The position numbers and the translations under genes are program-made. The notes under the pieces are model-generated. The model saw only the letters and a list, made by a program, of their open reading frames with translations. It was not told the DNA's origin and searched no databases. Shown one piece after another: positions 1 through 64,000 of a stretch of DNA of 64,000 nucleotides (position 1 is the first letter of the stretch; every line of letters begins with the position of its first letter). The stretch lies in the NCBI GenBank assembly GCA_903822975.1, contig CAIJRD010000011.1:1-64000 (forward strand), in the 5' to 3' direction. This stretch comes from an uncultured Sinobacteraceae bacterium. GTDB lineage: Bacteria > Pseudomonadota > Gammaproteobacteria > Nevskiales > Nevskiaceae.

Positions 1-244
1 CCGCGAGCAGTGCTCGTGCGTGACTGTTCGACTTCAGCGCGGCCTTCCGTGGCGAGACGGCAGCGCTCGTCTGAAATCCCGGCCCGGCCCTCTGTGGCCG
101 GGCGTTCGAACTCGCCGCGAGCAGTGCTCGTGCGTGACTGTTCGACTTCAGCGCGGCCTTCCGTGGCGAGACGGCAGCGCTCGTCTGAAATCCCGGCCCG
201 GCCCTCTGTGGCCGGGCGTTCGAACTCGCCGCGAGCAGTGCTCG
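1..244. repeat. 114-bp tandem repeat next to sdhB
   Basis: Bases 1-114 and 115-228 are essentially identical copies of a 114-bp unit, and 229-244 begins a third. Position 1 already lies inside the repeat, so the array may extend beyond the left edge. Each unit holds a hairpin with arms GCCCGGCC and GGCCGGGC around a six-base loop (82-103 and 196-217). The right end holds the perfect palindrome GCGAGCAGTGCTCGC (231-245) nested inside arms GAACTCGC (222-229) and GCGAGTTC (251-258). The array lies just downstream of the sdhB stop and has no convincing coding content. Confidence 0.9.
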
Positions 245-258
245 CGAAGCGCGAGTTC

Positions 259-1044
259 TCACCCCCTTCTTTCCACGAGGAGCTTCTTGGTTTCGGCGAT
301 GGCGCGTGCGGGGTTCAGGCCCTTCGGGCAAGTCTTCGCGCAGTTCATGATGGTGTGGCAGCGATACAGCTTGAACGGATCGTCGAGCTGATCGAGACGC
401 TCGCCGGTGGCTTCGTCGCGCGAGTCGGCGAGCCAGCGATACGCTTGCAACAGGATCGCCGGGCCGAGGTAGCGGTCACCATTCCACCAGTAACTCGGGC
501 AGGCGGTGGAGCAGCAGGCGCAGAGAATGCACTCGTAGTAACCGTCGAGCTTGGCGCGGTCTTCTTCGCTCTGCAGGCGCTCGCGCGTCGGTGCGGGCGT
601 GTCGGTCTTCAACCAGGGTTCGATCGAGGTGTACTGCGCGTAGAAATGCGTCATGTCCGGGACCAAGTCTTTGATCACCGGCATGTGCGGCAGCGGATAA
701 ATCTTGACGTCGCCCTTCACCTCGTCGCAGCCCTTGATGCAGGCCAGCGTGTTGGTGCCATCGATGTTCATCGAGCAGGAACCGCAGATGCCTTCACGGC
801 ACGAACGGCGGAAGGTCAGCGTCGGATCGATCTCGTTCTTGATCTTGATCAGCGCGTCCAGAACCATCGGACCGCAGGCATCCATGTCGACTTCGTAGGT
901 ATCGACGCGCGGATTCGCCTGCGTATCCGGATCGTAGCGGTAGATCTTGAACGCACGAACGTTCTTTGCACCGGCGGGCGCCTTGAAGGTCTTGCCGGCA
1001 GCTTTGTCGATCTTCGAGTTCTTCGGCAGCGTGAGCTGGGCCAT
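259..1044 (-). CDS. sdhB: Succinate dehydrogenase iron-sulfur subunit SdhB
   Basis: This is the electron-transfer subunit of complex II, carrying electrons from the SdhA flavin to quinone at the inner membrane. The 261-residue protein has three cysteine clusters: [2Fe-2S] ligands C82, C87, C90 and C102 (motif CREGICGSC); a [4Fe-4S] motif around 172-182 ([12 protein letters not shown]); and a [3Fe-4S] region with C229, C235 and C239 ([14 protein letters not shown]). Length is normal for the longer proteobacterial form. It is the last gene of the minus-strand sdh operon, separated from sdhA by about 160 bases that contain a short tandem array. The Shine-Dalgarno before the ATG is weak. Confidence 0.98.
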
Positions 1045-1127
1045 GGCTAGTCTCGGTTACCTAAGTTTGAACAGTGCGAATTGAGCAAAAACGATGTGAA
1101 GCGATCAGTCGGATTTCAAACTACACA

Positions 1128-1166
1128 GCGTTTGTGTGAGGCGTTTGTGTGAGGCGTTTGTGTGAA
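1128..1166. repeat. 13-bp tandem repeat (3 copies) in the sdhA-sdhB spacer
   Basis: Three consecutive 13-base units of GCGTTTGTGTGAG occur, the last ending in A instead of G. They lie inside the operon spacer between sdhA and sdhB. The same kind of array, with other sequences, occurs in many spacers of this window. Confidence 0.9.
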
Positions 1167-1172
1167 TGGACA

Positions 1173-1188
1173 GCGCCACGGATGGCGC
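1173..1188 (-). repeat. Hairpin with ATCCGT loop downstream of sdhA
   Basis: On the minus strand the arms GCGCC and GGCGC enclose the loop ATCCGT, about 20 bases after the sdhA stop. The loop matches the hairpin at 10422-10445. There is no T-run, so it is not a classical terminator; it may belong to a dispersed hairpin family or protect the mRNA 3' end. Confidence 0.6.
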
Positions 1189-1205
1189 CGTCGTTGACAC
1201 CGACG

Positions 1206-3017
1206 TTAATAAGTCCGCTTCTTCGGCGGAACGACCTCTGCATCGCTGTCGAGCGTGTACATGTGCACCGGCCGGTAGTCGAGCTTCACTTCGGTTTCGG
1301 CGGTGCGCCAGGCCATCGTGTGCTTCATCCAGTTGGTGTCGTCGCGCTCGGGGAAATCCTCGTGCGCATGCGCGCCGCGCGATTCCTTGCGGTTCTGCGC
1401 GCCGGCCATCGTCAGCAGCGCCTGGCCCAGCAGATTGTCGAGTTCCAGCGTTTCGATCAGATCCGAATTCCAGATCAACGAGTGGTCAGCGACTTTGACG
1501 TCATTGAACAGCTTGATGTCTTCTTTCAGTTTGATCATGCCCTCGTCGAGCGACTTGGTGGTGCGGAACACCGCGGCGTGCGCCTGCATGGTCTTCTGCA
1601 TTGCCAGTCGGATCTTCGCGGTCGACGTGCTGCCTTTTGCGTAGCGCAGATGGTCGAGACGCGCAAGCGCCTTGTCTTCCGATTCGGTCGATATGGTCTT
1701 GTGCTTGACGCCCGGCTTCAGCGTCTCAGCGCAACGCAGACCCGCAGCGCGGCCGAACACGACGAGGTCGAGCAGCGAGTTCGAGCCAAGACGGTTGGCG
1801 CCGTGCACCGACACGCAGGCCGCTTCGCCGACGGCCATCAGGCCCGGAATTACGGTGTCGGTCTTGCCGTCGAGGCAGGTGACGACTTCGCCGTGGAAAT
1901 TGCAGGGAATGCCGCCCATGTTGTAGTGCACCGTCGGCAGCACTGGGATCGGTTCCTTGGTGACGTCGACGTTGGCGAAGATCTTCGCCGTTTCGGAAAT
2001 ACCCGGCAGGCGCTTGTGCAGGACTTCGGGGCCGAGGTGCTGCAGGTTCAGATGGATGTGATCTTTTTCAGGGCCCACACCGCGGCCTTCACGAATTTCG
2101 ATCGTCATCGAGCGGCTGACGACGTCGCGCGAGGCGAGGTCCTTCGCGTTCGGCGCGTAACGCTCCATGAAGCGCTCGCCCTTGGAGTTGGTGAGGTACC
2201 CACCCTCGCCGCGCGAGCCTTCGGTGATCAGACAGCCCGAGCCATAGATGCCGGTCGGATGGAACTGCACGAATTCCATGTCCTGCATCGGAATCCCGGC
2301 ACGAATCGCCATGCCGCCGCCGTCGCCCGTGCAGGTATGCGCGGAGGTGGCCGAGAAGTACGCGCGACCATAACCGCCGGTCGCGAGGATCACTTTGTGC
2401 GCACGGAAGCGATGCAGTTCGCCGGTGGACTGATCCAGCGCCAGCACGCCGTGGATGCTGCCGTCACTGTCGGTCAGCAAATCGAGTGCAAAGAATTCGA
2501 TGAAGAACTCGGCGCGCGCCTTCAGCGCCTGCTGATACATCGTGTGCAGCATGGCGTGACCGGTGCGGTCGGCGGCAGCACAGGTGCGCTGCGCGGCGGG
2601 ACCACCAAAGCGCGTGGTCATGCCGCCGAACGGACGCTGGTAGATCTTGCCTTCCGGGGTGCGCGAGAACGGCACGCCCCAGTGTTCGAGTTCGATGATC
2701 GCCGGAATCGCTTCGCGCACCATGTACTGAATCGCGTCCTGGTCACCGAGCCAATCGGAGCCTTTGACGGTGTCGTACATGTGCCAGCGCCAATCGTCCT
2801 CGCCCATGTTGCCGAGCGCGGCGGAAATGCCGCCTTGTGCGGCGACCGTGTGCGAGCGCGTCGGGAATACCTTGGTGATGTTGGCGGTCTTCAGACCCGA
2901 CTGGGCCAGGCCGACCGTCGCGCGCAAACCTGCGCCGCCGGCACCGACGACGACGACGTCGTACTCGTGATGGATGATCTTGTAGGCAGACGACGCCGAG
3001 GGACTGGCGGTGCTCAT
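1206..3017 (-). CDS. sdhA: Succinate dehydrogenase flavoprotein subunit SdhA
   Basis: This is the catalytic subunit of complex II, oxidising succinate to fumarate with covalently bound FAD. The 603-residue protein has the dinucleotide-binding motif [10 protein letters not shown] (21-30) and the FAD-linking histidine in SHTVAAQGG (H56). The substrate-site motif [15 protein letters not shown] and the GEGGYL segment are also visible. The ATG at 3017 follows GGAG and starts at the usual family N-terminus; a longer open frame upstream runs into sdhD and is rejected. Together with SdhB, SdhC and SdhD it links the TCA cycle to the respiratory chain. Confidence 0.98.
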
Positions 3018-3019
3018 TG

Positions 3020-3403
3020 TTACGGCGCTCCGAATGCAATCTTGAGGACGGCAAAGATGCTCGCCGCAGCGAGCGCGAAATGCGCGAGTTTGACCAGCGC
3101 GATGCCACCAATCTTCAGCGCTTCGTTGCCGACGTAATCTTCGATCACGACCTGCACGCCGAGTGCCGAGTGATAGAAGCCGGCGATGAAGAACAGCACC
3201 AGGGTGACGGCGACCAGCGGCGCATGCACCCAGGCCATCATGGTCGGGTAGTCGGCGACGTGGTAGCGCGCGATGCTGAACACGAACCACAGCGCCAGCG
3301 GAATCAGTGCAAGCGCCGACAGGCGCTGCATCCACCAGTGACCGACTCCTTCTTTGGCCGATCCCAGCCCGCGGGCCTGGGACAGCGGTGAGCGCAGACT
3401 CAT
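3020..3403 (-). CDS. sdhD: Succinate dehydrogenase membrane anchor SdhD
   Basis: This 127-residue hydrophobic subunit anchors complex II and contributes to the quinone and haem site. Three membrane segments are visible, roughly residues 28-46, 55-78 and 98-120. The N-terminal [18 protein letters not shown] segment is typical of the family. AGGAG lies just upstream of the ATG at 3403. Only two bases separate its stop from the sdhA start, suggesting translational coupling. Identification rests on the membrane pattern, the WMQRLSA motif and position in the operon. Confidence 0.93.
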
Positions 3404-3468
3404 TGACGACTCCTTAAGCGTTCGACGACTGGGTCGAGGACGCGACCGATGAATTGATGACTGAAGAA

Positions 3469-3888
3469 TTAAAACGCGAAGGCGACGATCCAGACCGCCG
3501 CGGTCAGCACCAGCGACAGTGCGACGACGAGGTAGCCGCCGAGATAGGTGTTCTTCAGGTCGAAGCCGTGCACGGTATCCCAGACCAAATGGCGAATGCC
3601 GTTGCACAGGTGATACAGCAGCGCCCAACTCCAGGCGAACAGCAGCACTTCACCGGGAATGGATCGTGCGACTTGCGCGAACTGCGCATACGACCAAGGA
3701 CCGGCTGCGGCCGCCAGCACCCAGATCGCGATCAGCACCGTGCCCATGCTCAGGCCAAGGCCGGTGAGGCGATGCGCAAACGACAGCACCGAGGTCAACT
3801 GGAATTTGTAATAGGGTCCAAGCATGAACGGCGACAGGGGCCGCGCCGCGATCTGCGCGCTCTTCGACGCTGTGGTGTTCTCAGCCAT
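3469..3888 (-). CDS. sdhC: Succinate dehydrogenase cytochrome b556 subunit SdhC
   Basis: This 139-residue membrane subunit of complex II has the family signature SFAHRLTGLGLS and the segment HLCNGIRHLVWD, which carries the haem-ligand histidine region. Three transmembrane helices follow in the usual layout. AGGAG precedes the ATG. It lies between the assembly-factor gene and sdhD. The order C-D-A-B is standard for proteobacteria. Confidence 0.96.
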   Translation of the reverse strand: MAENTTASKSAQIAARPLSPFMLGPYYKFQLTSVLSFAHRLTGLGLSMGTVLIAIWVLAAAAGPWSYAQFAQVARSIPGEVLLFAWSWALLYHLCNGIRHLVWDTVHGFDLKNTYLGGYLVVALSLVLTAAVWIVAFAF

Positions 3889-3934
3889 GCTTACCGCTCC
3901 TGAATGATGGTCGTGTTATTGGCGAAATGCGCGC

Positions 3935-4129
3935 TCAAAAATCGATGCAGCGACCGCCTTTTTCCCAGTCGCCAAACCGGGTGGGATCCGTGCCGTCGCG
4001 GCGACCGCCGATCTCGCGTACTGCGGGCGTCGACTCATCCGGCGTGGCTTGCTCCGCAAGGTCCGCAACCGGATCCGTTGATGGATCGTCGGCAGCTTTG
4101 GATTTGCTTGGACTGGAGGGGTCGTTCAT
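3935..4129 (-). CDS. SdhAF4-type succinate dehydrogenase assembly factor (DUF1674)
   Basis: This 64-residue protein is polar and probably disordered at the N-terminus and ends in a conserved block containing EIGGRRDGTDPTRFGDWEKG and then GRCIDF. That C-terminus is the hallmark of the DUF1674/SdhAF4 family, which in eukaryotes and some bacteria helps maturation of flavinylated SdhA. It sits 46 bases upstream of sdhC on the same strand and is probably the first gene of the sdh operon. The ATG at 4129 is the only start giving a family-sized protein. A longer frame upstream overlaps the divergent ygfZ and is not supported. Confidence 0.88.
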   Translation of the reverse strand: MNDPSSPSKSKAADDPSTDPVADLAEQATPDESTPAVREIGGRRDGTDPTRFGDWEKGGRCIDF

Positions 4130-4246
4130 AGCGTCGGTCTGAGATCCCAATTGTGACAAACTTCGCGCAATTCCCGCAATGTTTGGAGTGCTTCCATCGA
4201 ACTGCTTACCCCTGCTGCTCCGTCGCCCGCAGCGCACGCCGCGTGG

Positions 4247-5263
4247 TTGCCGGCGGATGCCGGTGCGGTTGCGCGCGAAGCCTTCGAACTCGATTTCGGC
4301 GATGCGCCCGGCGAGGCCGCGGCGGCCTTGCAAGAAGACTGTATTTTTCCGTTGACCCAGCTTGGATGCCTGCTGGTACAGGGGGCGGACGCCGATGCCT
4401 TCCTGCAAGGTCAGCTCAGCAACGACGTCGCCGGGCTGAAGAACGCACAGGCGCAGCTGTCCAGTTACAACTCGCCCAAGGGTCGTGTACTCGCCCTGCT
4501 CGGCCTCACACGCGGCGACGACGGCATTCGAGTTGAAATCTCGGCGGATTTGGTCGCAAGCGTACAAAAACGCCTGCGAATGTACGTTCTGCGCGCAAAA
4601 GTGCAGCTGAGCGATGTCAGCGCAAGCCTGCCGCAACTGGGCCTGAGCGGGCCCAATGCCGCCGAATGGCTGTCGCGCAACGATCTACCTGTGCCGGCGA
4701 CGGACTGGGACGTCGCCGAGCGTGGTGCGATCCGCATCGTCCGGCGTCCGGGTGCGATCGCCCGCTTCACGTTGCAGGCTCCGGCGGCCGAACTTGCCGC
4801 GCTGTGGCGCAATCATTCGAGTCCGCTGCGTCCCTGTGGGACTGCGGCCTGGCGACTGCTGGATATCCTCGCCGGTCTGCCGTCGATCGGCGTGGCGACG
4901 CAGGAGCATTTTGTCGCGCAGATGTTGAATCTCGACCTGCTCGGCGGCATCAGCTTTCGTAAAGGCTGCTATCCGGGCCAGGAAGTCGTGGCGCGGCTGC
5001 ATTATCTCGGCACGCTCAAGCGCCGGATACTGCGCGCCTATATCTCGGGAACGGCAGCGCCGGGGGATGCCGTCTACGCCGCCGACGGTGACGGCCAAGC
5101 GGTCGGCGAAGTGGTCAGTGTCGCGCCACATCCACAGCACGGCACCGCGCTGTTGATCGTCCTGCAATTGCAGGCGGCCACGTCACCTTTGCGGCTGGGC
5201 AGCAGCGAAGGCGCCGAGGTGACGGTCGATTCGACTTCGGTGCCGGCAACGGACGCATCCTGA
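4247..5263 (+). CDS. ygfZ: YgfZ/GcvT-domain folate-binding Fe-S protein
   Basis: YgfZ proteins bind tetrahydrofolate and support assembly or repair of certain iron-sulfur enzymes. The 338-residue protein has the diagnostic KGCYPGQE motif (C241) followed by VVARLHYLG, plus the N-terminal GcvT-like fold with the QGQLSND and YNSPKGRVLAL segments. The start is uncertain: the TTG at 4247 is used, but the frame stays open upstream to about 4157 without an ATG or a good ribosome-binding site. It is divergent from the sdh operon, whose SdhB needs three Fe-S clusters, so the neighbourhood makes functional sense. Confidence 0.9.
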   Translation: MPADAGAVAREAFELDFGDAPGEAAAALQEDCIFPLTQLGCLLVQGADADAFLQGQLSNDVAGLKNAQAQLSSYNSPKGRVLALLGLTRGDDGIRVEISADLVASVQKRLRMYVLRAKVQLSDVSASLPQLGLSGPNAAEWLSRNDLPVPATDWDVAERGAIRIVRRPGAIARFTLQAPAAELAALWRNHSSPLRPCGTAAWRLLDILAGLPSIGVATQEHFVAQMLNLDLLGGISFRKGCYPGQEVVARLHYLGTLKRRILRAYISGTAAPGDAVYAADGDGQAVGEVVSVAPHPQHGTALLIVLQLQAATSPLRLGSSEGAEVTVDSTSVPATDAS

Positions 5264-5636
5264 AGCGGAAATTTCGAGCCGCGCGCACCTACCCCGTTTC
5301 GTTCAGCTCACCGGTCAACGCGCTTGCCTGTGCCCGCACATCGGTCAACCTCGCTTTGAGCGGCTTGCTCGAAATCCTTGGCGCGGGTTCGCACCTATTT
5401 ATCTGAACGGGTGCCGAGCACAGACACACGCCAAACCGACGGACCCGAACCGATCGATCCGACCCTCCCAAGCGAGTACCGGCGCAACACCCATTGAACG
5501 CGCAGAAACGCCTCAGCGACATCGTTGCGACGTCGCAGCGACGTCACGGCGACGTCGTAGAAACGCTATAGAGACATCGTAGCGACGTACACTCCACTCG
5601 CGCTCCAGTCTGCAACTGCAAAGGCGAGGTTTACGG
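5264..5636. other. Gene-free spacer between ygfZ and the P450 gene
   Basis: No credible gene is present. The right part carries a tandem array of 11-base units (listed separately), and the last 40 bases hold the leader of the P450 gene. I see no terminator with a T-run. Confidence 0.6.
5527..5592. repeat. 11-bp degenerate tandem array (6 units)
   Basis: Six consecutive 11-base units begin at 5527, 5538, 5549, 5560, 5571 and 5582. The first three and the last begin GCGACGT; the fourth and fifth are diverged (GAAACG, GAGACAT). The period equals about one DNA helical turn. The array ends about 45 bases upstream of the P450 start. Confidence 0.75.
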
Positions 5637-6989
5637 ATGTCTGCAAGCTCAAGTCTGATCGGCGCGGGCCCTTCGGCCGCCGCACTCGCCCATATTCCGG
5701 GTGACTACGGCGCGCCCCTGATCGGTCAGACGCTCCACTTCCTGCGCGATCCGCTGGCCTATTGCCGCGACACCGAGGCGCGTTTCGGGCCGGTGTCGCG
5801 CAGCCATTTCCTGTTCCGTCGCCGAGTCAGCCTGATGAGCGCCGAGGGCAACGAGTTCGTGCTGCTCGATCGCGATCAGAATTTCTCTGCGCACCACGGC
5901 TGGCATCCGATCCTCGGGCGTCTGTTCCCGAATGGGCTGATGCTGCGCGACGGCGACGATCACCGTTACCAGCGGCGTCTGCTGCAGCCGGCGTTCCGCA
6001 AAGAAGCCTTGCAGGACTATCTCGCGCGGATGAATCCGCGCATCGTTGCCGCGCTCAAACAATGGCGCACGCAAACCGACTTCCATTTCTACCCGGCGAT
6101 CAAGCGGCTCACGCTCGAGCTGGCCGCCGAGCTGTTTCTCGGCGTCGAACTGCAGTCGGAGATGGACCGCGTCAACCGCGACTTCGTCGATCTGGTCGAG
6201 GCCTCCGCCGCGGTGATCCGGGTGCCGCTGCTCGGGCGCCGCTACGCACGCGGGCTGGCAGGTCGCGCGCATCTGGAGCAGTTCCTGCGCGAACGGATTC
6301 CCGCTCGGCGCGCGGGCAACGGCAGCGACCTGTTCAGCCAGATGTGCCGCGCGGTAAGTGAAACCGGCGACCGCTATCGCGACGACGAAATCATCGATCA
6401 CCTGATCTTCGTGATGATGGCTGCGCACGACACCACGACGAGCGCGCTGACGACGATCGCCTACGCGCTGGCGCGGCATCCCGAATGGCAGCAACGCTTG
6501 CGCCAGCAGGCCGCGGACTTCGGCAAGGCGACGCTGGACCACGACGACTTAGCACTGCTTACCAGCACCGATTGGGTACTGCGCGAAGCACTGCGCCTGT
6601 ATCCACCGCTGACGACGATCATGCGGATGGCGTTGAAGGATTGCGAGATTCACGGCTATGCGATTCCGGCCTTCACCTCGGTGAATGTGTTTCCGATCAT
6701 CACGCACCGGTTGCCGCGCTGGTGGAACGAGCCCGAAACCTTCGACCCCGAGCGCTTCTCGCCGGCACGCGCCGAGCACAAGCGGCATCCCTTTGCTTGG
6801 ATTCCTTTCGGCGGCGGCGCGCATATGTGTCTCGGACTGCACTTCGCCGAAATGCAGGTGAAGGCCGTGCTGCACCCGCTATTGCTGGCGTTTGCGCTGG
6901 AGACGCCAGCCGATTACCGGATTCCCTACCAGCTCGCGCCGATCGCGAAACCCAAGGATGGCCTACCCATGCGCCTGCGACCGCTTTAA
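5637..6989 (+). CDS. Cytochrome P450
   Basis: This 450-residue soluble haem-thiolate monooxygenase has the oxygen-activation I-helix motif AAHDTT (about 262-267), the ExxR motif EALR (317-320) and the haem-binding loop FGGGAHMCLG with axial cysteine C398. The proline-rich N-terminus (PGDYGAPLIGQTLHFLRDP) resembles the CYP120/CYP26-like class I know for lipid or retinoid substrates, but the substrate cannot be inferred. No membrane anchor is visible. No ferredoxin or reductase partner is adjacent, so electrons must come from elsewhere. The downstream sulfate transporter is probably a separate transcription unit. Confidence 0.95.
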   Translation: MSASSSLIGAGPSAAALAHIPGDYGAPLIGQTLHFLRDPLAYCRDTEARFGPVSRSHFLFRRRVSLMSAEGNEFVLLDRDQNFSAHHGWHPILGRLFPNGLMLRDGDDHRYQRRLLQPAFRKEALQDYLARMNPRIVAALKQWRTQTDFHFYPAIKRLTLELAAELFLGVELQSEMDRVNRDFVDLVEASAAVIRVPLLGRRYARGLAGRAHLEQFLRERIPARRAGNGSDLFSQMCRAVSETGDRYRDDEIIDHLIFVMMAAHDTTTSALTTIAYALARHPEWQQRLRQQAADFGKATLDHDDLALLTSTDWVLREALRLYPPLTTIMRMALKDCEIHGYAIPAFTSVNVFPIITHRLPRWWNEPETFDPERFSPARAEHKRHPFAWIPFGGGAHMCLGLHFAEMQVKAVLHPLLLAFALETPADYRIPYQLAPIAKPKDGLPMRLRPL

Positions 6990-7157
6990 TACGGGACAGC
7001 AAGGTCGAACCGTCACAGAGACGAGGGCCGGGCACCGCGATCGTTAGACTAATAGTGAATATCAAACGCACTTAATATTATTTTTAAATGCAGTTCGGCA
7101 TTGGCATCCTGAAGCCCTGGTTATTTCGTCACGTCTATAACTTTTAGGGGATCCACG

Positions 7158-8165
7158 ATGTTGAAGCGCGCCTCGTTCCTGTCGGCGCTGGCCGGCCTTG
7201 CGCTGAGCCTGCCCGCCCACGCCGCCAGCAGTTCGCTGCTGAATGTGTCTTACGACCCGACCCGCGAGCTGTATCAGGACATCAATACGCAGTTCGCCGC
7301 CGACTGGAAAAAGAAGACCGGCGAAGACATCAGCATCCAGACCTCGCATGGCGGTTCCAGCAAGCAGGCGCGCTCGGTGATCGACGGTCTCGAAGCCGAT
7401 GTCGTCACGCTCGGCCTGCCTTACGACATCGACCAGATCGCCAAGATCGCCAAGGTGGTCTCGCCCGATTGGCGTAGCCAGTTCCCGAACAACGGCCTGC
7501 CCTACACCTCGACGCTGGTGTTCGTCGTGCGCAAGGGCAACCCGAAAGCCATCAAAGGCTGGGACGATCTGGTCAAACCCGGCGTTGCCGTCGTCGTGCC
7601 GAATCCGAAGACCAGCGGCGGTGGCCGTTGGGCCTACGTTGCAGCCTGGGGCTACGGCGTCAAGAAGCTCGGCAGCGAAGACAAGGCCAAGGACTACATC
7701 CAGAAGCTCTACAAGAACGTGCCGGTGCTGGATACCGGTGCGCGCGGCTCGACCACCACGTTCGCGCAGCGCGATGTCGGCGACGTACTGGTGACCTGGG
7801 AGAACGAAGCCTTCCTGACGCTGAACGAGTTTGGCGCCGACAAGTTCGAAATCGTCACGCCGTCGGTCTCGGTGCTGGCGGAGCCGCCGGTCGCGCTGGT
7901 CGAAGCGAATGCCATCAAGCACGGCACGCTGAAGCAGGCCAAGGCTTATCTGGACTTCCTGTATTCGCCGGCCGGCCAGAAAACCGAAGCCGCGCATTAC
8001 TACCGTCCGTTGAAGCCGGAGTTCGCCGACAAGGCCGACCTCGCGCGTTTCCCGAAACTCGAACTGCTGAAGTTCTCCGATCTGTTCAAGTCCTGGGATG
8101 AACTGAACACGACGCACCTGGCCGACGGTGCACTGTTCGATCAGCTCTATCAGTCGAAATCCTGA
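7158..8165 (+). CDS. Periplasmic sulfate-binding protein (first copy)
   Basis: This is the substrate-binding component of the sulfate/thiosulfate ABC transporter. The 335-residue precursor has a signal peptide ending near AHA (about 22). It then shows the family segments [37 protein letters not shown] and [21 protein letters not shown], and the [25 protein letters not shown] block. AGGGGATCC precedes the ATG. It heads the cys cluster, followed by a second binding protein and the permease genes. Sbp and CysP cannot be separated by eye. Confidence 0.95.
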
Positions 8166-8220
8166 GCGCGCCAACCGACATCAATCGAACATCGCGGCAG
8201 CATAAACTTCAGGCTTTCAC

Positions 8221-8246
8221 CGGCGCCCGGCTTTGACCGGGCGCCG
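8221..8246 (+). terminator. Strong hairpin between the two sulfate-binding protein genes
   Basis: Perfect 10-base arms CGGCGCCCGG and CCGGGCGCCG flank a six-base loop between the two binding-protein genes. The T-tract is poor (TCTCGTT). It could be a leaky terminator, or a processing or stabilising stem that raises the amount of the upstream binding protein relative to downstream permease genes. Confidence 0.6.
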
Positions 8247-8277
8247 TCTCGTTCACACGCCACGAATTGCGCGCCAC

Positions 8278-9324
8278 ATGACCTTATTTCGACCGCAGCC
8301 CTCCTCTCGCTTTCCGGCAGCACGCCGCGCGTGGCCGGCGATCATCGGCATCGCCGCGGCCGTGCTCGCCTTGCCTGCGAACGCAGCCGAACTGCTGAAC
8401 GCGTCTTATGACGTCGCCCGCAGTCTGTACCAGGATCTGAACCCTGCGTTCGTCGCCGAGTGGAGCAAGTCGCACAAGGGTGAAACCTTGCAGATCGATC
8501 AATCGCACGGCGGCTCCAGCAAGCAGGCGCGCGCGGTGATCGACGGCCTCGAAGCGGATGTGGTCTCGATGAATAACCCGCTCGACATCGACGCCGTCGC
8601 CAAAGCCGGTCTGCTGCCGGCCGACTGGCAATCGCGGCTGCCGAACCACAGCAGTCCGTCCTGGTCGGCGATTCTGTTTATCGTGCGCAAGGGCAATCCC
8701 AAGGGCATCCACGACTGGGACGATCTGATCAAGCCCGGCGTACAAGTCATCGTTCCGAATCCGAAAACCTCCGGCAACGGCCGCTACAGCTATCTCGCCG
8801 CGTGGCAGTACGCGCGCAGCAAGGCCAATGGCAGCGACGACGCGGCCCTCGCCTTCGAAAAGAAATTGTTCGGCAACGTACCGGTGCTGGATACCGGCGG
8901 CCGTGGCGCAACCACCACGTTTGCGCAACGCGGACTCGGCGACGTGCTGCTCACGTTCGAAAACGAAGTCGGCCTGATTCGCAGCGAATTCGGCGCCGAC
9001 CAGTTCGAAGTAGTGGTGCCGTCACTGACCGTGCGCGCCGACAACCCGATCGCACGCGTCGACAAGCTTGCTGCCAAGAAGGGCAACACCGAACTCGCAC
9101 AGGCCTACCTGCAGTTCCACTACACACCGGCCGCGCAGGAAATCTTCGCGCACAACGGCCTGCGTCCGATCGACGAGAAGGTACTCAAGGCGCACGCAGC
9201 CGAGTTTCCCGCACTGAAGCTGTTCGATGTCGATCAGGCGTTTGGTGGCTGGACTAAGGCACAAGCCGAGCACTTCGCAGACGGCGGCAGCTTCGATCGC
9301 GTCATCGCCGGCGTCCAGCACTGA
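8278..9324 (+). CDS. Periplasmic sulfate-binding protein (second copy)
   Basis: This 348-residue precursor is paralogous to the preceding gene. It shares [55 protein letters not shown] and RGATTTFAQRGLGDVLLTFENE. The signal peptide has a hydrophobic core near residues 20-35 ending in ANA. The ATG at 8278 is preferred because it gives a normal signal peptide; a GTG-type start at 8233 would add 15 residues. It lies 21 bases before cysT. The two binding proteins may differ in preference (sulfate versus thiosulfate), but the sequence alone does not show this. Confidence 0.94.
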   Translation: MTLFRPQPSSRFPAARRAWPAIIGIAAAVLALPANAAELLNASYDVARSLYQDLNPAFVAEWSKSHKGETLQIDQSHGGSSKQARAVIDGLEADVVSMNNPLDIDAVAKAGLLPADWQSRLPNHSSPSWSAILFIVRKGNPKGIHDWDDLIKPGVQVIVPNPKTSGNGRYSYLAAWQYARSKANGSDDAALAFEKKLFGNVPVLDTGGRGATTTFAQRGLGDVLLTFENEVGLIRSEFGADQFEVVVPSLTVRADNPIARVDKLAAKKGNTELAQAYLQFHYTPAAQEIFAHNGLRPIDEKVLKAHAAEFPALKLFDVDQAFGGWTKAQAEHFADGGSFDRVIAGVQH

Positions 9325-9345
9325 TATTGCATTGAAAGCCCTGCC

Positions 9346-10206
9346 ATGAGCACGATCGCCTCAGCCATTCCATCCGCGCCGCGCGCGCCACGCCGCACGC
9401 TGCCCGGTTTCGGGCCAACGCTCGGCTTCACGATTTTCTACTTAAGCGCGATCGTGCTGATTCCGCTCGCGGGCGTCTTCTTCCGCGCCTCCGGGCTCGG
9501 GTTCGATGGCCTCTGGTCCGTGCTCAGCGGTCCGCGCGTGCTCAACGCGCTGAGCCTGAGTTTCGGCGCGGCGTTCATCGCCGCACTGATCAATGCAGTA
9601 TTCGGCAGTCTGGTCGCCTGGGTCTTCGTGCGATACGAGTTTCCCGGCAAGCGCCTGCTCGATGCGGTGATCGACCTGCCGTTCGCGCTTCCGACTGCGG
9701 TTGCCGGTATCGCGCTGACGGCGCTTTACGCGCCCAACGGCTGGATCGGCGAACTGCTCACGCCGCTCGGAATCAAGGTGGCCTACACGCGCATCGGCAT
9801 CGTCGTCGCGCTCACATTCATCGGCCTGCCATTCGTCGTGCGCACGGTCGAACCGGTGCTACGCGAAGTGGAGCGCGATCTCGAAGAAGCAGCGGCCACC
9901 CTCGGCGCGATGCGCTGGCATACGGTGACGCAGGTGATCCTGCCGGCAGTGCTGCCGGCGCTGGTCACCGGCTTCGCGCTGTCATTCGCGCGCGGCGTCG
10001 GCGAGTACGGCTCGGTGATTTTCATCGCCGGAAACTTCCCGAACGTCACCGAAATCGCACCACTACTGATCACCATCAAGCTCGACGAATTCGACTATCG
10101 CGGCGCCACTGCCATCGCCGCGGCGATGCTGGTGATCTCGTTCGCGCTGCTGCTGATCATCAATCTGCTGCAGGCCTGGTCGCGCGCACGCGGGGCGACC
10201 AAGTGA
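9346..10206 (+). CDS. cysT: Sulfate ABC transporter permease CysT (CysU)
   Basis: One of two inner-membrane subunits of the sulfate importer. The 286-residue protein shows about six hydrophobic segments, and the binding-protein-dependent permease signature EAAATLGAMRWHTVTQVILPA, which contacts the ATPase, lies at about 184-204. The FARGVGEYGSVIFIAGN block is typical of CysT. The next gene, cysW, is separated by an unusually long 483-base repeat-rich spacer instead of the usual overlap. Confidence 0.95.
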   Translation: MSTIASAIPSAPRAPRRTLPGFGPTLGFTIFYLSAIVLIPLAGVFFRASGLGFDGLWSVLSGPRVLNALSLSFGAAFIAALINAVFGSLVAWVFVRYEFPGKRLLDAVIDLPFALPTAVAGIALTALYAPNGWIGELLTPLGIKVAYTRIGIVVALTFIGLPFVVRTVEPVLREVERDLEEAAATLGAMRWHTVTQVILPAVLPALVTGFALSFARGVGEYGSVIFIAGNFPNVTEIAPLLITIKLDEFDYRGATAIAAAMLVISFALLLIINLLQAWSRARGATK

Positions 10207-10689
10207 TGCGTATTCGAATCTCTGCGAACGAAACGTCTTTGGGTAATGCCGACTGCAATTTGACGGCGCAGGGAATGACATTGAGTCATTCCTTGAAAAT
10301 GACATTGAGTCATTTGCGCTTCGCTTCTCCTTCACCGCGGACTTCCCTGTCGTGACTGATCACTCTGGCCTACCCCCGGCCCAGCCTTGCTCGGCTGCGC
10401 TTCTGCTGCGCCGGCAAGCCGGATCGCGCCATCCGTGGCGCGATCGTTTCGGCGAATCGCGAGCAGTGCTCACGAAACATTCGCCGAAACCCTTGGCTGG
10501 GCGTTCGCCGGCGCAGGGAATGACATTGAGTCATTTGCGCTTCGCTTCTCTTTCACCGCGGACGTCCTTGTCGTGACTGATCACTCTGGCCTGCCCCCGG
10601 CCCAGCCATCCATGGCTGGGCGTTCGCCGGCGCAGGGAATGACATTGAGTCATTCCCTAAGCGCGCCGGCTCACCCCTTCGAGCCTTTG
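10207..10689. repeat. Repeat- and palindrome-rich cysT-cysW spacer
   Basis: A 483-base non-coding block splits the permease genes. A roughly 85-base segment (about 10301-10386) recurs at about 10522-10608. The inverted repeat AATGAC-ATTGA-GTCATT occurs four times (10274-10290, 10298-10314, 10519-10535, 10638-10654); in the last copy the arms extend to 10 bases. Hairpins include arms GATCGCGCC/GGCGCGATC around ATCCGT (10422-10445), arms GTTTCGGCGAAT/ATTCGCCGAAAC (10446-10490) enclosing a variant of the GCGAGCAGTGCTC core, and arms GCCCAGCC/GGCTGGGC around ATCCAT (10600-10621). The frame stays open across part of it, but the protein would be repetitive and unlike CysW. It looks like an inserted or expanded repeat element. 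Confidence 0.85.
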
Positions 10690-11535
10690 ATGCAGCGGAA
10701 TGCGGTGATCACGGAGGCGCCGTGGGTGCGTCGCAGTTTGATCGCGCTGGCTGTGCTGTTTCTTGCCGGCTTCTTGCTGCTGCCGCTGCTGTCGGTGTTT
10801 GCGGCCGCGCTGAGCAAGGGCATTTCTGCGTATTTCGCCAGCTTCGCCGGCAGCGACACCTTGTCCGCGATTCGGCTGACCTTGCTGGCGGCGGCAATCG
10901 CGGTGCCGGCGAATCTTGTGTTCGGTCTGAGTGCCGCCTGGGCGATCACCAAGTTCGAATTTCGCGGCAAGCAGACGTTGATCACGTTGATCGATCTGCC
11001 GTTCTCGGTCTCGCCGGTGGTCGCAGGCCTGATCTACATCCTGATTTTCGGCGCGCAGGGTTGGGCCGGCCCTTACTTGATCAGTCACGGCATCAAGGTC
11101 GTGTTCGCCGTGCCCGGCATCGTGCTGGCGACGATCTTCGTCACCTTTCCGTTCGTCGCACGCGAACTGATTCCACTGATGCAGGAACTCGGCACCGACG
11201 ACGAGCAGGCCGCTCTGAGTCTTGGCGCGTCCGGCTGGCAGACGTTCTGGCATGTCACCTTGCCGAACGTGAAATGGGGTCTGCTGTACGGCGTGCTGTT
11301 ATGCAACGCGCGTGCGATGGGCGAATTCGGCGCAGTGAGCGTGGTGTCGGGTCACATCCGCGGGCTCACCAACACCATGCCGCTGCATATCGAGATTTTG
11401 TACAACGACTATCAACTGGTGCCGGCGTTCGCGGTGGCTTCGCTACTCGCGCTGCTCGCACTGCTGACGCTCGCCGCAAAGAGCCTGCTGGAATGGCGCT
11501 ACGCCGATCAGCTTTCTGCCACGCGCCGGCATTGA
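10690..11535 (+). CDS. cysW: Sulfate ABC transporter permease CysW
   Basis: This is the second inner-membrane subunit of the sulfate importer (281 residues from the ATG at 10690). It has about six membrane segments, the coupling-loop signature [21 protein letters not shown], and the [20 protein letters not shown] block characteristic of CysW. An in-frame extension upstream to 10387 is translated repeat sequence and is rejected. It probably pairs with CysT, with ATP hydrolysed by the CysA encoded next. Confidence 0.94.
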
Positions 11536-11554
11536 TGCTTCGCTAACTATTCAG

Positions 11555-11580
11555 CCCGGTCGGAATGATGCCGGGTTTTT
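11555..11580 (+). terminator. Weak intrinsic terminator or attenuator between cysW and cysA
   Basis: A five-base stem CCCGG/CCGGG with an 11-base loop is followed immediately by TTTTT, ending 11 bases before the cysA ATG. The stem is short, so partial termination is more likely than complete. It might set the ATPase to permease ratio. Confidence 0.4.
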
Positions 11581-11590
11581 CGAGCCAAAC

Positions 11591-12745
11591 ATGAACATCA
11601 CGATTCGCGACGTCCACAAACACTACGGCAGCTTCCACGCGCTGCGCGGCATCGACCTCGATATCGCCTCCGGCGAACTGCTGGCGCTGCTCGGGCCTTC
11701 GGGCTCCGGCAAGACCACGCTGCTGCGCGCAATCGCTGGGCTCGAACCGCTGGCGCAGGGCCGCATCCTGTTCGGCGACACCGACGCCACCGGACTGAGC
11801 GTGCAGCAGCGGCAGGTCGGCTTCGTGTTCCAGCAATACGCCCTGTTCAAGCACATGACGGTCGCCGACAACATCGCCTTCGGTCTGCGTGTGCGCAGCC
11901 GCAAGCTGCGTCCGAGCGAGGCCGCGATCAAGCAGCGCGTGGAGGAATTGTTGGCGCTGGTGCAGCTGACCGAACTCGGCGGCCGCTATCCGGCGCAGCT
12001 CTCCGGCGGCCAGAAACAGCGCGTGGCGCTAGCCCGTGCACTGGCGATCGAACCGCGCGTGCTGTTGCTCGACGAACCCTTCGGCGCGCTCGATGCGAAG
12101 GTGCGCAAGGACCTGCGGCGCTGGCTGCGAAAACTGCATCGCGAAACCGGCTACACCACCATCTTCGTCACGCACGATCAGGAAGAGGCGCTGGAACTCG
12201 CCGACCGCGTGGTCGTGATGAATCGCGGCCAGATCGAGCAGGTCGGCACCACCGACGAGGTCTACGACTTCCCGAAAACGCCGTTCGTGTTCGACTTCCT
12301 CGGTACGCCGAACGTGCTGCCGGGCACGGTGCGCGACGGGCGTGTTTATGTCGATGGCAGCAGCCTGCCGCTCGACCAGACCTCGCAGCATCCGGCCGGT
12401 CGCGTGGACATCTACACGCGCCCCGGCGATTTCCGCGTGGTGGATGCTGGCGTGCCCGGCATCGATGCAGAGGTGTTCGAGCTTCAACGCACGGGTCAGC
12501 GTCTGCGCCTGACCGCGCGCGTGACCAGCGGCGATCTGCTGGAAATCGAACTGCCGCATCCGGAACCGGAGCAGAAGCTCTGGAGCGTCGGCGAATCGAT
12601 CCGTCTGCGTCCGGCCAACTTCAGCGTGTTCCCGCAAGGCGCCACACGGACCGATTCGGCCCCCGACCCGCTCGCCGACGAAAGCATTCCCGGCAGTGGC
12701 GTTTCGCATACGGTGGCGGAGCATCGCGCCCGCGCACGCAACTAG
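11591..12745 (+). CDS. cysA: Sulfate ABC transporter ATP-binding protein CysA
   Basis: This ATPase energises sulfate uptake. The 384-residue protein has Walker [10 protein letters not shown] (35-43), the Q-loop in [21 protein letters not shown], the signature LSGGQKQR, Walker [13 protein letters not shown] and the switch histidine in [17 protein letters not shown]-terminal TOBE-like region of about 140 residues follows, longer than the minimal family form. It is the last gene of the sulfate-uptake cluster. Confidence 0.96.
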
Positions 12746-12755
12746 ACCAAACCGC

Positions 12756-12769
12756 AGGCGAGCAGCGCT
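12756..12769. repeat. Variant of the GCGAGCAGTGCTCGC palindromic core
   Basis: GCGAGCAGCGCTCG follows the cysA stop by about ten bases. It differs by one base from the core palindrome at 231-245 and near 10459. It can form a small hairpin (CGAGC/GCTCG) but has no T-run. Confidence 0.45.
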
Positions 12770-12942
12770 CGACACGACCGCAGTTCTTCCAACGCGCTCG
12801 CATACGATTCCGCGTCGAATGCCGATCCGCCACCCGGGTTGATCGCTACCGCAGGATCCGATTTCTTTGCTAGATTCCCCGCGTCGCTCCGGATCGGTGC
12901 GACTCGAACAACAGCCAGGGACGGCACTCAGGGGAGTCTGCT

Positions 12943-13317
12943 ATGACGTTCAATATGCGCTGGGTTTCGGTTGCGGTGCTGGCACTGAGCATGACCCAAG
13001 TGGCCAATGCGGATGGCGCTCACGGCAAGATCAAGATCTGCCGGATTGCCTTGCCAGGCGGCGATACCTCCGCGGTATTCCTGCCGTCCGACGGCACTTA
13101 CAAAGCCGCTTGCGAAGGCGACGGCAATTGCCGCGGATTCGAAATCGGTGTCACCGCGCCGGGCACGCTGAAAGCAGGCGCGAGCAGTTGCGCCACGCTC
13201 GATGCGATCCTGCTGAAGGATGACGGCCAACCGGTGACGGCGGGCACTGCGCTGGTCGCCGAGTGGAATACCGGCAATCTCGAATCGCACATTAACGTCG
13301 TCAGCACCTTCAAGTAG
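12943..13317 (+). CDS. Small secreted four-cysteine protein of unknown function
   Basis: The 124-residue product has a clear signal peptide (hydrophobic stretch about 7-20, cleavage near ANA at 21-23). The mature domain of about 100 residues has four cysteines (C33, C57, C63, C83) that could form two disulfides. AGGGGAG lies upstream of the ATG. The mature part is glycine- and threonine-rich with a predicted beta-like pattern. I do not recognise a family. Its last eight bases overlap the 3' end of the convergent chloride-channel gene. Confidence 0.75.
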   Translation: MTFNMRWVSVAVLALSMTQVANADGAHGKIKICRIALPGGDTSAVFLPSDGTYKAACEGDGNCRGFEIGVTAPGTLKAGASSCATLDAILLKDDGQPVTAGTALVAEWNTGNLESHINVVSTFK

Positions 13318-14653
13318 CGGCGGTTGGCGGCGCGGCGCGCGTCTCGGCGTCTGCCGCGCCTTTCGCTGGCAGGTAATACGCCGCGAGTGCGCGATAGATC
13401 GGCACGTTGCAGATCAGTCGCGAAACGCCGAGCGCAAGGAAGGTGGTTGCCAGCATCGGCAGGATCAGCGCGTGATCGTCGACCATTTCCATGACGATCA
13501 CCGCACCCGTGAGTGGCGACTGGGTAACGCCGGCGAAGTAGCCGGCCATGCCCAGCACCACCATCGTTTCGAACGGCGCCTGTGGCAACAGCGGTGCCAA
13601 GTCGGCACCGAGGCCGCCACCGGTGGCCAGCGACGGCGAGAAGATGCCGCCCGGAATGCCGGTGAGGTAGGACGCCATCGTTGCCAGCCATTTGAATGCC
13701 GGAAACAGCAGTCCCGGCGTCGAGCTTCCGGTGAGCAATCCTCGCGCCTGGTCGTAACCGGTGCCATAGGTCGCGCCATGCGACAGCAGGCCGAGCAGGG
13801 CCACAATCAATCCCAGCGCGAATGCCAGCGCAACCGGCCGCGCGGCCGATAACGGCGCGAACTGTCGTTTCAGCTGCAGCAAAATGCGCGCGAACAAACC
13901 CCCGCTGAAACCACCGACGATTCCGCACAGTGGCACTGCGAGCCAGGACGCAGCCGTCGGCAGGTGCGCATCGGCGACGCCGAAATAGCTGTAATTGCCG
14001 AGCAGGCCGGTGGCAACCACACCGGCGACGATCACCGCCGTCAGCAGCGTTCCGGTGGTGCGTTCCTCGAACGACCGCGCCATTTCCTCGATCGCGAACA
14101 CGATGCCGGCGATTGGCGTATTGAACGCCGCGGCGAGCCCGGCCGCGCTACCCGCAAGCACCAGGCTGCGCCGCACGTAGTCGTGCGGAAAGCGCTTGAT
14201 ACGGCCCAGCGCATCCATGATCGCCGCGCCCACATGGACGGTAGGACCTTCGCGTCCGACCGAGGCACCGCTGAGCAACGCGGCAACGGTCAACACGATC
14301 TTGCCGAATGCGATGCGCAGCGACAGCAGCCGCGCGCGTGCCGCCTCGTCCACCGCATCGAGTGCCGCAATCGCCTGCGGAATACCACTGCCTTCGCTGC
14401 CGGGCGCCAAGCGACGCGTGGCCCATACGACAAACGCCAGACCCAGTGGGGTGACGATTGGCGCCGCCAGTAGCCAGCGATCCAGCAGCCGCGCATGCGT
14501 TCCAATCGCCCAGGTACAGGCGTACGCAAAGCCAACCGCGACCAGTCCGACGCTGATCGCGCCACACCAGAAAATTGCACGCGTGCGCCAATGGCGCAGT
14601 TGTGCGAGACGGCGCGCGGAGACCCGACGCGGTGAGACTGCGGTGAACGACAT
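13310..14653 (-). CDS. CLC-type chloride channel / H+-Cl- antiporter
   Basis: This 447-residue polytopic membrane protein carries the three ion-pathway signatures: GSGIP (88-92), GREGP (133-137, with the external gating glutamate E135) and GIFSPSLATGGG, plus a late IYRALAA segment near the position of the pathway tyrosine. The internal proton glutamate is also present in FAIEEM (about E190). By E. coli ClcA precedent, both glutamates suggest an antiporter and not a channel. No CBS domains are attached. Roles in acid resistance or ion homeostasis are inference. Confidence 0.93.
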   Translation of the reverse strand: MSFTAVSPRRVSARRLAQLRHWRTRAIFWCGAISVGLVAVGFAYACTWAIGTHARLLDRWLLAAPIVTPLGLAFVVWATRRLAPGSEGSGIPQAIAALDAVDEAARARLLSLRIAFGKIVLTVAALLSGASVGREGPTVHVGAAIMDALGRIKRFPHDYVRRSLVLAGSAAGLAAAFNTPIAGIVFAIEEMARSFEERTTGTLLTAVIVAGVVATGLLGNYSYFGVADAHLPTAASWLAVPLCGIVGGFSGGLFARILLQLKRQFAPLSAARPVALAFALGLIVALLGLLSHGATYGTGYDQARGLLTGSSTPGLLFPAFKWLATMASYLTGIPGGIFSPSLATGGGLGADLAPLLPQAPFETMVVLGMAGYFAGVTQSPLTGAVIVMEMVDDHALILPMLATTFLALGVSRLICNVPIYRALAAYYLPAKGAADAETRAAPPTAAT

Positions 14654-15236
14654 CGATCATCCTTGAGCGAGGCGTGCGCGAAAGAGCGCCACACGAAGCT
14701 GCATGCTAAAGGCTCGTGACCAGGACTTCACGCAGTCGCGTGCGGGCGTAAGGGTCTGCCGAGATTTAATACCCGCGGTTTGCGATGCCAGCGGCTCTGA
14801 ATATCGCGAGAAACCTATGCGAGCAGATGCGTCGGTTCGCGAGTTCGCTTCTCAGCCAGCAAAGCATTGCGCCGATCAACCGCTTCTGTACTTCGGCCCT
14901 TTGGATTTGAATGGCGGGCTGCATCATGGCCAGTGCGTTGCTGCGAACGCGGTCAGGCTTGGCACTGGCGTCCCCCGGCAACCTGCGATGGTTCGCGCGA
15001 TGATTTGAGCGATCGTGCGAACATTACGAATCTGCGGTTGCGCGAACTGCCGTGCAGCAACGCGAATCGACTTGATCCAAACCGACTACGCACCGACTAG
15101 CGCGCGCGTGGCTTGTCGCGCTGTTCCAAACACGGTCCAGCGCGCGAACCGATTCGCGCACCGACTCGCGCACCGATTTGCCCGGTCTGCTTGAAAGGCC
15201 GGTCCGGCAACGTCATATCAGTGGCAAGGAGACATC
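14654..15236. other. 583-base gene-free spacer
   Basis: No open frame here resembles a protein. A 12-base array at 15144-15179 consists of three units beginning GCG(A/C)ACCGA. The last ten bases hold a strong ribosome-binding site (AAGGAGA) for the downstream monooxygenase gene. The divergent promoters for clcA and the monooxygenase must lie here but cannot be placed with confidence. Confidence 0.55.
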
Positions 15237-16268
15237 ATGAACTCAGCAACTGCGGTGCCGTTTTCAATTCTCGACTTGTCGCCGGTGCCGCAAGGCGCCA
15301 CGCCGGCGCAGGCGCTGCGCAATACGCTGGATCTGGCGCAGCACGCAGAAAGCTGGGGCTTCAATCGCTTCTGGGTAGCCGAACATCACAACATGAGCGG
15401 CATCGCCAGCGCGGCCACCTCGGTGGTGATCGGCTACATCGCCGCCGGCACGCACAGCATTCGCGTCGGCGCGGGCGGCGTGATGCTGCCGAACCATGCG
15501 CCGCTGGTGATCGCCGAACAATTCGGCACGCTCGAATCGCTCTATCCGGGACGCATCGATCTCGGTCTGGGTCGCGCGCCCGGCACCGACCAGCTGACTG
15601 CGCGCGCACTGCGCCGGGAGAACATCGCCAGCGCCGACCGCTTCCCGCAGGACGTGATGGAACTGCGCCGTTACTTTGGCGAGCTCGAACCCGGCCAAGC
15701 CGTGCGCGCGGTGCCCGGTGCGGGCCTGCATGTGCCGCTATGGCTACTCGGCTCAAGCACCTTCAGTGCGCAGCTGGCGGCCGCGCTCGGTCTGCCGTTT
15801 GCGTTCGCCTCGCATTTCGCACCGGCCGACATGGAAGCCGCACTCTCGCTGTATCGCAGCCAGTTCAAGCCTTCAGACGTGCTGCAACAGCCTTACGTGA
15901 TGCTGTCGCTGAACGTGTTCGCCGCCGACGAAGATCTCGAAGCGATCTATCTGTCGAGTTCGCTGCAACAGCAGTTCCTCAACCTGATCCGCGGCCGTCC
16001 TGGTCAGGTGCCGCCACCGGTGACCTCGATGGAAGGACGCTGGAGCGATGCCGAGCAGCATCATGTGCATCAGGCGCTGCGATGCTCGGTGGTCGGCTCG
16101 CGTGCGACCGTGCAGCGCGGCATCGCCGCCTTCCTCGAACGCCATCGTCCGAACGAACTGTTGGTGACCGGCTTGATGTACGACCACGTCGCGCGCCTGC
16201 ACTCCTACGAAATCGTCGCGCAGGTGCGCGAGAGCTTGCAGCGCGAAGCAGCACTAGCAACCGCGTAG
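15237..16268 (+). CDS. Luciferase-like flavin-dependent monooxygenase
   Basis: This 343-residue single-domain TIM-barrel protein of the LLM superfamily resembles E. coli YhbW. Signatures include [12 protein letters not shown] at the N-terminus, [42 protein letters not shown] and the glycine-rich [13 protein letters not shown], which binds the FMN phosphate. The ATG at 15237 follows AAGGAGA. It probably needs reduced flavin from a reductase; the convergent nitroreductase-family gene next to it is a possible but unproven partner. The substrate is unknown. Confidence 0.92.
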
Positions 16269-16925
16269 CGTCGCGAAACTCTCCAGCGGCGCACGCTCGG
16301 TCACCAGCCGGTCGAGCGGCGCCGAGCGATCGGCGTAGCCGATCGACATGCCGCAGAACAGCGTCCACTCAGCGGGCGGCGCCAGCACGGCGCCGACGGT
16401 GTCGTGATACAGCGACCAGGCTTCCTGCGCGCAACTGTCGAGACCTTGTTCGCGCAGCAGCAGCATCAGCGTCTGCAGATACATGCCGAGATCCGACCAT
16501 TGCGGCGGGCCCATCTGGCGATCGACGTAACACATCAAACCGACCGGCGCGCCAAAGAATTCGAAGTTGTTCTGAATCCACTGCAGGCGGCCGATCTTGT
16601 TTTCGCGCGGAATGCCGAGCAGCGCATACATGGCTTCGCCGACCGCGAAGCGCTGGGTTCGATAAGGCTCGGTCAGCGCGGGTGGATACACCAGATACTC
16701 CGGCTTCGGCGGCGTTGGCTTGGTGCGCAGACGCAGGCGCATCGCCTCCTTCAGTTCCGCCAGCGGCGCGCCAGCCAGCGCGTAGATGCGCCAGGGCTGC
16801 AAGTTGCCACCGGATGGCGCGCGCGCCGCGCGCGACAGCAGATCGCGCAGCAGCTCGGGCGCGACTGGCTGATCGGTGAATGCACGCACGCTGCGGCGCG
16901 AGGCAACGGCTTCGGATACGTTCAT
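16254..16925 (-). CDS. Nitroreductase-family FMN oxidoreductase
   Basis: This 223-residue NAD(P)H:FMN oxidoreductase-fold protein has the FMN-phosphate motif RRSVRAF near the N-terminus and the flavin-binding GGNLQPW segment. The C-terminal part carries [18 protein letters not shown] and GMSIGY. The ATG at 16925 follows AGGAG; an upstream TTG (16946) is less likely. Its 3' end overlaps that of the convergent luciferase-like gene by 15 bases. Substrates of the family range from nitroaromatics to quinones and flavins. Confidence 0.92.
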
Positions 16926-17371
16926 CTGCGGAGAACTCCTGGACAATCGTGATGGATGCGTTGTGGCCGATCGGCGCGCATGCGATCGATCGAGTTGTGG
17001 CCGATCGGCGCTGATGCGTTCGATCGATCGGAAAGCGTCAAAAAGTTATTCGGTTGCGATCGAAGCACCAACGGCGCTGCGTTCAACTTCCCTGTTTTAT
17101 TTTTACATTCGCCCCACACCTTCGATTTGCTCAATCGGCCCGAGCGATCGATGCGCGTAAACGGTTTGCGTGTTTTGTGTGCTTGATCAGTGTGCTTGAT
17201 CAGTGTGCTTCAGCGGTGTGCTCGTGATCGGCGTGCTTGAGCGGTCCGCGAATTTCACCTGCCCGCTCGCTTGTTCTCTCGCTCGGACGCAATCGGGTTC
17301 GGATTCGGATTCGGATTCGCGCAACGATCTGCGAATACAAGAGAGCACACTGTGGCGAGTTTTACAGCAGC
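16926..17371. other. Gene-free spacer with several short repeats
   Basis: An 18-base direct repeat, GTTGTGGCCGATCGGCGC, occurs at 16960-16977 and 16994-17011, followed in both cases by GATCGATCG. A 13-base array occupies 17179-17230 (listed separately). A run of the hexamer GGATTC lies near 17300-17318. No gene is supported. The middle part, about 17040-17110, is AT-rich and may hold a promoter. Confidence 0.55.
17179..17230. repeat. 13-bp degenerate tandem array
   Basis: Four 13-base units start at 17179, 17192, 17205 and 17218, all beginning GTGCT; the first two are identical (GTGCTTGATCAGT). A looser 15-base copy follows to about 17245. The constant left half and drifting right half match the pattern of other spacer arrays here. 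Confidence 0.8.
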
Positions 17372-17851
17372 TTATTGCCGCGTCGGCACCACCGTGGTGC
17401 CGGTTTGCTCCGGCTCCGGCACGCCGATGCGCAGGTAGCGTGTGGCCAGATAGATTTCGCGCAGGAAGCAGATCAAGCCACCGGTGAGTGCGAGCATCGC
17501 CGAAATAAACAGGCCGGCCACCAGCAGGCGTCCATTGGCGTTGGCCAGCGTATCGAGGAACAACACAATCACCACCGAGCTGATCAGGATCGCGCTGCTC
17601 GCGCACAGGCTGATGCCCCAGCTTACCCAGCGCGCGCGTTTCGCCAGCCGCCGCAGGCTGGTGCTGAGCTGCTCGATTCGGCCGGGTGCGGCATTCGGAA
17701 ACTGTGCCTCCATGTTGCGCGCACGGTCGACGATGCGCGACAACCGATTGGTCAGCACATTCAGCAGCGCGGCAATACCGGACAGCAGGAACACCGGCGC
17801 CACCGACAGCTGGATCACGTGGGCGATGCTGGTGATCGTTTCATCGGACAT
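17372..17851 (-). CDS. DUF2721-family membrane protein
   Basis: This 159-residue protein has three predicted membrane segments: about 12-33 (IQLSVAPVFLLSGIAALLNVL), 77-98 and 105-125. A polar region rich in Arg follows the first helix (TNRLSRIVDRAR), which is typical of DUF2721. The ATG at 17851 starts the usual MSDETITSIAHVIQ-like N-terminus; longer in-frame starts add low-complexity sequence. The molecular function of the family is unknown. Confidence 0.8.
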   Translation of the reverse strand: MSDETITSIAHVIQLSVAPVFLLSGIAALLNVLTNRLSRIVDRARNMEAQFPNAAPGRIEQLSTSLRRLAKRARWVSWGISLCASSAILISSVVIVLFLDTLANANGRLLVAGLFISAMLALTGGLICFLREIYLATRYLRIGVPEPEQTGTTVVPTRQ

Positions 17852-18191
17852 GCGAAGGCTCCGTGGCTTCAAGACCTGCCGCATTATCCGCCAGTGCGGC
17901 GGCAGCGGCGCGAAGCGGTGGGATGCGCATGAATGGGAGCGCTCGTTTCGCTCGTTCGATGGGAACGCTGGTCTCGCTCGTTTCGGCTTCTGCCAATCGC
18001 GAACCAGGATGCGTCGCGGGCGAACCGAACACGTAATCCGTGCCGAACGCATGGCGCGGACGAACGGGACAACGCCAATCGCGCAGCATCGGTTGAGCGG
18101 GTGAACCGGCCGGGCCGAGCTTCCGCGCCCGCTTGGTGCGGGCATGACGCTGTTATCCTTCGCACTCTCCTTCCCGCTTTCGCTTTGTGCA
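17852..18191. other. 340-base spacer upstream of dapE
   Basis: A 26-base direct repeat occurs twice, at 17933-17958 and 17959-17984, both starting ATGGGA. A hairpin with arms GCCCGC and GCGGGC lies at 18127-18143, about 50 bases before dapE. No gene is supported. Confidence 0.5.
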
Positions 18192-19352
18192 ATGGCCGAT
18201 GACCTGCCGCTCCGTCCCGTTCTGGACCTGACCCGCGCTCTGATCGGCCGGCGCTCTTTGACGCCGGACGACGCCGGCTGCTGTGCGCTGATCGGCGAGC
18301 GCCTGCAGCGCCTCGGCTTCACGCTCGAATGGCTCAACCGCGAAGGCGTCACCAACCTGTTGGCGACCTACTGCGCGGACCCCGCTGCTCCGGCGCCGCT
18401 GTTGATTCTTGCCGGCCACACCGACGTGGTGCCCACCGGTCCGCTCGATCGCTGGTCGAGCGATCCGTTCCAGCCGGAGATTCGCGACGGCGTGCTGTAT
18501 GGCCGCGGCGCAGCCGACATGAAGAGCGGACTCGCCGCGATGGTCTGTGCAGTCGAGCGCCTGCTCGCCGACACCAAGGTCCGCGGCACGCTGGCCTTCC
18601 TGATCACCAGCGATGAAGAAGGTGCCGCGCTGCACGGCACCAAGTACGTGGCGCAGGTGCTGCGTGAGCGCGGCATCGTGCCGGACTACGCGATCGTCGG
18701 TGAAGCCTCCAGCCATCTCACACTCGGCGACCGCATCGTCGTCGGCCGGCGCGGTTCGCTCGGCTGCAATCTGCGCGTACTCGGCAAGCAGGGCCATGTT
18801 GCCTATCCGCACAAGGCGGACAACCCGATTCACCGTCTCGCTCCGGCGTTGGCCGAACTGGTCGCAACCGAATGGGACCAGGGCAATGCACAGTTCCCGC
18901 CGACCTCGTTCCAGGTCTCGAACCTGCATGGCGGCACCGGCGCCAATAACGTGATCCCCGGCGAAGCCGATCTGATTTTCAATTTCCGCTACTGCACCGA
19001 ATCCACCGCTGACGAGCTGAAGGCACGCGTGTTCGCAGTGCTGGATCACCACGGCCTGCGCTACGACGCGCAGTGGTGGCATACCGGCGAGCCATTCCTC
19101 ACGCGACACGGCGCATTGATTGCGGCAGCCGAGTCCTCGATCAATGAAGTCTGCGGCCTCAGCCCCGAGCATTTCACCGGCGGCGGCACTTCGGATGCGC
19201 GCTTCCTTGCACCTTTGGGCGCGGAAGTGGTCGAGATCGGCCCGATCAACGACAGCATTCACAAGATCGACGAGCACGTGCGCATCGACGATCTCGAACG
19301 CCTGTCAGCCATTTACGAAGGTGTGCTGCGGCGCCTGCACGGCACGCGCTGA
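18192..19352 (+). CDS. dapE: Succinyl-diaminopimelate desuccinylase
   Basis: DapE hydrolyses N-succinyl-LL-2,6-diaminopimelate in the succinylase branch of lysine and cell-wall meso-diaminopimelate synthesis. The 386-residue M20-family dizinc hydrolase shows AGHTDVVPTG, the bridging aspartate in YGRGAADMKSG and the catalytic EE pair in TSDEEG. The dimerisation-domain motif SNLHGGTGANNVIPGEA and the late histidine in NDSIHKIDEHV are also present. The ATG at 18192 gives the normal length; an ATG at 18144 would add a short hydrophobic stretch not typical of this cytosolic enzyme. Confidence 0.95.
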   Translation: MADDLPLRPVLDLTRALIGRRSLTPDDAGCCALIGERLQRLGFTLEWLNREGVTNLLATYCADPAAPAPLLILAGHTDVVPTGPLDRWSSDPFQPEIRDGVLYGRGAADMKSGLAAMVCAVERLLADTKVRGTLAFLITSDEEGAALHGTKYVAQVLRERGIVPDYAIVGEASSHLTLGDRIVVGRRGSLGCNLRVLGKQGHVAYPHKADNPIHRLAPALAELVATEWDQGNAQFPPTSFQVSNLHGGTGANNVIPGEADLIFNFRYCTESTADELKARVFAVLDHHGLRYDAQWWHTGEPFLTRHGALIAAAESSINEVCGLSPEHFTGGGTSDARFLAPLGAEVVEIGPINDSIHKIDEHVRIDDLERLSAIYEGVLRRLHGTR

Positions 19353-19380
19353 TTCGACGCCGACGCCTGCAATCACTGGC

Positions 19381-20400
19381 ATGTACGACGATCGCGCACT
19401 CACGATAGAACCCTTCCAGCCGCCGTGGAGCCTGCGCAGCCCCGGCTTGCAGTCGCTGCTGGCGACCAAGGGGCCGACGCGGCGCATCTGGCGAAGTCGC
19501 GGGCTGGTGCTCGATCCACTCTCGCGCGATCACATTCTCGACTGCGGCAACGGCGTGCGTCTGACCGGATGCCATACGCCAGCGCCCACCGCGCGTGCGC
19601 GCGGCCTGGTGGTGCTGATTCACGGTTGGGAAGGTGGCCATTACAGCAACTACCTGTACTCGCTCGCCTGCGCGCTGCACCGCGCCGGCTACGCCACGTT
19701 CCGGCTCAACCTGCGCGACCATGCCGATTCGCACGCGCTGAACGAAGACATGTTCCATTCCGCGCGCATCGCCGAAGTGCTCGATGCGATCCACGCGGTT
19801 CAGCGCTTCGAACCGGCGCGCCCGCTCAGCGTGGTGGGCTTCTCGCTCGGCGGCAACTTCGCGCTGCGCGTCGGCCTGCACGGACCGGCGGCCGGTCTCG
19901 AACCGCGGCTGTGCATGGGCATCTCGCCGGTGGTCGTGCCCGGCAATACTTTGATCGCGCTGGATCAAGGTCCGGCGGTCTATCACCGTTACTTTCGCCG
20001 GAAATGGCATCAGACCATGGGCAAGAAAGCGACGGCCTGGCCGGGGCGCTACGACTTCAGCCAATTGCGTCAATTGAAAAGCTTCACCGCGATCACGCGG
20101 GCGTTCGTGGAAGCACATACCGAATTCGCAACGCTCGAAGACTATCTCTCGGCTTACACCTTGACGCCGGAGCTGCTGATGGCCTCGCCCACACCGCTGG
20201 CGATCATCACCGCACACGACGACAGCGTGATCCCGATCGCCGATTTCGAAGGCCTGCGCGAAGCCGGCAGCATGGTGTCGTTTCAGGCGACTGCGCACGG
20301 CGGGCACTGCGGTTTCATCGAGAACTGGAAGCTCGACAGCTGGGCCGAAGCGCAAGTGCTGCGACTGCTCACGCTGCATGCCGACGCGCGCCAGGCATGA
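19381..20400 (+). CDS. YheT-like alpha/beta hydrolase
   Basis: The 339-residue protein has a cap-less alpha/beta hydrolase fold. Visible features are the oxyanion-hole motif LIHGWEGG, the nucleophile elbow GFSLGGN (S155), the acid in TAHDDSVIP and the histidine in AHGGHCGF. The layout matches the YheT/UPF0017 group of putative esterases. The ATG at 19381 lies 28 bases after dapE, so the two may be cotranscribed. The substrate is unknown. Confidence 0.88.
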   Translation: MYDDRALTIEPFQPPWSLRSPGLQSLLATKGPTRRIWRSRGLVLDPLSRDHILDCGNGVRLTGCHTPAPTARARGLVVLIHGWEGGHYSNYLYSLACALHRAGYATFRLNLRDHADSHALNEDMFHSARIAEVLDAIHAVQRFEPARPLSVVGFSLGGNFALRVGLHGPAAGLEPRLCMGISPVVVPGNTLIALDQGPAVYHRYFRRKWHQTMGKKATAWPGRYDFSQLRQLKSFTAITRAFVEAHTEFATLEDYLSAYTLTPELLMASPTPLAIITAHDDSVIPIADFEGLREAGSMVSFQATAHGGHCGFIENWKLDSWAEAQVLRLLTLHADARQA

Positions 20401-20557
20401 ATCGCATCGAGCCGCACGTGAATCTCGTCGCCCTGCGCATGAACGCGCATGCGCAGTGCAGCTCGCATATTGAGCTGTGCAGAAAGTTCGTCGAGCCGCG
20501 CATAGCGTTGGCCCAGACCTGCGCGTGTTTGGCTCAGCAAAACGAGCACGCCGCACG

Positions 20558-21076
20558 ATGAGCTTCCGCATCCGCGACGCGCAAGATGCCGACCTGCCGC
20601 GCATCCTCGAAATCACCAACGAGGCAATTGCCAACACCACCGCCGTCTGGAGTCTGACGCCGGCAACACTCGAAACCCGCGCCGCCTGGCTCGCCGAACG
20701 GCGCGCCAAGCAGTATCCGGTGCTGGTCGCCATCGACGAGCAAGCCGGCAGCGACACCGTGGGCGACCTGATCGGCTTCGCCTCGTTCGGCGACTTTCGC
20801 GCCTGGGAAGGCTATCTGCACACGGTCGAGCATTCGGTTTACGTAGACACGCGCGCCCGCCGACGCGGCATCGGCATCGCACTGGTCAATGCCCTGCTGC
20901 CCCGCGCAAAAGCGCTGGGCAAGCACGTGATGATCGCCGGCATCGAAGCCGGCAACCAAGTCTCCATCGACCTGCACGCGCAACTCGGCTTCACCGAAAC
21001 CGGACGCCTGCGCGAAGTCGGCCGCAAGTTCGATCGCTGGCTCGACCTGGTGTTCATGCAGCGACGGATCGACTAG
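20558..21076 (+). CDS. GNAT acetyltransferase, phosphinothricin/methionine-sulfone type
   Basis: This 172-residue GNAT-family N-acetyltransferase starts FRIRDAQDADLPRILEITNEA and has the acetyl-CoA pyrophosphate loop in RARRRGIGIALVNALLPRA. It ends with EAGNQVSIDLHAQLGFTETGRLREVG. This arrangement matches the Pat/MnaT-like group that acetylates phosphinothricin, methionine sulfone or related amino acids. The ATG at 20558 marks the natural start of the domain. Natural substrate unknown. Confidence 0.88.
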   Translation: MSFRIRDAQDADLPRILEITNEAIANTTAVWSLTPATLETRAAWLAERRAKQYPVLVAIDEQAGSDTVGDLIGFASFGDFRAWEGYLHTVEHSVYVDTRARRRGIGIALVNALLPRAKALGKHVMIAGIEAGNQVSIDLHAQLGFTETGRLREVGRKFDRWLDLVFMQRRID

Positions 21077-21628
21077 CCGCGCCAAGAGTTCTGTCGATTC
21101 GCATGCGATTGCGGCATGCGGTTTTGCGGATCGACCTTGGCAAGAAGCGTTCGAACAGATCGGCCACGATGAATCGGCCGCGTCTCGAACCGGACAATAA
21201 CGATCCCAGAATCAATCGCAGAAACGAATGCAGAAACGAATGCAGAAGCGAACGCAGAAAACTCCGCAGAAACGAACCGTGCCCAATGATCGCGCCGCCC
21301 ACTGAGCAAGCTTGGAAGTCACCCCGTAGTGCGGCGATGCGTGGCTTCGAAGCATTCTGTGAAAGCCTGCCGCCAGCGCCTTCAAAGCCCTGTACAGTAG
21401 TGTCAAATAATCGGGGTTTGGGCTGCGGTTTTTCGTTTTTCGGGGCTTCTAAGTGCAAGGTTCCAAGCAAGCTCGGGGGCAGCTCGCCGCTCGCATGACT
21501 GCGACGGCCTCCTTCGTTTCTGAACGTCAGTGGCGCGCGGTCTATACGCCCAGAACAAGACTGGCTGTTGGGCAAATGGCACAGATCGTCGATTCGGCGA
21601 ATCACATCGTCGCGGCACTGGCTCGGCC
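21077..21628. other. 552-base spacer before the FlgO/TPR gene
   Basis: No supported gene. It contains a five-unit 12-base array at 21218-21277. Several long open frames exist on both strands, but they are low-complexity translations of the array. Confidence 0.5.
21218..21277. repeat. 12-bp tandem array (5 units)
   Basis: Five consecutive 12-base units start at 21218, 21230, 21242, 21254 and 21266. All begin GCAGAA. Units 1 and 2 are identical (GCAGAAACGAAT); the others differ at one to five positions. Confidence 0.85.
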
Positions 21629-23656
21629 ATGAGCGGCAAGCCTTCATTTTTTGCCGAGTTGCAAAGGCGCAACGTCTACAAGGTCGGCGCCATGTACGCC
21701 GTGTCCGGTTGGCTGCTGATGCAGGTGGCGACGCAGGTATTCCCGTTTTTCGATGTGCCGAACTGGGCGGTGAGGCTGGTGGTGCTGGCGATCGTCGGCG
21801 GCTTTCCGGTGGTGCTGGTGCTGTCTTGGATTTACGAGCTGACGCCGCAAGGCATCGTCAAGACCGACGAGGTGGCGCCTGCCGTTTCCATCGTTCGCGC
21901 GACCGGGCAAAAGCTCAACCGCGCCATCATCGGTGTCTTAACGCTGGCCGTGCTGCTGTTGCTCGCGCGCGTGTTCTGGCCGCACACGGCGGCAACCGTG
22001 GCTGCCAACGACAAGTCCATCGCGGTACTGCCGTTCGCCAACCTGAGCCGCGATCCGGACAATGCTTTTTTCGCCGATGGCATGCAGGACGAGATCCTCA
22101 CCAAGCTATACAAGATCGGCGCGCTGCGGGTGGTTTCGCGCACTTCGACTCAGCGTTTTGCCAGCGCGCCGGAGAATGTGGCGGAGATTGCCTCGCAGCT
22201 CGGCGTTGCCAATATTCTGGAAGGCAGCGTGCAGAAAGTCGGCGATGCCGTGCATATCAACGTGCAGCTGATCCGCGCGGCCAGCGACGAGCACCTATGG
22301 GCGGAGAGCTATAACCGCAAGCTCGACGATATGTTCGGCGTTGAAGGTGAAGTGGCGCAGGCAGTGGCCGACGCGCTCAACGCCAAGCTCAGCGGTGAGG
22401 AGCAGCAAGCGGTCGCCGCCAAGCCCACCAACGACCCGGTGGCGTATGAAGACTACTTACGCGCTCGCGCGCTCTCCGATGCCAACTATTCGTTCTCGGG
22501 CACGGCACGCGCAATCGACGCCTACCAAGCGGTCGTCAAGCGCGACCCGAGCTATACGCTGGCCTGGGCGCAACTCGCCCTGAACATGAGCATCATGTAC
22601 TTCGACGGGCTGGATCAGGCGCGCGTCACCGCTGCGGCGGTTCGCGATGCAGCGGAGACGGCACTGCGTCTTGCACCGCAATCGGCAGAAGCCCTGATGG
22701 CACACGGTTACTATCTTTATCGTGTGCAACATGACTTTGCGGGCGCGTTCGAGGATTTCCAGCAGGCACTCGCGAAGCAACCCAAGGACCCGCAAATCCT
22801 GGCCGGCATGTTCCTGGTCGAACGTCGTCTCGGCCGCTGGGACGATGCGATCGGGCATGGCACCGCGGCAACACGCCTCGACCCGCATAACGTCACCATC
22901 CTCGGGCCACTGGGCTGTGAAGGTCTCAACTACGTCCGCCGCTTCGACGAGGCGCGCAAGGTGCTCAACCAAGCGCTGCAATCGGTGCCGGACTCTGCGA
23001 ACACGCTCGCCTGTCTGGCACAGATCGAGCAGATCCAGAACCATCTTGATGCGGCAGATGCGTGGCTGAGCCGTGCGCCGGTGGAAGTGCGCGAAGTCGA
23101 TTCCCAGCCACGCATCCACCAGTACATGTATCGCCGGCGATTTGCGGACTTGAGCGCGCTACTCGGCAAGTCGATACCGGACGACGATCAGGCCTTGTCT
23201 GGTCCTGACCTGCAGAATCTGATCTATCTCGGCTACGCGCAAAAATGGTCGGGGCAGGAACAATCCGCCCGCGCCAGCTTTGAGCGCGTCATCCGGGTCA
23301 TCCAGAGCAGCCCGGATGCGATGGAGCACACCGAGATCATCGGCTACGCCACCCTCGCCCTGGCCCACGCCGGATTGGGCGAGCGCGACGAGGCGTTGCA
23401 GGCGGCCGCACAGGGCGTAGTGCACAACCGCGCGGACGCCATCAAGGGCGCCATGGCGCAAATCGCGCAGGCGCAGGTGCAGGCGCAGCTCGGTAACGTC
23501 GACGAAACCGTCAAGCTCCTGCCTCAGCTGCTGCAAATCCCGGCCGGCCTGAATCCGGCGCAACTCGCGCTCGATCCGATCTGGGATCCGTTGCGGACGA
23601 ACCCTGCATTTCTGGCGATGAGCAAGCGCGCTTCATCGGCTGCGCCGTCGCAATGA
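21629..23656 (+). CDS. Membrane-anchored FlgO-like domain / TPR protein
   Basis: The 675-residue product starts with a short cytosolic segment (FFAELQRRNVYKVGAMYAVS), two transmembrane helices at about 20-38 and 46-68, a third near 98-117, and then a FlgO-like domain (DKSIAVLPFANLSRDPDNAFFADGMQDEILTKL and following). The C-terminal half, from about residue 280, is a series of TPR-like helical repeats (YEDYLRARALSD, ALRLAPQSAEALMAHGYYLY, ALAKQPKDPQILAGM). Proteins of this layout are common in Xanthomonadales and relatives, often annotated as adenylate-cyclase-like or TPR proteins, but no cyclase domain is present. The FlgO-like domain, also called CsgG-like, may assemble at membranes. Function unknown. 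Confidence 0.85.
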   Translation: MSGKPSFFAELQRRNVYKVGAMYAVSGWLLMQVATQVFPFFDVPNWAVRLVVLAIVGGFPVVLVLSWIYELTPQGIVKTDEVAPAVSIVRATGQKLNRAIIGVLTLAVLLLLARVFWPHTAATVAANDKSIAVLPFANLSRDPDNAFFADGMQDEILTKLYKIGALRVVSRTSTQRFASAPENVAEIASQLGVANILEGSVQKVGDAVHINVQLIRAASDEHLWAESYNRKLDDMFGVEGEVAQAVADALNAKLSGEEQQAVAAKPTNDPVAYEDYLRARALSDANYSFSGTARAIDAYQAVVKRDPSYTLAWAQLALNMSIMYFDGLDQARVTAAAVRDAAETALRLAPQSAEALMAHGYYLYRVQHDFAGAFEDFQQALAKQPKDPQILAGMFLVERRLGRWDDAIGHGTAATRLDPHNVTILGPLGCEGLNYVRRFDEARKVLNQALQSVPDSANTLACLAQIEQIQNHLDAADAWLSRAPVEVREVDSQPRIHQYMYRRRFADLSALLGKSIPDDDQALSGPDLQNLIYLGYAQKWSGQEQSARASFERVIRVIQSSPDAMEHTEIIGYATLALAHAGLGERDEALQAAAQGVVHNRADAIKGAMAQIAQAQVQAQLGNVDETVKLLPQLLQIPAGLNPAQLALDPIWDPLRTNPAFLAMSKRASSAAPSQ

Positions 23657-23881
23657 CAAGTGGAAGCTCAAACTTGGTGGACTAACGGCATCGCAGCATC
23701 CACCCGTTGATGTTCGATGCGACGCGTCGGGTTATTTCCGGGGCAATCGGGCCGAGCATGAACGCCGCGTCTTCAACACGTGCAGCGCATCACTTCGAAG
23801 ATTCGATACGTGTTCAGTAGCAGGCTTTAATCGCAAGCTCGGCCTGTCTCGGACCTGCATGGGACGCGCCTTTTGCAGGCC

Positions 23882-24322
23882 TCACCTCAAGGAAACGCGC
23901 CACCGACCTTCCTGGAAGGCGGCGAGCAGCGCTTTGGCGCGGCCTTCACCCAACTCGAGATACGACCTGCCACGCATAAAGAAATCGTTGAGCGCAGGAA
24001 TTTCCGCCAACTCCTTGAAGCCAATGTTTGGGTAGCCCATCGTCCACTTGGCAAACGCCCGCGCTGCAATTGGCTCACTGATGATCTTGATAACGCGATT
24101 GTGGCGCGGGTCGACTTCGATCTTATCGAAGAGCGCTTCCACGGCCGTTCTATCGCCCTCCAAGACCTGAAAGAACGATCTCTTGTGATACAGCAGAATG
24201 CCAGTCAATCCGTTCTTGGCATTCTTCGTCCGGCACTCCTCCAAAAGCGTCACTAGCTCCGTATTACTAGTCTCTTTTGCAGAAGCACTGCAGTAAACGC
24301 AGTGCCACAAATCCATTTGCAT
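23882..24322 (-). CDS. BLUF-domain blue-light photoreceptor
   Basis: This 146-residue protein is essentially a BLUF (blue light using FAD) domain plus a C-terminal helix pair. The photocycle residues align exactly with AppA spacing: Y10 (AppA Y21), N34 (N45), Q52 (Q63), W93 (W104) and M95 (M106), within CVYCSASAKET, KNAKNGLTGILLYHKRSFFQ and FAKWTMGY. No effector domain (EAL, cyclase) is fused, so it is a short BLUF protein that must act through a partner. Base composition is less GC-rich than in neighbours. It stands alone, facing a 400-base non-coding segment. Confidence 0.95.
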   Translation of the reverse strand: MQMDLWHCVYCSASAKETSNTELVTLLEECRTKNAKNGLTGILLYHKRSFFQVLEGDRTAVEALFDKIEVDPRHNRVIKIISEPIAARAFAKWTMGYPNIGFKELAEIPALNDFFMRGRSYLELGEGRAKALLAAFQEGRWRVSLR

Positions 24323-24721
24323 TCCCCTTCTTCGCCGCCAAGCACAATGTTCATAGTGCGCTTATTAGCGGTCGGATGAGCGAAGGGCGACAACCGGCAG
24401 TATCGCTGGCTCGCTGAATCTGCCCTGTAAAACGCAAATGACCGGCGCGAGCCGAACTTCCAGAATGACCGAGCGATTAATCTTCTTCTCGTCGATATAT
24501 TGAGTGGCAACGTCAAGATCGTGAAAGAGCACCCGAAAGCCCGAGAGTTATACCGGGCGCTCAATTCGTACATGCCAGGCATGCATAAACTCCAGAGTCG
24601 TTTCGGCAATCCAACCGATGTTTTTTCAAAAAGTCCCTGGGCTCTGTGCTTGTGCATGTTGAAACTCTTGAACGCTTCGATGCTAGATAACGGCCAATGA
24701 AGCGCTCCAGTTCGCCTTCGC
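24323..24721. other. 399-base lower-GC segment without a clear gene
   Basis: Sequence composition is more AT-rich than average. One open frame on each strand (24500-24700 plus; about 24253-24744 minus) exceeds 60 codons, but neither has a ribosome-binding site or recognisable motif. They may be remnants of a decayed gene. Confidence 0.4.
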
Positions 24722-25453
24722 TCAAACCTGCGCGATGCCGCCATCCACGAAGAGTTCGATGCCGGTTATGAAGCTGGACTCATCTGAGGCCAGGAACAGT
24801 GCGGCGCTGGCGATTTCTTCAGATTCTCCCACGCGACCCATGGGCACTCCTGAAACGATTTGCGCGATCGCTTCCTTCGGTAGCGGATCGAGTATTGGGG
24901 TTTTGATCGTTCCCGGGCTGATGACGTTAGAACGAATCTTTCGATCCTTAAGTTCCAAGGTCCATGTACGAACAAAAGAACGAAGGGCTGCCTTGGATGC
25001 GCTATAGACGCCAAACGCAGGAATTCCTTTAACGCCAGCGATAGATCCCGTCAGGATGATCGAAGCCCCGTCGCGCAGAAGAGGTAGCGCCTTCTGCACC
25101 GTGAACAGGGTGCCGCGTACATTGATATCAAAGGTCCGATCGAAGTGGTCTTCGGTGATCTCGCCCAGCGGCAACATGTCGCCAACTCCAGCGTTGGCAA
25201 ACACGATATCGAGATGACCCTTCTCGCTCTTGATCGTCTCGTAGAGACGATCAAGATCAGGCAAGCTCGAAATGTCGCCTTGCACACCGGTGACGCCGTG
25301 CCCGATTTGCTTTACCGCGTGATCGAGCTCGGCCGCACGGCGCCCAATGATGAACACATGAGCACCTTCCTGGACAAAACGCTTGGCTGTAGCCAATCCC
25401 ATGCCCGACGTGCCGCCCGTAATGACTGCAACCTTGCCCGTTAACTTGCCCAT
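24722..25453 (-). CDS. Short-chain dehydrogenase/reductase
   Basis: This 243-residue classical SDR has the cofactor motif TGGTSGMG (about 13-20), the NAG motif in FANAGVG, the catalytic Ser in LTGSIAG and the YSASK active-site motif. The C-terminal [16 protein letters not shown] segment is typical of the glucose-dehydrogenase-like group. GGAG precedes the ATG at 25453. It is divergent from the LysR gene, a common arrangement in which the LysR protein controls the SDR. The substrate is unknown. Confidence 0.92.
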
Positions 25454-25567
25454 GTTTATCGCTCCAATGAGGTGAATATCGAATGTGGATGAAGGCGGAC
25501 CTTCATCGTAGGCACAGTTTCCTGAAGACGGGACAAAATGATAAGTACTAAAAACTGGATAATATTC

Positions 25568-25582
25568 ATGCTTTGATTGCAT
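25568..25582. promoter_or_regulatory. Putative LysR-type binding site (T-N11-A)
   Basis: The dyad ATGC-TTTGATT-GCAT fits the T-N11-A rule of LysR-type regulators. It lies in the divergent SDR/LysR intergenic region, about 24 bases before the preferred LysR start at 25606. The surrounding sequence is AT-rich (about 38-40% GC over 100 bases), as expected for promoters. Confidence 0.55.
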
Positions 25583-25605
25583 AAATGTATTTTCGGACGA
25601 ATCCC

Positions 25606-26529
25606 ATGGACAGGTTTTTGTTGATGCACTGCTACACACGTGCAGTCGAAACCGGCAGCTTCTCCGCCGTAGCGCGTGAATTAGGTATAGGCCAGCCGAA
25701 TGTCAGCAGACACATTGCTGCTTTAGAACAGCATTTGGGCACGAGACTTCTACACCGCTCGACGCGCAAGCTGACTCAAACGCCTGAGGGAGAGCGGTAT
25801 TACGTTGAAGCCAGACGAGTGCTCGACGCGGTAACCGAGGCCGAATCAAATGCGCGCGGGGAAGATACGCCGAGCGGCCTCCTTCGCATTGCTTGTCCGA
25901 CCGCGTTGGCGCGGTCGTACGTCATGCCACACGTTAAATCGCTGTTAAGCCTTTATCCCGAAATGGATCTGGAATTACAAGTCAGCGACCGATTCATCGA
26001 CCTAGTTGAAGAAGGAGTAGACCTGGCGATACGAATCGGCACACTCAAGGATAGTGCGCTCAAGGCACGCAGAATAGGAACAGCCGAGCGCATCTGCGTT
26101 GCGAGCCCAGCCTATTTGGCATCGCGTCCGGCACCAAAATCTCCTGAGCAGCTCCAACGACACGATTGCATCGTCTACACACTGTTGTCTGCTGGCAACA
26201 CTTGGTCATTTAAGCAGAGTGAAATTGAAGTCAATGGTCGATTCAGGGTGAATACCCCTGACGGAGTCTATCGTGCAGCCATTGACGGACTTGGCGTTGC
26301 CTACGCACCGGTGTGGCTTTTCCAGGAGGCGTTAATGAATGGAAAGTTGGTGCCCTTACTCGTCGGTCATCTGGGATCGCCCACGCCCATCAATATTGTT
26401 TACTCGGCACGTCGATTGCTCCCGCGTCGAGCGACTGTCTTCATGGATTTTATCGCCAAAGAGTTCAGCCACACGCAGGAGCTAACAGAAGGAGCTGTGG
26501 AACGCTTATTACGGAAAAGACGGCGTTGA
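25606..26529 (+). CDS. LysR-family transcriptional regulator
   Basis: This regulator has 307 residues from the ATG at 25606. It has an N-terminal winged helix-turn-helix (about 4-62, including [38 protein letters not shown]) and a periplasmic-binding-like effector domain (about 90-290). An ATG seven codons upstream (25585) would begin three bases after the putative T-N11-A site, so the later start, [20 protein letters not shown], is preferred. GC content is lower than in neighbouring genes. It probably regulates the divergent SDR gene. Confidence 0.93.
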
Positions 26530-26782
26530 GTCGCCGGAGTTTTTGCAGCATCAACTTTTAGAAGTGACGCGCCGCATTTGAGCGGCTGCTATTGGCACCA
26601 ACCGGTACCTAAGAAAACGCCTCCCGAGCAGCGGCAAGTTTATAACGCACCGAACTGCCAACCATAACGTTCCCGTGAACCTCACCGGACCGCAGCGCAG
26701 CCGCAGCCGCTATTGACCCAGATCAACCCACCCGCAACGCGAAGCGACCAGAGTGAGTGATACAGCAACTGCGGAGACTCCC

Positions 26783-27475
26783 ATGCGTGCACTAGATGTC
26801 ATGACCGACGAAGTAATCACCATCGACGTCAACGCGACGGTGGAGCAGGTCGCCAATCTGTTTATCAATAGCGGCATCAGCGCCGCGCCGGTGGTTGACG
26901 AAACCGGCAAGATGGTTGGCATCATCAGCGAAGGCGATTTGCTGCGTCGCGCGGAGATCGGCACCGAGCGGCGCCGCTCGACGTGGCTGGAGTTCGTCTC
27001 CTCCAATCGCGATTTGGCCGCTGAGTACATCAAGGCACACTCGCACAGGGCCGGCGATTTGATGACGACCGAAGTGATCTCGGTTGAAGAGTCGACGCCG
27101 ATTCGCGAGATCGCCGAACTGCTGGAGACTCGGCACATCAAACGCGTGCCGGTTCTGCGCAAAGGAAAACCCGTAGGCATCGTCAGCCGCGCCAATCTCA
27201 TCCAGGCGCTCGCCACGGTGATCAACACGCGCAAGTCGGACACGGCGGCCGGCGATCAAGCGATCCGCACGCATCTGCTGTCCGAGCTGCGCAACAAGAA
27301 ATGGTCGGGCGCCAACGCGGCCAACGTGGTGGTGCAGGATGGTGTCGTCCACTTGTGGGGCTATGTGCTCTCCGAGCAGGAACGTCGCGCCTTGTGCGTG
27401 GCCGCGGAGAACGTGCCGGGCGTGAAGTCGGTCGAGGACCACACGGTCGAATCGATGGGCATGCCGATTCTCTAA
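26783..27475 (+). CDS. CBS-pair / BON domain protein
   Basis: The 230-residue protein has two CBS motifs (about 1-60 and 88-145), which bind adenine nucleotides, then a BON domain (about 155-230), usually linked to membrane or phospholipid interaction. CBS landmarks are TVEQVANLFINSGISAAPVVDETGKMVGIISEGDLLRR and HIKRVPVLRKGKPVGIVSRANL. GGAG six bases before the ATG at 26783 fixes the start. CBS-BON proteins are often stress- or energy-responsive, but their targets are unclear. Confidence 0.9.
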   Translation: MRALDVMTDEVITIDVNATVEQVANLFINSGISAAPVVDETGKMVGIISEGDLLRRAEIGTERRRSTWLEFVSSNRDLAAEYIKAHSHRAGDLMTTEVISVEESTPIREIAELLETRHIKRVPVLRKGKPVGIVSRANLIQALATVINTRKSDTAAGDQAIRTHLLSELRNKKWSGANAANVVVQDGVVHLWGYVLSEQERRALCVAAENVPGVKSVEDHTVESMGMPIL

Positions 27476-27728
27476 CGGCATCTTCAACCGGCTTTGACAG
27501 GACGCGGCGCGAGCCGCGTCTTCTCTCCGTCGCGATCGCATGCACGTCCTGCGCCGCCACGCGTCTGCGTCATTGCCAGGCCAACAGCCAGCTTGTTGAA
27601 AGGCGGTATTGCCCTACCCGCGCGCCTTCCTGTTTTCGCTTTTTGGCAATGCGTCCGCGCGGCTCGGGCTAGGCACACGGCACTTCGATTGCCCGCGCTC
27701 GATCACCTGCGGCCCGTCTGAGAATCAA

Positions 27729-28520
27729 TTAGTTCGGGTTCGCCCGCTTGATCATCGCCGAGAATAGACGCGGCGCGTATTGCTTGATCTTGACGAACAC
27801 CGCTTCGCGCATGCCGATCAGCACTTCTTCGCGATTGGCCTCGATCGCGCGGACGATTGCAGCGGCGCAATCCACAGCCGGCATGCCGCCGGTCTGGCCC
27901 TTGTCCATCTTGCCGTGCTTGCCGCCGTCCGCCGTGATCGCGTTGACCGACACCTGCGTCTGGATATAACCCGGGCATACCAGTGTGACCTTGATGCCAT
28001 CGCGCCAGATTTCAGCGCGCGCGGCGTCGTAAAAACCCTGGAGCGCGTGCTTGGCGGCCGAGTAGCCGGTGCGCAGTGGTGCGCCGAACTTGCCGACCAC
28101 GCTGCTGATGACAACCAGATGCCCGGCCTTGCGCTCGATCATCGACGGCAGCAGCGCCTTGGTCAGCGCAACGGTGGCGAAGAAATCCAGTTCGAGGATG
28201 CGGCGATACACCGCCATTTCGGTGTCCTTCAACAGGCCGCGCTGCGAAATGCCGGCGTTGTTGACGAGGATATCTACCGGGCCGAAAAACGCAGCGGCTG
28301 CAGCGGCGGCGGAATTCGCATCGAAGTCGGTCAGGTCCAGCGGCAGCACCGCCACCTTGCTTGGATTGGCACAGGCGGCGCGCACGCGCTGCAGTTCGCC
28401 TTCGCGCCGCGCGCTCAAAACCAGCTTGGCACCGAGCTGCGAGCTGAGCACCGCCAGTGCCTCGCCGATGCCACTCGATGCACCGGTAATCCAGACCACT
28501 TTGTCCGCCAGCTTGGTCAT
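27729..28520 (-). CDS. Short-chain dehydrogenase (DHRS7-like)
   Basis: This 263-residue classical SDR has TGASSGIG (about 12-19), NNAGISQRG, the catalytic Ser in VVISSVVGKFG and YSAAKHALQGF. The C-terminus (REAVFVKIKQYAPRLFSAMIKRANPN) is amphipathic and resembles membrane-associated DHRS7-type SDRs. The ATG at 28520 gives the usual N-terminus TKLADKVVWITG. A steroid, retinoid or lipid substrate is plausible from the group but not shown. Confidence 0.92.
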   Translation of the reverse strand: MTKLADKVVWITGASSGIGEALAVLSSQLGAKLVLSARREGELQRVRAACANPSKVAVLPLDLTDFDANSAAAAAAAFFGPVDILVNNAGISQRGLLKDTEMAVYRRILELDFFATVALTKALLPSMIERKAGHLVVISSVVGKFGAPLRTGYSAAKHALQGFYDAARAEIWRDGIKVTLVCPGYIQTQVSVNAITADGGKHGKMDKGQTGGMPAVDCAAAIVRAIEANREEVLIGMREAVFVKIKQYAPRLFSAMIKRANPN

Positions 28521-28706
28521 ACGCCCGCTCCCGCCTGAAAGGTTCGATGCAAAGCTTAAGCTGCCGGCCGGCCGACTGCAGGCACACGACTGCGCGGACT
28601 TGTGGGCGCGACAATGAACGCGCGAAGATGCAATGGGACGCGCTTCAATGCGACGCCCCAAAACAGGCGACACGGGATCGCCGCAAACGCACAAGAGGGC
28701 TCTGGG

Positions 28707-29171
28707 ATGAGACGTGCCATGGACTGGCGCCGTGCTGCGGGATTGCGGCGCGTCGCGGCGATTTTGATGGCGACCGCATCGACCACGATGATGATGCCAA
28801 CCGTCGGAGCGCTGGCCGCAGCGCCGCCCGATGCGCGCCCGGCGCAGCGCGAATTCATCAATCAGTTGGATCTCGCGCTGGACGCCTGCACCGCCGGCAT
28901 CGAGGACGACAGCGCCACACACCGCGCAAAGGGCGCTGACAAGCAGCCTGCGGATAGCGGCAGCGACTGTGTGGCAACTGAAAAAAGCCTGTTGTCGCCG
29001 CAGGCGCTCAGCTTCGTCGCCTCATTCAGCAAGGAAGATGACCGCAGGCATGCGCACGATGTGTTTGCCCAATGGCTGCACGCAATCGATGCGCTCGGCG
29101 GACCCAATGCGCGCGGCGAAGTCGGCAAATACCGCACGCTGGCCGATCTGCTGATGAACGATCTGCGTTAG
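28707..29171 (+). CDS. Putative exported protein of unknown function
   Basis: The 154-residue product starts with arginines (MRRAMDWRRAAGLRR) followed by a hydrophobic segment (VAAILMATASTTMMMPTVGALAAA), consistent with a signal peptide. The mature part is about 115 residues with two cysteines (DACTAG and SDCVAT) and helical character. No family is recognised. Start choice is uncertain: ATG 28719 is also possible, and the frame is open further upstream. Confidence 0.55.
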   Translation: MRRAMDWRRAAGLRRVAAILMATASTTMMMPTVGALAAAPPDARPAQREFINQLDLALDACTAGIEDDSATHRAKGADKQPADSGSDCVATEKSLLSPQALSFVASFSKEDDRRHAHDVFAQWLHAIDALGGPNARGEVGKYRTLADLLMNDLR

Positions 29172-29307
29172 CGGGCGCGCGAACACGCGAGCCGCACACG
29201 ATTCTGAACAGGCTGGCGCGTCGCGCAAGAGTCTAGGTTTTTGCTAGACCCCACTCACCTGCAACTCAGAACTTCGCCCGAGTGCGACTCGGCGATCAGC
29301 CCTGCAA

Positions 29308-30180
29308 TCAGCCCGGCTTGCGAAACTTCAGCGTCATGCGATCGGACTCGCCGATTGCAAGATATTTCGCGCGATCCTTGTCGCCGAGCGTGAACGTCGG
29401 CGGCAAGGTCCAGACACCTTCCGGGTAGTCCTTGCGGTCTTTGGGATTGTTGTTGATGCCGGACTCGGCGACGAATTCGAAACCCGAGTTGTGCGCCAGC
29501 GCCTTGATGTAGGCCTCGCTGACGTAGCCGCTCTTTTTCATTTCATCGAGCGACTCGCCGGGCTTGCCGCGGTGTTCGACGATGCCGAGCGTGCCGCCGG
29601 GCTTGAGTGCGGCGAAGAAGCAATCGAACGCGGCTTGCTCGTAATCGCCGGCGATCCAGTTGTGCACGTTGCGGAAGCTCAGCACCAGATCAGCACTCGC
29701 AGGTGGCGCGATATCCACACGCAGCGGCGGTCGGAATTCGGTCAGCGTCGGCGTGCCGAAGCGCGCCGGATCTGCAGTGAAGATCTGCTGCAAGGCAGCG
29801 ACCGACTGCTTGGTCTCGGCCGAGGCGTTCGGCAAGCTCGCTGGCGCCCCGGCAGCGTAGTAATGACCGTGCTCGCGCAGGTACGGCGCGAGGATCTGGC
29901 TATACCAGCCGGTGCTGGGCCAGATTTCAACCACCGTCATGTCCGGACGCACGCCAAAGAAACTCAGCGTTGCCAGCGGATGCCGATAGCGATCGCGTTC
30001 GCGCTCCGCGGCGGGACGCTGAGTGCTGGCCACTGCAGCGGCGAGCGCCGCATCGGCAAGCTTGGACGTCGCGCCCTTCGACATCGGCGTCGGGGTCGGG
30101 GTCGGCGGTTCTGCGGCACCCACGCCGAAGGCAGTGGCAAGCAGGCTGACTGAAACGAGCAACTGGAATTTAGTTTTCAT
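29308..30180 (-). CDS. Exported methyltransferase-like protein (COG4798 type)
   Basis: This 290-residue protein has an N-terminal signal peptide (LLVSVSLLATAFGVGAAE) and then a Rossmann-like methyltransferase core. The SAM-motif region is degenerate (MTVVEIWPSTGWYSQILAPYLREHG, with the usual GxGxG replaced by WPSTGW), followed by FRNVHNW and FFAALKPGGTLGIVEH. Such predicted extracellular methyltransferases are common in proteobacteria and have no known substrate. With export predicted and the glycine motif altered, SAM-dependent activity is doubtful. Confidence 0.82.
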   Translation of the reverse strand: MKTKFQLLVSVSLLATAFGVGAAEPPTPTPTPMSKGATSKLADAALAAAVASTQRPAAERERDRYRHPLATLSFFGVRPDMTVVEIWPSTGWYSQILAPYLREHGHYYAAGAPASLPNASAETKQSVAALQQIFTADPARFGTPTLTEFRPPLRVDIAPPASADLVLSFRNVHNWIAGDYEQAAFDCFFAALKPGGTLGIVEHRGKPGESLDEMKKSGYVSEAYIKALAHNSGFEFVAESGINNNPKDRKDYPEGVWTLPPTFTLGDKDRAKYLAIGESDRMTLKFRKPG

Positions 30181-30280
30181 GAAACCGAGCCTAGCCGGAA
30201 TCGTCGGCAGCCACCACTACCTGATCGCCGCGTCGCTGCAGATGGCGGTCGACCAAGTCGCGGTCAATCAACGCGCGGCA

Positions 30281-30655
30281 TCAGCGCGCCGGCACGTGAC
30301 TCGTGGTGACTTCGGCGATCAACCGGTTATCGGCGCCGGTAACAGTGGTGCGCACCACGCTCAGGCTGCGGCCTTTCTTCACAAACACCGAGCGCGCAGT
30401 GAATACGCCATCTTTCTGATTACCCAGCAAGGCCGCGTTCAAATTGATTGCGAGCGGAAAGCCGCTGGTGCCCGGCTGCATCTCGGTGCCGCCGAATGCC
30501 AGCACCGTGGCACAGACATCGGCGAACCACAGGCTCGCGCCGGCGTGCACCACACCAAACGGATTGAGAATGCCGGCTTGCACCGGCATTTCACCCATTA
30601 CTTCAGTCGCCGATTGCGAAACGATCCGGAATGAAATGTTGCCGTTGACCTGCAT
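30281..30655 (-). CDS. PaaI-family hotdog thioesterase
   Basis: This 124-residue single hotdog domain has the active-site region GILNPFGVVHAGASLWFADVCA, the glycine- and histidine-containing loop of the PaaI group. It likely hydrolyses acyl- or aryl-CoA thioesters. The ATG at 30655 begins the conserved N-terminus. It is divergent from the TetR gene, which is followed by another hotdog gene, so the three probably form one regulatory unit. Confidence 0.85.
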   Translation of the reverse strand: MQVNGNISFRIVSQSATEVMGEMPVQAGILNPFGVVHAGASLWFADVCATVLAFGGTEMQPGTSGFPLAINLNAALLGNQKDGVFTARSVFVKKGRSLSVVRTTVTGADNRLIAEVTTSHVPAR

Positions 30656-30757
30656 GGCGATTGACCTCGATCGTTTTGGGTGGAGCCCGGCGGCATCGCC
30701 ACTGGGGCAATTTGTTTGCTTGCGCTCAGAATATGATCCGCATAATATTACAGCCAT

Positions 30758-30767
30758 CAGTTAACTG
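30758..30767. promoter_or_regulatory. Palindrome upstream of tetR
   Basis: CAGTTAACTG is a perfect 10-base palindrome, about 30 bases before the TetR start and 100 bases before the divergent thioesterase. The adjoining stretch is AT-rich (CATAATATTA). It is a candidate operator or promoter element only. Confidence 0.35.
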
Positions 30768-30796
30768 GCAAGGCAGCCGATCGATCGGAGGTCCGC

Positions 30797-31390
30797 ATGC
30801 GATACGACAGCGAACACAAGGCGCGCACGCGCAATGCGATCCTGGTAGAAGCCGCTAGCGCGATTCGCGAACGCGGCCCGGAAGGAGTCGGCGTCGCCGA
30901 AATCATGTCAGCCACCGGACTCACTCACGGTGGCTTCTATGCGCACTTCAAATCGAAGGACGAACTGGTCGCCTGCGCCATCACCCAGATGTTCGATGAA
31001 ACCCGGGCGCGCTTCGCCAAACGCACGGGCGACTTGCCGCCTGCGGACGCGCTGACCAAATATGTCGACATGTATTTGTCGCGCGCGCATCGCGATCAGC
31101 GCAGCGAAGGCTGTGCGCTGGCGACCCTCGCCGGCGATCTGCCGCGTATGCCGGCGCAGGCGCGGCAACGCTTTACCGAAGGCGTCGAGCTTCTCGCCGC
31201 TGGCTTCGCGCATCACCTGAAAAAACTCGGCGCGCGCAATGCCGAAGCGCTGGCCTGGTCGGTGTTGTCGGAGATGGCCGGCGCGCTCGCGCTCGCTCGC
31301 GCCATCAGCGACATCACCCGCTCCGACCAACTGCTGCGCAGCGCGCGCGAAATGGTCAAATCCCGTCTGCCACTCACACAAAACCCATGA
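30797..31390 (+). CDS. TetR/AcrR-family transcriptional regulator
   Basis: This 197-residue protein has the N-terminal TetR helix-turn-helix (VGVAEIMSATGLTHGGFYAHFKSKDEL, about 32-56) and a helical ligand domain with a conserved GCALATLAGDLPRM segment. Its stop overlaps the start of the following hotdog thioesterase gene (ATGA, 31387-31390), so the two are translationally coupled. It may respond to an acyl-CoA or aromatic effector. Confidence 0.92.
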   Translation: MRYDSEHKARTRNAILVEAASAIRERGPEGVGVAEIMSATGLTHGGFYAHFKSKDELVACAITQMFDETRARFAKRTGDLPPADALTKYVDMYLSRAHRDQRSEGCALATLAGDLPRMPAQARQRFTEGVELLAAGFAHHLKKLGARNAEALAWSVLSEMAGALALARAISDITRSDQLLRSAREMVKSRLPLTQNP

Positions 31391-31836
31391 ACGTAGTCGA
31401 AAGCAGCAACGGCCTCGATGGCCTCGCGCAACTGCAATCCTTGATCGCCTCCGGCAGCAAGCCGCCCATCATGGAGACGCTGCAGTTCGAACCGGTTGTG
31501 TTCGAGCGCGGCCGCGCGGTGTTCCGCGGCACGCCCGGTAAGCACGCCTATAACCCGATCGGGTCGGTGCACGGCGGCTACGCCGCAACACTGCTCGATT
31601 CGGCCTGCGGCTGTGCGGTACACACGCAACTCACTGCGACGCAGGCGTACACCACGCTGGAGCTCAAGGTGGCCTATCACCGCGGCATGAGCACCGAAAC
31701 GGGTCCGGTTACCGCCGAGGGTCGCGTGGTCAGCATGGGTCGGCGCGTGGCATTTGCCGAAGCCAAGCTCAGCGATGCGCAAGGTCGGCTGCTGGCCTCC
31801 GCCACGTCCACGCTGCTGGTGTTCGAACGCAGCTAG
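31387..31836 (+). CDS. PaaI-family hotdog thioesterase, coupled to tetR
   Basis: This 149-residue hotdog-fold protein shows the active-site block YNPIGSVHGGYAATLLDSACGCAV, followed by TTLELKVAYHRGMSTETGPVTAEGRVVSMGRR. This layout is typical of acyl-CoA thioesterases in the PaaI/YigI group. It starts within the TetR stop codon. With the divergent PaaI gene it gives two related thioesterases around one regulator. Confidence 0.88.
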   Translation: MNVVESSNGLDGLAQLQSLIASGSKPPIMETLQFEPVVFERGRAVFRGTPGKHAYNPIGSVHGGYAATLLDSACGCAVHTQLTATQAYTTLELKVAYHRGMSTETGPVTAEGRVVSMGRRVAFAEAKLSDAQGRLLASATSTLLVFERS

Positions 31837-32165
31837 CGCAGCGCCGCTGCAGCGTGTTTCTGGCGCGGCCGGTCGCCTGGACCATGTTCTGCTTTATTAC
31901 GCCGCTTGTCGCGCTACTGCCTACGTAGCAATCGCGAGCGGCAGCGCTTGCGAGGCAGAATCGCTCAGGACTTATCGAGCGTTCCCGTCACTCGGGGATT
32001 TTCGAGCATTCCCATCACTCGGATTTATCGAGCGATCTCATCGCTCAGGGATTGTCGAGCGATCCCGTCACTCGGGGATTTTCGAGCGTTCCCATCACTC
32101 GGGAATTATCGAGCGATCCCATCGCTCGCTGCGCGCCTTCGCCGGCGCGCAGCTTCAAGCCGCCA
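31837..32165. repeat. 27-bp tandem array in a convergent spacer
   Basis: The array proper runs from 31976 to about 32130 with units starting at 31976, 32003, 32029, 32056, 32083 and 32110. Each begins CGAGC and continues with (G/A)(A/T)T(C/T)(C/T)C(A/G)TC(A/G)CTC. Units 3 and 6 contain arms GAGCGA and TCGCTC around five bases and can form stem-loops; other units have decayed arms. A looser unit may precede at 31951. The array separates two convergent genes. Because 27 is a multiple of three, several frames stay open through it, but none is a believable gene. Confidence 0.85.
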
Positions 32166-32828
32166 TCACGCGCGCTTTTTGCGCGGATGGGCCGTCGGCT
32201 CAGGTGCCAGATGCGAATCGATCAGGCGTCGAACCGCTTTGGCGGCGCTGCGAATCGGACCGTCGCTGCTGAACGTCAACCGCGTCAGATAACCGCCCTC
32301 CATCAGCAGCAGCAAGGTATCGCCAAGCTCGTCCGCATCGCGTGCGCCAATCTGCCGCGCCAGGCTGCGCAGGCGCTCGCGCATCTCCGACTTGTGCTGC
32401 TCGATGACTTCGCGGCCGGGGTGTGAGCCCTCTGGCAGTTCGATTACGGCATTGCCGAGCGAACAGCCACGCGAACTGTCTTTGCAGGTGAGCGAGACGA
32501 AGCCGTCGAACAGCGCTTCAAGCTGGCGGCGCGGATCGCCGGCATACGGCGCAACGCAGCCATCCCACCACTGCCAGTACACCTTGCACTGGTCGCGCAG
32601 GTACTCGGCAATCAATTCGTCCTTCGACGGAAAGCTGCGATAGAAGCTGACCTTGTTGGTGCCGGCCTCGCAGGCAATTGCCTCGACGCCGACCGCGCGC
32701 AGGCCGTGGCGATAGAACAGCTGCCGCGCCGTTTCGAAGATGCGATCGCGCACGCGCCGTTTCGGCGCCACTTGCGCCGCGACCGCACCGCTACTTCCAG
32801 ACCTTTCCAAAGAACCTATGGCGCTCAT
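32166..32828 (-). CDS. TetR-family repressor of the MexEF-OprN-like operon
   Basis: This 220-residue regulator has a TetR DNA-binding domain (VGVEAIACEAGTNKVSFYRSFPSKDELIAEYL, about 50-80) and a C-terminal ligand domain with GCSLGNAVIELPEGSHPG. The ATG at 32828 is chosen because longer frames run into the operator. It is divergent from the efflux operon and separated from it by a 15-base perfect inverted repeat, so it very likely represses the pump and itself. The ligand is unknown. Confidence 0.9.
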   Translation of the reverse strand: MSAIGSLERSGSSGAVAAQVAPKRRVRDRIFETARQLFYRHGLRAVGVEAIACEAGTNKVSFYRSFPSKDELIAEYLRDQCKVYWQWWDGCVAPYAGDPRRQLEALFDGFVSLTCKDSSRGCSLGNAVIELPEGSHPGREVIEQHKSEMRERLRSLARQIGARDADELGDTLLLLMEGGYLTRLTFSSDGPIRSAAKAVRRLIDSHLAPEPTAHPRKKRA

Positions 32829-32846
32829 AGCAAACCTCCACTTGAC

Positions 32847-32901
32847 ATGTGTGTTACCGGTCATTAACGTATGCATCGTGTTACTTACCGGTAACACACA
32901 T
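32847..32901. promoter_or_regulatory. Operator/promoter region of the efflux operon
   Basis: The 15-base arm ATGTGTGTTACCGGT (32847-32861) is repeated in perfect inverse orientation at 32887-32901. The right part forms a TetR-like site GTGTTAC-N6-GTAACAC (32878-32897). The left part is a weaker copy, GTGTTAC-N6-TTAACGT (32851-32870). On the plus strand TTGACA (32842-32847) is a consensus -35 for the efflux genes; with 17-bp spacing the -10 (TAACGT) falls inside the left site. Repressor binding there would block the polymerase. Confidence 0.8.
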
Positions 32902-33055
32902 CGCCTAGCATCGCGATGTTTGGAGCCGCCGTCAAATCCAGCTTCGGTCGCAAGGAGTCGGACGGAAATGAACGGTTCCAACTGATTCGCAGGATCGCAA
33001 CCAGATGATTGGGGCGCGATCGCACCTCTGCAAGCCGCCTTCAAGGGAGTTCGTT

Positions 33056-33298
33056 ATGGCACTGAAATCGTTTGTTCCCGCCCTCTACCTCATCGCCGCG
33101 GCCGGCTTCTACGTTTGCATGGCGCAGGCCTCGCACCACAGCGCCCAGGCCAAGGTCTGGCCGATCGATGGACTGCTGAATCCCGCGCACTCGACGCAGA
33201 TCCACCCGATGCGCGGCGGCGTGCCGCTGCTCGACAACCAGCAGTCGGTGCGCAACTTCAACACGGCGCCAGACGCCATCAAGGCAGTACCCACATGA
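33056..33298 (+). CDS. Small membrane-anchored leader protein of the efflux operon
   Basis: This 80-residue product has an N-terminal hydrophobic helix (about 5-24, FVPALYLIAAAGFYVCMAQA) and a polar tail. AAGGGAG precedes the ATG. It is the first gene after the operator, and its stop overlaps the start of a 31-codon open frame (ATGA). No family is recognised. It could be a small accessory subunit or a leader controlling translation of the pump genes. Confidence 0.6.
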   Translation: MALKSFVPALYLIAAAGFYVCMAQASHHSAQAKVWPIDGLLNPAHSTQIHPMRGGVPLLDNQQSVRNFNTAPDAIKAVPT

Positions 33299-33390
33299 GC
33301 CCGATCACCACGCTTGAACTCGCAGCCACCCTGTTCTTTTTCGCACGCCAACACGTGCGGGCATTTCGCAGCAAAGGATCCAAAGCATGA
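33295..33390 (+). CDS. 31-residue coupled open frame before the efflux adaptor gene
   Basis: The 31-codon frame begins within the stop of the 80-residue gene (ATGA at 33295) and its own stop overlaps the adaptor start (ATGA at 33387). Two exact ATGA junctions in a row argue for translation. The product has a hydrophobic segment (LELAATLFFFA) followed by a basic tail (RQHVRAFRSKGSKA). It may simply carry ribosomes to the adaptor gene. Confidence 0.45.
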   Translation: MSPITTLELAATLFFFARQHVRAFRSKGSKA

Positions 33391-34694
33391 ACACCCTCAA
33401 TAAAAAATATCTCGCAGCGTTCGTCGCAGTCGCGCTGGTCGCGGGACTCGGCGGCACCCTCGCCTACGGACACAAGCCCGCGCCGGCAGCAACCGTATCG
33501 GCAGCGCAAGTCACCTCCGCCGAAGTGATCGTGCGACCGGTACAGGTCTCGGACGAATTCACCGGCCGCCTCGAAGCGGTCAACACCGTGCAGATCCGTC
33601 CGCGCGTGAATGGCTACATCCAGGCGGTCGGTTTCAAGGAAGGCGAACTGGTGCATCAGGGTCAATTGCTGTTCCAGATCGACCCGCGCCCGTATCAGGC
33701 TGAAGTCGATCGTCTGGCGGCGAATCTCGCCCAGGCACGCGCCGAGTTGACCCTGGCACGCGCCAACGGCGATCGCGCGCGTCGCTTGCTGGACCAGAAC
33801 GCGATCTCGCGTGAAGAGGCCGATCGTCTCGGCACCGCCGACCAGAGCGCACAAGCGCAGCTGGCTGCGGTTGCCGCACAACTCGAAACGGCCAAGCTCA
33901 ATCTCGGCTACACGCACGTTACTGCGCCGATCGCCGGCCGCGTCAGCAATCAGCACGTCACGCTCGGCAATCTGGTGGCCGGCACCGACGTGTTGACGAC
34001 GGTGGTCAGCGTCAACCCGATCTACGCCTACTTCGACGTCGACGAGCAGACCTATCTGAAGTACTCGGATGACCAGGCAGCCGGATCCGCTGCCGGATCC
34101 GCCGCGGGCCCGGCCGACGAACATGCGCAGTCCGGCAACGTCGTCCGCGTCGGCCTCGCCAACGAGCAGGGTTTCCCGCACGAAGGCCGGCTTGATTTCG
34201 TCGACAACCAGGTCAGCGCCACCTCGGGCACGATCCGCCTGCGCGCCGTGCTGGACAACCAGGACGGTCGCTACACGCCGGGCCTGTTCGCACGCCTGCA
34301 ATTGCACAGCGGCAAGCAGTACGACGCCGCGCTGATCGACGATCGTTCGGTCGGTACCGATCTCGGCAACCAGTTTGTCTACGTGATCGGTGCGGATAAC
34401 AAGGTCGAGTACCGCAAGGTCGCGCTCGGTCCGATGGTCGACGGTCTGCGCGTGGTCACGGACGGCCTCAAGGCCGGCGACGTCGTCGTCGTGAATGGTC
34501 TACAGCGCGTGCATCCCGGCGATGTCGTGCAGCCGAGCAAGGTGGCGATGGACCAACGCATCGACGACGCGCGCCGTCTGGCAGAGGGCAACAACAAGCC
34601 CGCTACGCCGACGGCCGAGGCGGCCGATCACGACGACAAGCAGAACGCCGCCAAGACCGCAGCCGCGCTGAACCACAGCAATAACGAAGGTTAA
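33387..34694 (+). CDS. RND efflux periplasmic adaptor, MexE-like
   Basis: This membrane-fusion subunit bridges the inner-membrane pump and the outer-membrane channel. The 435-residue protein has an N-terminal membrane anchor (about 8-26, no lipobox) and a biotinyl-lipoyl half-motif (RPRVNGYIQAVGFKEGELVHQGQLLFQIDPRPY). An alpha-helical hairpin (about 105-175) and the second half-motif (LGYTHVTAPIAGRVSNQHVTLGNLV) follow. An Ala-Gly-Ser-rich insert (about 232-245) lies in the beta domain. The C-terminal tail is polar and Asn/Ala-rich. Overall similarity is to MexE of MexEF-OprN. Confidence 0.93.
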   Translation: MNTLNKKYLAAFVAVALVAGLGGTLAYGHKPAPAATVSAAQVTSAEVIVRPVQVSDEFTGRLEAVNTVQIRPRVNGYIQAVGFKEGELVHQGQLLFQIDPRPYQAEVDRLAANLAQARAELTLARANGDRARRLLDQNAISREEADRLGTADQSAQAQLAAVAAQLETAKLNLGYTHVTAPIAGRVSNQHVTLGNLVAGTDVLTTVVSVNPIYAYFDVDEQTYLKYSDDQAAGSAAGSAAGPADEHAQSGNVVRVGLANEQGFPHEGRLDFVDNQVSATSGTIRLRAVLDNQDGRYTPGLFARLQLHSGKQYDAALIDDRSVGTDLGNQFVYVIGADNKVEYRKVALGPMVDGLRVVTDGLKAGDVVVVNGLQRVHPGDVVQPSKVAMDQRIDDARRLAEGNNKPATPTAEAADHDDKQNAAKTAAALNHSNNEG

Positions 34695-34722
34695 TCCGCG
34701 CACGCGCGCAATCGAGCCTGCC

Positions 34723-37700
34723 ATGAATCTCTCGCAATTCTTCATCAACCGGCCCATCTTCGCGGCGGTGTTGTCGCTGCTGATCCTGATCGGCGGCGCG
34801 CTGGCGCTGCCGAATCTGCCGATCAGCGAATACCCGGAAGTGGTGCCGCCGACGGTCGTCGTGCGCGCCAACTTCCCCGGCGCGAATCCGAAAACCATCG
34901 CCGAAACCGTGGCCACACCGCTGGAAGAACAGATCAACGGTGTCGAGCAGATGCTGTACATGTCGTCGCAGGCAACCAGCGACGGCGCACTGCAGCTGAC
35001 CGTGACCTTCGCACTCGGCACCGATCTGGACAAAGCCCAGGTGCAGGTGCAGAACCGTGTCTCGCAAGCACTGCCGAAACTGCCGGAAGAAGTGCAGCGC
35101 CTCGGTGTGACCACCAACAAAAGCTCGCCCGATCTGACGATGGTGGTGCATCTGCTGTCGCCCGACAGCCGCTACGACATGCTGTATCTGTCGAACTACG
35201 CGCGTCTGCACATCAAGGACGAACTGGCGCGGCTCGACGGCGTTGGCGACGTGCAGATCTTCGGTCTTGGCGACTACAGCATGCGCGTGTGGCTCGATCC
35301 GCAGAAGCTGTCGACGATGGGCCTGACCACGGGCGACGTGGTGCGCGCGATCCGCGAGCAGAACGTCGAAGTCGCCGCCGGTGCCTTGAACGCCCCGCCC
35401 GCGCACAGCGATGAGAGCTTCCAGCTCAACATCAATACCAAGGGTCGACTGGTCAACGAGGAAGATTTCCGCAATATCGTGCTGCGTGCCGGCCCGAACG
35501 GCGAAATCACGCATCTGCGTGAAGTCGCGCGCGTCGAACTCGGCTCCAGCCAGTACGCGCTGCGCAGCCTGCTGAACAACAAGTCGGCCACCGCGATTCC
35601 GATCTTCCAGCGTCCCGGCTCGAACGCGATTGCGGTGTCCGACGAAGTACGCGCAAAGATGCAGGAGCTGAAGAAGGATTTCCCGCAGGGCGTGGACTAC
35701 AGCATCGTCTATGACCCGACCGTGTTCGTGCGCGGCTCGATTCACGCGGTGGTGCACACGCTGTTCGAAGCGATCGTGCTGGTGGTTCTGGTCGTGATTC
35801 TGTTCCTGCAGACCTGGCGCGCGTCGATCATTCCGCTGGTGGCAGTGCCGGTTTCGCTGATCGGCACGTTCGCGGTGATGAAGATCTTCGGCTTCTCGCT
35901 GAACGCGCTGTCGCTGTTCGGGCTGGTGCTCGCGATCGGCATCGTCGTCGACGACGCCATCGTGGTGGTGGAGAAAGTCGAGCGCAATATCGAACTCGGC
36001 AAGTCGCCGAAGGAAGCGACCAAGCAGGCGATGCGCGAAGTCACCGGTCCGATTGTCGCGACCGCGCTGGTGTTGTGTGCCGTGTTCATTCCCACCGCGT
36101 TCATCAGCGGTCTCACCGGTCAGTTCTATCGGCAGTTCGCGCTGACCATCGCGATCTCGACGGTGATCTCGGCATTCAACTCGCTGACGCTGAGCCCGGC
36201 GCTGTCGGCAATTCTGTTGCGCGGCCACAACGCGCCGAAAGACCGCCTCACACGTGTGCTCGACAAAGCACTCGGCTGGTTGTTCCGGCCGTTCAATCGC
36301 GTGTTCGCGCGTGGCTCGCAGCGTTATGTCGGCGTGGTCGGCCGCGTGACGCGCTCCAGCAGCATCGCGCTGTTCGTCTATGCCGGCCTGATCGGTCTCG
36401 CCTTCCTCGGCTTCCGCACCGTGCCCTCGGGTTTCGTGCCGCAGCAGGACAAGCAGTACCTGGTGTCGTTCGCGCAGCTGCCGGATGCCGCTTCGCTCGA
36501 GCGTAGCGAAGACGTGATCCGCCGCATGACGGATATCGCGCTAGCGCAGCCGGGTGTCGAAAGCGCGGTGGCGTTTCCGGGCCTTTCGATCAACGGCTTC
36601 ACCAACAGCACCAACTCGGGCATCGTGTTCGTCACGCTGAATCCGTTCGATCAGCGCAAGAGCAAGGACTTGTCCGCCGGTGCGATCAGTGCCGCGCTGC
36701 AGAAACAGTTCGGCTCGATTCAGGATGCGTATATCGCGATCTTCCCACCGCCGCCGGTACAGGGGCTCGGTACGATCGGCGGCTTCCGCATGCAGATCGA
36801 GGACCGCAGCAATCAGGGCGTCGCCGAGCTCTACAAGCAGACCCAGAACCTGATTCAGAAGGGTCGCGAGTCGGGCAAGCTGACCGGGCTGTTCTCCAGC
36901 TTCCAGGTCAACGTGCCACAGATCGACGCGGATGTGGATCGTGAAAAGGCGAAGGCGGAAGGCGTTGACCTCACCGACGTGTTCCAGACCATGCAGGCCT
37001 ATCTGGGCTCGCTGTACGTCAACGACTTCAACCGCTTCGGCCGCACCTATCAGGTGAATGTTTCGGCGGAGCAGCACTTCCGTCGCGAAGCCAGCGACAT
37101 TCCACAATTGAAGACGCGCAACGCGGCCGGCGAAATGATTCCGCTGGGTTCGTTCGTGACCATACGACAGACCGCCGCACCGGATCGCATCAGCCATTAC
37201 AACGGCTATCTCACCGCCGAGATCAACGGTGCCGGTGTTGCCGGCGTCAGCTCCGGCCAGGCGCAGGCGCTGATGGAACAGCTGGCACGCGAAAACCTGC
37301 CAAGCGGCATGACGTTCGAATGGACCGACCTGACCTACCAGCAGATCCTTTCCGGCAACACCAGCACCGGCGTGTTCGTGCTGTGCGTGCTGCTGGTGTT
37401 CCTGGTGCTGTCCGCGCAGTACGAGAGCTGGACGCTGCCCTTGGTGGTGATCCTGATCGTGCCGATGGGCCTGCTGTCCGCGATCTCGGGCGTGTGGCTG
37501 TCCGGCGGTGACAACAACGTGTTCACGCAGATCGGCCTGATCGTATTGGTCGGACTCGCCTGCAAGAACGCGATCCTGATCGTCGAGTTCGCACGCGAGC
37601 GTCAGCTCGAAGGCATGCCGCTGCTGGCCTCGGTGAAGGAAGCCGCGCGCCTGCGTCTGCGTCCGATCCTGATGACCTCGTTCGCGTTCGTCATGGGCGT

Positions 37701-37911
37701 GGTGCCGCTGGTGACCTCCACCGGTGCCGGTGCGGAGATGCGTCATGCGATGGGCGTGGCGGTGTTCTCCGGCATGCTCGGCGTGACCTTCTTCGGACTG
37801 TTGCTGACGCCGGTGTTCTACGTCGTCATCCAGGGCTGGGTCGAACGCCGCCGCGCTGCGAAATCCTTGCCGCCGGCAGTCGCCGATGCGGCCCATGGCG
37901 CGCGCGCCTGA
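34723..37911 (+). CDS. RND multidrug efflux permease, MexF-like (HAE1)
   Basis: This proton-driven inner-membrane pump has 1062 residues and the usual 12 transmembrane helices and two large periplasmic loops. It starts with NLSQFFINRPIFAAVLS and carries the proton-relay aspartates in LAIGIVVDDAIVVVEKVERN. The C-terminal helix block includes GLACKNAILIVEFARE and MTSFAFVMGVVPLVTSTGAGAEMRHAMG. Similarity is to MexF and related HAE1 pumps that export phenicols, quinolones or other amphiphiles; the native substrate is unknown. Confidence 0.96.
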   Translation: MNLSQFFINRPIFAAVLSLLILIGGALALPNLPISEYPEVVPPTVVVRANFPGANPKTIAETVATPLEEQINGVEQMLYMSSQATSDGALQLTVTFALGTDLDKAQVQVQNRVSQALPKLPEEVQRLGVTTNKSSPDLTMVVHLLSPDSRYDMLYLSNYARLHIKDELARLDGVGDVQIFGLGDYSMRVWLDPQKLSTMGLTTGDVVRAIREQNVEVAAGALNAPPAHSDESFQLNINTKGRLVNEEDFRNIVLRAGPNGEITHLREVARVELGSSQYALRSLLNNKSATAIPIFQRPGSNAIAVSDEVRAKMQELKKDFPQGVDYSIVYDPTVFVRGSIHAVVHTLFEAIVLVVLVVILFLQTWRASIIPLVAVPVSLIGTFAVMKIFGFSLNALSLFGLVLAIGIVVDDAIVVVEKVERNIELGKSPKEATKQAMREVTGPIVATALVLCAVFIPTAFISGLTGQFYRQFALTIAISTVISAFNSLTLSPALSAILLRGHNAPKDRLTRVLDKALGWLFRPFNRVFARGSQRYVGVVGRVTRSSSIALFVYAGLIGLAFLGFRTVPSGFVPQQDKQYLVSFAQLPDAASLERSEDVIRRMTDIALAQPGVESAVAFPGLSINGFTNSTNSGIVFVTLNPFDQRKSKDLSAGAISAALQKQFGSIQDAYIAIFPPPPVQGLGTIGGFRMQIEDRSNQGVAELYKQTQNLIQKGRESGKLTGLFSSFQVNVPQIDADVDREKAKAEGVDLTDVFQTMQAYLGSLYVNDFNRFGRTYQVNVSAEQHFRREASDIPQLKTRNAAGEMIPLGSFVTIRQTAAPDRISHYNGYLTAEINGAGVAGVSSGQAQALMEQLARENLPSGMTFEWTDLTYQQILSGNTSTGVFVLCVLLVFLVLSAQYESWTLPLVVILIVPMGLLSAISGVWLSGGDNNVFTQIGLIVLVGLACKNAILIVEFARERQLEGMPLLASVKEAARLRLRPILMTSFAFVMGVVPLVTSTGAGAEMRHAMGVAVFSGMLGVTFFGLLLTPVFYVVIQGWVERRRAAKSLPPAVADAAHGARA

Positions 37912-37940
37912 ACGCGCGCGCCGTACGAGAGAGCAATCCG

Positions 37941-39431
37941 ATGAACGTCCAATTTATGACTCAAGCCAAGAATGAACCGCGACTGCAGACGACGCGTCGA
38001 CGGGTGACTACCGCACTCGCGGCGATGCTGGTCGCCAGCCTCGCCGCCTGCGCCGTCGGTCCCGACTATCAGGCGCCGCAAACGGCACCGGTGACGCTAC
38101 ACAACGTCGACAGCACGCAGGTCGTGGCGTCGAGCTACGAGGCGCGCTGGTGGACCCAGTTCGGCGATGCCACGCTCGACACGCTGATTGCGCGCGCGGC
38201 GGCCGGCAATCTCGATCTGAAGCAGGCGCAGGCACGCGTCGCCGCGGCACGCGCCGCAGTCGGCGAAGCGCACTCGGATCTGTTGCCGACCATCAACACC
38301 GACGCCAGCTACACGCGCAGCCGCCTGGAGCAGCCGGGCTTCACCGATCAGCGCGTCGGCATCAGCGAGTACAAGGGTGGCTTCGACGCCAGCTGGGAAC
38401 TCGATGTGTTCGGCGGCATTCGACGTTCGGTTGAATCCGCGCGCGCGCAGTCGCAGGCCAGTGTCGAGAACCTGCGCGACGCGCAGGTGCGCGTGATCGC
38501 GGAAGTCGCGCGCAACTACTTCGAGCTGCGCGGCACGCAGCTGCGGCTCGATATCGCCTCGCGCGATCTGGATACGCAGTATCAGACGCTGAAACTCACA
38601 CAGGTGCGTCGCGACATCGGCAGCGGTCTGGACCAGGACGTTGCCAGCGCCGCCGCGCGCCTGGCGACGACGCAAGCACAGATTCCGCTGCTGGTGGCCG
38701 CCGAGGATCGCTCCAAGTACCGCCTCGCGGTGCTGCTCGGCGTACGGCCGGGCGAACTCGATATCGACCTGTCGTCGAAGTCGTTCAGCCCCCTGAGTCA
38801 TGCCCTCGCAATCGGCGCACCGGGCGATGTGCTGGCGCGGCGACCGGACGTTCGCGCCGCCGAACGTCGACTGGCGTCGGCGACGGCCAATATCGGCATC
38901 GCGCAGGCGGACTTCTATCCGCACGTCGAAGTCGGCGGCTTCATCGGCTTTCTGTCGGGCAGCAGCGCGGACATCGGCAGCGTCGCCTCGCATGGCTTCT
39001 CGATCGGGCCGAGCATCAGCTGGAACGGCCTGAATTACGAACGCGTCGCCTCACGTCTGCACGAGCGCAAGGCCGACGCCGACGGCGCCCTCGCCGACTA
39101 TCACCAGACCGTGCTGCTGGCGCTTGAGGATGTGGAGGGCTCGCTGAGCAGCTTCAACCAGCAGCGGCTGCGGACCGATCACGTCATCGAGGAAGCTCAA
39201 CAGAGTCGGCGTGCCGCCGACCTCGCCGGAATCCGCTACCGCGAAGGCGCCACCGACTTCCTCACGCTACTCGATGCGCAGCGCACCGCGCTGGCCGCCG
39301 AGGATGATCTTGCTCAAGCCGAGACAGCGATCAACACCAGCGCAATCGCCGTCTACAAAGCGCTCGGTGGCGGCTGGGAAGCCTGCGGAGATCAGGAATG
39401 CAGCCAGCTTGCCGCCGCCGGCGCGCCGTAG
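37941..39431 (+). CDS. Outer-membrane efflux lipoprotein, OprN/NodT type
   Basis: This 496-residue TolC-family channel has a lipobox-like ASLAAC (C37) after a hydrophobic stretch, then CAVGPDYQAP, the canonical start of mature OprM/NodT proteins. Two outer-membrane efflux repeats follow (about 70-260 and 270-480), including WELDVFGGIRRSVESARAQ and YREGATDFLTLLDAQRT. It completes the tripartite pump. The start at 37941 follows GAGAG; an internal ATG five codons later is also possible. Confidence 0.93.
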   Translation: MNVQFMTQAKNEPRLQTTRRRVTTALAAMLVASLAACAVGPDYQAPQTAPVTLHNVDSTQVVASSYEARWWTQFGDATLDTLIARAAAGNLDLKQAQARVAAARAAVGEAHSDLLPTINTDASYTRSRLEQPGFTDQRVGISEYKGGFDASWELDVFGGIRRSVESARAQSQASVENLRDAQVRVIAEVARNYFELRGTQLRLDIASRDLDTQYQTLKLTQVRRDIGSGLDQDVASAAARLATTQAQIPLLVAAEDRSKYRLAVLLGVRPGELDIDLSSKSFSPLSHALAIGAPGDVLARRPDVRAAERRLASATANIGIAQADFYPHVEVGGFIGFLSGSSADIGSVASHGFSIGPSISWNGLNYERVASRLHERKADADGALADYHQTVLLALEDVEGSLSSFNQQRLRTDHVIEEAQQSRRAADLAGIRYREGATDFLTLLDAQRTALAAEDDLAQAETAINTSAIAVYKALGGGWEACGDQECSQLAAAGAP

Positions 39432-39778
39432 GCCGGCACGGAACCATCGCGGCGGCAGCCTTGCGCGCCGCCGCAGGTTTGACCTTGGCGCCGTTGCTGC
39501 GCGGCATCGCGCGCATCGCACTGCCGTTTGAAACATCTGCGGCAGCCGACGACGTGGACTTGCCGCAAGTGCGCGCTACGGCGGTCGTCACGGCGGCGGG
39601 TCGGTCGTACAGCTCGCAACTGCGCATGCGGGCACCATCGACACGCGTCGCGAACGCGCATTCGTCGGACAGTGCTGGTATCGCTCGCGCTGCGGCGCTA
39701 GATTCGCGCCTCTCGATTGCGGTTGTGGCGGTGGGCGTGCTGGGCAGCAGCCTCGTCATCGCCGCGCAAGGATTGCTG

Positions 39779-40771
39779 ATGTCGGAAATGGATAGCTTCA
39801 GCCTGCACGCGTTCGGCCCGTTGTTCGCGTTCGTGAGCGTGCTCGCCGCGTCGCTCGGGTTGCCGGTGCCGGCGATGCCGGCGCTGATTCTGACCGGCGG
39901 CGTGCTCGCCGGCGCACAGGGCAGCGTGGCACTCGCGCTGGCCGACTTCTTCGGCGCACTGCTGGGTGCGGCACTCGGCGATAGCTTGTGGTACCTCGCC
40001 GGTCGCCGTCACGGCTTCAAGGTGTTGCAGCTGTTGTGCCGCATCTCCTTGTCGCGCGATACCTGCGTGCGGCGCACCGAAGGCTTCTTCGAGAAACGCG
40101 GTGTGCGCCTGCTGCTGTTCGCGCGCTTCGTGCCGGGGCTGTCGCTGGTGTCGGTGCCGATGTCGGGATCGGCGGCGGTGCCTTACCTTCGGTTCGTGCG
40201 ATTCGACATGAGCGGCGCAGCGCTGTGGATCGGCCTGGGCCTGCTGCTCGGCTATACGTTCTCGAACCAGATCGACGCGCTGCTGGCGTTCCTGCAACTG
40301 TTCGGCATCGGCCTGATCAAGCTGGCCGTGGCGATCATCGTCGGCTACATCGCCTTCCGCTGGTTCGAACGACAGCGCCTGCTGCATCAACTGCGGATGA
40401 GCCGCATCTCGGTGGCGGAGCTGTACGCGCTGATGGAGGCCGGCCCGGCGCCGATCGTGATCGATGTGCGCTCGCGCGAGAGCCGCCGCCTCGATCCCTA
40501 CCGCATTCCGGGTGCACGCCTGATCGATCTGGATCAGCATCCACTCGATCTGGGATTCGCGCGCGACGTGCCAGTGATCGTCTACTGCTCCTGCCCGAAC
40601 GAAGCCTCGGCGGCGGTACTGGCTCAGCGTCTGCGCCGCATCGGCTTTGATCGCGTGCGGCCGCTGCACGGTGGTCTCGATGCCTGGCGCGAGGCCGGTT
40701 GGGAACTGCAGCAGATCGTCGAATCCGAACGCGCCGAGATTCTGCAGTTCGTTCCGCTCACGCGCGCTTGA
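39779..40771 (+). CDS. DedA-family membrane protein fused to a rhodanese domain
   Basis: The 330-residue product has a DedA/SNARE-associated membrane domain (about 1-205). Landmarks are LGLPVPAMPALILTGG, the GDSLWYLAGRRHG segment and the arginine-containing RFVPGLSLVSVPMSGSAAVP re-entrant loop. A rhodanese domain (about 225-325) follows with the active-site loop VYCSCPNEASAAVLA. The cysteine pair CSC offers a catalytic thiol. DedA proteins are proposed lipid transporters or scramblases; the fused sulfurtransferase domain suggests a redox or sulfur link. An in-frame extension upstream overlaps the efflux gene and is rejected. Confidence 0.88.
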   Translation: MSEMDSFSLHAFGPLFAFVSVLAASLGLPVPAMPALILTGGVLAGAQGSVALALADFFGALLGAALGDSLWYLAGRRHGFKVLQLLCRISLSRDTCVRRTEGFFEKRGVRLLLFARFVPGLSLVSVPMSGSAAVPYLRFVRFDMSGAALWIGLGLLLGYTFSNQIDALLAFLQLFGIGLIKLAVAIIVGYIAFRWFERQRLLHQLRMSRISVAELYALMEAGPAPIVIDVRSRESRRLDPYRIPGARLIDLDQHPLDLGFARDVPVIVYCSCPNEASAAVLAQRLRRIGFDRVRPLHGGLDAWREAGWELQQIVESERAEILQFVPLTRA

Positions 40772-40817
40772 GGCAGGCCGAGCGGACATACGGTGCGAAA
40801 GTGCGGCGCGGAAATTC

Positions 40818-40908
40818 GCTGCGGAACTGTGCTGCGGAAACACGCTACGGAACTACGCTGCGGACTTGCGCTGCGGAGACACGCTGCGGATTTATGCTGC
40901 GGAACTGA
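40818..40908. repeat. 13-bp tandem array (7 units)
   Basis: Seven consecutive 13-base units start at 40818, 40831, 40844, 40857, 40870, 40883 and 40896. Each begins GCTGCGGA (one has GCTACGGA), followed by five variable bases. It lies between the convergent DedA-rhodanese and metal-exporter genes, inside a 279-base gene-free spacer. Confidence 0.9.
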
Positions 40909-41050
40909 GTGACGGATGCGCGCGTCGCGAAGCTGACACGCGGCGGCAATCGCGGACTCGCGCGTTTACGCTTCGAACGCGCGTCCAAGCCGCCAGCGGC
41001 TCCAGCGGCTCCAGCTCGCTCTCCGCACAGCCTGCGGTTGCGCGTACGGA

Positions 41051-42277
41051 TCAAGCAGCCGCTAGCGCCGCAGCACCGACGTAGAACAAATAGCAGCCGA
41101 GCACGATGATCAAAGCGCTCGAAACATAGGGCGCGCGACGCAACCACACTCCCAGGCCCGACCAGCGCTGCATCACCTTGGAGCCCAGTCCGCGCGCGCC
41201 GAGTGCCGCCAGCGTGCCGACCGATACCATGGTCAATGCCAGACCGAGACTGAAGGCCAGCACCAGACCGACGCCGAGTGCGAACTGCTTCAGCTGCAGG
41301 CACAACACCAGCACCGTGATCGACGCCGGGCACGGAATCAAACCGCCGGTGAGCCCGAAGACGATGATCTGACCCGTGGTGACCTGACGGTCGCCAAAAC
41401 GGCGGCGAATGTCCTCCGCGTGCTCGCGCTCGTGCGCATCCTGAAACTCGATTGCGGAACTGGTCGCCACCTCGAAGCTGAGCCCCGCCGACAGCGGCGC
41501 CGAGCGTATCAGCGGCGCCAGTGCCGACGCGCGTAAGGGTGCGTGCGGATGCGAATGCCTGTGGTCATGCGCATGCGCGTGATCGTGATCGTGATCGTGA
41601 TCGTGATCGTGATCGTGATCGTGATCGTGCGCATCCTGAAACGCCAACGCAGAACTTGCCGCCACCTCGAAACTGAGTCCCGGCGACAGCGGCGCCGGGC
41701 GTATCAGTGGCGCCAGTGCCGACGCGCGTAAGGGTGCGTGCGGATGCGAATGCCTGTGGTCGTGCGCATGCACGTGGTCGTGATCGTGATCGTGATCGTG
41801 ATCGTGAGTATGTGTGTGATTCTGATCGCGCGCATGTGCATGCGCGTGACCGTGACCGTGATCGTCTCCATGCGCATGCGGTGCGTGCGCATGTCCCAGC
41901 GCGTGCGCGCGCGCATGTTCGCGCTCCTGCAGATGCTCCTGCCGTGTGCGCCAGAGCATCCACAACGCCACCGCAATCACGATCGCGCCCGACAGCATCT
42001 GCAAGTAGGGTTCGATGTGTTCGAGGTCCCAGCGATTGCCGAAGTAAAGGCCGGTCAAGGCCACCGCCCATACCACCGCAGTGTGCGAGACCGTGGCGGA
42101 CAATCCGAGCAGCACCGCCTGCGACACGTTGCCGCGAATCGCGATGATGAAGGCCGCCATCATCGTCTTCGAGTGGCCGGGTTCGAGACCATGCAGTGCT
42201 CCGAGCAGCACCGCGCTCGGCAGATACAGCCAGGCATTGGCAGCACCGTGCTGCAGCAGCTCATTGAGCGGCGTCAT
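41051..42277 (-). CDS. RcnA-like nickel/cobalt exporter with expanded His-rich loop
   Basis: This 408-residue polytopic protein of the NicO/RcnA group has the motif HGLEPGHSKTMMAAF near the N-terminus, about six membrane helices and GLTGGLIPCPASITVLVLC. The cytosolic loop between the first and second helix groups (about 115-275) is extremely rich in His and Asp (long HD runs, HSHPH). It contains a 65-residue internal tandem duplication, so the loop is far longer than in E. coli RcnA. It probably exports Ni or Co across the inner membrane, with the loop binding metal. A CsoR-family regulator gene lies just upstream on the same strand. Confidence 0.93.
   Translation of the reverse strand: MTPLNELLQHGAANAWLYLPSAVLLGALHGLEPGHSKTMMAAFIIAIRGNVSQAVLLGLSATVSHTAVVWAVALTGLYFGNRWDLEHIEPYLQMLSGAIVIAVALWMLWRTRQEHLQEREHARAHALGHAHAPHAHGDDHGHGHAHAHARDQNHTHTHDHDHDHDHDHVHAHDHRHSHPHAPLRASALAPLIRPAPLSPGLSFEVAASSALAFQDAHDHDHDHDHDHDHDHDHAHAHDHRHSHPHAPLRASALAPLIRSAPLSAGLSFEVATSSAIEFQDAHEREHAEDIRRRFGDRQVTTGQIIVFGLTGGLIPCPASITVLVLCLQLKQFALGVGLVLAFSLGLALTMVSVGTLAALGARGLGSKVMQRWSGLGVWLRRAPYVSSALIIVLGCYLFYVGAAALAAA
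41436..41825. repeat. 195-bp tandem duplication with GATCGT hexamer runs inside the exporter gene
   Basis: The segment at about 41436-41630 is repeated at about 41631-41825 with a 195-base period (for example GTGCCGACGCGCGTAAGGGT at 41521 and 41716). Within it are runs of GATCGT: eight perfect copies at 41581-41628 and about four near 41783-41806. On the coding strand these encode His-Asp repeats. All changes are multiples of three bases. Confidence 0.92.
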
Positions 42278-42440
42278 CGCTTAAGCCTCCCGCCTAATTC
42301 GCAGTCGAGATCCGATCGACGCCGACATTCGATCGACGCGATCGCCGACTTGCGACCGGCCGATCTGGCCGCCCGCGATCCGCGATCCGGCCGATTCGCG
42401 CACGGTATGCCCGAAAATGCGTGCGGCACCTTCCGGCACA

Positions 42441-42701
42441 TTAGAGATACTTGGTGACGCCCTGAAACTCGGCGATCAGTTGCTTGACCTCACGCGGCGA
42501 CTTGCTCGGCGTGTCTTCCAGACAATGCGTCAAATGATCCTTGATCAGCGCCTTCTTGGCGTTGCCGATGGCTTTCTCGACCGCGTGCAGCTGCTGTGCG
42601 AGGTCCATGCAGGAGCGTCCCTCCTGCATCATTTCGATGGTCCCACCCAGATGGCCCTGGGCACGTTTGAGACGTCGGCTGATTTCAGGAAACGTATGCA
42701 T
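42441..42701 (-). CDS. CsoR/RcnR-family metal-sensing repressor
   Basis: This 86-residue all-helical DUF156 protein has the metal-site fingerprint C31, H56 and C60 with spacings of 25 and 4 residues (SCMDL and DHLTHC). This matches the C-H-C set of copper sensor CsoR and nickel sensor InrS. E. coli RcnR instead has His at the last position. The ATG at 42701 gives the usual N-terminus; longer frames are possible. Placement directly upstream of an RcnA-like exporter suggests a Ni/Co sensor despite the cysteine. Confidence 0.9.
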   Translation of the reverse strand: MHTFPEISRRLKRAQGHLGGTIEMMQEGRSCMDLAQQLHAVEKAIGNAKKALIKDHLTHCLEDTPSKSPREVKQLIAEFQGVTKYL

Positions 42702-42721
42702 CGGGCCTTCCACGCAGGTAG

Positions 42722-43219
<498 letters not shown>

Positions 43220-43388
43220 AGCGCTTTCGTAGTAAGCGACTGTCGTACGGCCCTGATCGGTTTCGGCAACATCGGATAGCGCCGTGCTGCGCGCGCAAGC
43301 TGGTCCGAATGGATCAGGCCAATGACGCTGCGAGTGCGGCAGTCTCGCTCGAGGACGCGCAGGCGCACGTCCGTTCAAGGAGCGCAAC

Positions 43389-43946
43389 ATGCCGCTGACC
43401 CAGCCGCAAATCGAAGCCCGCGCAGAGGCGCTGAAGTCCGCATTCGTCGAAGCGGCACGGCGTGACGAATGGAGTTGGATCGCCGAAGCGTTCTACGCCG
43501 AAGACTGCGAATACCTCTGCGAATACGCCGGCACCATGAAGGTTCGTGCGCTGGGCCGCGAACAAATTCGCGAGACCCATTACGGCCGCGACATGCGCGT
43601 CGGTTGGGAAGGCTGGACCTTCCCGATCGAGCGCTACGCCAGCCACGGCAACCAGATCATCACGCACTGGTGGAACCGCGGCCCAGGTACGCGCGCCGAC
43701 GGCAGCTACTACCAAACACCGGGCGTGTCGTTCATCACGGTCGGCGACGACGGACTCTTCAACTATCAACTCGACCTGTTCGATCTCGCACACCAGATGC
43801 ATCTGTGCGACGAACTCGAAGCAGCCGGCCTGCTGTCGCCAAAGCTGAAGCAGCAGTGGGTGCTACCGACGAAGCAGCGTCTGCTCAGCATGCTGAGCCA
43901 CAACCTCGCGCGCCCGTCAATCGAGACAGGCACCGCCACCGGCTGA
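43389..43946 (+). CDS. SnoaL/NTF2-like fold protein
   Basis: This 185-residue protein is probably a SnoaL-like (NTF2 superfamily) alpha/beta cone. The N-terminal helix is followed by EWSWIAEAFYAEDCEYLCEYAGTM, ALGREQIRETHYGRDM and a sheet region HGNQIITHWWNRGPGTRADGSYY. AAGGAG lies upstream. NTF2-like proteins include polyketide cyclases, limonene-epoxide hydrolases and ring-hydroxylating dioxygenase beta subunits; the specific activity cannot be told. Confidence 0.75.
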   Translation: MPLTQPQIEARAEALKSAFVEAARRDEWSWIAEAFYAEDCEYLCEYAGTMKVRALGREQIRETHYGRDMRVGWEGWTFPIERYASHGNQIITHWWNRGPGTRADGSYYQTPGVSFITVGDDGLFNYQLDLFDLAHQMHLCDELEAAGLLSPKLKQQWVLPTKQRLLSMLSHNLARPSIETGTATG

Positions 43947-44648
43947 TACCGCCCCCGGTTGGAGACTGAAGCCGACGATCGAAGCGGCCTCCTCGCGCGG
44001 CGGCGCCATCGCTGGGCCAGCGTCGGGCCATGGTCTGGCAAGCGACGGGCAAGCGCGCCACGTCCACGTAACAGCTCCGAGCCGGCAACTGCTAGCACCG
44101 TGCGAGCAGCGCACACTGCAACGGCCTGCAGCGCTGCTTTCGCGCAGCTTTCAACGCATCGCGGCGCGCTTGGGCATGCTTCGGTTTCCAGGCGCCGAGG
44201 CGGCGGCAAAATTTGTCGATAGGCCGTTTCACGAATTGAATGGCGCCCTACACCCGATCACCGGGATGCATTACGAGAAGTCGACTCTCTTCTCAGCGAG
44301 CGTCTTTGATGCACTGCAACAGCTGTAGAGGAATCGGCGCGCGCTTGCGGATGTCGTCGCTCGAACGGCGTCTGGATCGATACCGGCTGCGGAGATTGAT
44401 GAGGCGCGCGTCGTTGAACCCGGCCATTCGCTTAGGCGTCGAATGATTCATGCAAACCTCGACCGAAGTGGTGTGGCGTGATGGCACTTACGTCCACCGC
44501 GCGCCCGGTGTGATCCTGCGAACGCCTGCGATTGCCCGGCGCCCATCAGGCGCCAAGCGCGCTCGAACAGGAGCGGCCGCGCACTCACGCAATCGATCTT
44601 AAAGCCATTAGAATCACGCCCTTTACGCCTATTTGGAGCCCAGCACGG
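43947..44648. other. 702-base spacer without a supported gene
   Basis: This is the longest gap in the window. The only open frame with natural-looking composition is a 50-codon frame at 44176-44328 (ending SVFDALQQL). It lacks a ribosome-binding site and may be a gene remnant. No terminator or repeat array was found. The final 60 bases contain ATTAGAATCAC, a possible -10 region for the esterase gene. Confidence 0.45.
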
Positions 44649-45518
44649 ATGCGCGCGTTAAGTTCGACGCAACGGGACATGAGTTTCTTTTTGCCGGGTG
44701 GCGATACCGGCGTGCTGCTGATCCACGGCCTCACCGGCACGCCCGTGGAGATGCGCTATGTCGGCAAAGGCCTTGCCCGCGCCGGCCACACCGTCTACGG
44801 CGCGCAGCTCGCCGGCCACTGCGGCACTGAACAAGACCTCGCTGCAACCGGTTGGCAGGACTGGGCCGCAAGCGCACTCGAAGCGCTCGATTTTCTGCGT
44901 GGCCGGGTCCGTCGCGTTTTCGTCGGCGGCCTTTCGATGGGCGCGATCATGGCACTGCACTTGGCCGCACAACGCAGGGAACAGGTCGATGGTCTGCTGC
45001 TCTACGGCCCGACCCTGAAGTACGACGGCTGGACCATTCCCTGGTACAGCTTTCTGCTGAAATTCCTGATCTACACACCGATCGGAAAACGCTACACGTT
45101 CATGGAGAAGCATCCTTACGGGATCAAGGATGAACGCCTGCGCAAACGCGTGGTGCAGAACATGCTCTCCGGCAACAGCGCCGATGCCGGGCTCGCAGGC
45201 CTGCCCTCGTTCTGCCTGAAGCAGATGTGGGCCTTGTCGGCGCAGGTCGAGCGCGAGCTGCCGCTGATCAAGGCGCCCAGCCTGATCCTGCATGCACGCG
45301 AAGATGACGTCGCCAGCCTGAAGAATCCGATCAAGATTCTGCGTGGCGTCAGCGGACCGGCCGAATTGTCCCTGCTCAACGACAGCTATCACATGATCAC
45401 GGTCGATCGTGAACGCGACCAAGTGGTCGCGCGCAGCCTGCAGCACATCGAGCGAATCGCCGGGCCGGTCGAGCGCTCCCCAATGCGTAGCACGGCACCG
45501 GCGCTGGAAGATGCCTGA
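44649..45518 (+). CDS. Carboxylesterase-type alpha/beta hydrolase
   Basis: This 289-residue serine hydrolase has the oxyanion motif LLIHGLTGTP, nucleophile elbow GGLSMG (S96), acid in LHAREDDVAS and His in NDSYHMITVDRERD. The layout matches the Est30-like/monoacylglycerol-lipase-like carboxylesterases of COG1647. The lid region contains GWTIPWYSFLLKFLIYTPIGKRY, a hydrophobic membrane-contacting segment. The ATG at 44649 is used; upstream in-frame sequence is not conserved-looking. Confidence 0.88.
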   Translation: MRALSSTQRDMSFFLPGGDTGVLLIHGLTGTPVEMRYVGKGLARAGHTVYGAQLAGHCGTEQDLAATGWQDWAASALEALDFLRGRVRRVFVGGLSMGAIMALHLAAQRREQVDGLLLYGPTLKYDGWTIPWYSFLLKFLIYTPIGKRYTFMEKHPYGIKDERLRKRVVQNMLSGNSADAGLAGLPSFCLKQMWALSAQVERELPLIKAPSLILHAREDDVASLKNPIKILRGVSGPAELSLLNDSYHMITVDRERDQVVARSLQHIERIAGPVERSPMRSTAPALEDA

Positions 45519-45690
45519 GCAGCGCTCGGGGGACGCCCGATCGTTCACCAGGCGTCGTCGCTAATGTCGCCGTTGTCGTCACCGTCGTCCGCGATGTGCG
45601 ACCTCGCTGGTGATGTCGGATCGCTCCTCAACCGTCGTCGCCGACGTCATCAGGTGCCGCCTCGCCGGCCGAATCCTCCGCGCGAGACAT

Positions 45691-45725
45691 AAAAAAAACC
45701 GCCGGACGCGCAAAGCGTCCGGCGG
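45691..45725 (-). terminator. Intrinsic terminator of fructose-bisphosphate aldolase
   Basis: The arms are CCGCCGGACG (45699-45708) and CGTCCGGCGG (45716-45725), a perfect 10-base GC-rich stem with a seven-base loop. On the minus strand it is followed by eight Ts (45698-45691). It lies 22 bases after the aldolase stop. This is the clearest rho-independent terminator in the window. Confidence 0.95.
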
Positions 45726-45747
45726 CTTGTGTGACCCACCAGCGTGT

Positions 45748-46764
45748 TTAGGCGACCTTTTCCAGCGCCTTTTCCCACTTGCCGACGGCGGCCAGGCTGT
45801 TCATCTTGGCGCGATGCTGATGCGCGGCCTTGCCGGCATCGACATGCTTGCCGCCCCAGGCCTTGAGTGCCGCTGCCTGCAGTGCGCGGCCGTACGAGAA
45901 CGTCAGCTTCCAAGGCAGATTGCCGGCCTTGTTCATCGCATCGAGATGCGCGGTGGCGAGCTCGTCGCTCTGGCCGCCCGACAGGAACGCGATGCCCGGA
46001 ACCGCCGAAGGCACGTGACGACGCAGCACGCGCAGCGTGCGCTCGGCGACTTCGGCAACGCCGGCCTGCTCGCTGCAACGTGCGCCGGAAACCACCATGT
46101 TCGGCTTCAGCACAATGCCTTCGAGCGCGACGCGCTGGGCGTACAACTCGCTGAACACCGCGGCGAGCACGACATCGGTGACTTCTTCGCAGGCTTCGAT
46201 GTCGTTGTCGCCATCCATCAGCACTTCCGGCTCAACGATCGGCACGATGTCGGCTTCCTGGCACAGCGCGGCGTAACGCGCGAGTGCATGTGCGTTGACG
46301 TGGATCGCGTAATCCGACGGGCTGTCGTCGCTGATCGAAATCACCGCGCGCCACTTGGCGAAGCGTGCGCCGGCAGCCTTGTACTTCTCGAGGCGCTCGC
46401 GCAGGCCGTCGAGGCCTTCGGTCACGGTTTCATCGGCGGCACCGCCGGCCAGCGGCTTGGCGCCGCTGTCGACCTTGATGCCCGGAATCACGCCCTTGGC
46501 GGCGAGCAGTTTCGGAATCGGGGTTTCGTCGAGGGCTTTGTCGAACAGCGTTTCCTCGAACAGGATGACGCCGCTGGTGTACTTCTCGAAATCCGGCGTC
46601 GTGAACAGCATGTCGCGGTACGCGCGGCGGTGGGCCCAGGTGTTTTCGATGCCGATCGAGTCGAAGCGCTTCTTGATCGTGCCGGTGGATTCATCGGCAG
46701 CCAGGATGCCCTTACCGCTTGCAACCATGGCGAGCGCAGTGTCGTGGAGAGTCTTGAGATTCAA
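45748..46764 (-). CDS. Class I fructose-bisphosphate aldolase
   Basis: This enzyme cleaves or forms fructose 1,6-bisphosphate in glycolysis and gluconeogenesis through a lysine Schiff base. The 338-residue protein is of the eukaryote-like class I family: ILAADESTGTIKKRF near the N-terminus, WRAVISI, IVEPEVLMDGDNDI, and the catalytic lysine K220 in LEGIVLKPNM. It ends with KWEKALEKVA. No zinc-binding histidine pattern of class II is present. It is a single gene bounded by its own terminator. Confidence 0.95.
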   Translation of the reverse strand: MNLKTLHDTALAMVASGKGILAADESTGTIKKRFDSIGIENTWAHRRAYRDMLFTTPDFEKYTSGVILFEETLFDKALDETPIPKLLAAKGVIPGIKVDSGAKPLAGGAADETVTEGLDGLRERLEKYKAAGARFAKWRAVISISDDSPSDYAIHVNAHALARYAALCQEADIVPIVEPEVLMDGDNDIEACEEVTDVVLAAVFSELYAQRVALEGIVLKPNMVVSGARCSEQAGVAEVAERTLRVLRRHVPSAVPGIAFLSGGQSDELATAHLDAMNKAGNLPWKLTFSYGRALQAAALKAWGGKHVDAGKAAHQHRAKMNSLAAVGKWEKALEKVA

Positions 46765-46980
46765 AGTTACGGCCTCTTGAGTGGGGTCGGTAAGTGGATT
46801 CGATCGTGGGGCGCAGCCCGCCTAGTTTAGCCGCTGGCGATTTATCCACCAATATCCAGGCTGATCGAAGCCGTTTGAGGCCGATCAAGGCCAACGGCAT
46901 CGGCGACCCGGCCCGCGTCGGCGCCGGCGGCTGCGAGTTCCGCAGCAGCCGGAGCCGGAGCCAGAGCCGGAGCCTGCGCC

Positions 46981-49900
46981 TCAGGCCGGCTTTTCGGCGA
47001 CGCGCCGCACGCGGAACCAGGCTGCGTAGAGCGCCGGCAGGAAGGTCAGCGTCAACACCGTGGCGACGATCAGGCCACCCATCAGCGCCGCCGCCATTGG
47101 TCCAAAGAACACGCTGCGCAGCAATGGAATCAGCGCCAGCACCGCAGCGGCCGCGGTCAGCACGATCGGCCGGAAGCGCCGCACCGCCGATTCGACGATG
47201 GCGGTCCAGGGATCGTGACCGCCCTTAATGTCCTGCTCGATCTGGTCCACCAGAATCACCGAATTGCGCATGATGATTCCCGCCAAGGCGATCACGCCCA
47301 GCAGTGCGACGAATCCGAATGGCTGGCGCGTGATCAACAGTGCGGCGGCGGCACCGATGATGCCGAGCGGTGCAGTCAACAGCACCATCACGGTCCGACC
47401 GAAGTGCTGTAGCTGGATCATCAGCAGCAGCAGAATCGCCACCAGCATCTTCGGCATTTCAACGTTGATCGAGTCGTTGGCGATCTTGTTCTGTTCGAGC
47501 GCACCGGCGATGTTGATCGAATAGCCGAACGGCATCGTCGCGCGGATGCCATTCAGCTGCGGATCGATTGCGTTGGTGACGTCGGGCGCCTGTAGGCCTT
47601 CCTGGGTCTCGGCCTGGATGGTGATCGCCGGCAGCCGCGACCGCCGCCAGATCACGCCGTCCTCGAACGCAGGTTGTGCCTTGCCGAACTGCGAGAACGG
47701 CACCGACGTGCCGCTGGCGGTGGGCATGTACGCATCCTTCAGATCGCCGAGCTTGTTGCGTTCTTGGAGCGGCTGCCGGGCGACGATTTCGATATTGCGG
47801 TTGCGCTCGCGATAGCTGCCGATGGTGGTGCCGCTGAGAATGGTCTGGCCGGCGCCGCGCACCTGCTGGCTGGTGATGCCGAGCACGCGCAGCTTGTCCT
47901 GATCGATCTGATCGTGGACCGTGAGAATGCGCTCGTGCCAATCGTCGTGGACGTTGCGCGTCAACGGGCTCGCCGCAACGATCGCTGCGACCTGTTCGGC
48001 GTAGGCACGCACCTGCAGCGGATCCGGTCCCTGCACGCGGAACTGCACTGGCCAGCCGACCGGTGGACCATTCGGCAGTCGATCGACCTTGGTGCGGACC
48101 TCCGGGAACTCAGTCGCCACCCAGTTGCGCATGCGGACGCGCAAGCGCTCGCGCGCTTCGATGTCTTTCGACAACACCATGAACTGCGTGAAGTTGGTGT
48201 GCTGCAGTTGCTGGTCCAGCGGCAAATAGAAGCGCGGACTGCCATTGCCGACGTAGGCAACGTAGTCGCTCACATCGGCGTCACCCGCAAGCTTGGTTTC
48301 GAATCGCTTGGCGACATCTTCGGTCGCGGCGAAGCTCGATCCTTCCGGCAGCCACAGATCGACCATCAGTTCCAGGCGCGTCGAATCCGGGAAAAACTGC
48401 TGCGGGATGAAGCGGAAGCTGGCGATGCCGAGCACGAAGGCGATCAGCGTCAGCACGATCACCGTGCGCCGCTGCGCGACACACCAGTCGAGGGCGCGCC
48501 GCAGTCGCTGATAGAACGGCGTGTGAAACAGATCGTGCGCCGCTTCCGGATGCGCGCGCAGCAGCCAGAATCCGAGGTATGGCGTGACGTACACCGAGGC
48601 CAGCCAGGAAATGATCAGCGCCATGCCGACCACGGCAAACATCGAGAAGGTGTATTCGCCAGCGCTCGATTTCGCCAGGCCCACCGGCAGAAAACCGGCG
48701 ACCGTGATCAGCGTGCCGGTGAGCATCGGGAACGCCGTCGATGTGTACGCGAACGATGCCGCCTTCAGCTTGTCGTAACCCTCTTCCAGCTTGCGCGCCA
48801 TCATCTCGACCGAAATCATCGCGTCGTCGACCAGCAGTCCGAGTGCGAGCACCAGCGCGCCGAGCGAGATTTTCTGCAGCTGGATGCCGGCCCATTTCAT
48901 CGCGAGGAAGGTCACGCCGAGCACCAGCGGAATGGTCAGTGCGACGACCATGCCGGTGCGCAAGCCGAGCGAGAAGAACGACACCAGCAGCACGATCAGC
49001 ACGGCCTCGGCCAGCGAGCGGACGAAATCACCGACCGCCTCGTGCACCACCTTCGGTTGATCGGTGATCTGCTCGATTTCTATGCCGACCGGAAAGCTGC
49101 TGCGCAGTTGCTGCAGCTGCGTCTTCAGCACCTCGCCGACCTTCAGCACGTCCGCGTCTTTCTCCATGACGATTCCAAGCGCCATCGCCTCGCGGCCGCG
49201 GTGGCGGATCTTGGTGATCGGCGGATCGTCGTAGCCGCGATAAACGCGCGCAAAATCGCCCAGGCGGAAACTGCGGCTGCCGACGCGGAACTGCGTGTTT
49301 TCGATCTGTTCGACCGAATCGTATTGACCGTCAACGCGGATCGGAATCGCCTGTTCGGCCGTGTTCAGCACGCCCGCCGGTGCAATCGTGTTCTGCCCCT
49401 GCAAGGCACTGGACAACTGCTGAAACGTGATGCCGAGTTCGGCGAATTTCTTGTACGAGAATTCGACATAGATCTTCGGTGTCTGCTCGCCGAGCAGGTC
49501 GACCTTGGTGACACCCGGAACCTGGCCAAGGGATTTGCGTGCGGTATCGACGTAGTCGCGCAACTCTTCGTAGCTGAAGCCCTCGGCATGAAACGCATAC
49601 ATCGCGATGTAGGTGTCGCCGAACTCGTCGTTGAAGAACGGCCCCTGCACGCCCTGCGGCAAGCTGCCCTGGATGTCGCCGATCTTCTTGCGCACCTGAT
49701 ACCAGATGCCGGCCACTTCCTTCGGCGGCGTATCTTCGCGCAGCACCACAAACACGTTGGACTCGCCCGGCTTCGAGTAGCTCTGCGTGTAGTACAGGTA
49801 GGGCACGTCGGCGAGCTTTTCTTCGAGCTTGTCGGTGACCTGCTGTTCCATTTCCTGCGCGGTCGCACCCGGCCAAGTGGCGTGCATCACCATCAGCCGG

Positions 49901-50049
49901 AAGGTGAAATCGGGGTCTTCGCGTTGACCGAGCGTGCTGTACGAAAAAATTCCGGCAACGATCAACAAGCCGATCAGGAATCGTGTGAACGAGGCGTGCT
50001 CGATCGCCCAGCGGGACAGATTGAAACCGGTTTCGCGAGGTTCGCTCAT
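46981..50049 (-). CDS. RND efflux permease, second system
   Basis: This 1022-residue HAE1-like inner-membrane pump starts SEPRETGFNLSRWAIEHASFTRFLIGLLIVAGIFSY, then a REDPDF segment typical of the TriC/VexF-like branch. The proton-relay aspartates lie in LALGLLVDDAMISVEMM. The C-terminal helix block (ALAGIIMRNSVILVDQIEQDI, RPIVLTAAAAVLALIPL) is complete. No outer-membrane channel is encoded nearby, so it may share OprN-like or TolC channels. It lies ten bases after the adaptor gene. Confidence 0.94.
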   Translation of the reverse strand: MSEPRETGFNLSRWAIEHASFTRFLIGLLIVAGIFSYSTLGQREDPDFTFRLMVMHATWPGATAQEMEQQVTDKLEEKLADVPYLYYTQSYSKPGESNVFVVLREDTPPKEVAGIWYQVRKKIGDIQGSLPQGVQGPFFNDEFGDTYIAMYAFHAEGFSYEELRDYVDTARKSLGQVPGVTKVDLLGEQTPKIYVEFSYKKFAELGITFQQLSSALQGQNTIAPAGVLNTAEQAIPIRVDGQYDSVEQIENTQFRVGSRSFRLGDFARVYRGYDDPPITKIRHRGREAMALGIVMEKDADVLKVGEVLKTQLQQLRSSFPVGIEIEQITDQPKVVHEAVGDFVRSLAEAVLIVLLVSFFSLGLRTGMVVALTIPLVLGVTFLAMKWAGIQLQKISLGALVLALGLLVDDAMISVEMMARKLEEGYDKLKAASFAYTSTAFPMLTGTLITVAGFLPVGLAKSSAGEYTFSMFAVVGMALIISWLASVYVTPYLGFWLLRAHPEAAHDLFHTPFYQRLRRALDWCVAQRRTVIVLTLIAFVLGIASFRFIPQQFFPDSTRLELMVDLWLPEGSSFAATEDVAKRFETKLAGDADVSDYVAYVGNGSPRFYLPLDQQLQHTNFTQFMVLSKDIEARERLRVRMRNWVATEFPEVRTKVDRLPNGPPVGWPVQFRVQGPDPLQVRAYAEQVAAIVAASPLTRNVHDDWHERILTVHDQIDQDKLRVLGITSQQVRGAGQTILSGTTIGSYRERNRNIEIVARQPLQERNKLGDLKDAYMPTASGTSVPFSQFGKAQPAFEDGVIWRRSRLPAITIQAETQEGLQAPDVTNAIDPQLNGIRATMPFGYSINIAGALEQNKIANDSINVEMPKMLVAILLLLMIQLQHFGRTVMVLLTAPLGIIGAAAALLITRQPFGFVALLGVIALAGIIMRNSVILVDQIEQDIKGGHDPWTAIVESAVRRFRPIVLTAAAAVLALIPLLRSVFFGPMAAALMGGLIVATVLTLTFLPALYAAWFRVRRVAEKPA

Positions 50050-50059
50050 GGCGTGCGAT

Positions 50060-51292
50060 TTACCGGGGCGACTGCAAAGTGCTTGGTGCCGTGCTTGGCG
50101 CCGTCGTGCCTGTGGGCGCAACTGCCGCACTTGGCGTTGCTGGAATCGCTGGCCCGGCGTCGGCCTTGGGGTTTGCGGCGCCCGGCGTTGCATCTGCCAG
50201 TGCGTTCAATGGCCGAACCTTTTGCGCCGGATGCAGCAAGGGCGCACCGGCCGTCACCACCAGATCGCCTGCGCTCAGGCCGGCACTGATCAGCTGTTCG
50301 TTGCCGACTGCGCCGACCGGTACCACCGGCCGGAACGACACCGCGCCAGCCGTCCGATCGAATACCCATACACCGGACTTGCCTTCGCGCTCGACCAAGG
50401 CGGTCAAGGGAATGTGGATCAACTGCGGCAGACCGGCGATATCGAAGCGCACACTCGCGCTCATGCCGTAGCGCGCGTCGTCGCTGGCTTGCGACAAGGC
50501 CACGCGCACGGCGTAGGTACGTGTGGCTGGGTCGGCGCTGCCGGCGATCTCGCGAATCGTGCCGGCGTAGGTCTTGCCGGATGCCGACCACAGGGAAATC
50601 TGTGCGGACTGCCCCACGCTGAGCCGCTGCACCTGGTCTTCCGGCACGTTTACCGCGATTTCGGTGGCACCGCTCCAGGCCAGCGTCGCGACCGTTTGCC
50701 CCGCGGCAACCACCTGCCCCGCTTCCGCCGAGATCGCCGAAATAGTGCCGTCGTGATCGGCGCGCAGCAGCGCGTAATCAACCTGATTGCCGCTCTGACG
50801 CAGCACCGCCTGACTCGCTTCGAACTGCGCCTGCGCAGCCTGATAGATGCTGAGCTGACGGTCGTAGGCCGATTGACTGATCACGTTCTCGGCCACCAGC
50901 TTGCGGTCGCGCTCGAGATCCGCACGCTCCACTTCGAGCTGCGCCTTCAGCGCCGCGAGGTTGGCGCGGCTGCCGGCCTCCGACAGATTCAGATCCTTGG
51001 CATCGAGGCGCGCCAGAACCTGGCCGCGCTTGACCCCATCACCGACATTGACCAACCGCTGCTGAATCTGCCCGGCGACTCGGAAGCCCAGGTTCGATTC
51101 ATAGCGTGGCCGCACTTCGCCGGCATAGGTGTTTTGCAACGCCACCGCGGCGGGCTGCACCGCGAGCAAGCGAACCGGACGAATCTCTTCGGCCGGCGGC
51201 GCCGATTTGGAGCAGGCCGCCAGCAGCACTGCCGCGAGGACCAAGCCGCGCGCGGCGCATATTCGAGCATTCTGAAGTTTCAGCCGATTCAT
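50060..51292 (-). CDS. RND efflux adaptor lipoprotein
   Basis: This 410-residue periplasmic adaptor has a lipobox LAAC at about 24-27 (C27). The half-motifs of the lipoyl domain are PRYESNLGFRVAGQIQQRLVNVGDGVKRGQVLARLD and YALLRADHDGTISAISAEAGQVV, with a helical hairpin in between. The C-terminus is Ala/Pro/Thr-rich and probably disordered. The ATG at 51292 (MNRLKLQ) is preferred to a GTG-like start four codons upstream. It forms an operon with the RND permease and the TetR gene upstream. Confidence 0.93.
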   Translation of the reverse strand: MNRLKLQNARICAARGLVLAAVLLAACSKSAPPAEEIRPVRLLAVQPAAVALQNTYAGEVRPRYESNLGFRVAGQIQQRLVNVGDGVKRGQVLARLDAKDLNLSEAGSRANLAALKAQLEVERADLERDRKLVAENVISQSAYDRQLSIYQAAQAQFEASQAVLRQSGNQVDYALLRADHDGTISAISAEAGQVVAAGQTVATLAWSGATEIAVNVPEDQVQRLSVGQSAQISLWSASGKTYAGTIREIAGSADPATRTYAVRVALSQASDDARYGMSASVRFDIAGLPQLIHIPLTALVEREGKSGVWVFDRTAGAVSFRPVVPVGAVGNEQLISAGLSAGDLVVTAGAPLLHPAQKVRPLNALADATPGAANPKADAGPAIPATPSAAVAPTGTTAPSTAPSTLQSPR

Positions 51293-51320
51293 CAGCACCA
51301 CCACTCCCCGATAGTCCGCT

Positions 51321-51935
51321 CTATTGGCCCGCTTCCAGTGCGCCCGTGCGCAGCGCCGACAAAATGAATTCGACCATCAGTGCCGCCTGTCGCCCGTGAT
51401 CGTCGACAAAGCGCTCGGCGACAATCTGCGGGTGGCAGAACGGAATCACTGCATTGAAGACACAGTGACCGCGCGCCTCCAGATCGGCCTTGGCGAACTC
51501 GCCGTTGCGCATGCCGTCGGCGACGATCTCCTGGAAAATGGCGCGCATCCGATTGCAGTGCGCGTCGATCACGCTCCACTGCTCGGCCATCGCCTTGGCG
51601 CATATTTCATGCACTTTCGACTCTTGCAGATATTGTTCGAGCGTCAGTGCATGGCACTCCACCACCATCTTGCGCAGCCGCTCGGAAGCCGGCCGCCGCT
51701 CACGCGCAATGTTGTGGGCGAAGCCCTCCATGCGCTGCAGAATCACCTCGGTCAGGGCCTCGTAGATGCCCGACTTGCTCTCAAAGAACCGATAGACGTT
51801 GGCCGGCGACATCTCGCAGGCAGCGGCGATGTCGGCCACCGTGGTCTTGGCATAGCCGTAGGCGCGAAACAGCCGCTCGGCTTCGACCAGGATACGGTCG
51901 CGCATATGCGGCTGGCGGGTCGATGCATCTCTCAT
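51321..51935 (-). CDS. TetR-family regulator of the second efflux operon
   Basis: This 204-residue protein has the TetR helix-turn-helix TVADIAAACEMSPANVYRFFESKSGIYEAL (about 30-60) and a C-terminal ligand domain typical of the AcrR/efflux group. It is cotranscribed with the adaptor and pump (28-base gap). A perfect operator lies one base upstream of its start codon, so it probably represses the entire operon including itself. Confidence 0.92.
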   Translation of the reverse strand: MRDASTRQPHMRDRILVEAERLFRAYGYAKTTVADIAAACEMSPANVYRFFESKSGIYEALTEVILQRMEGFAHNIARERRPASERLRKMVVECHALTLEQYLQESKVHEICAKAMAEQWSVIDAHCNRMRAIFQEIVADGMRNGEFAKADLEARGHCVFNAVIPFCHPQIVAERFVDDHGRQAALMVEFILSALRTGALEAGQ

Positions 51936-51936
51936 G

Positions 51937-51958
51937 TGACGAATATCATCATTCGTCA
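51937..51958. promoter_or_regulatory. Perfect TetR-type operator
   Basis: Arms TGACGAAT (51937-51944) and ATTCGTCA (51951-51958) are separated by ATCATC, giving a 22-base inverted repeat directly before the regulator ATG. Its size and symmetry fit a TetR dimer site. Binding would block transcription or translation start of the tetR-MFP-RND operon. Confidence 0.8.
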
Positions 51959-52108
51959 GCGTGGAGTCAAGTGGCTCCGCCGGTCAGCCAAAAAGTCGAT
52001 GGTCAAATTGCTCCGGTGCCTGACGCCCTTAGCTTGCGGCTTCGGAACAAAATCGCCCGATCTTCCGTGGCAGCTTGAATCCAGATTCACGAATCAGGTG
52101 CGTCCGCT

Positions 52109-53146
52109 ATGGAAGTCACAGTCGATCCGTCTCTGCTCGTCAATTTTGTTCCGCTCAATGCCCTGCATCGCGAAAGCCAACGCACTTTGGCGCGGCGTTC
52201 ACCGGTCCTGCGATTCGATCGCGGTACGCAAGTGCCGCGCGCGCGTGGCAACAGCGATCACCTGTTTCTGATTTCAGGAAGCGTCCGGATCGGCGGCGAG
52301 GACGACCAAGCGGCAGCGGCGATCGGAGCTGGCACTGCAGACGCCGCACGTGCGCTCCCGCGCGATCACGAGCTTCACTGCCTGACATCGATCGAGATGC
52401 TGACCGTCGACCCCGGTCTGCTCGACGTTCTGCTGACCTGGGATCAGCAGAACGGCGCACTGACGCTCGACAGCGTCGAGCCTGGCACAGCCGCGGGCGA
52501 CGACGACTGGATGATCCGCCTGCTGCAGACCCATCTGTTCCAGCAACTGCCGGCGGCAAACCTGCAGTCGGTATTTTTTCGCATGCGCGAAATGGAGGTC
52601 GCAGCTGGCCAGTTGATCGTGCGCCAGGGCGCACCCGGCGATGACTTCTTCATGATCAAGAGCGGGCGCTGCATGATCACGCGCGAAGTCGCCGGGCGAC
52701 CGCCGATCCGGCTGGCGGAATTCGAAAGCGGCGCCTGCTTCGGCGAAGAGTCGCTGCTATCGAATGCCCCGCGCAATGCCAACGTCACCATGTTGACGTC
52801 CGGACGATTGATGCGACTGGCCAAACACGATTTCCGCGAACTGATGGTCGCACCGGTGCTGCGCGAACTCGACTGGCAGACCGCCAAGCAACAGGTCGAA
52901 TCCGGTCGCGCACGCTGGCTCGACGTGCGCGTCTCCAGCGAAAGCCGCCATAACACCTTGGAAAATTGCCTGAATCTGCCGCTGCACCTGTTACGGTTGC
53001 GGATCGAAATGCTGGACCCTTCGATGCGTTATATCGCGGTGTGCGATACGGGTCGTCGCAGTTCGGTTGCCGCGTTCATCCTTGCGCAGAAGGGCTTCGA
53101 CGCCTGCCTGTTGCGTGGCGGATTGAACGCCGCCGCATCGCCTTAG
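52109..53146 (+). CDS. Cyclic-nucleotide-binding / rhodanese fusion protein
   Basis: The 345-residue protein has a degenerate N-terminal cNMP-binding-like domain (about 10-115), a better conserved second one (about 137-250) with the phosphate-binding cassette FGEESLLSNAPRNANV (R222 and A224 present), and a C-terminal rhodanese domain (about 255-345) with active-site loop VCDTGRRSS (C312). No helix-turn-helix follows, so it is not a Crp-type regulator. A sulfurtransferase controlled by a cyclic nucleotide is an attractive but unproven reading. Confidence 0.88.
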   Translation: MEVTVDPSLLVNFVPLNALHRESQRTLARRSPVLRFDRGTQVPRARGNSDHLFLISGSVRIGGEDDQAAAAIGAGTADAARALPRDHELHCLTSIEMLTVDPGLLDVLLTWDQQNGALTLDSVEPGTAAGDDDWMIRLLQTHLFQQLPAANLQSVFFRMREMEVAAGQLIVRQGAPGDDFFMIKSGRCMITREVAGRPPIRLAEFESGACFGEESLLSNAPRNANVTMLTSGRLMRLAKHDFRELMVAPVLRELDWQTAKQQVESGRARWLDVRVSSESRHNTLENCLNLPLHLLRLRIEMLDPSMRYIAVCDTGRRSSVAAFILAQKGFDACLLRGGLNAAASP

Positions 53147-53195
53147 CCTGATTGAGCCTGACTGAGCCTGACTGAGCCTGACTGAGCCTGATTGA
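53146..53195. repeat. 10-bp tandem array (5 units)
   Basis: Units at 53146, 53156, 53166, 53176 and 53186 are GCCTGA(C/T)TGA. The array begins on the last base of the stop codon of the cNMP/rhodanese gene. It lies in the convergent spacer before pilZ. Confidence 0.92.
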
Positions 53196-53276
53196 GACCA
53201 ATTGGGCATCGCCAACTAGCAGCGCGGTGGCGAGTTCAGGAAAGCGCATCCGCGACACAACGACGACGGAGACCAC

Positions 53277-53630
53277 CTACATCGTGTGCGTCGGGCGATC
53301 GTCGGGCATGCCGGCCAAAATGGTTTCGATCTTCTTCTGCGTCACGCCGTTGTCCTGTGTGCTGAACTGCACACCGATCCCTTGCTGGCGCTTACCTTGC
53401 GCGCCCTGCGGCGTGATCCAGACCACCTTGCCGGCAACGGGCAGCCGCTCCGGACTTTCGAGCAGCGTCAACAGGATGAAGACTTCGTCGCCGAGCTGAT
53501 ATTCCTTGCTGGTCGGAATGAACAAGCCGCCGTTCTTCACGAACGGCATGTACGACACATACAGCGCACTCTTGTCCTTGATGTTCAGCGTCAGGATGCC
53601 GGGCGCGGTACCGCCGGGTCGCATGGACAT
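53277..53630 (-). CDS. pilZ: Type IV pilus assembly protein PilZ
   Basis: This 117-residue protein has the full P. aeruginosa PilZ pattern: GILTLNIKDKSALYVSYMPF, KNGGLFIPTSKEYQLGDEVF and VAGKVVWITPQGAQGKRQQG followed by IGVQF. As in Pseudomonas PilZ, the N-terminal RxxxR c-di-GMP motif is missing, so it probably does not bind c-di-GMP but acts in pilus assembly with PilB. Four bases separate it from holB. The start at 53630 (MSMRPGG) matches the family N-terminus. Confidence 0.95.
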   Translation of the reverse strand: MSMRPGGTAPGILTLNIKDKSALYVSYMPFVKNGGLFIPTSKEYQLGDEVFILLTLLESPERLPVAGKVVWITPQGAQGKRQQGIGVQFSTQDNGVTQKKIETILAGMPDDRPTHTM

Positions 53631-53634
53631 CGGC

Positions 53635-54702
53635 TTAGCGGGCTCGGGATTGCATAGGCGGCGATTGTGGCGAAGGCGCCGCCTGTGAAGCAAGCAGCCG
53701 CACCCAGCCGATCAGCATGGCCTCCATCACCAGCTGCGCGCGCGTATTGGAATCCAGCCGGCGATGAGCATCGTGCAGCTCGCGATTCAGCTCGGCGACG
53801 CGCGTGCCATTGAGTGCCGCGGTGGTGCCCAATTGCGCGCGCAGGCGATCGGCGAGCCAGCCCTGGCAGCAGTGCAAAAAGGCGATGGCGGTGTCGTCGT
53901 CGATCTCGGCCGCGAGCTTCATCGGATCGCCACGTCCGCTGGCGATTGCGTCCAGTGCCGCCCGCCAGGCGATCGCCGGCGGCGTCGCGCTGTCTTGTAG
54001 TTGCGCCAAGGCCGTCAACGGCGCACCGCGCGCCAGATCCAGTGCGGCCTGCAGGCTGCGACGGTCTTGTGCGGGCAATTCCGTTTGCAACCAGTCGAGT
54101 GCGGCGTCCGGCGGCGGCAGGCCGAGCCGCAGTTGCTGGCAGCGGCTGCGCAGTGTTGCCGAAAGCGATAAGGCCTGATCGGCAATCAGCACGACGAAGG
54201 TGTTGGCGGTGGGTTCCTCGATCGTCTTCAGCAGCGCATCGGCCGAGGCGCGACTGAGGTCTTCCGCCGGCGCGATCACGGCGACCTTGTTGCCCTGCCG
54301 ATGACTCGCCAGTCCCAGGCCTTCGATCAGGCTGCGCACGCCGTCGATGGAGATCTCGCGACGCTTGCTGGCCTTGTCCGGCTGCCAGTGCGTGATGCCG
54401 TCTTCGCGCTGCAGACTGGCGTTGGCCGCAAGACCGAGGTGGCCGTCGAGACACAGTAAGTGCGCATCGGGGTGGCCGCCTGCGAGCAGCATCTTGCAGC
54501 TCTTGCAGTCGCCGCAGGCGCTGCCGTCGGCCTGCGTGTGTTCGCACAGCAGGCTTGCAACGAGTGCTGCGACCACCGCGCGCTTGCCGACGCCGTGCGT
54601 GCCCGACACCAACCAAGCATGCGACAGCTGCGACTGCGTGCGTGCACGCGTCAACTGCGACCAAGCGGCCTGTTGCCACGGCAGCGCGCGGATCGCACTC
54701 AT
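53635..54702 (-). CDS. holB: DNA polymerase III delta' subunit
   Basis: This clamp-loader subunit has 355 residues. It has the AAA+ P-loop-like SGTHGVGKRAVVAALV, a zinc module (CEHTQADGSACGDCKSC), and the SADALLKTIEEPTANTFVVLIADQ and LRSRCQQLRLGLP segments typical of delta'. It overlaps tmk by four bases (ATGA). Neighbours tmk and pilZ are the usual gammaproteobacterial partners. Confidence 0.95.
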   Translation of the reverse strand: MSAIRALPWQQAAWSQLTRARTQSQLSHAWLVSGTHGVGKRAVVAALVASLLCEHTQADGSACGDCKSCKMLLAGGHPDAHLLCLDGHLGLAANASLQREDGITHWQPDKASKRREISIDGVRSLIEGLGLASHRQGNKVAVIAPAEDLSRASADALLKTIEEPTANTFVVLIADQALSLSATLRSRCQQLRLGLPPPDAALDWLQTELPAQDRRSLQAALDLARGAPLTALAQLQDSATPPAIAWRAALDAIASGRGDPMKLAAEIDDDTAIAFLHCCQGWLADRLRAQLGTTAALNGTRVAELNRELHDAHRRLDSNTRAQLVMEAMLIGWVRLLASQAAPSPQSPPMQSRAR

Positions 54703-55349
54703 GCCGCAACCAGGCCGAGGTGACGCGTCAACGCGGCAAGCACGGCGGACTGCACCTGTTCGAGCGGCTGCGAAGCATCGATCAATTCGTAGCGATTCGG
54801 GTTGGCGGCCGCGCGCAGCAAGTAGGTCTGTCGCACCTTGCTGGCGAATTCCAGCGTCTCTGCTTCGAAGCGGTTGGCGTCGCCACGCGACTTCGCGCGC
54901 TTCAGCCCCAGCTCCGGTTCGATGTCGAGCAGCAGCACCAGATCGGGTCGCAGCTCGCCCAGCGTCCAACGTTCAAGCTCGGCGATACGCGCCATGCCCA
55001 AACCGCGGCCGGCACCTTGGTAGGCATAACTGGCGTCGACGAACCGATCGCAGACGACATCGCAACCGCTCTGCAGTGCCGGCCCGATGCGCGCGTGCAG
55101 ATGTGCCGCGCGTGCGGCGAAGATCAGCAGCGCTTCGGTATTGCCATCGATGCCTTCATCCCAATCACCCAGCACCAAGGCACGGATCGCCTCGGCCAGC
55201 GGCGATCCACCGGGCTCGCGCGTCTGCAGCACGCGGCGTCCCTGAGCCTCAAGTGCAGCGACGACCGCACGCACCTGTGTGCTCTTGCCGGCGCCCTCGC
55301 CGCCCTCCAGAACGATCAGGCGCCCGCGCGTTGTAGTGACCTCGGTCAT
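54699..55349 (-). CDS. tmk: Thymidylate kinase
   Basis: This enzyme phosphorylates dTMP to dTDP. The 216-residue protein has the P-loop EGGEGAGKST, the DRFVDASYAYQGAGRGLG segment (DRx and substrate region) and the LID-like RAKSRGDANRFEAE. Its stop overlaps the holB start, and it begins four bases after mltG ends. The ATG at 55349 is preferred. Confidence 0.96.
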   Translation of the reverse strand: MTEVTTTRGRLIVLEGGEGAGKSTQVRAVVAALEAQGRRVLQTREPGGSPLAEAIRALVLGDWDEGIDGNTEALLIFAARAAHLHARIGPALQSGCDVVCDRFVDASYAYQGAGRGLGMARIAELERWTLGELRPDLVLLLDIEPELGLKRAKSRGDANRFEAETLEFASKVRQTYLLRAAANPNRYELIDASQPLEQVQSAVLAALTRHLGLVAA

Positions 55350-55353
55350 CGCT

Positions 55354-56814
55354 TCAGCGGGCTCCGGGAATGTAGCGCCGCACCGCGGCGTTGTGTTCGT
55401 CCAGCGTATCCGAGAACTGGTGCGTACCATCGCCACGCGAGACGAAATACAACGCGTGACCCCCTTCGGGATGCAAGGCTGCGTGGATCGATTCGCGGCC
55501 GGGCAAGCAGATCGGCGTCGGTGGTAGCCCGACGCGCAGATAGGTGTTGTACGGCGTGTCGGTCTGCAGATCGCGCGTGTGCAGACTGCCATCGTAGGCC
55601 GCACCGACGCCATAAATCACCGCCGGATCGGTCTGTAAGCGCATACCCATCTGCAGTCGTCGCACGAACACGCCGGCAATCTGCGGTCGTTCGGTTGGCG
55701 CCGCGGTTTCCTTCTCGACGATTGATGCCATCACCAGCGCCTGCTGTGGCGAGTCGTACGGCAGATCAGGTGCGCGCGCGCTCCACTCGGCGGCAAGAAT
55801 CTTCTGAAGCGCGCTGTTTGCCTGGCGCAGCAGCACGAGGTCGCTGGTGTTCTTCGGGAATCGATAGGTATCCGGAAACAACTGACCTTCGGCGTCCAGA
55901 TCTGGCTGGCTCAGCGCACGCATCACGTCAACCGGCGTGGCATCGCGCAAGCTGTGCTGGATATTCGGATCTTGCTGGATCGTGGCCCAGGCCTGCGCAA
56001 ATCGCCAGCCTTCAGTGAGTCGCAATTCGTGCAGCACCACCTTGCCCGATTGCAACAGCGTGAGCAGCGCCAGTGGTGTCGCGTCGACGTCGAGTCGGTA
56101 CTCGCCGGCCTTGATCAACACCGTCGCGCGTGTGGCGCGCGCATAGGCGGACAGATACCAGCGCTGACGTTCCGTGGCGAACAGACCGCGCGCATCGAGC
56201 CCTGCCAGCCAGTGATCGAAGCGCTCGCCGGATGCGAGTTCGGCGGTAGTTGCCTGGCTCATCGCCAGCGGCGCATGCAATTGACGCCAGGCATCGGCTG
56301 CAATCAACAGCAACAGCAGGAGCAGCAGCAATAGTGGACGACCGCGACGACGACGACGCGCAGCCGACGGTGGCTTCAGCGCACCTGATCCAGGCGCGTC
56401 GCTGATGGCCGCATCAGCACCCGCGCTGCCGGCCGAGTCGGTGGCTGGCTTCGATGCAGACGACGATGCAACGGCAGCGGTCGGTTCATCGGCGCCTGGT
56501 GTTGCCTTCGGCATTGCAACCGGCGCTTCGCTGGATGCTTCGCTGCACGCTTCGGTGGATGCCTCGCTGGGCGCGTCGTTTGCTGCTTCGTTTGGCGCTT
56601 CGTTTGCCGCTTCGTTCGGCACGCTTCCAGCGACGTCTTCAGCGGCAACGAAGTCCGCACGATCGGCCGGCGTGATGGCGCCGGCACTCGGCGTCTCGAC
56701 CGTCGCTGCGGTGTGATTGCCAGCACCAGCAGTCGCGGTCGCGGTCGCGGTCGCAGCCGCGGCCTCAGACGTTTGCGCCGCATCGCCCTGCGCCGAGGGC
56801 AGTTTCGAGCTCAT
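55354..56814 (-). CDS. mltG: Endolytic murein transglycosylase MltG with long N-terminal extension
   Basis: MltG cleaves nascent glycan strands and sets their length. The 486-residue protein has its single membrane helix (long poly-leucine, about 160-171) after a basic RRRRRGRP, then the YceG domain with catalytic glutamate in MASIVEKETA and the segments QLFPDTYRF and LQTDPAVIYG. Unusual is a cytosolic extension of about 150 residues, Ala/Ser/Glu-rich with repeats (EAANEAPNEAAND). E. coli MltG has almost no cytosolic tail. The extension may be a low-complexity spacer or a partner-binding region. Confidence 0.94.
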   Translation of the reverse strand: MSSKLPSAQGDAAQTSEAAAATATATATAGAGNHTAATVETPSAGAITPADRADFVAAEDVAGSVPNEAANEAPNEAANDAPSEASTEACSEASSEAPVAMPKATPGADEPTAAVASSSASKPATDSAGSAGADAAISDAPGSGALKPPSAARRRRRGRPLLLLLLLLLLIAADAWRQLHAPLAMSQATTAELASGERFDHWLAGLDARGLFATERQRWYLSAYARATRATVLIKAGEYRLDVDATPLALLTLLQSGKVVLHELRLTEGWRFAQAWATIQQDPNIQHSLRDATPVDVMRALSQPDLDAEGQLFPDTYRFPKNTSDLVLLRQANSALQKILAAEWSARAPDLPYDSPQQALVMASIVEKETAAPTERPQIAGVFVRRLQMGMRLQTDPAVIYGVGAAYDGSLHTRDLQTDTPYNTYLRVGLPPTPICLPGRESIHAALHPEGGHALYFVSRGDGTHQFSDTLDEHNAAVRRYIPGAR

Positions 56815-56829
56815 CTGGAGATACGCCGG

Positions 56830-57663
56830 TTAGATCTGCGCGATCACTGGATGCGCCAGCGCCTCGGCCAGGCGTCGCGTGACCGCGCCCGGCGCATGCC
56901 AGTCGCGTCCCTCAAGACGACGCAGCGGCCACACGCCGATCAGGCTGTTCGTCACGAAGGCTTCGTCGGCGTTCAATAAGTCCTGCAGCGGATAGCTTCC
57001 CGTCTCGATTGGTATCTCCATATTCCGCGCCAGCACCCTCACGCGGTCGCGCATCAACCCGGCAACACCATAATCGCGCAGCTCGGGGGTAAACAGTCGG
57101 CCGTCCCGCACCCAAAACACGTTGCTGCGCGTGCCGCACACCGGACTGCCGGCGGCTGCAACAAGAATGCCTTCTTGTGCCGAATTCGGCCAGTCTCGGC
57201 TCGCCAAAACCTGTTCGAGCCGGTTGAGATGTTTGATGCCGGCCAGCTGCGGCTGCGACGACAGCCGCAAGCCACAGACATAGGCGTGGATGCCCTGCGT
57301 CCAGCAGCTGGGCTCATACACGGGCAAGGGATAGCGCAGCAGCAGGCGGTCACAGTCGCGCGCATCGCCGCGATACCCACGCGCCGCGCCGCGCCGCCAC
57401 AGCAGAATCTTCAAGACCCCATCGCGAACGTCTGCGACGAGTCGGTCGGCTTCGTCGCGCAGGATGGCGGCGGACGGCGATTCGAGCCCGAGCACGGCCG
57501 CGTCGCCGGCAAGCTTGGCCATCTGCGCATCCCAGTCGATCCAGTTCCCCGCGCTGCGCAGTAGCGTGCGGAACACGCCGTCGCCGTAGTGCAGCCCGCG
57601 CGCCTGGGTCCAGAGTGATTCCGGAAGCGCACCGTTGAACAGCGCGGCAACGCCGTCGTTCAC
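56830..57663 (-). CDS. pabC: Aminodeoxychorismate lyase
   Basis: This PLP enzyme forms 4-aminobenzoate and pyruvate from aminodeoxychorismate in folate synthesis. The 277-residue fold-type IV protein has the Schiff-base lysine in LAGIKHLNRLEQV and family segments GLHYGDGVFRTLL and GTRSNVFWV. The start is a GTG overlapping the pabB stop (GTGA). Adjacent mltG and pabB match the common gammaproteobacterial order. Confidence 0.94.
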   Translation of the reverse strand: MNDGVAALFNGALPESLWTQARGLHYGDGVFRTLLRSAGNWIDWDAQMAKLAGDAAVLGLESPSAAILRDEADRLVADVRDGVLKILLWRRGAARGYRGDARDCDRLLLRYPLPVYEPSCWTQGIHAYVCGLRLSSQPQLAGIKHLNRLEQVLASRDWPNSAQEGILVAAAGSPVCGTRSNVFWVRDGRLFTPELRDYGVAGLMRDRVRVLARNMEIPIETGSYPLQDLLNADEAFVTNSLIGVWPLRRLEGRDWHAPGAVTRRLAEALAHPVIAQI

Positions 57664-59009
57664 GACACCACTCCGAGCGCCAGCAACAAGCCGCGTGCTT
57701 TCGCGCGCGTTTCCGCGAGTTCGGACACCGGATCGGAATCGGCGACGATGCCGGCACCGGCGCGAAACGCCACTTCGCCATCGCTGACGACGAGCGTGCG
57801 GATCAGGATATTGGTGTCGAGTCGACCGCAGCGCGACAGGTAGCCCATCGCGCCGGTGTAGGGTCCGCGTCCGCCGGATTCGAGTGCGGCGATGATCTGC
57901 ATCGCGCGCACTTTCGGGCAGCCGGTGATCGTGCCGCCGGGGAATACCGCACGCAGGGCGGCGCCCGGGCCGATTCCTGCACGCAGTCGACCGCGCACGT
58001 TGGAAACGATGTGATGGACGTGCGCATAGCTCTCGATCGCCATCAGTTCGCTGACCTCGATGCTGCCAGGCACGCAGACGCGCCCGAGGTCATTCCGCTC
58101 GAGATCGATCAGCATGATGTGTTCGGCGCGCTCCTTCAGGCTCGCGATCAGTCGATCTCGCTGCAGGCGGTCTTCGCCGGCGTCGGCTGCGCGCGCGTGG
58201 GTGCCGGCGATCGGTCGCGTCTGTGCAACGCCGGCATCCAGTTCCAGCAGCCGCTCCGGCGACGAGCTCAGCACCGCCGCATCGCCCCAGCGTGCAAGAC
58301 CCGCAAATGGCGCAGGATTCGCGCGTCGCAGGCGCGCGTAGAGATCGACATAATCACACTGCGCTTGCACGCGGCCGCGCCAGCGACGCGATAAATTCAC
58401 TTGGAAAGTATCGCCGGCGTCGAGGTGCCGCAGAATCGCATCGACCCCGTCGAGAAACAGTGCCGGCGCTTCCTCCTCGATCGATGACAACAGCGCGCCC
58501 GCCTGCGGCGTAACCGCTGGCAAGGCGAGCTGGCAGTCGTCGACCAGCGCCTGAAGTTGCGCGGCGTCGCGCTCGGCGAATAGCACCGTGCAGTCGCGCT
58601 GATGGTCGTAAATCAGCGCCGCGGTGCAACGCACCGCCAGTGCGTCGGGTAAGGGATACGGCGAATCCGGCAACACCAGTCGAGGTTCGGCGCCGCGTGC
58701 GGCCTCATATCCGAGCAGCAGGAACCAACCGCCACAGAACGGCAGATCGCTCGCTGCGGCGACGCACTCGTATGCGAATGCGCGGTCAAGAGCATCGAAG
58801 AATTCCGCACAGCCTTCGGCACCGGCAGGAACTTCGAGCGCGACCTGCGGGAAAGCAAACAGGATGTCGTAGCGCCCGGCCAAGGCGTGCCCGGTCGCAC
58901 TTTCGAGCAGAAACGGATAACGCTGCGGTTGCGCTCGGTGCAGCGCGAGGAAATCGCGCCGTCCGGGAAGCTCGATACGCTTCGGCTCTGCCCTGGCGGC
59001 CGCGTTCAA
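57660..59009 (-). CDS. pabB: Aminodeoxychorismate synthase component I
   Basis: This 449-residue chorismate-utilising enzyme has [40 protein letters not shown] and [15 protein letters not shown], all typical of the TrpE/PabB fold. The catalytic loop reads RPIAGTHAR: the lysine of the usual PIKGT in E. coli PabB is alanine here, as in TrpE. PabB is preferred because of the adjacent pabC. It starts with TTG overlapping the fabF stop. No glutaminase (pabA) is in the window. Confidence 0.9.
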
Positions 59010-60244
59010 ACCTTGCGGAAGATCAGCGTACCGTTGGTGCCGCCGAAACCGAACGAGTTCGACAAGGCAATTTCGAGCTTGGCCTCGCGCGCGGTATGCG
59101 GCACGTAGTCGAGATCGCAGCCTTCGCTCGGATTGTCGAGATTGATCGTCGGCGGCAGCACCTGATCGCGCAGCGACAGGATCGAGAATATCGCTTCGAT
59201 GCCACCGGCCGCGCCCAGCAGATGTCCGGTCATCGACTTGGTCGAACTCACCGGCACTTTGTACGCATAGTCGCCGAACGCCGCTTTCACCGCCGTGGTT
59301 TCGGCTTGATCCCCGGCCGGCGTCGATGTGCCGTGCGCGTTGATGTAATGCACGTCGGTCGGATTCAGCTGCGCATCTTTCAATGCGTTCTGCATCGCGC
59401 GACGTGCGCCATTGCCATCTTCCGGCGGCAAGGTGATGTGATAGGCATCGCCCGACATGCCGAAACCGATCAGCTCGGCGTGAATCTTCGCGCCGCGCGC
59501 CTTGGCGTGTTCGTACTCTTCGATCACCAGCACTCCGGCACCGTCACCGAGTACGAAACCATCACGGTCTTTGTCCCAAGGGCGGCTGGCTTTTTCAGGT
59601 GCGTCGTTGCGTTGCGACAAGGCCCGCGCCTGACAGAAACCCGCCATACCGGCAGGACTCGAACCGGCCTCGGAGCCGCCGGCCACGAACACGTCGGCGT
59701 CGCCGCACTGGATCAGTCTCATGCCCATGCCGATCGCGTGGACCGACGTGGTGCAGGCGCTGACCGCAGCAAAATTCGGCCCGGTGATCTTCAGATCCAT
59801 CGAGATGTAGCCGGACGTCATGTTGATGATGCTCGACGGTACGAAGAACGGCGACACGCGCCGCGGGCCGCCGGCGTGGAGCTTGCCGACTTCCGCTTCG
59901 ATCGAACCGATACCGCCGATGCCCGAACCCACGCAGATGCCAATCCGTTCGCGATTGGCATCGGTGATTTCGAGACCCGAGTCGCGCACCGCCTGTTTGG
60001 CGGCGGCGACTCCGTAATGAATGAAGGGGTCCGACTTGCGGACCTCCTTCGGCCCCATCCAGTCCTCCGCGCGGAAATCCTTGACCAGTCCGGCGAAACG
60101 CGTCGAGTACGCCGACACGTCATACGCCGTGATGGGTCCGATCCCGCTCTTGCCGGCGAGAATGCTGCTCCATGCGGTCGTCACGTCCGAACCTACGGGC
60201 GAAACGATCCCCATGCCGGTGACAACTACTCGGCGTCGAGTCAT
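59006..60244 (-). CDS. fabF: 3-oxoacyl-ACP synthase II
   Basis: This elongating condensing enzyme of type II fatty-acid synthesis has 412 residues. The catalytic cysteine is C164 (SACTTSVHA), and the two histidines lie in [11 protein letters not shown] and [14 protein letters not shown]. It sits 39 bases after acpP. The order fabD-fabG-acpP-fabF is the classic cluster. Confidence 0.97.
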
Positions 60245-60283
60245 AGCGGTTTGGGAAGCTGGATTGGCGACAGCGCGCCGGGA

Positions 60284-60526
60284 TTACGACGCCTGATTGG
60301 TGTGCGACTTGATGTAATTGAGGACGTCCTGGAACGTCACGATTTTCTCGGCTTCTTCGTCGGGAATGTCGATTTCGAATTCTTCTTCCAGCGCCATCAC
60401 GAGTTCCACGGTGTCGAGCGAATCGGCACCCAGATCTTCGACGAACGACGCTTCCGGAGTAATCTGCTCTTCCGAAACGGACAGCTGTTCGGCAATGATC
60501 TTTTTAACTTTTTCTTCCAAGCTCAT
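60284..60526 (-). CDS. acpP: Acyl carrier protein
   Basis: This 80-residue acidic helical carrier has the phosphopantetheine attachment serine S36 in [16 protein letters not shown] lies upstream. A 177-base gap to fabG suggests an additional promoter for this highly expressed protein; on the minus strand TTAAACT about 55 bases before the start is a possible -10. Confidence 0.98.
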
Positions 60527-60703
60527 CTGAGGCTCCCTCTAGGGATGGTTTGCGGATTGCGCGGTTGGTATTGATCCGCGGCGCGTAGTTTAAGAGATTC
60601 GTGGCGGCTGCTGCCAGCCACCCTGTAGCTGGTGAAACGACTTGAAATTAGCGGCAAAGTCAACCACTTCAGACTGTAACAGCATATCAGTCACAGTTCC
60701 GAT

Positions 60704-61447
60704 TCAATTCATGAACATACCGCCGTTCACCTGCAAAGTCTGCCCGGTGATGTAACCGGATTCAGGCGAAGCCAGGAACGCCACCGCAGCGGCGATCTCG
60801 CTCGGGGCGCCCAAACGCGGGATGACGATGCGCTCGATGATCTTCTTGCGCACCTCCTCGCCGAGAACTTGCGTCATGTCGGTGTCGATGAAACCAGGCG
60901 CGACGACATTGACCGTGATGTTGCGCGAACCGATCTCCGCCGCCAGCGATTTGCTGAAGCCGATGATGCCGGCCTTGGCCGCCGCATAGTTCGCCTGCCC
61001 GGCGTTGCCGGTACTGCCGACCACCGAGCCTATGCTGATGATTCGCCCGTAGCGCGCCTTCATCATGCCGCGCGTCACCGCGCGCGAAAGCCGGAACACG
61101 GACGTCAGGTCAGTTTCCATCACCTGACTCCAGTCCTCGTCCTTCATCCGCAACAGCAGTTGGTCGCGCGTCACGCCGGCATTGTTGACCAGGATCGCGA
61201 TCGCACCGAAGTTCTTGCTGACATCGTCGATCAAGGCTTCGATCGAGGCTGGATCGCGCACGTCGAGCACGCGACCGGCACCACCTTGCGCCTGCAAATA
61301 GCCACTGATGGTGTCCGCGCCCTGCGCCGTGGTGGCGGTTCCGACGACCCGTGCACCCTCGGCGGCGAGCCGCTCAGCGACCGCACGGCCGATTCCACGA
61401 CTGGCGCCGGTAACGAGCGCCACCGCAGCTTCGAGTTTCGCGCTCAT
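60704..61447 (-). CDS. fabG: 3-oxoacyl-ACP reductase
   Basis: This NADPH-dependent SDR of fatty-acid elongation has 247 residues. It has TGASRGIG, NNAGVTRDQLLLRM (the FabG-specific segment), the catalytic Ser in SIGSVVGSTGN and YAAAK. It overlaps fabD by four bases (ATGA). Confidence 0.97.
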   Translation of the reverse strand: MSAKLEAAVALVTGASRGIGRAVAERLAAEGARVVGTATTAQGADTISGYLQAQGGAGRVLDVRDPASIEALIDDVSKNFGAIAILVNNAGVTRDQLLLRMKDEDWSQVMETDLTSVFRLSRAVTRGMMKARYGRIISIGSVVGSTGNAGQANYAAAKAGIIGFSKSLAAEIGSRNITVNVVAPGFIDTDMTQVLGEEVRKKIIERIVIPRLGAPSEIAAAVAFLASPESGYITGQTLQVNGGMFMN

Positions 61448-62394
61448 GCCTGCACCGCCTGCGGCGCCAGCAGTGCCGCTGCTTCAAGCTGCCCTTCGGG
61501 TTTTTCGAGTGCGCAGGCTTGCGCTTCAGGTGCAATGCGCTTGTTCATGTTGGTCAGCACTTTTCCGGGTCCGCATTCGAACAGCAGTTTGACGCCCGCA
61601 GCCTCGATCGACTGTACGATCCGCGACCAACGCACCGGCCGATACAATTGTTCGGTCAGCGCAGCGCGGATCGCGCTCGGCTCGCTCCGCGCGGCCGCAT
61701 CGAGGTTATGCAACACCGGAATCGTCGGCGTCCGCACTTCGATCTGCGCGAGGCGCTGGGCCAACTGGTCGGCCGCGCCGCGCAGCAGCGAACAATGCGA
61801 GGGCACCGACATCTGCAGCGCAACGACTTTGCGAACGCCGAAGCCTTTTGCATTCGCATGCAGCCATTCGATTGCACTGGCACTGCCCGCCACCACCACC
61901 TGGCCGGGCGCGTTGTAATTCGCTGGCTCCAGCACGCCGGGCCCCGGAAACGCAGCACAGAGCTTTTCGACCGTGGCGTCGTCGACGCCGACAATGGCCG
62001 CCATGCCACCGGCGCCAACCGGTACTGCCGCCTGCATCAACTGTCCGCGCAAATGCACGATCTTCAGTGCGTCGGCGAAATCGATCGCGCCGCCGGCAAC
62101 CAGCGCGCTGTATTCACCGAGGCTGTGGCCGGCGAGAAAACTCGGCACCTGGGCCTGCTCGGCACGCCACACGCGCCACACTGCAATGCTGGCAGCCAAC
62201 AACGCGGGCTGCGTATGTTCGGTCTTGTTGAGTTCAGCTTCAGGGCCTTCCTTGATCAGTCGCGCCACATCCCAGTCCAGCGCACGCGAGGCTTCCTTGA
62301 ACGTGGCTTCGACCCGCGGATCGCTCGCGCCGAGTTCGGCCAGCATGCCGACCGACTGTGAACCCTGACCCGGAAACAGCAAGGCGTACTGCAT
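61444..62394 (-). CDS. fabD: Malonyl-CoA:ACP transacylase
   Basis: This enzyme loads malonate onto ACP. The 316-residue protein has the start FPGQGSQSVGML, the catalytic GHSLGEYSALVA (S91), and LQMSVPSHCSLL with the active-site histidine. The start overlaps the rhombosortase stop by one base (TGATG). The normal upstream partners plsX and fabH are not here. Confidence 0.96.
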   Translation of the reverse strand: MQYALLFPGQGSQSVGMLAELGASDPRVEATFKEASRALDWDVARLIKEGPEAELNKTEHTQPALLAASIAVWRVWRAEQAQVPSFLAGHSLGEYSALVAGGAIDFADALKIVHLRGQLMQAAVPVGAGGMAAIVGVDDATVEKLCAAFPGPGVLEPANYNAPGQVVVAGSASAIEWLHANAKGFGVRKVVALQMSVPSHCSLLRGAADQLAQRLAQIEVRTPTIPVLHNLDAAARSEPSAIRAALTEQLYRPVRWSRIVQSIEAAGVKLLFECGPGKVLTNMNKRIAPEAQACALEKPEGQLEAAALLAPQAVQA

Positions 62395-63014
62395 CAAATT
62401 CCTCCGCTTATTCGCTTCGTGTTCTTGATTTGGACGACGATCAGCGCCACCGCGCCGTACAGCAGCGCGCTGAGTGCGCCATATAAGTGCGATTCCCCGA
62501 CGATGCTGCCGCCAACCAGGCGCTGCTCCGATGCAGGGGCTCCGATGATGACTTCCCAGCCGATGCGGGCCGCCAGAAACACGCAAGCGGCGATTGCAAT
62601 CTTATCGCGGCGCAGCGCCTGCCGCCCGAGTCCGAGCGCGAACAGACCGTAAATCAGGCCCGAAAGACCAACGTAAGTGGGTAGATCCGGCACGAATAGA
62701 TAAAGCCCGAGGCTCATGCCCACACCCACCACCACGATGCGCCGACACCACTCCAACGGCGACAGCACCTCCGGGCACAGCAGCACCAGCAGGATCAAGC
62801 TCAGCAGATTCAGAAACAGGTGCCAGCCGCCGAGGTGCACGAAATTGTCACTGAACATGCGCCACCATTCGCCCTGCGCGATCGCTGCGCGGTCGAAACG
62901 CAAGCTCTGCTCAACCGTTTCGCCGCCCAGCCACAGCAGCGTACTCACCAGTGCCAGCACAGCCAAAGGCCCCCAAACGGCGGGTGAACTTGGCGATGGC
63001 GGTGCTGGTATCAT
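62394..63014 (-). CDS. Rhombosortase-like intramembrane serine protease
   Basis: This 206-residue rhomboid-fold protein has about six membrane helices. The N-terminal HLGGWHLFLNLLSL loop, the catalytic serine in VGLSGLIYGLF (S118) and the catalytic histidine in ESHLYGALSALLYG (H176) match rhombosortase (RrtA-type) order. Rhombosortases trim the GlyGly-CTERM anchor of proteins that use the type II secretion system. The gene is first in the fab run and diverges from gspG by 37 bases, which supports a secretion link. No GlyGly-CTERM substrate was found in the window. Confidence 0.85.
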   Translation of the reverse strand: MIPAPPSPSSPAVWGPLAVLALVSTLLWLGGETVEQSLRFDRAAIAQGEWWRMFSDNFVHLGGWHLFLNLLSLILLVLLCPEVLSPLEWCRRIVVVGVGMSLGLYLFVPDLPTYVGLSGLIYGLFALGLGRQALRRDKIAIAACVFLAARIGWEVIIGAPASEQRLVGGSIVGESHLYGALSALLYGAVALIVVQIKNTKRISGGI

Positions 63015-63051
63015 CTTTCGATTATCGCTTGATTCGAGCCTTGTACTGCAC

Positions 63052-63516
63052 ATGACCCCTGAAGCACGCACGTCCGTATCCGCCCGCCGCCAGCGCGGTT
63101 TCACGCTGATCGAAATCATGGTGGTGATCGTGATTCTCGGCATCCTCGCCGCCCTGGTGGTGCCGAACATTGTCGGCCGCACCGACGATGCGCGCGTTGC
63201 CAAGGCCAAGCAGGATATTCAAGGCATCCAGACGGCGCTGAACCTTTATCGCCTCGATAACTACCAGTACCCCAGCACGCAACAGGGGCTGGAGGCGCTG
63301 GTCGCACCGCCGCAGGGTGATCCTCCGGCGCGCAACTGGAAGCCCGGTGGCTACCTGCCGAACGGCCAGGCGCCGAAAGATCCTTGGGGCTTCCCGTACC
63401 AGTACCTGAATCCGGGCACCCACGGCGAGATCGACATCTTCAGTCTCGGCCGCGACGGCAAGCCGGGTGGCGATGGTCCCGACGCCGACATCGGCAACTG
63501 GACGCTGTCGAACTAA
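63052..63516 (+). CDS. gspG: Type II secretion major pseudopilin GspG
   Basis: This major pseudopilin of the T2SS has 154 residues. The prepilin-peptidase site is RG|FTLIEIM with Glu5, followed by the hydrophobic core VVIVILGILAALVVPNI. The C-terminal GspG signature includes LYRLDNYQYPSTQQGLEAL, KDPWGFPYQYLNPG and FSLGRDGKPGGDGPDADIGNW, with the Asp residues of the calcium site. It is the first plus-strand gene of a gsp cluster running off the window. Confidence 0.97.
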   Translation: MTPEARTSVSARRQRGFTLIEIMVVIVILGILAALVVPNIVGRTDDARVAKAKQDIQGIQTALNLYRLDNYQYPSTQQGLEALVAPPQGDPPARNWKPGGYLPNGQAPKDPWGFPYQYLNPGTHGEIDIFSLGRDGKPGGDGPDADIGNWTLSN

Positions 63517-63572
63517 TCGCCGCGGCGCACGCCGACGTGTGCGCCATGCGCCCGCCGCGCGCTGGGGAATCG

Positions 63573-64000
63573 ATGTCGTCGCGCGGCTTCACGTTGATCG
63601 AGTTGATGGTGGTCATTCTGATCATCGGCGTGATGGCGACCTTCGTCACGCTGTCGATCGGCAATCGGGCGCTCGACGATCGCATGGACACCGAATCGCA
63701 TCGCATCGAAGAGCTGACCAAGCTCGCGCTCGACGAGGCCGACCTCAAGGGTATTCCGCTGGGCCTTAGTTTCGGCCCGGACGGTTATCGCTTCCTGGCG
63801 ATCAACGAGAAGAAGCTGTGGAGCGATTACGGCGGCAGCGACGTGTTTCGCGCGCGCAAGCTGTCGGCACCTTTCTTCGTCAACCTGACCGTCGAGAACC
63901 GACCGGTCGGCCCTGCCGCTGCCGATACGCCCGCCGACAAGATCGTGCCGCAGATTTTGTTGCTGCCCGGCGGCGACGTCACCGCCTTTGCGCTGGACCT
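63573..64000 (+). CDS. gspH: Type II secretion minor pseudopilin GspH (partial)
   Basis: The frame is open to the right edge, so the 3' end is missing. The product begins with a short leader and cleavage site SSRG|FTLIELM, the hydrophobic segment VVILIIGVMATFVTLSI, then a globular domain with RIEELTKLALDEADLKGIPLG and FGPDGYRFLAIN, typical of GspH. GGGGAA precedes the ATG at 63573; another in-frame ATG lies at 63546. It follows gspG by 56 bases. Confidence 0.92.
   Translation, partial: MSSRGFTLIELMVVILIIGVMATFVTLSIGNRALDDRMDTESHRIEELTKLALDEADLKGIPLGLSFGPDGYRFLAINEKKLWSDYGGSDVFRARKLSAPFFVNLTVENRPVGPAAADTPADKIVPQILLLPGGDVTAFALD

Follow-up and report, generated by a model that had tools for sequence, protein, structure and literature searches.

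The 64,000-nucleotide stretch analysed here, the first part of contig CAIJRD010000011.1 from an uncultured Sinobacteraceae bacterium (hereafter the window), carries many short tandem arrays between its genes, and these are probably lineage-specific intergenic minisatellites, each of which arose in place by local duplication, slippage and drift. The arrays are real and beyond chance: the 37 intergenic segments of the window (8,534 bp) hold 11 arrays scoring at least 50, and dinucleotide shuffles give 0.11 (mean of 100, summed over period classes), a count that covers segments starting after the first 250 bases and treats some hand-added frames as coding. Their abundance further suggests that short tandem duplications are made or retained in this lineage at several times the frequency seen in its relatives.

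Arrays of the window and their units

All nine arrays listed in the initial annotation are present, with true limits shifted by a few to about 35 bases, and all nine are intergenic according to a codon-usage gene caller, which was used throughout in place of annotation. Limits were taken from TRF and the flanking genes from Pfam matches. A 13-bp unit is repeated 2.9 times with 100% match at 1128-1165, between sdhB (259-1044, minus strand) and sdhA (1206-3017, minus strand). Two arrays lie 5′ of plus-strand genes, namely about eight drifting 11-bp units at 5503-5590 (5514-5557 in TRF, extended in the unit view) before a cytochrome P450 gene (5637-6989), and three 12-bp units at 15143-15178 before a luciferase-like monooxygenase gene (15237-16268). 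The spacer between a nitroreductase gene and a DUF2721 gene contains about five 13-bp units (17177-17245; TRF and unit view), the divergent spacer between DUF2721 (minus) and an M20 peptidase (plus) 1.9 copies of a 26-bp unit (17933-17982; TRF and alignment), and that separating GNAT and TPR protein genes a 12/24-bp array (21199-21277). The remaining three occupy convergent spacers: a 27/80-bp array at 31960-32128 between a thioesterase (plus) and a TetR gene (minus), about 9.5 copies of a 13-bp unit at 40783-40907 between VTT/rhodanese (plus) and NicO (minus) genes, where the unit view displays a constant core and a variable centre, and 5.2 copies of a 10-bp unit at 53145-53196, touching a stop codon, between cNMP-binding/rhodanese (plus) and PilZ (minus) genes. 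Arrays absent from the initial list include a 34-bp duplication at 16960-17027 (two copies, 91%; TRF) and a 17-bp unit present 1.9 times at 8212-8245, upstream of a called plus-strand gene ending at 9324; TRF also reports a weak 11-bp array (3.8 copies, score 42) in a long spacer at 44014-44055. The window additionally starts with a palindromic intergenic 114-bp repeat of the REP/BIME-like sort, and when a 20-kb part of it was compared with plasmids by megablast, the best 20 matches all fell in conserved efflux genes.

The arrays do not share the narrow design originally ascribed to them. Units had been described as 10-13 bp long, while a primitive period of 10-13 bp is found in just 36 of 91 arrays from spacers of the genome; periods there range from 6 to 50 bp, and from 4 to 35 bp in a fresh sample, with a mode of 12 and a typical array length of about 50 bp. 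A unit length set by the helical turn is likewise not borne out, the periods actually spanning 4-50 bp. The pattern of a constant first half followed by a drifting rest fails as a general rule, with variable columns clustered as in permuted columns (z 0.09 for the 47 of 94 arrays testable by a period of at least 8, at least three copies, little gapping and some variation; z −0.37 for 16 of 30 fresh arrays). Clustering at P<0.05, uncorrected, is seen in 4 of the 47, among them three arrays of the window, at 17177 (P 0.032), 21199 (P<0.002) and 40809 (P 0.006), which account for the first impression. Overall, 72 of 94 arrays match below 95%, with the variation distributed across the whole unit, and edge units do not clearly exceed inner ones in divergence (20 vs 17 of 43, P 0.06). 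Two early associations were dropped on fresh data. TCGA-containing 4- and 5-mers, which had looked enriched about twofold or more, were not significant there (4 occurrences of TCGA vs 2.4 expected), and a correlation of arrays with regional GC that stood at rho 0.52 (P 0.0006) in the initial samples fell to rho 0.11 (P 0.63).

Probable origin of the arrays in place

The proposal that the arrays stem from a recurrent local process and not from copies of a mobile element is supported by the absence of any dispersed family. When the sampled spacers (30-900 bp) are compared, none of 121 arrays overlaps a dispersed similarity at E 1e-4, and the resemblance of 10-14-bp units from different loci exceeds that of shuffled units slightly at most, in agreement with the original remark that they do not resemble each other. 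An origin as REP/BIME elements or MITEs requires dispersed copies of one sequence and was thus rejected. Template-directed amplification, which had also been put forward, finds no footing in the form of reverse transcription, since the 93.8% complete assembly has no match to the reverse transcriptase family PF00078 (retron, DGR).

A direct indication of local origin comes from orthologous spacers in G006, which with G013 makes up the two nearest relatives. In G006 the unit occurs once in the sdhA-sdhB spacer (81 bp), compared with three times here (161-162 bp), and the array at L164:19185-19348 is built around a terminator-like hairpin that is present singly at the corresponding place in G006. 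Thus at two loci an array here corresponds to a single copy in another species, each species being represented by one genome, and these single-copy seeds therefore argue for duplication in situ followed by slippage and drift. Such a clear seed was recovered in 2 of 10 array spacers tried, the remainder being too diverged or non-syntenic. The array at 17933-17982 is missing from the orthologous G006 spacer (interval of 340 bp here vs 123 bp), and the interval around 53145-53196 is 162 bp here and 44 bp in G006. None of the alignable G006 spacers contains an array. Compared with G006, all 7 array-bearing orthologous spacers are longer in this genome (median +159 bp), as are 13 of 19 array-free ones (median +4 bp); against G013, 4 of 5 array-bearing and 3 of 9 array-free spacers are longer here, although the sdhA-sdhB spacer is longer in G013 (618 vs 162 bp).

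In the proposed sequence of events, a single-copy stretch of approximately 6-35 bp within a spacer would first be duplicated head to tail, as seen at the two loci and inferred elsewhere. Slipped misalignment, promoted by the repeat that now exists, would then expand the duplicate, mostly to 3-10 copies, a step to which copy numbers and higher-order units point. Point changes across the unit would subsequently make the copies drift, as their divergence demonstrates. Arrays would survive where insertions do little harm, which is suggested by the lack of an excess in coding DNA and by convergent spacers being both the richest in arrays and longer.

The arrays themselves are most likely without function. 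That they are selected elements, such as spaced binding sites or terminator stacks, would fit the L164 array, a tandem stack of terminator-like hairpins, and the constant core around a variable centre at 40783-40907; this reading is nevertheless very unlikely given that there is neither a unit family between loci nor a generally conserved part of the unit, that hairpin-proneness is no greater in arrays than in the remaining spacer DNA, and that the alignable G006 spacers are free of arrays.

Abundance, convergent spacers and candidate causes

The genome-wide excess predicted by the initial annotation is present. A sample covering 28% of the genome (Nevskia) holds 138 intergenic arrays in 1.25 Mb, and 17 congeners hold 22 in 1.11 Mb. 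Per intergenic DNA, 101 arrays in 176,323 bp compare with 22 in 138,626 bp of the congeners, a 3.6-fold excess (P 8e-10, treating as independent arrays that are somewhat clumped), and a fresh sample of the genome gave 37 arrays in 79,885 bp. The density is, if anything, understated, because the intergenic totals of this genome include some uncalled genes. G006 and G013 together have one array in 38,294 bp of spacer, and 29 gamma- and betaproteobacterial loci of at least 10,000 bases, from records not titled as MAGs, have 8 in 66,805 bp (0.12/kb). Coding DNA displays no excess (45 arrays in 672,688 bp vs 82 in 971,429 bp of the congeners). These counts cover periods up to 60 bp, and a 114-bp and a 195-bp repeat are hence uncounted; extrapolation gives about 500, perhaps several hundred, arrays in the genome. 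This lineage stands at the high end of a spread and is not alone in having such arrays, with 0.57 arrays per kb here, 0.45 in G015 (7 in 15,720 bp), 0.37 in G009 (4 in 10,950 bp), 0.33 in G005 (3 in 8,965 bp), 0.18 in G017, 0.10 in G002 and 0 in G008.

An assembly artefact, or a lineage difference produced by loss of repeats from the relatives' metagenome assemblies, is extremely improbable. Many congener assemblies are indeed fragmented, G015 and G005, with few contigs (20 and 30), have raised densities, and longer repeats do occur at contig ends in this genome; however, units are diverged in most arrays, the arrays are short, interior stretches (0.52/kb) resemble contig starts (0.57/kb), and the few-contig assemblies G002 (10), G017 (6) and G008 (30) are low, as are the records not titled as MAGs.

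New here is the concentration of the arrays in convergent spacers. Among spacers of up to 900 bp, which hold all but 3 of 94 arrays, the density is 1.38/kb where the flanking genes converge (43 arrays in 31,169 bp), 0.68 where they are co-directional (58 in 84,767 bp) and 0.50 where they diverge (20 in 39,950 bp; P 5e-5), and the bias is reproduced in the fresh data alone (P 0.003). It is absent from the 17 congeners (0.073/kb in convergent spacers, one array) and from the gamma/beta loci (0.168/kb, two arrays). Convergent spacers here are also about 2.5 times as long as those of the nearest relatives, and the visible arrays fall short of explaining all of the lengthening, since array-free convergent spacers have a median of 174 bp here, compared with 85-95 bp for all convergent spacers of the relatives. 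Decayed arrays were rejected as the source of long spacers that lack arrays: of the six expanded spacers that lack an array scoring at least 50, two just beat 20 shuffles (best self-segments of 25 and 26 vs shuffle maxima of 24 and 23). With arrays masked, the 8-mer lag spectrum at lags 6-14 gives 3.4 and 4.5 per 10 kb vs 2.1 and 2.7 in congeners, and at most longer lags it is not above them.

Among possible causes of the initial duplication, the best candidate is a change in how nicked or single-stranded DNA is processed, Ku being found and exonuclease I not found in this genome. In end joining that depends on Ku, the filling and joining of staggered nicks or breaks would leave a head-to-tail copy of the intervening stretch with no prior repeat, and in plants tandem duplications follow paired nicks (Schiml et al. 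2016, as cited in PMC6954433). The Ku gene is complete (TIGR02772, 284 bits; PF02735) and was not found in the nearly array-free G006 and G013, such negatives coming from incomplete assemblies; this genome and G009, both rich in arrays, are alone among nine in having Ku and no detected exonuclease I. Yet G015 is rich in arrays with exonuclease I present and Ku not found, G002 has Ku and few arrays, and the one neighbouring frame tested in the 5 kb around Ku has no NCBIfam match. A specific role of Ku appears unlikely.

Loss of exonuclease I alone might destabilise tandem repeats, as single-strand exonucleases stabilise them in E. coli (PMC3942315, PMC3753628, citing Feschenko et al. 2003), and PF08411 has no match in this genome. 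It has none in G006 and G013 either, despite their near lack of arrays, and xseA too was not found in G006; by itself the loss therefore looks weakened as a sufficient cause and is highly improbable. Loss of mutS, recJ or xseA was rejected, as all three are present here (in G017, mutS went undetected).

Converging transcription could alternatively create topological stress that leads to topoisomerase-linked short tandem duplications and lets convergent spacers acquire arrays faster, in keeping with the convergent bias of this genome and with an E. coli topA mutant described as producing 2-19 bp tandem duplications de novo, independent of existing repeats (PMC6954433). This cause, compatible with the minisatellite model as is end joining, seems quite doubtful. 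Relaxed selection would create the same bias, convergent spacers containing no start sites of flanking genes, and the motifs of TopA are intact as in near relatives. Nothing striking stands out in the TopA sequence: at columns invariant in the other seven genomes it has 5 private changes, compared with 4 in G006 and 8 in G013, and the part of the protein altered in the E. coli mutant was unmatched by the search motif in all eight TopA compared. The combined possibility of a natural tandem-duplication mutator, in which de novo duplications favour converging transcription, possibly through Ku-dependent fill-in and joining without exonuclease I, and account for some 500 minisatellites (extrapolated) and convergent spacers more than twice as long, is conceivable if rather unlikely.

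Comparison with known repeats

Births of tandem repeats from unique sequence are rare and hence hard to study. Perhaps several hundred independent, mostly intergenic arrays, together with near relatives that keep some of the spacers in single-copy form, would constitute a natural catalogue of such births, and testable causes are offered both by the bias towards convergent spacers and by the distribution of Ku and exonuclease I. The case also cautions that short repeats of seemingly common design in one genome do not have to represent an element or a regulatory system.

REP elements constitute a single dispersed family of palindromic intergenic repeats. The arrays here are intergenic like REP/BIME sequences but share no such family; palindromic units have been described in E. 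coli (PMC2884548). Locus-specific tandem repeats have already been published for Bacillus (PMC8161180) and for Borgs (PMC9879509). The constant-length repeats of Bacillus and other Firmicutes resemble the arrays in that their sequence differs between loci and their occurrence is very uneven across species, but as described there they are fixed at 52 or 20-21 nt, in contrast to the broad range of periods found here. The archaeal Borg repeats, according to their report, likewise originate independently at each locus, are genome-specific and virtually absent from host genomes; their units, however, are perfect and about half lie in genes, whereas the units here are mostly imperfect and in excess only between genes. 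The E. coli topA R168C mutator is similar in its short, repeat-independent head-to-tail duplications but is a laboratory allele in the account given (PMC6954433), and the TopA of this genome has no striking features.

The closest match is to bacterial minisatellites or VNTRs (MLVA markers), which similarly consist of head-to-tail, locus-specific units of about 6-50 bp in mostly 2-10 copies. The initial statement that no named element fits thus stands for mobile elements and falls for repeats of this known kind, as the arrays are head-to-tail repeats of more than about 6 bp, occur above chance and are of local origin, with a seed at two loci. What distinguishes them from usual VNTRs, judged from one genome per species, is an intergenic density several-fold above that of relatives and a bias towards convergent spacers.

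Spacer arrays in the window and across the genome

All nine short tandem arrays listed in the initial annotation were recovered by TRF close to where it had placed them, and all lie in intergenic DNA as delimited by our own gene caller. The window spacers (8,534 bp) contain 11 arrays scoring at least 50, compared with a mean of 0.11 in 100 dinucleotide shuffles, and the possibility that the arrays do not exceed composition-matched chance is therefore dismissed. The coding DNA of the window has three arrays at score 50 against approximately one in shuffles. One coding repeat, in contrast to the intergenic arrays, is a 195-bp duplication with a CGTGAT hexamer run (41419-41807) within a NicO nickel/cobalt transporter gene (41051-42277, minus strand). 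Two adjacent 12/24-bp arrays (56522-56620) lie in an MltG-like gene (55354-56814, minus strand), within its N-terminal extension; the family match of this gene begins at residue 181.

The genome (4.46 Mb in 20 contigs, the window being bases 1-64000 of contig C11) was sampled to 28% as contig starts (385 kb), interior stretches (400 kb), the window and a fresh 400-kb replicate, before the analysis of which six predictions were fixed. Counting intergenic arrays with a score of at least 50 and a period of at most 60, the first samples (849 kb, 176,323 bp intergenic) yielded 101 arrays, 13 of these in the window, and the replicate yielded 37 in 79,885 bp of intergenic DNA, a density of 0.46 per kb that upholds the predicted one; shuffled spacers gave 0.006-0.015 per kb. 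The samples thus have about 11 intergenic arrays per 100 kb, which by extrapolation would amount to some 490 genome-wide; counts among stretches are more uneven than Poisson (P = 0.009). One 20-kb stretch, L161 (G000:C2:680001-700000), has a GC content of 53.9% against 62.6% for the whole interior sample and no 30-900 bp spacer between genes called by our codon model, and is probably an acquired island.

The arrays are short (median three copies and 47.5 bp) and imperfect, with a match below 95% in 72 of 94. Primitive periods spanned 6-50 in the first samples and 4-35 in the replicate, 12 being the commonest in both (16 of 91 and 5 of 30, respectively); in the replicate periods 11 and 14 followed with four arrays each and period 13 did not stand out. 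In the intergenic 8-mer lag spectrum, which is independent of TRF, this genome exceeds its congeners over most of the 6-35 range, and peaks stand at 6, 7, 12, 13 and 26. Variable columns do not cluster within the unit, either in 47 arrays (z = 0.09) or in 16 fresh ones (z = -0.37), upholding the earlier result. Pairwise comparison of 42 units of 10-14 bp gave 46 pairs out of 861 with at least 80% identity, compared with 22-29 in three shuffles, and no two units are identical. Dispersed repeats in the sampled DNA overlap none of 121 arrays. A TCGA bias of the units and a link of arrays to GC both failed in the replicate.

Relatives and origin in place

Array density is the highest among the 18 genomes sampled. 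The 17 congeners together have 22 arrays in 138,626 bp of spacer, 3.6-fold below this genome (P = 8e-10 if arrays are independent), and the two nearest, G006 and G013 (98% and 95% sdhB identity), have a single array in 38,294 bp. Intermediate densities in G015 (0.45/kb), G009 (0.37/kb) and G005 (0.33/kb) indicate that the tendency occurs across the genus, this genome standing at the top. Loci surrounding a single conserved gene in gamma- and betaproteobacteria gave 21 arrays in 144,653 bp, and 29 loci from records not titled MAG, one added Solimonas locus included, gave eight in 66,805 bp. Coding DNA shows no excess (0.067/kb against 0.084/kb in congeners by our sums).

Two orthologous spacers reveal arrays arising in place. 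The sdhA/sdhB spacer is 81 bp with one unit copy in G006 and 161 bp with three copies here, and a convergent spacer in an own-genome stretch (L164:19185-19348) carries about five 33-bp units around a terminator-like hairpin, three sites of which pass our scan, where the 114-bp G006 counterpart has one such hairpin. Ten array spacers were tried in all, and in the remaining eight no single-copy seed was discernible. All seven syntenic array spacers are longer than in G006 (median +159 bp), compared with a median difference of +4 bp in 19 without arrays, six of which are much longer here; against G013, four of five with arrays and three of nine without are longer. Five spacers without a score-50 TRF array exceed their G006 counterparts by 160-330 bp (window 20400-20557, 39431-39724 and 45518-45747, and L164:15433-15857 and L170:13115-13326 elsewhere in the genome), and of these L164:15433-15857 alone has a self-segment that slightly exceeds its shuffles (26 vs 23).

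The very start of the contig (window 1-244) carries a 114-bp unit in 2.1 copies containing a 15-base palindrome, which with up to two mismatches has nine strand matches at five window places (0.96 expected) and adjoins sdhB in congener loci L199 and L208 as well. This repeat is REP-like, and at least two congeners carry it at the same position.

Convergent spacers

Arrays are concentrated between convergent genes. In the first samples convergent spacers carried 1.38 arrays per kb, co-directional ones 0.80 and divergent ones 0.53 (P = 0.002-0.003), and the convergent excess was upheld in the replicate (1.39 vs 0.44 and 0.44, P = 0.003), where the order of the latter two classes was not reproduced; pooled, the counts are 43, 58 and 20 (P = 5e-5). 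Convergent spacers show no such bias in congeners (one array in 13,707 bp) or in other gamma/beta loci (two in 11,891 bp). By our gene calls on unpaired spacers, the median convergent spacer is 219 bp, against 95 bp in congeners and 85 bp in G006 and G013 (P = 5e-5 for these two, n = 23 only). Co-directional and divergent medians resemble those of G006 and G013 (155 vs 152 and 275 vs 244 bp) and exceed those of the 17 congeners (110 and 223 bp; P = 4e-5 and 0.004). Even array-free convergent spacers are long (median 174 bp), thus length has also been added by insertions other than visible arrays.

Possible mechanism and known systems

Birth in place at two loci, drift, an excess confined to spacers and an excess in this lineage are observed; growth may proceed via slipped misalignment, and arrays would be tolerated where start sites are not close by. 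Of the gene losses with a recognised effect, that of mutS, recJ or xseA does not account for the arrays, as all three are present. TopA shows no striking change, and no reverse transcriptase match was found in the genome. Exonuclease I (C-terminal family PF08411) has no match in this genome, G006, G013 and G009, possibly a clade-wide loss, and is present in the other five of nine Nevskia-set genomes; such a loss is insufficient alone because G006 and G013 are nearly array-free. Ku, encoded here by a complete gene (289 aa, TIGR02772), was also found in G002 and G009, with no match in the other six, G006 and G013 among them. Only this genome and G009 combine Ku with no detected exonuclease I (0.57 and 0.37 arrays/kb), and G015, at 0.45 arrays/kb, is a clear exception. 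As the nine genomes include several fragmented ones, the pattern may be taken as a lead only.

The finding is real and, read as a burst of minisatellite births peculiar to this lineage and biased to convergent spacers, merits further attention. Our literature search covered bacterial intergenic minisatellites, repeat genesis, constant repeat length and convergent genes with supercoiling. By title and abstract, the open-licence PMC literature yielded no paper on such arrays in Nevskia, and a convergent bias of tandem repeats is unreported in the titles and abstract openings of its best-ranked papers. Minisatellites as a kind of object are already known, and the systems nearest in kind, to judge from the portions of the sources seen, are those of PMC8161180, PMC9879509 and PMC6954433.
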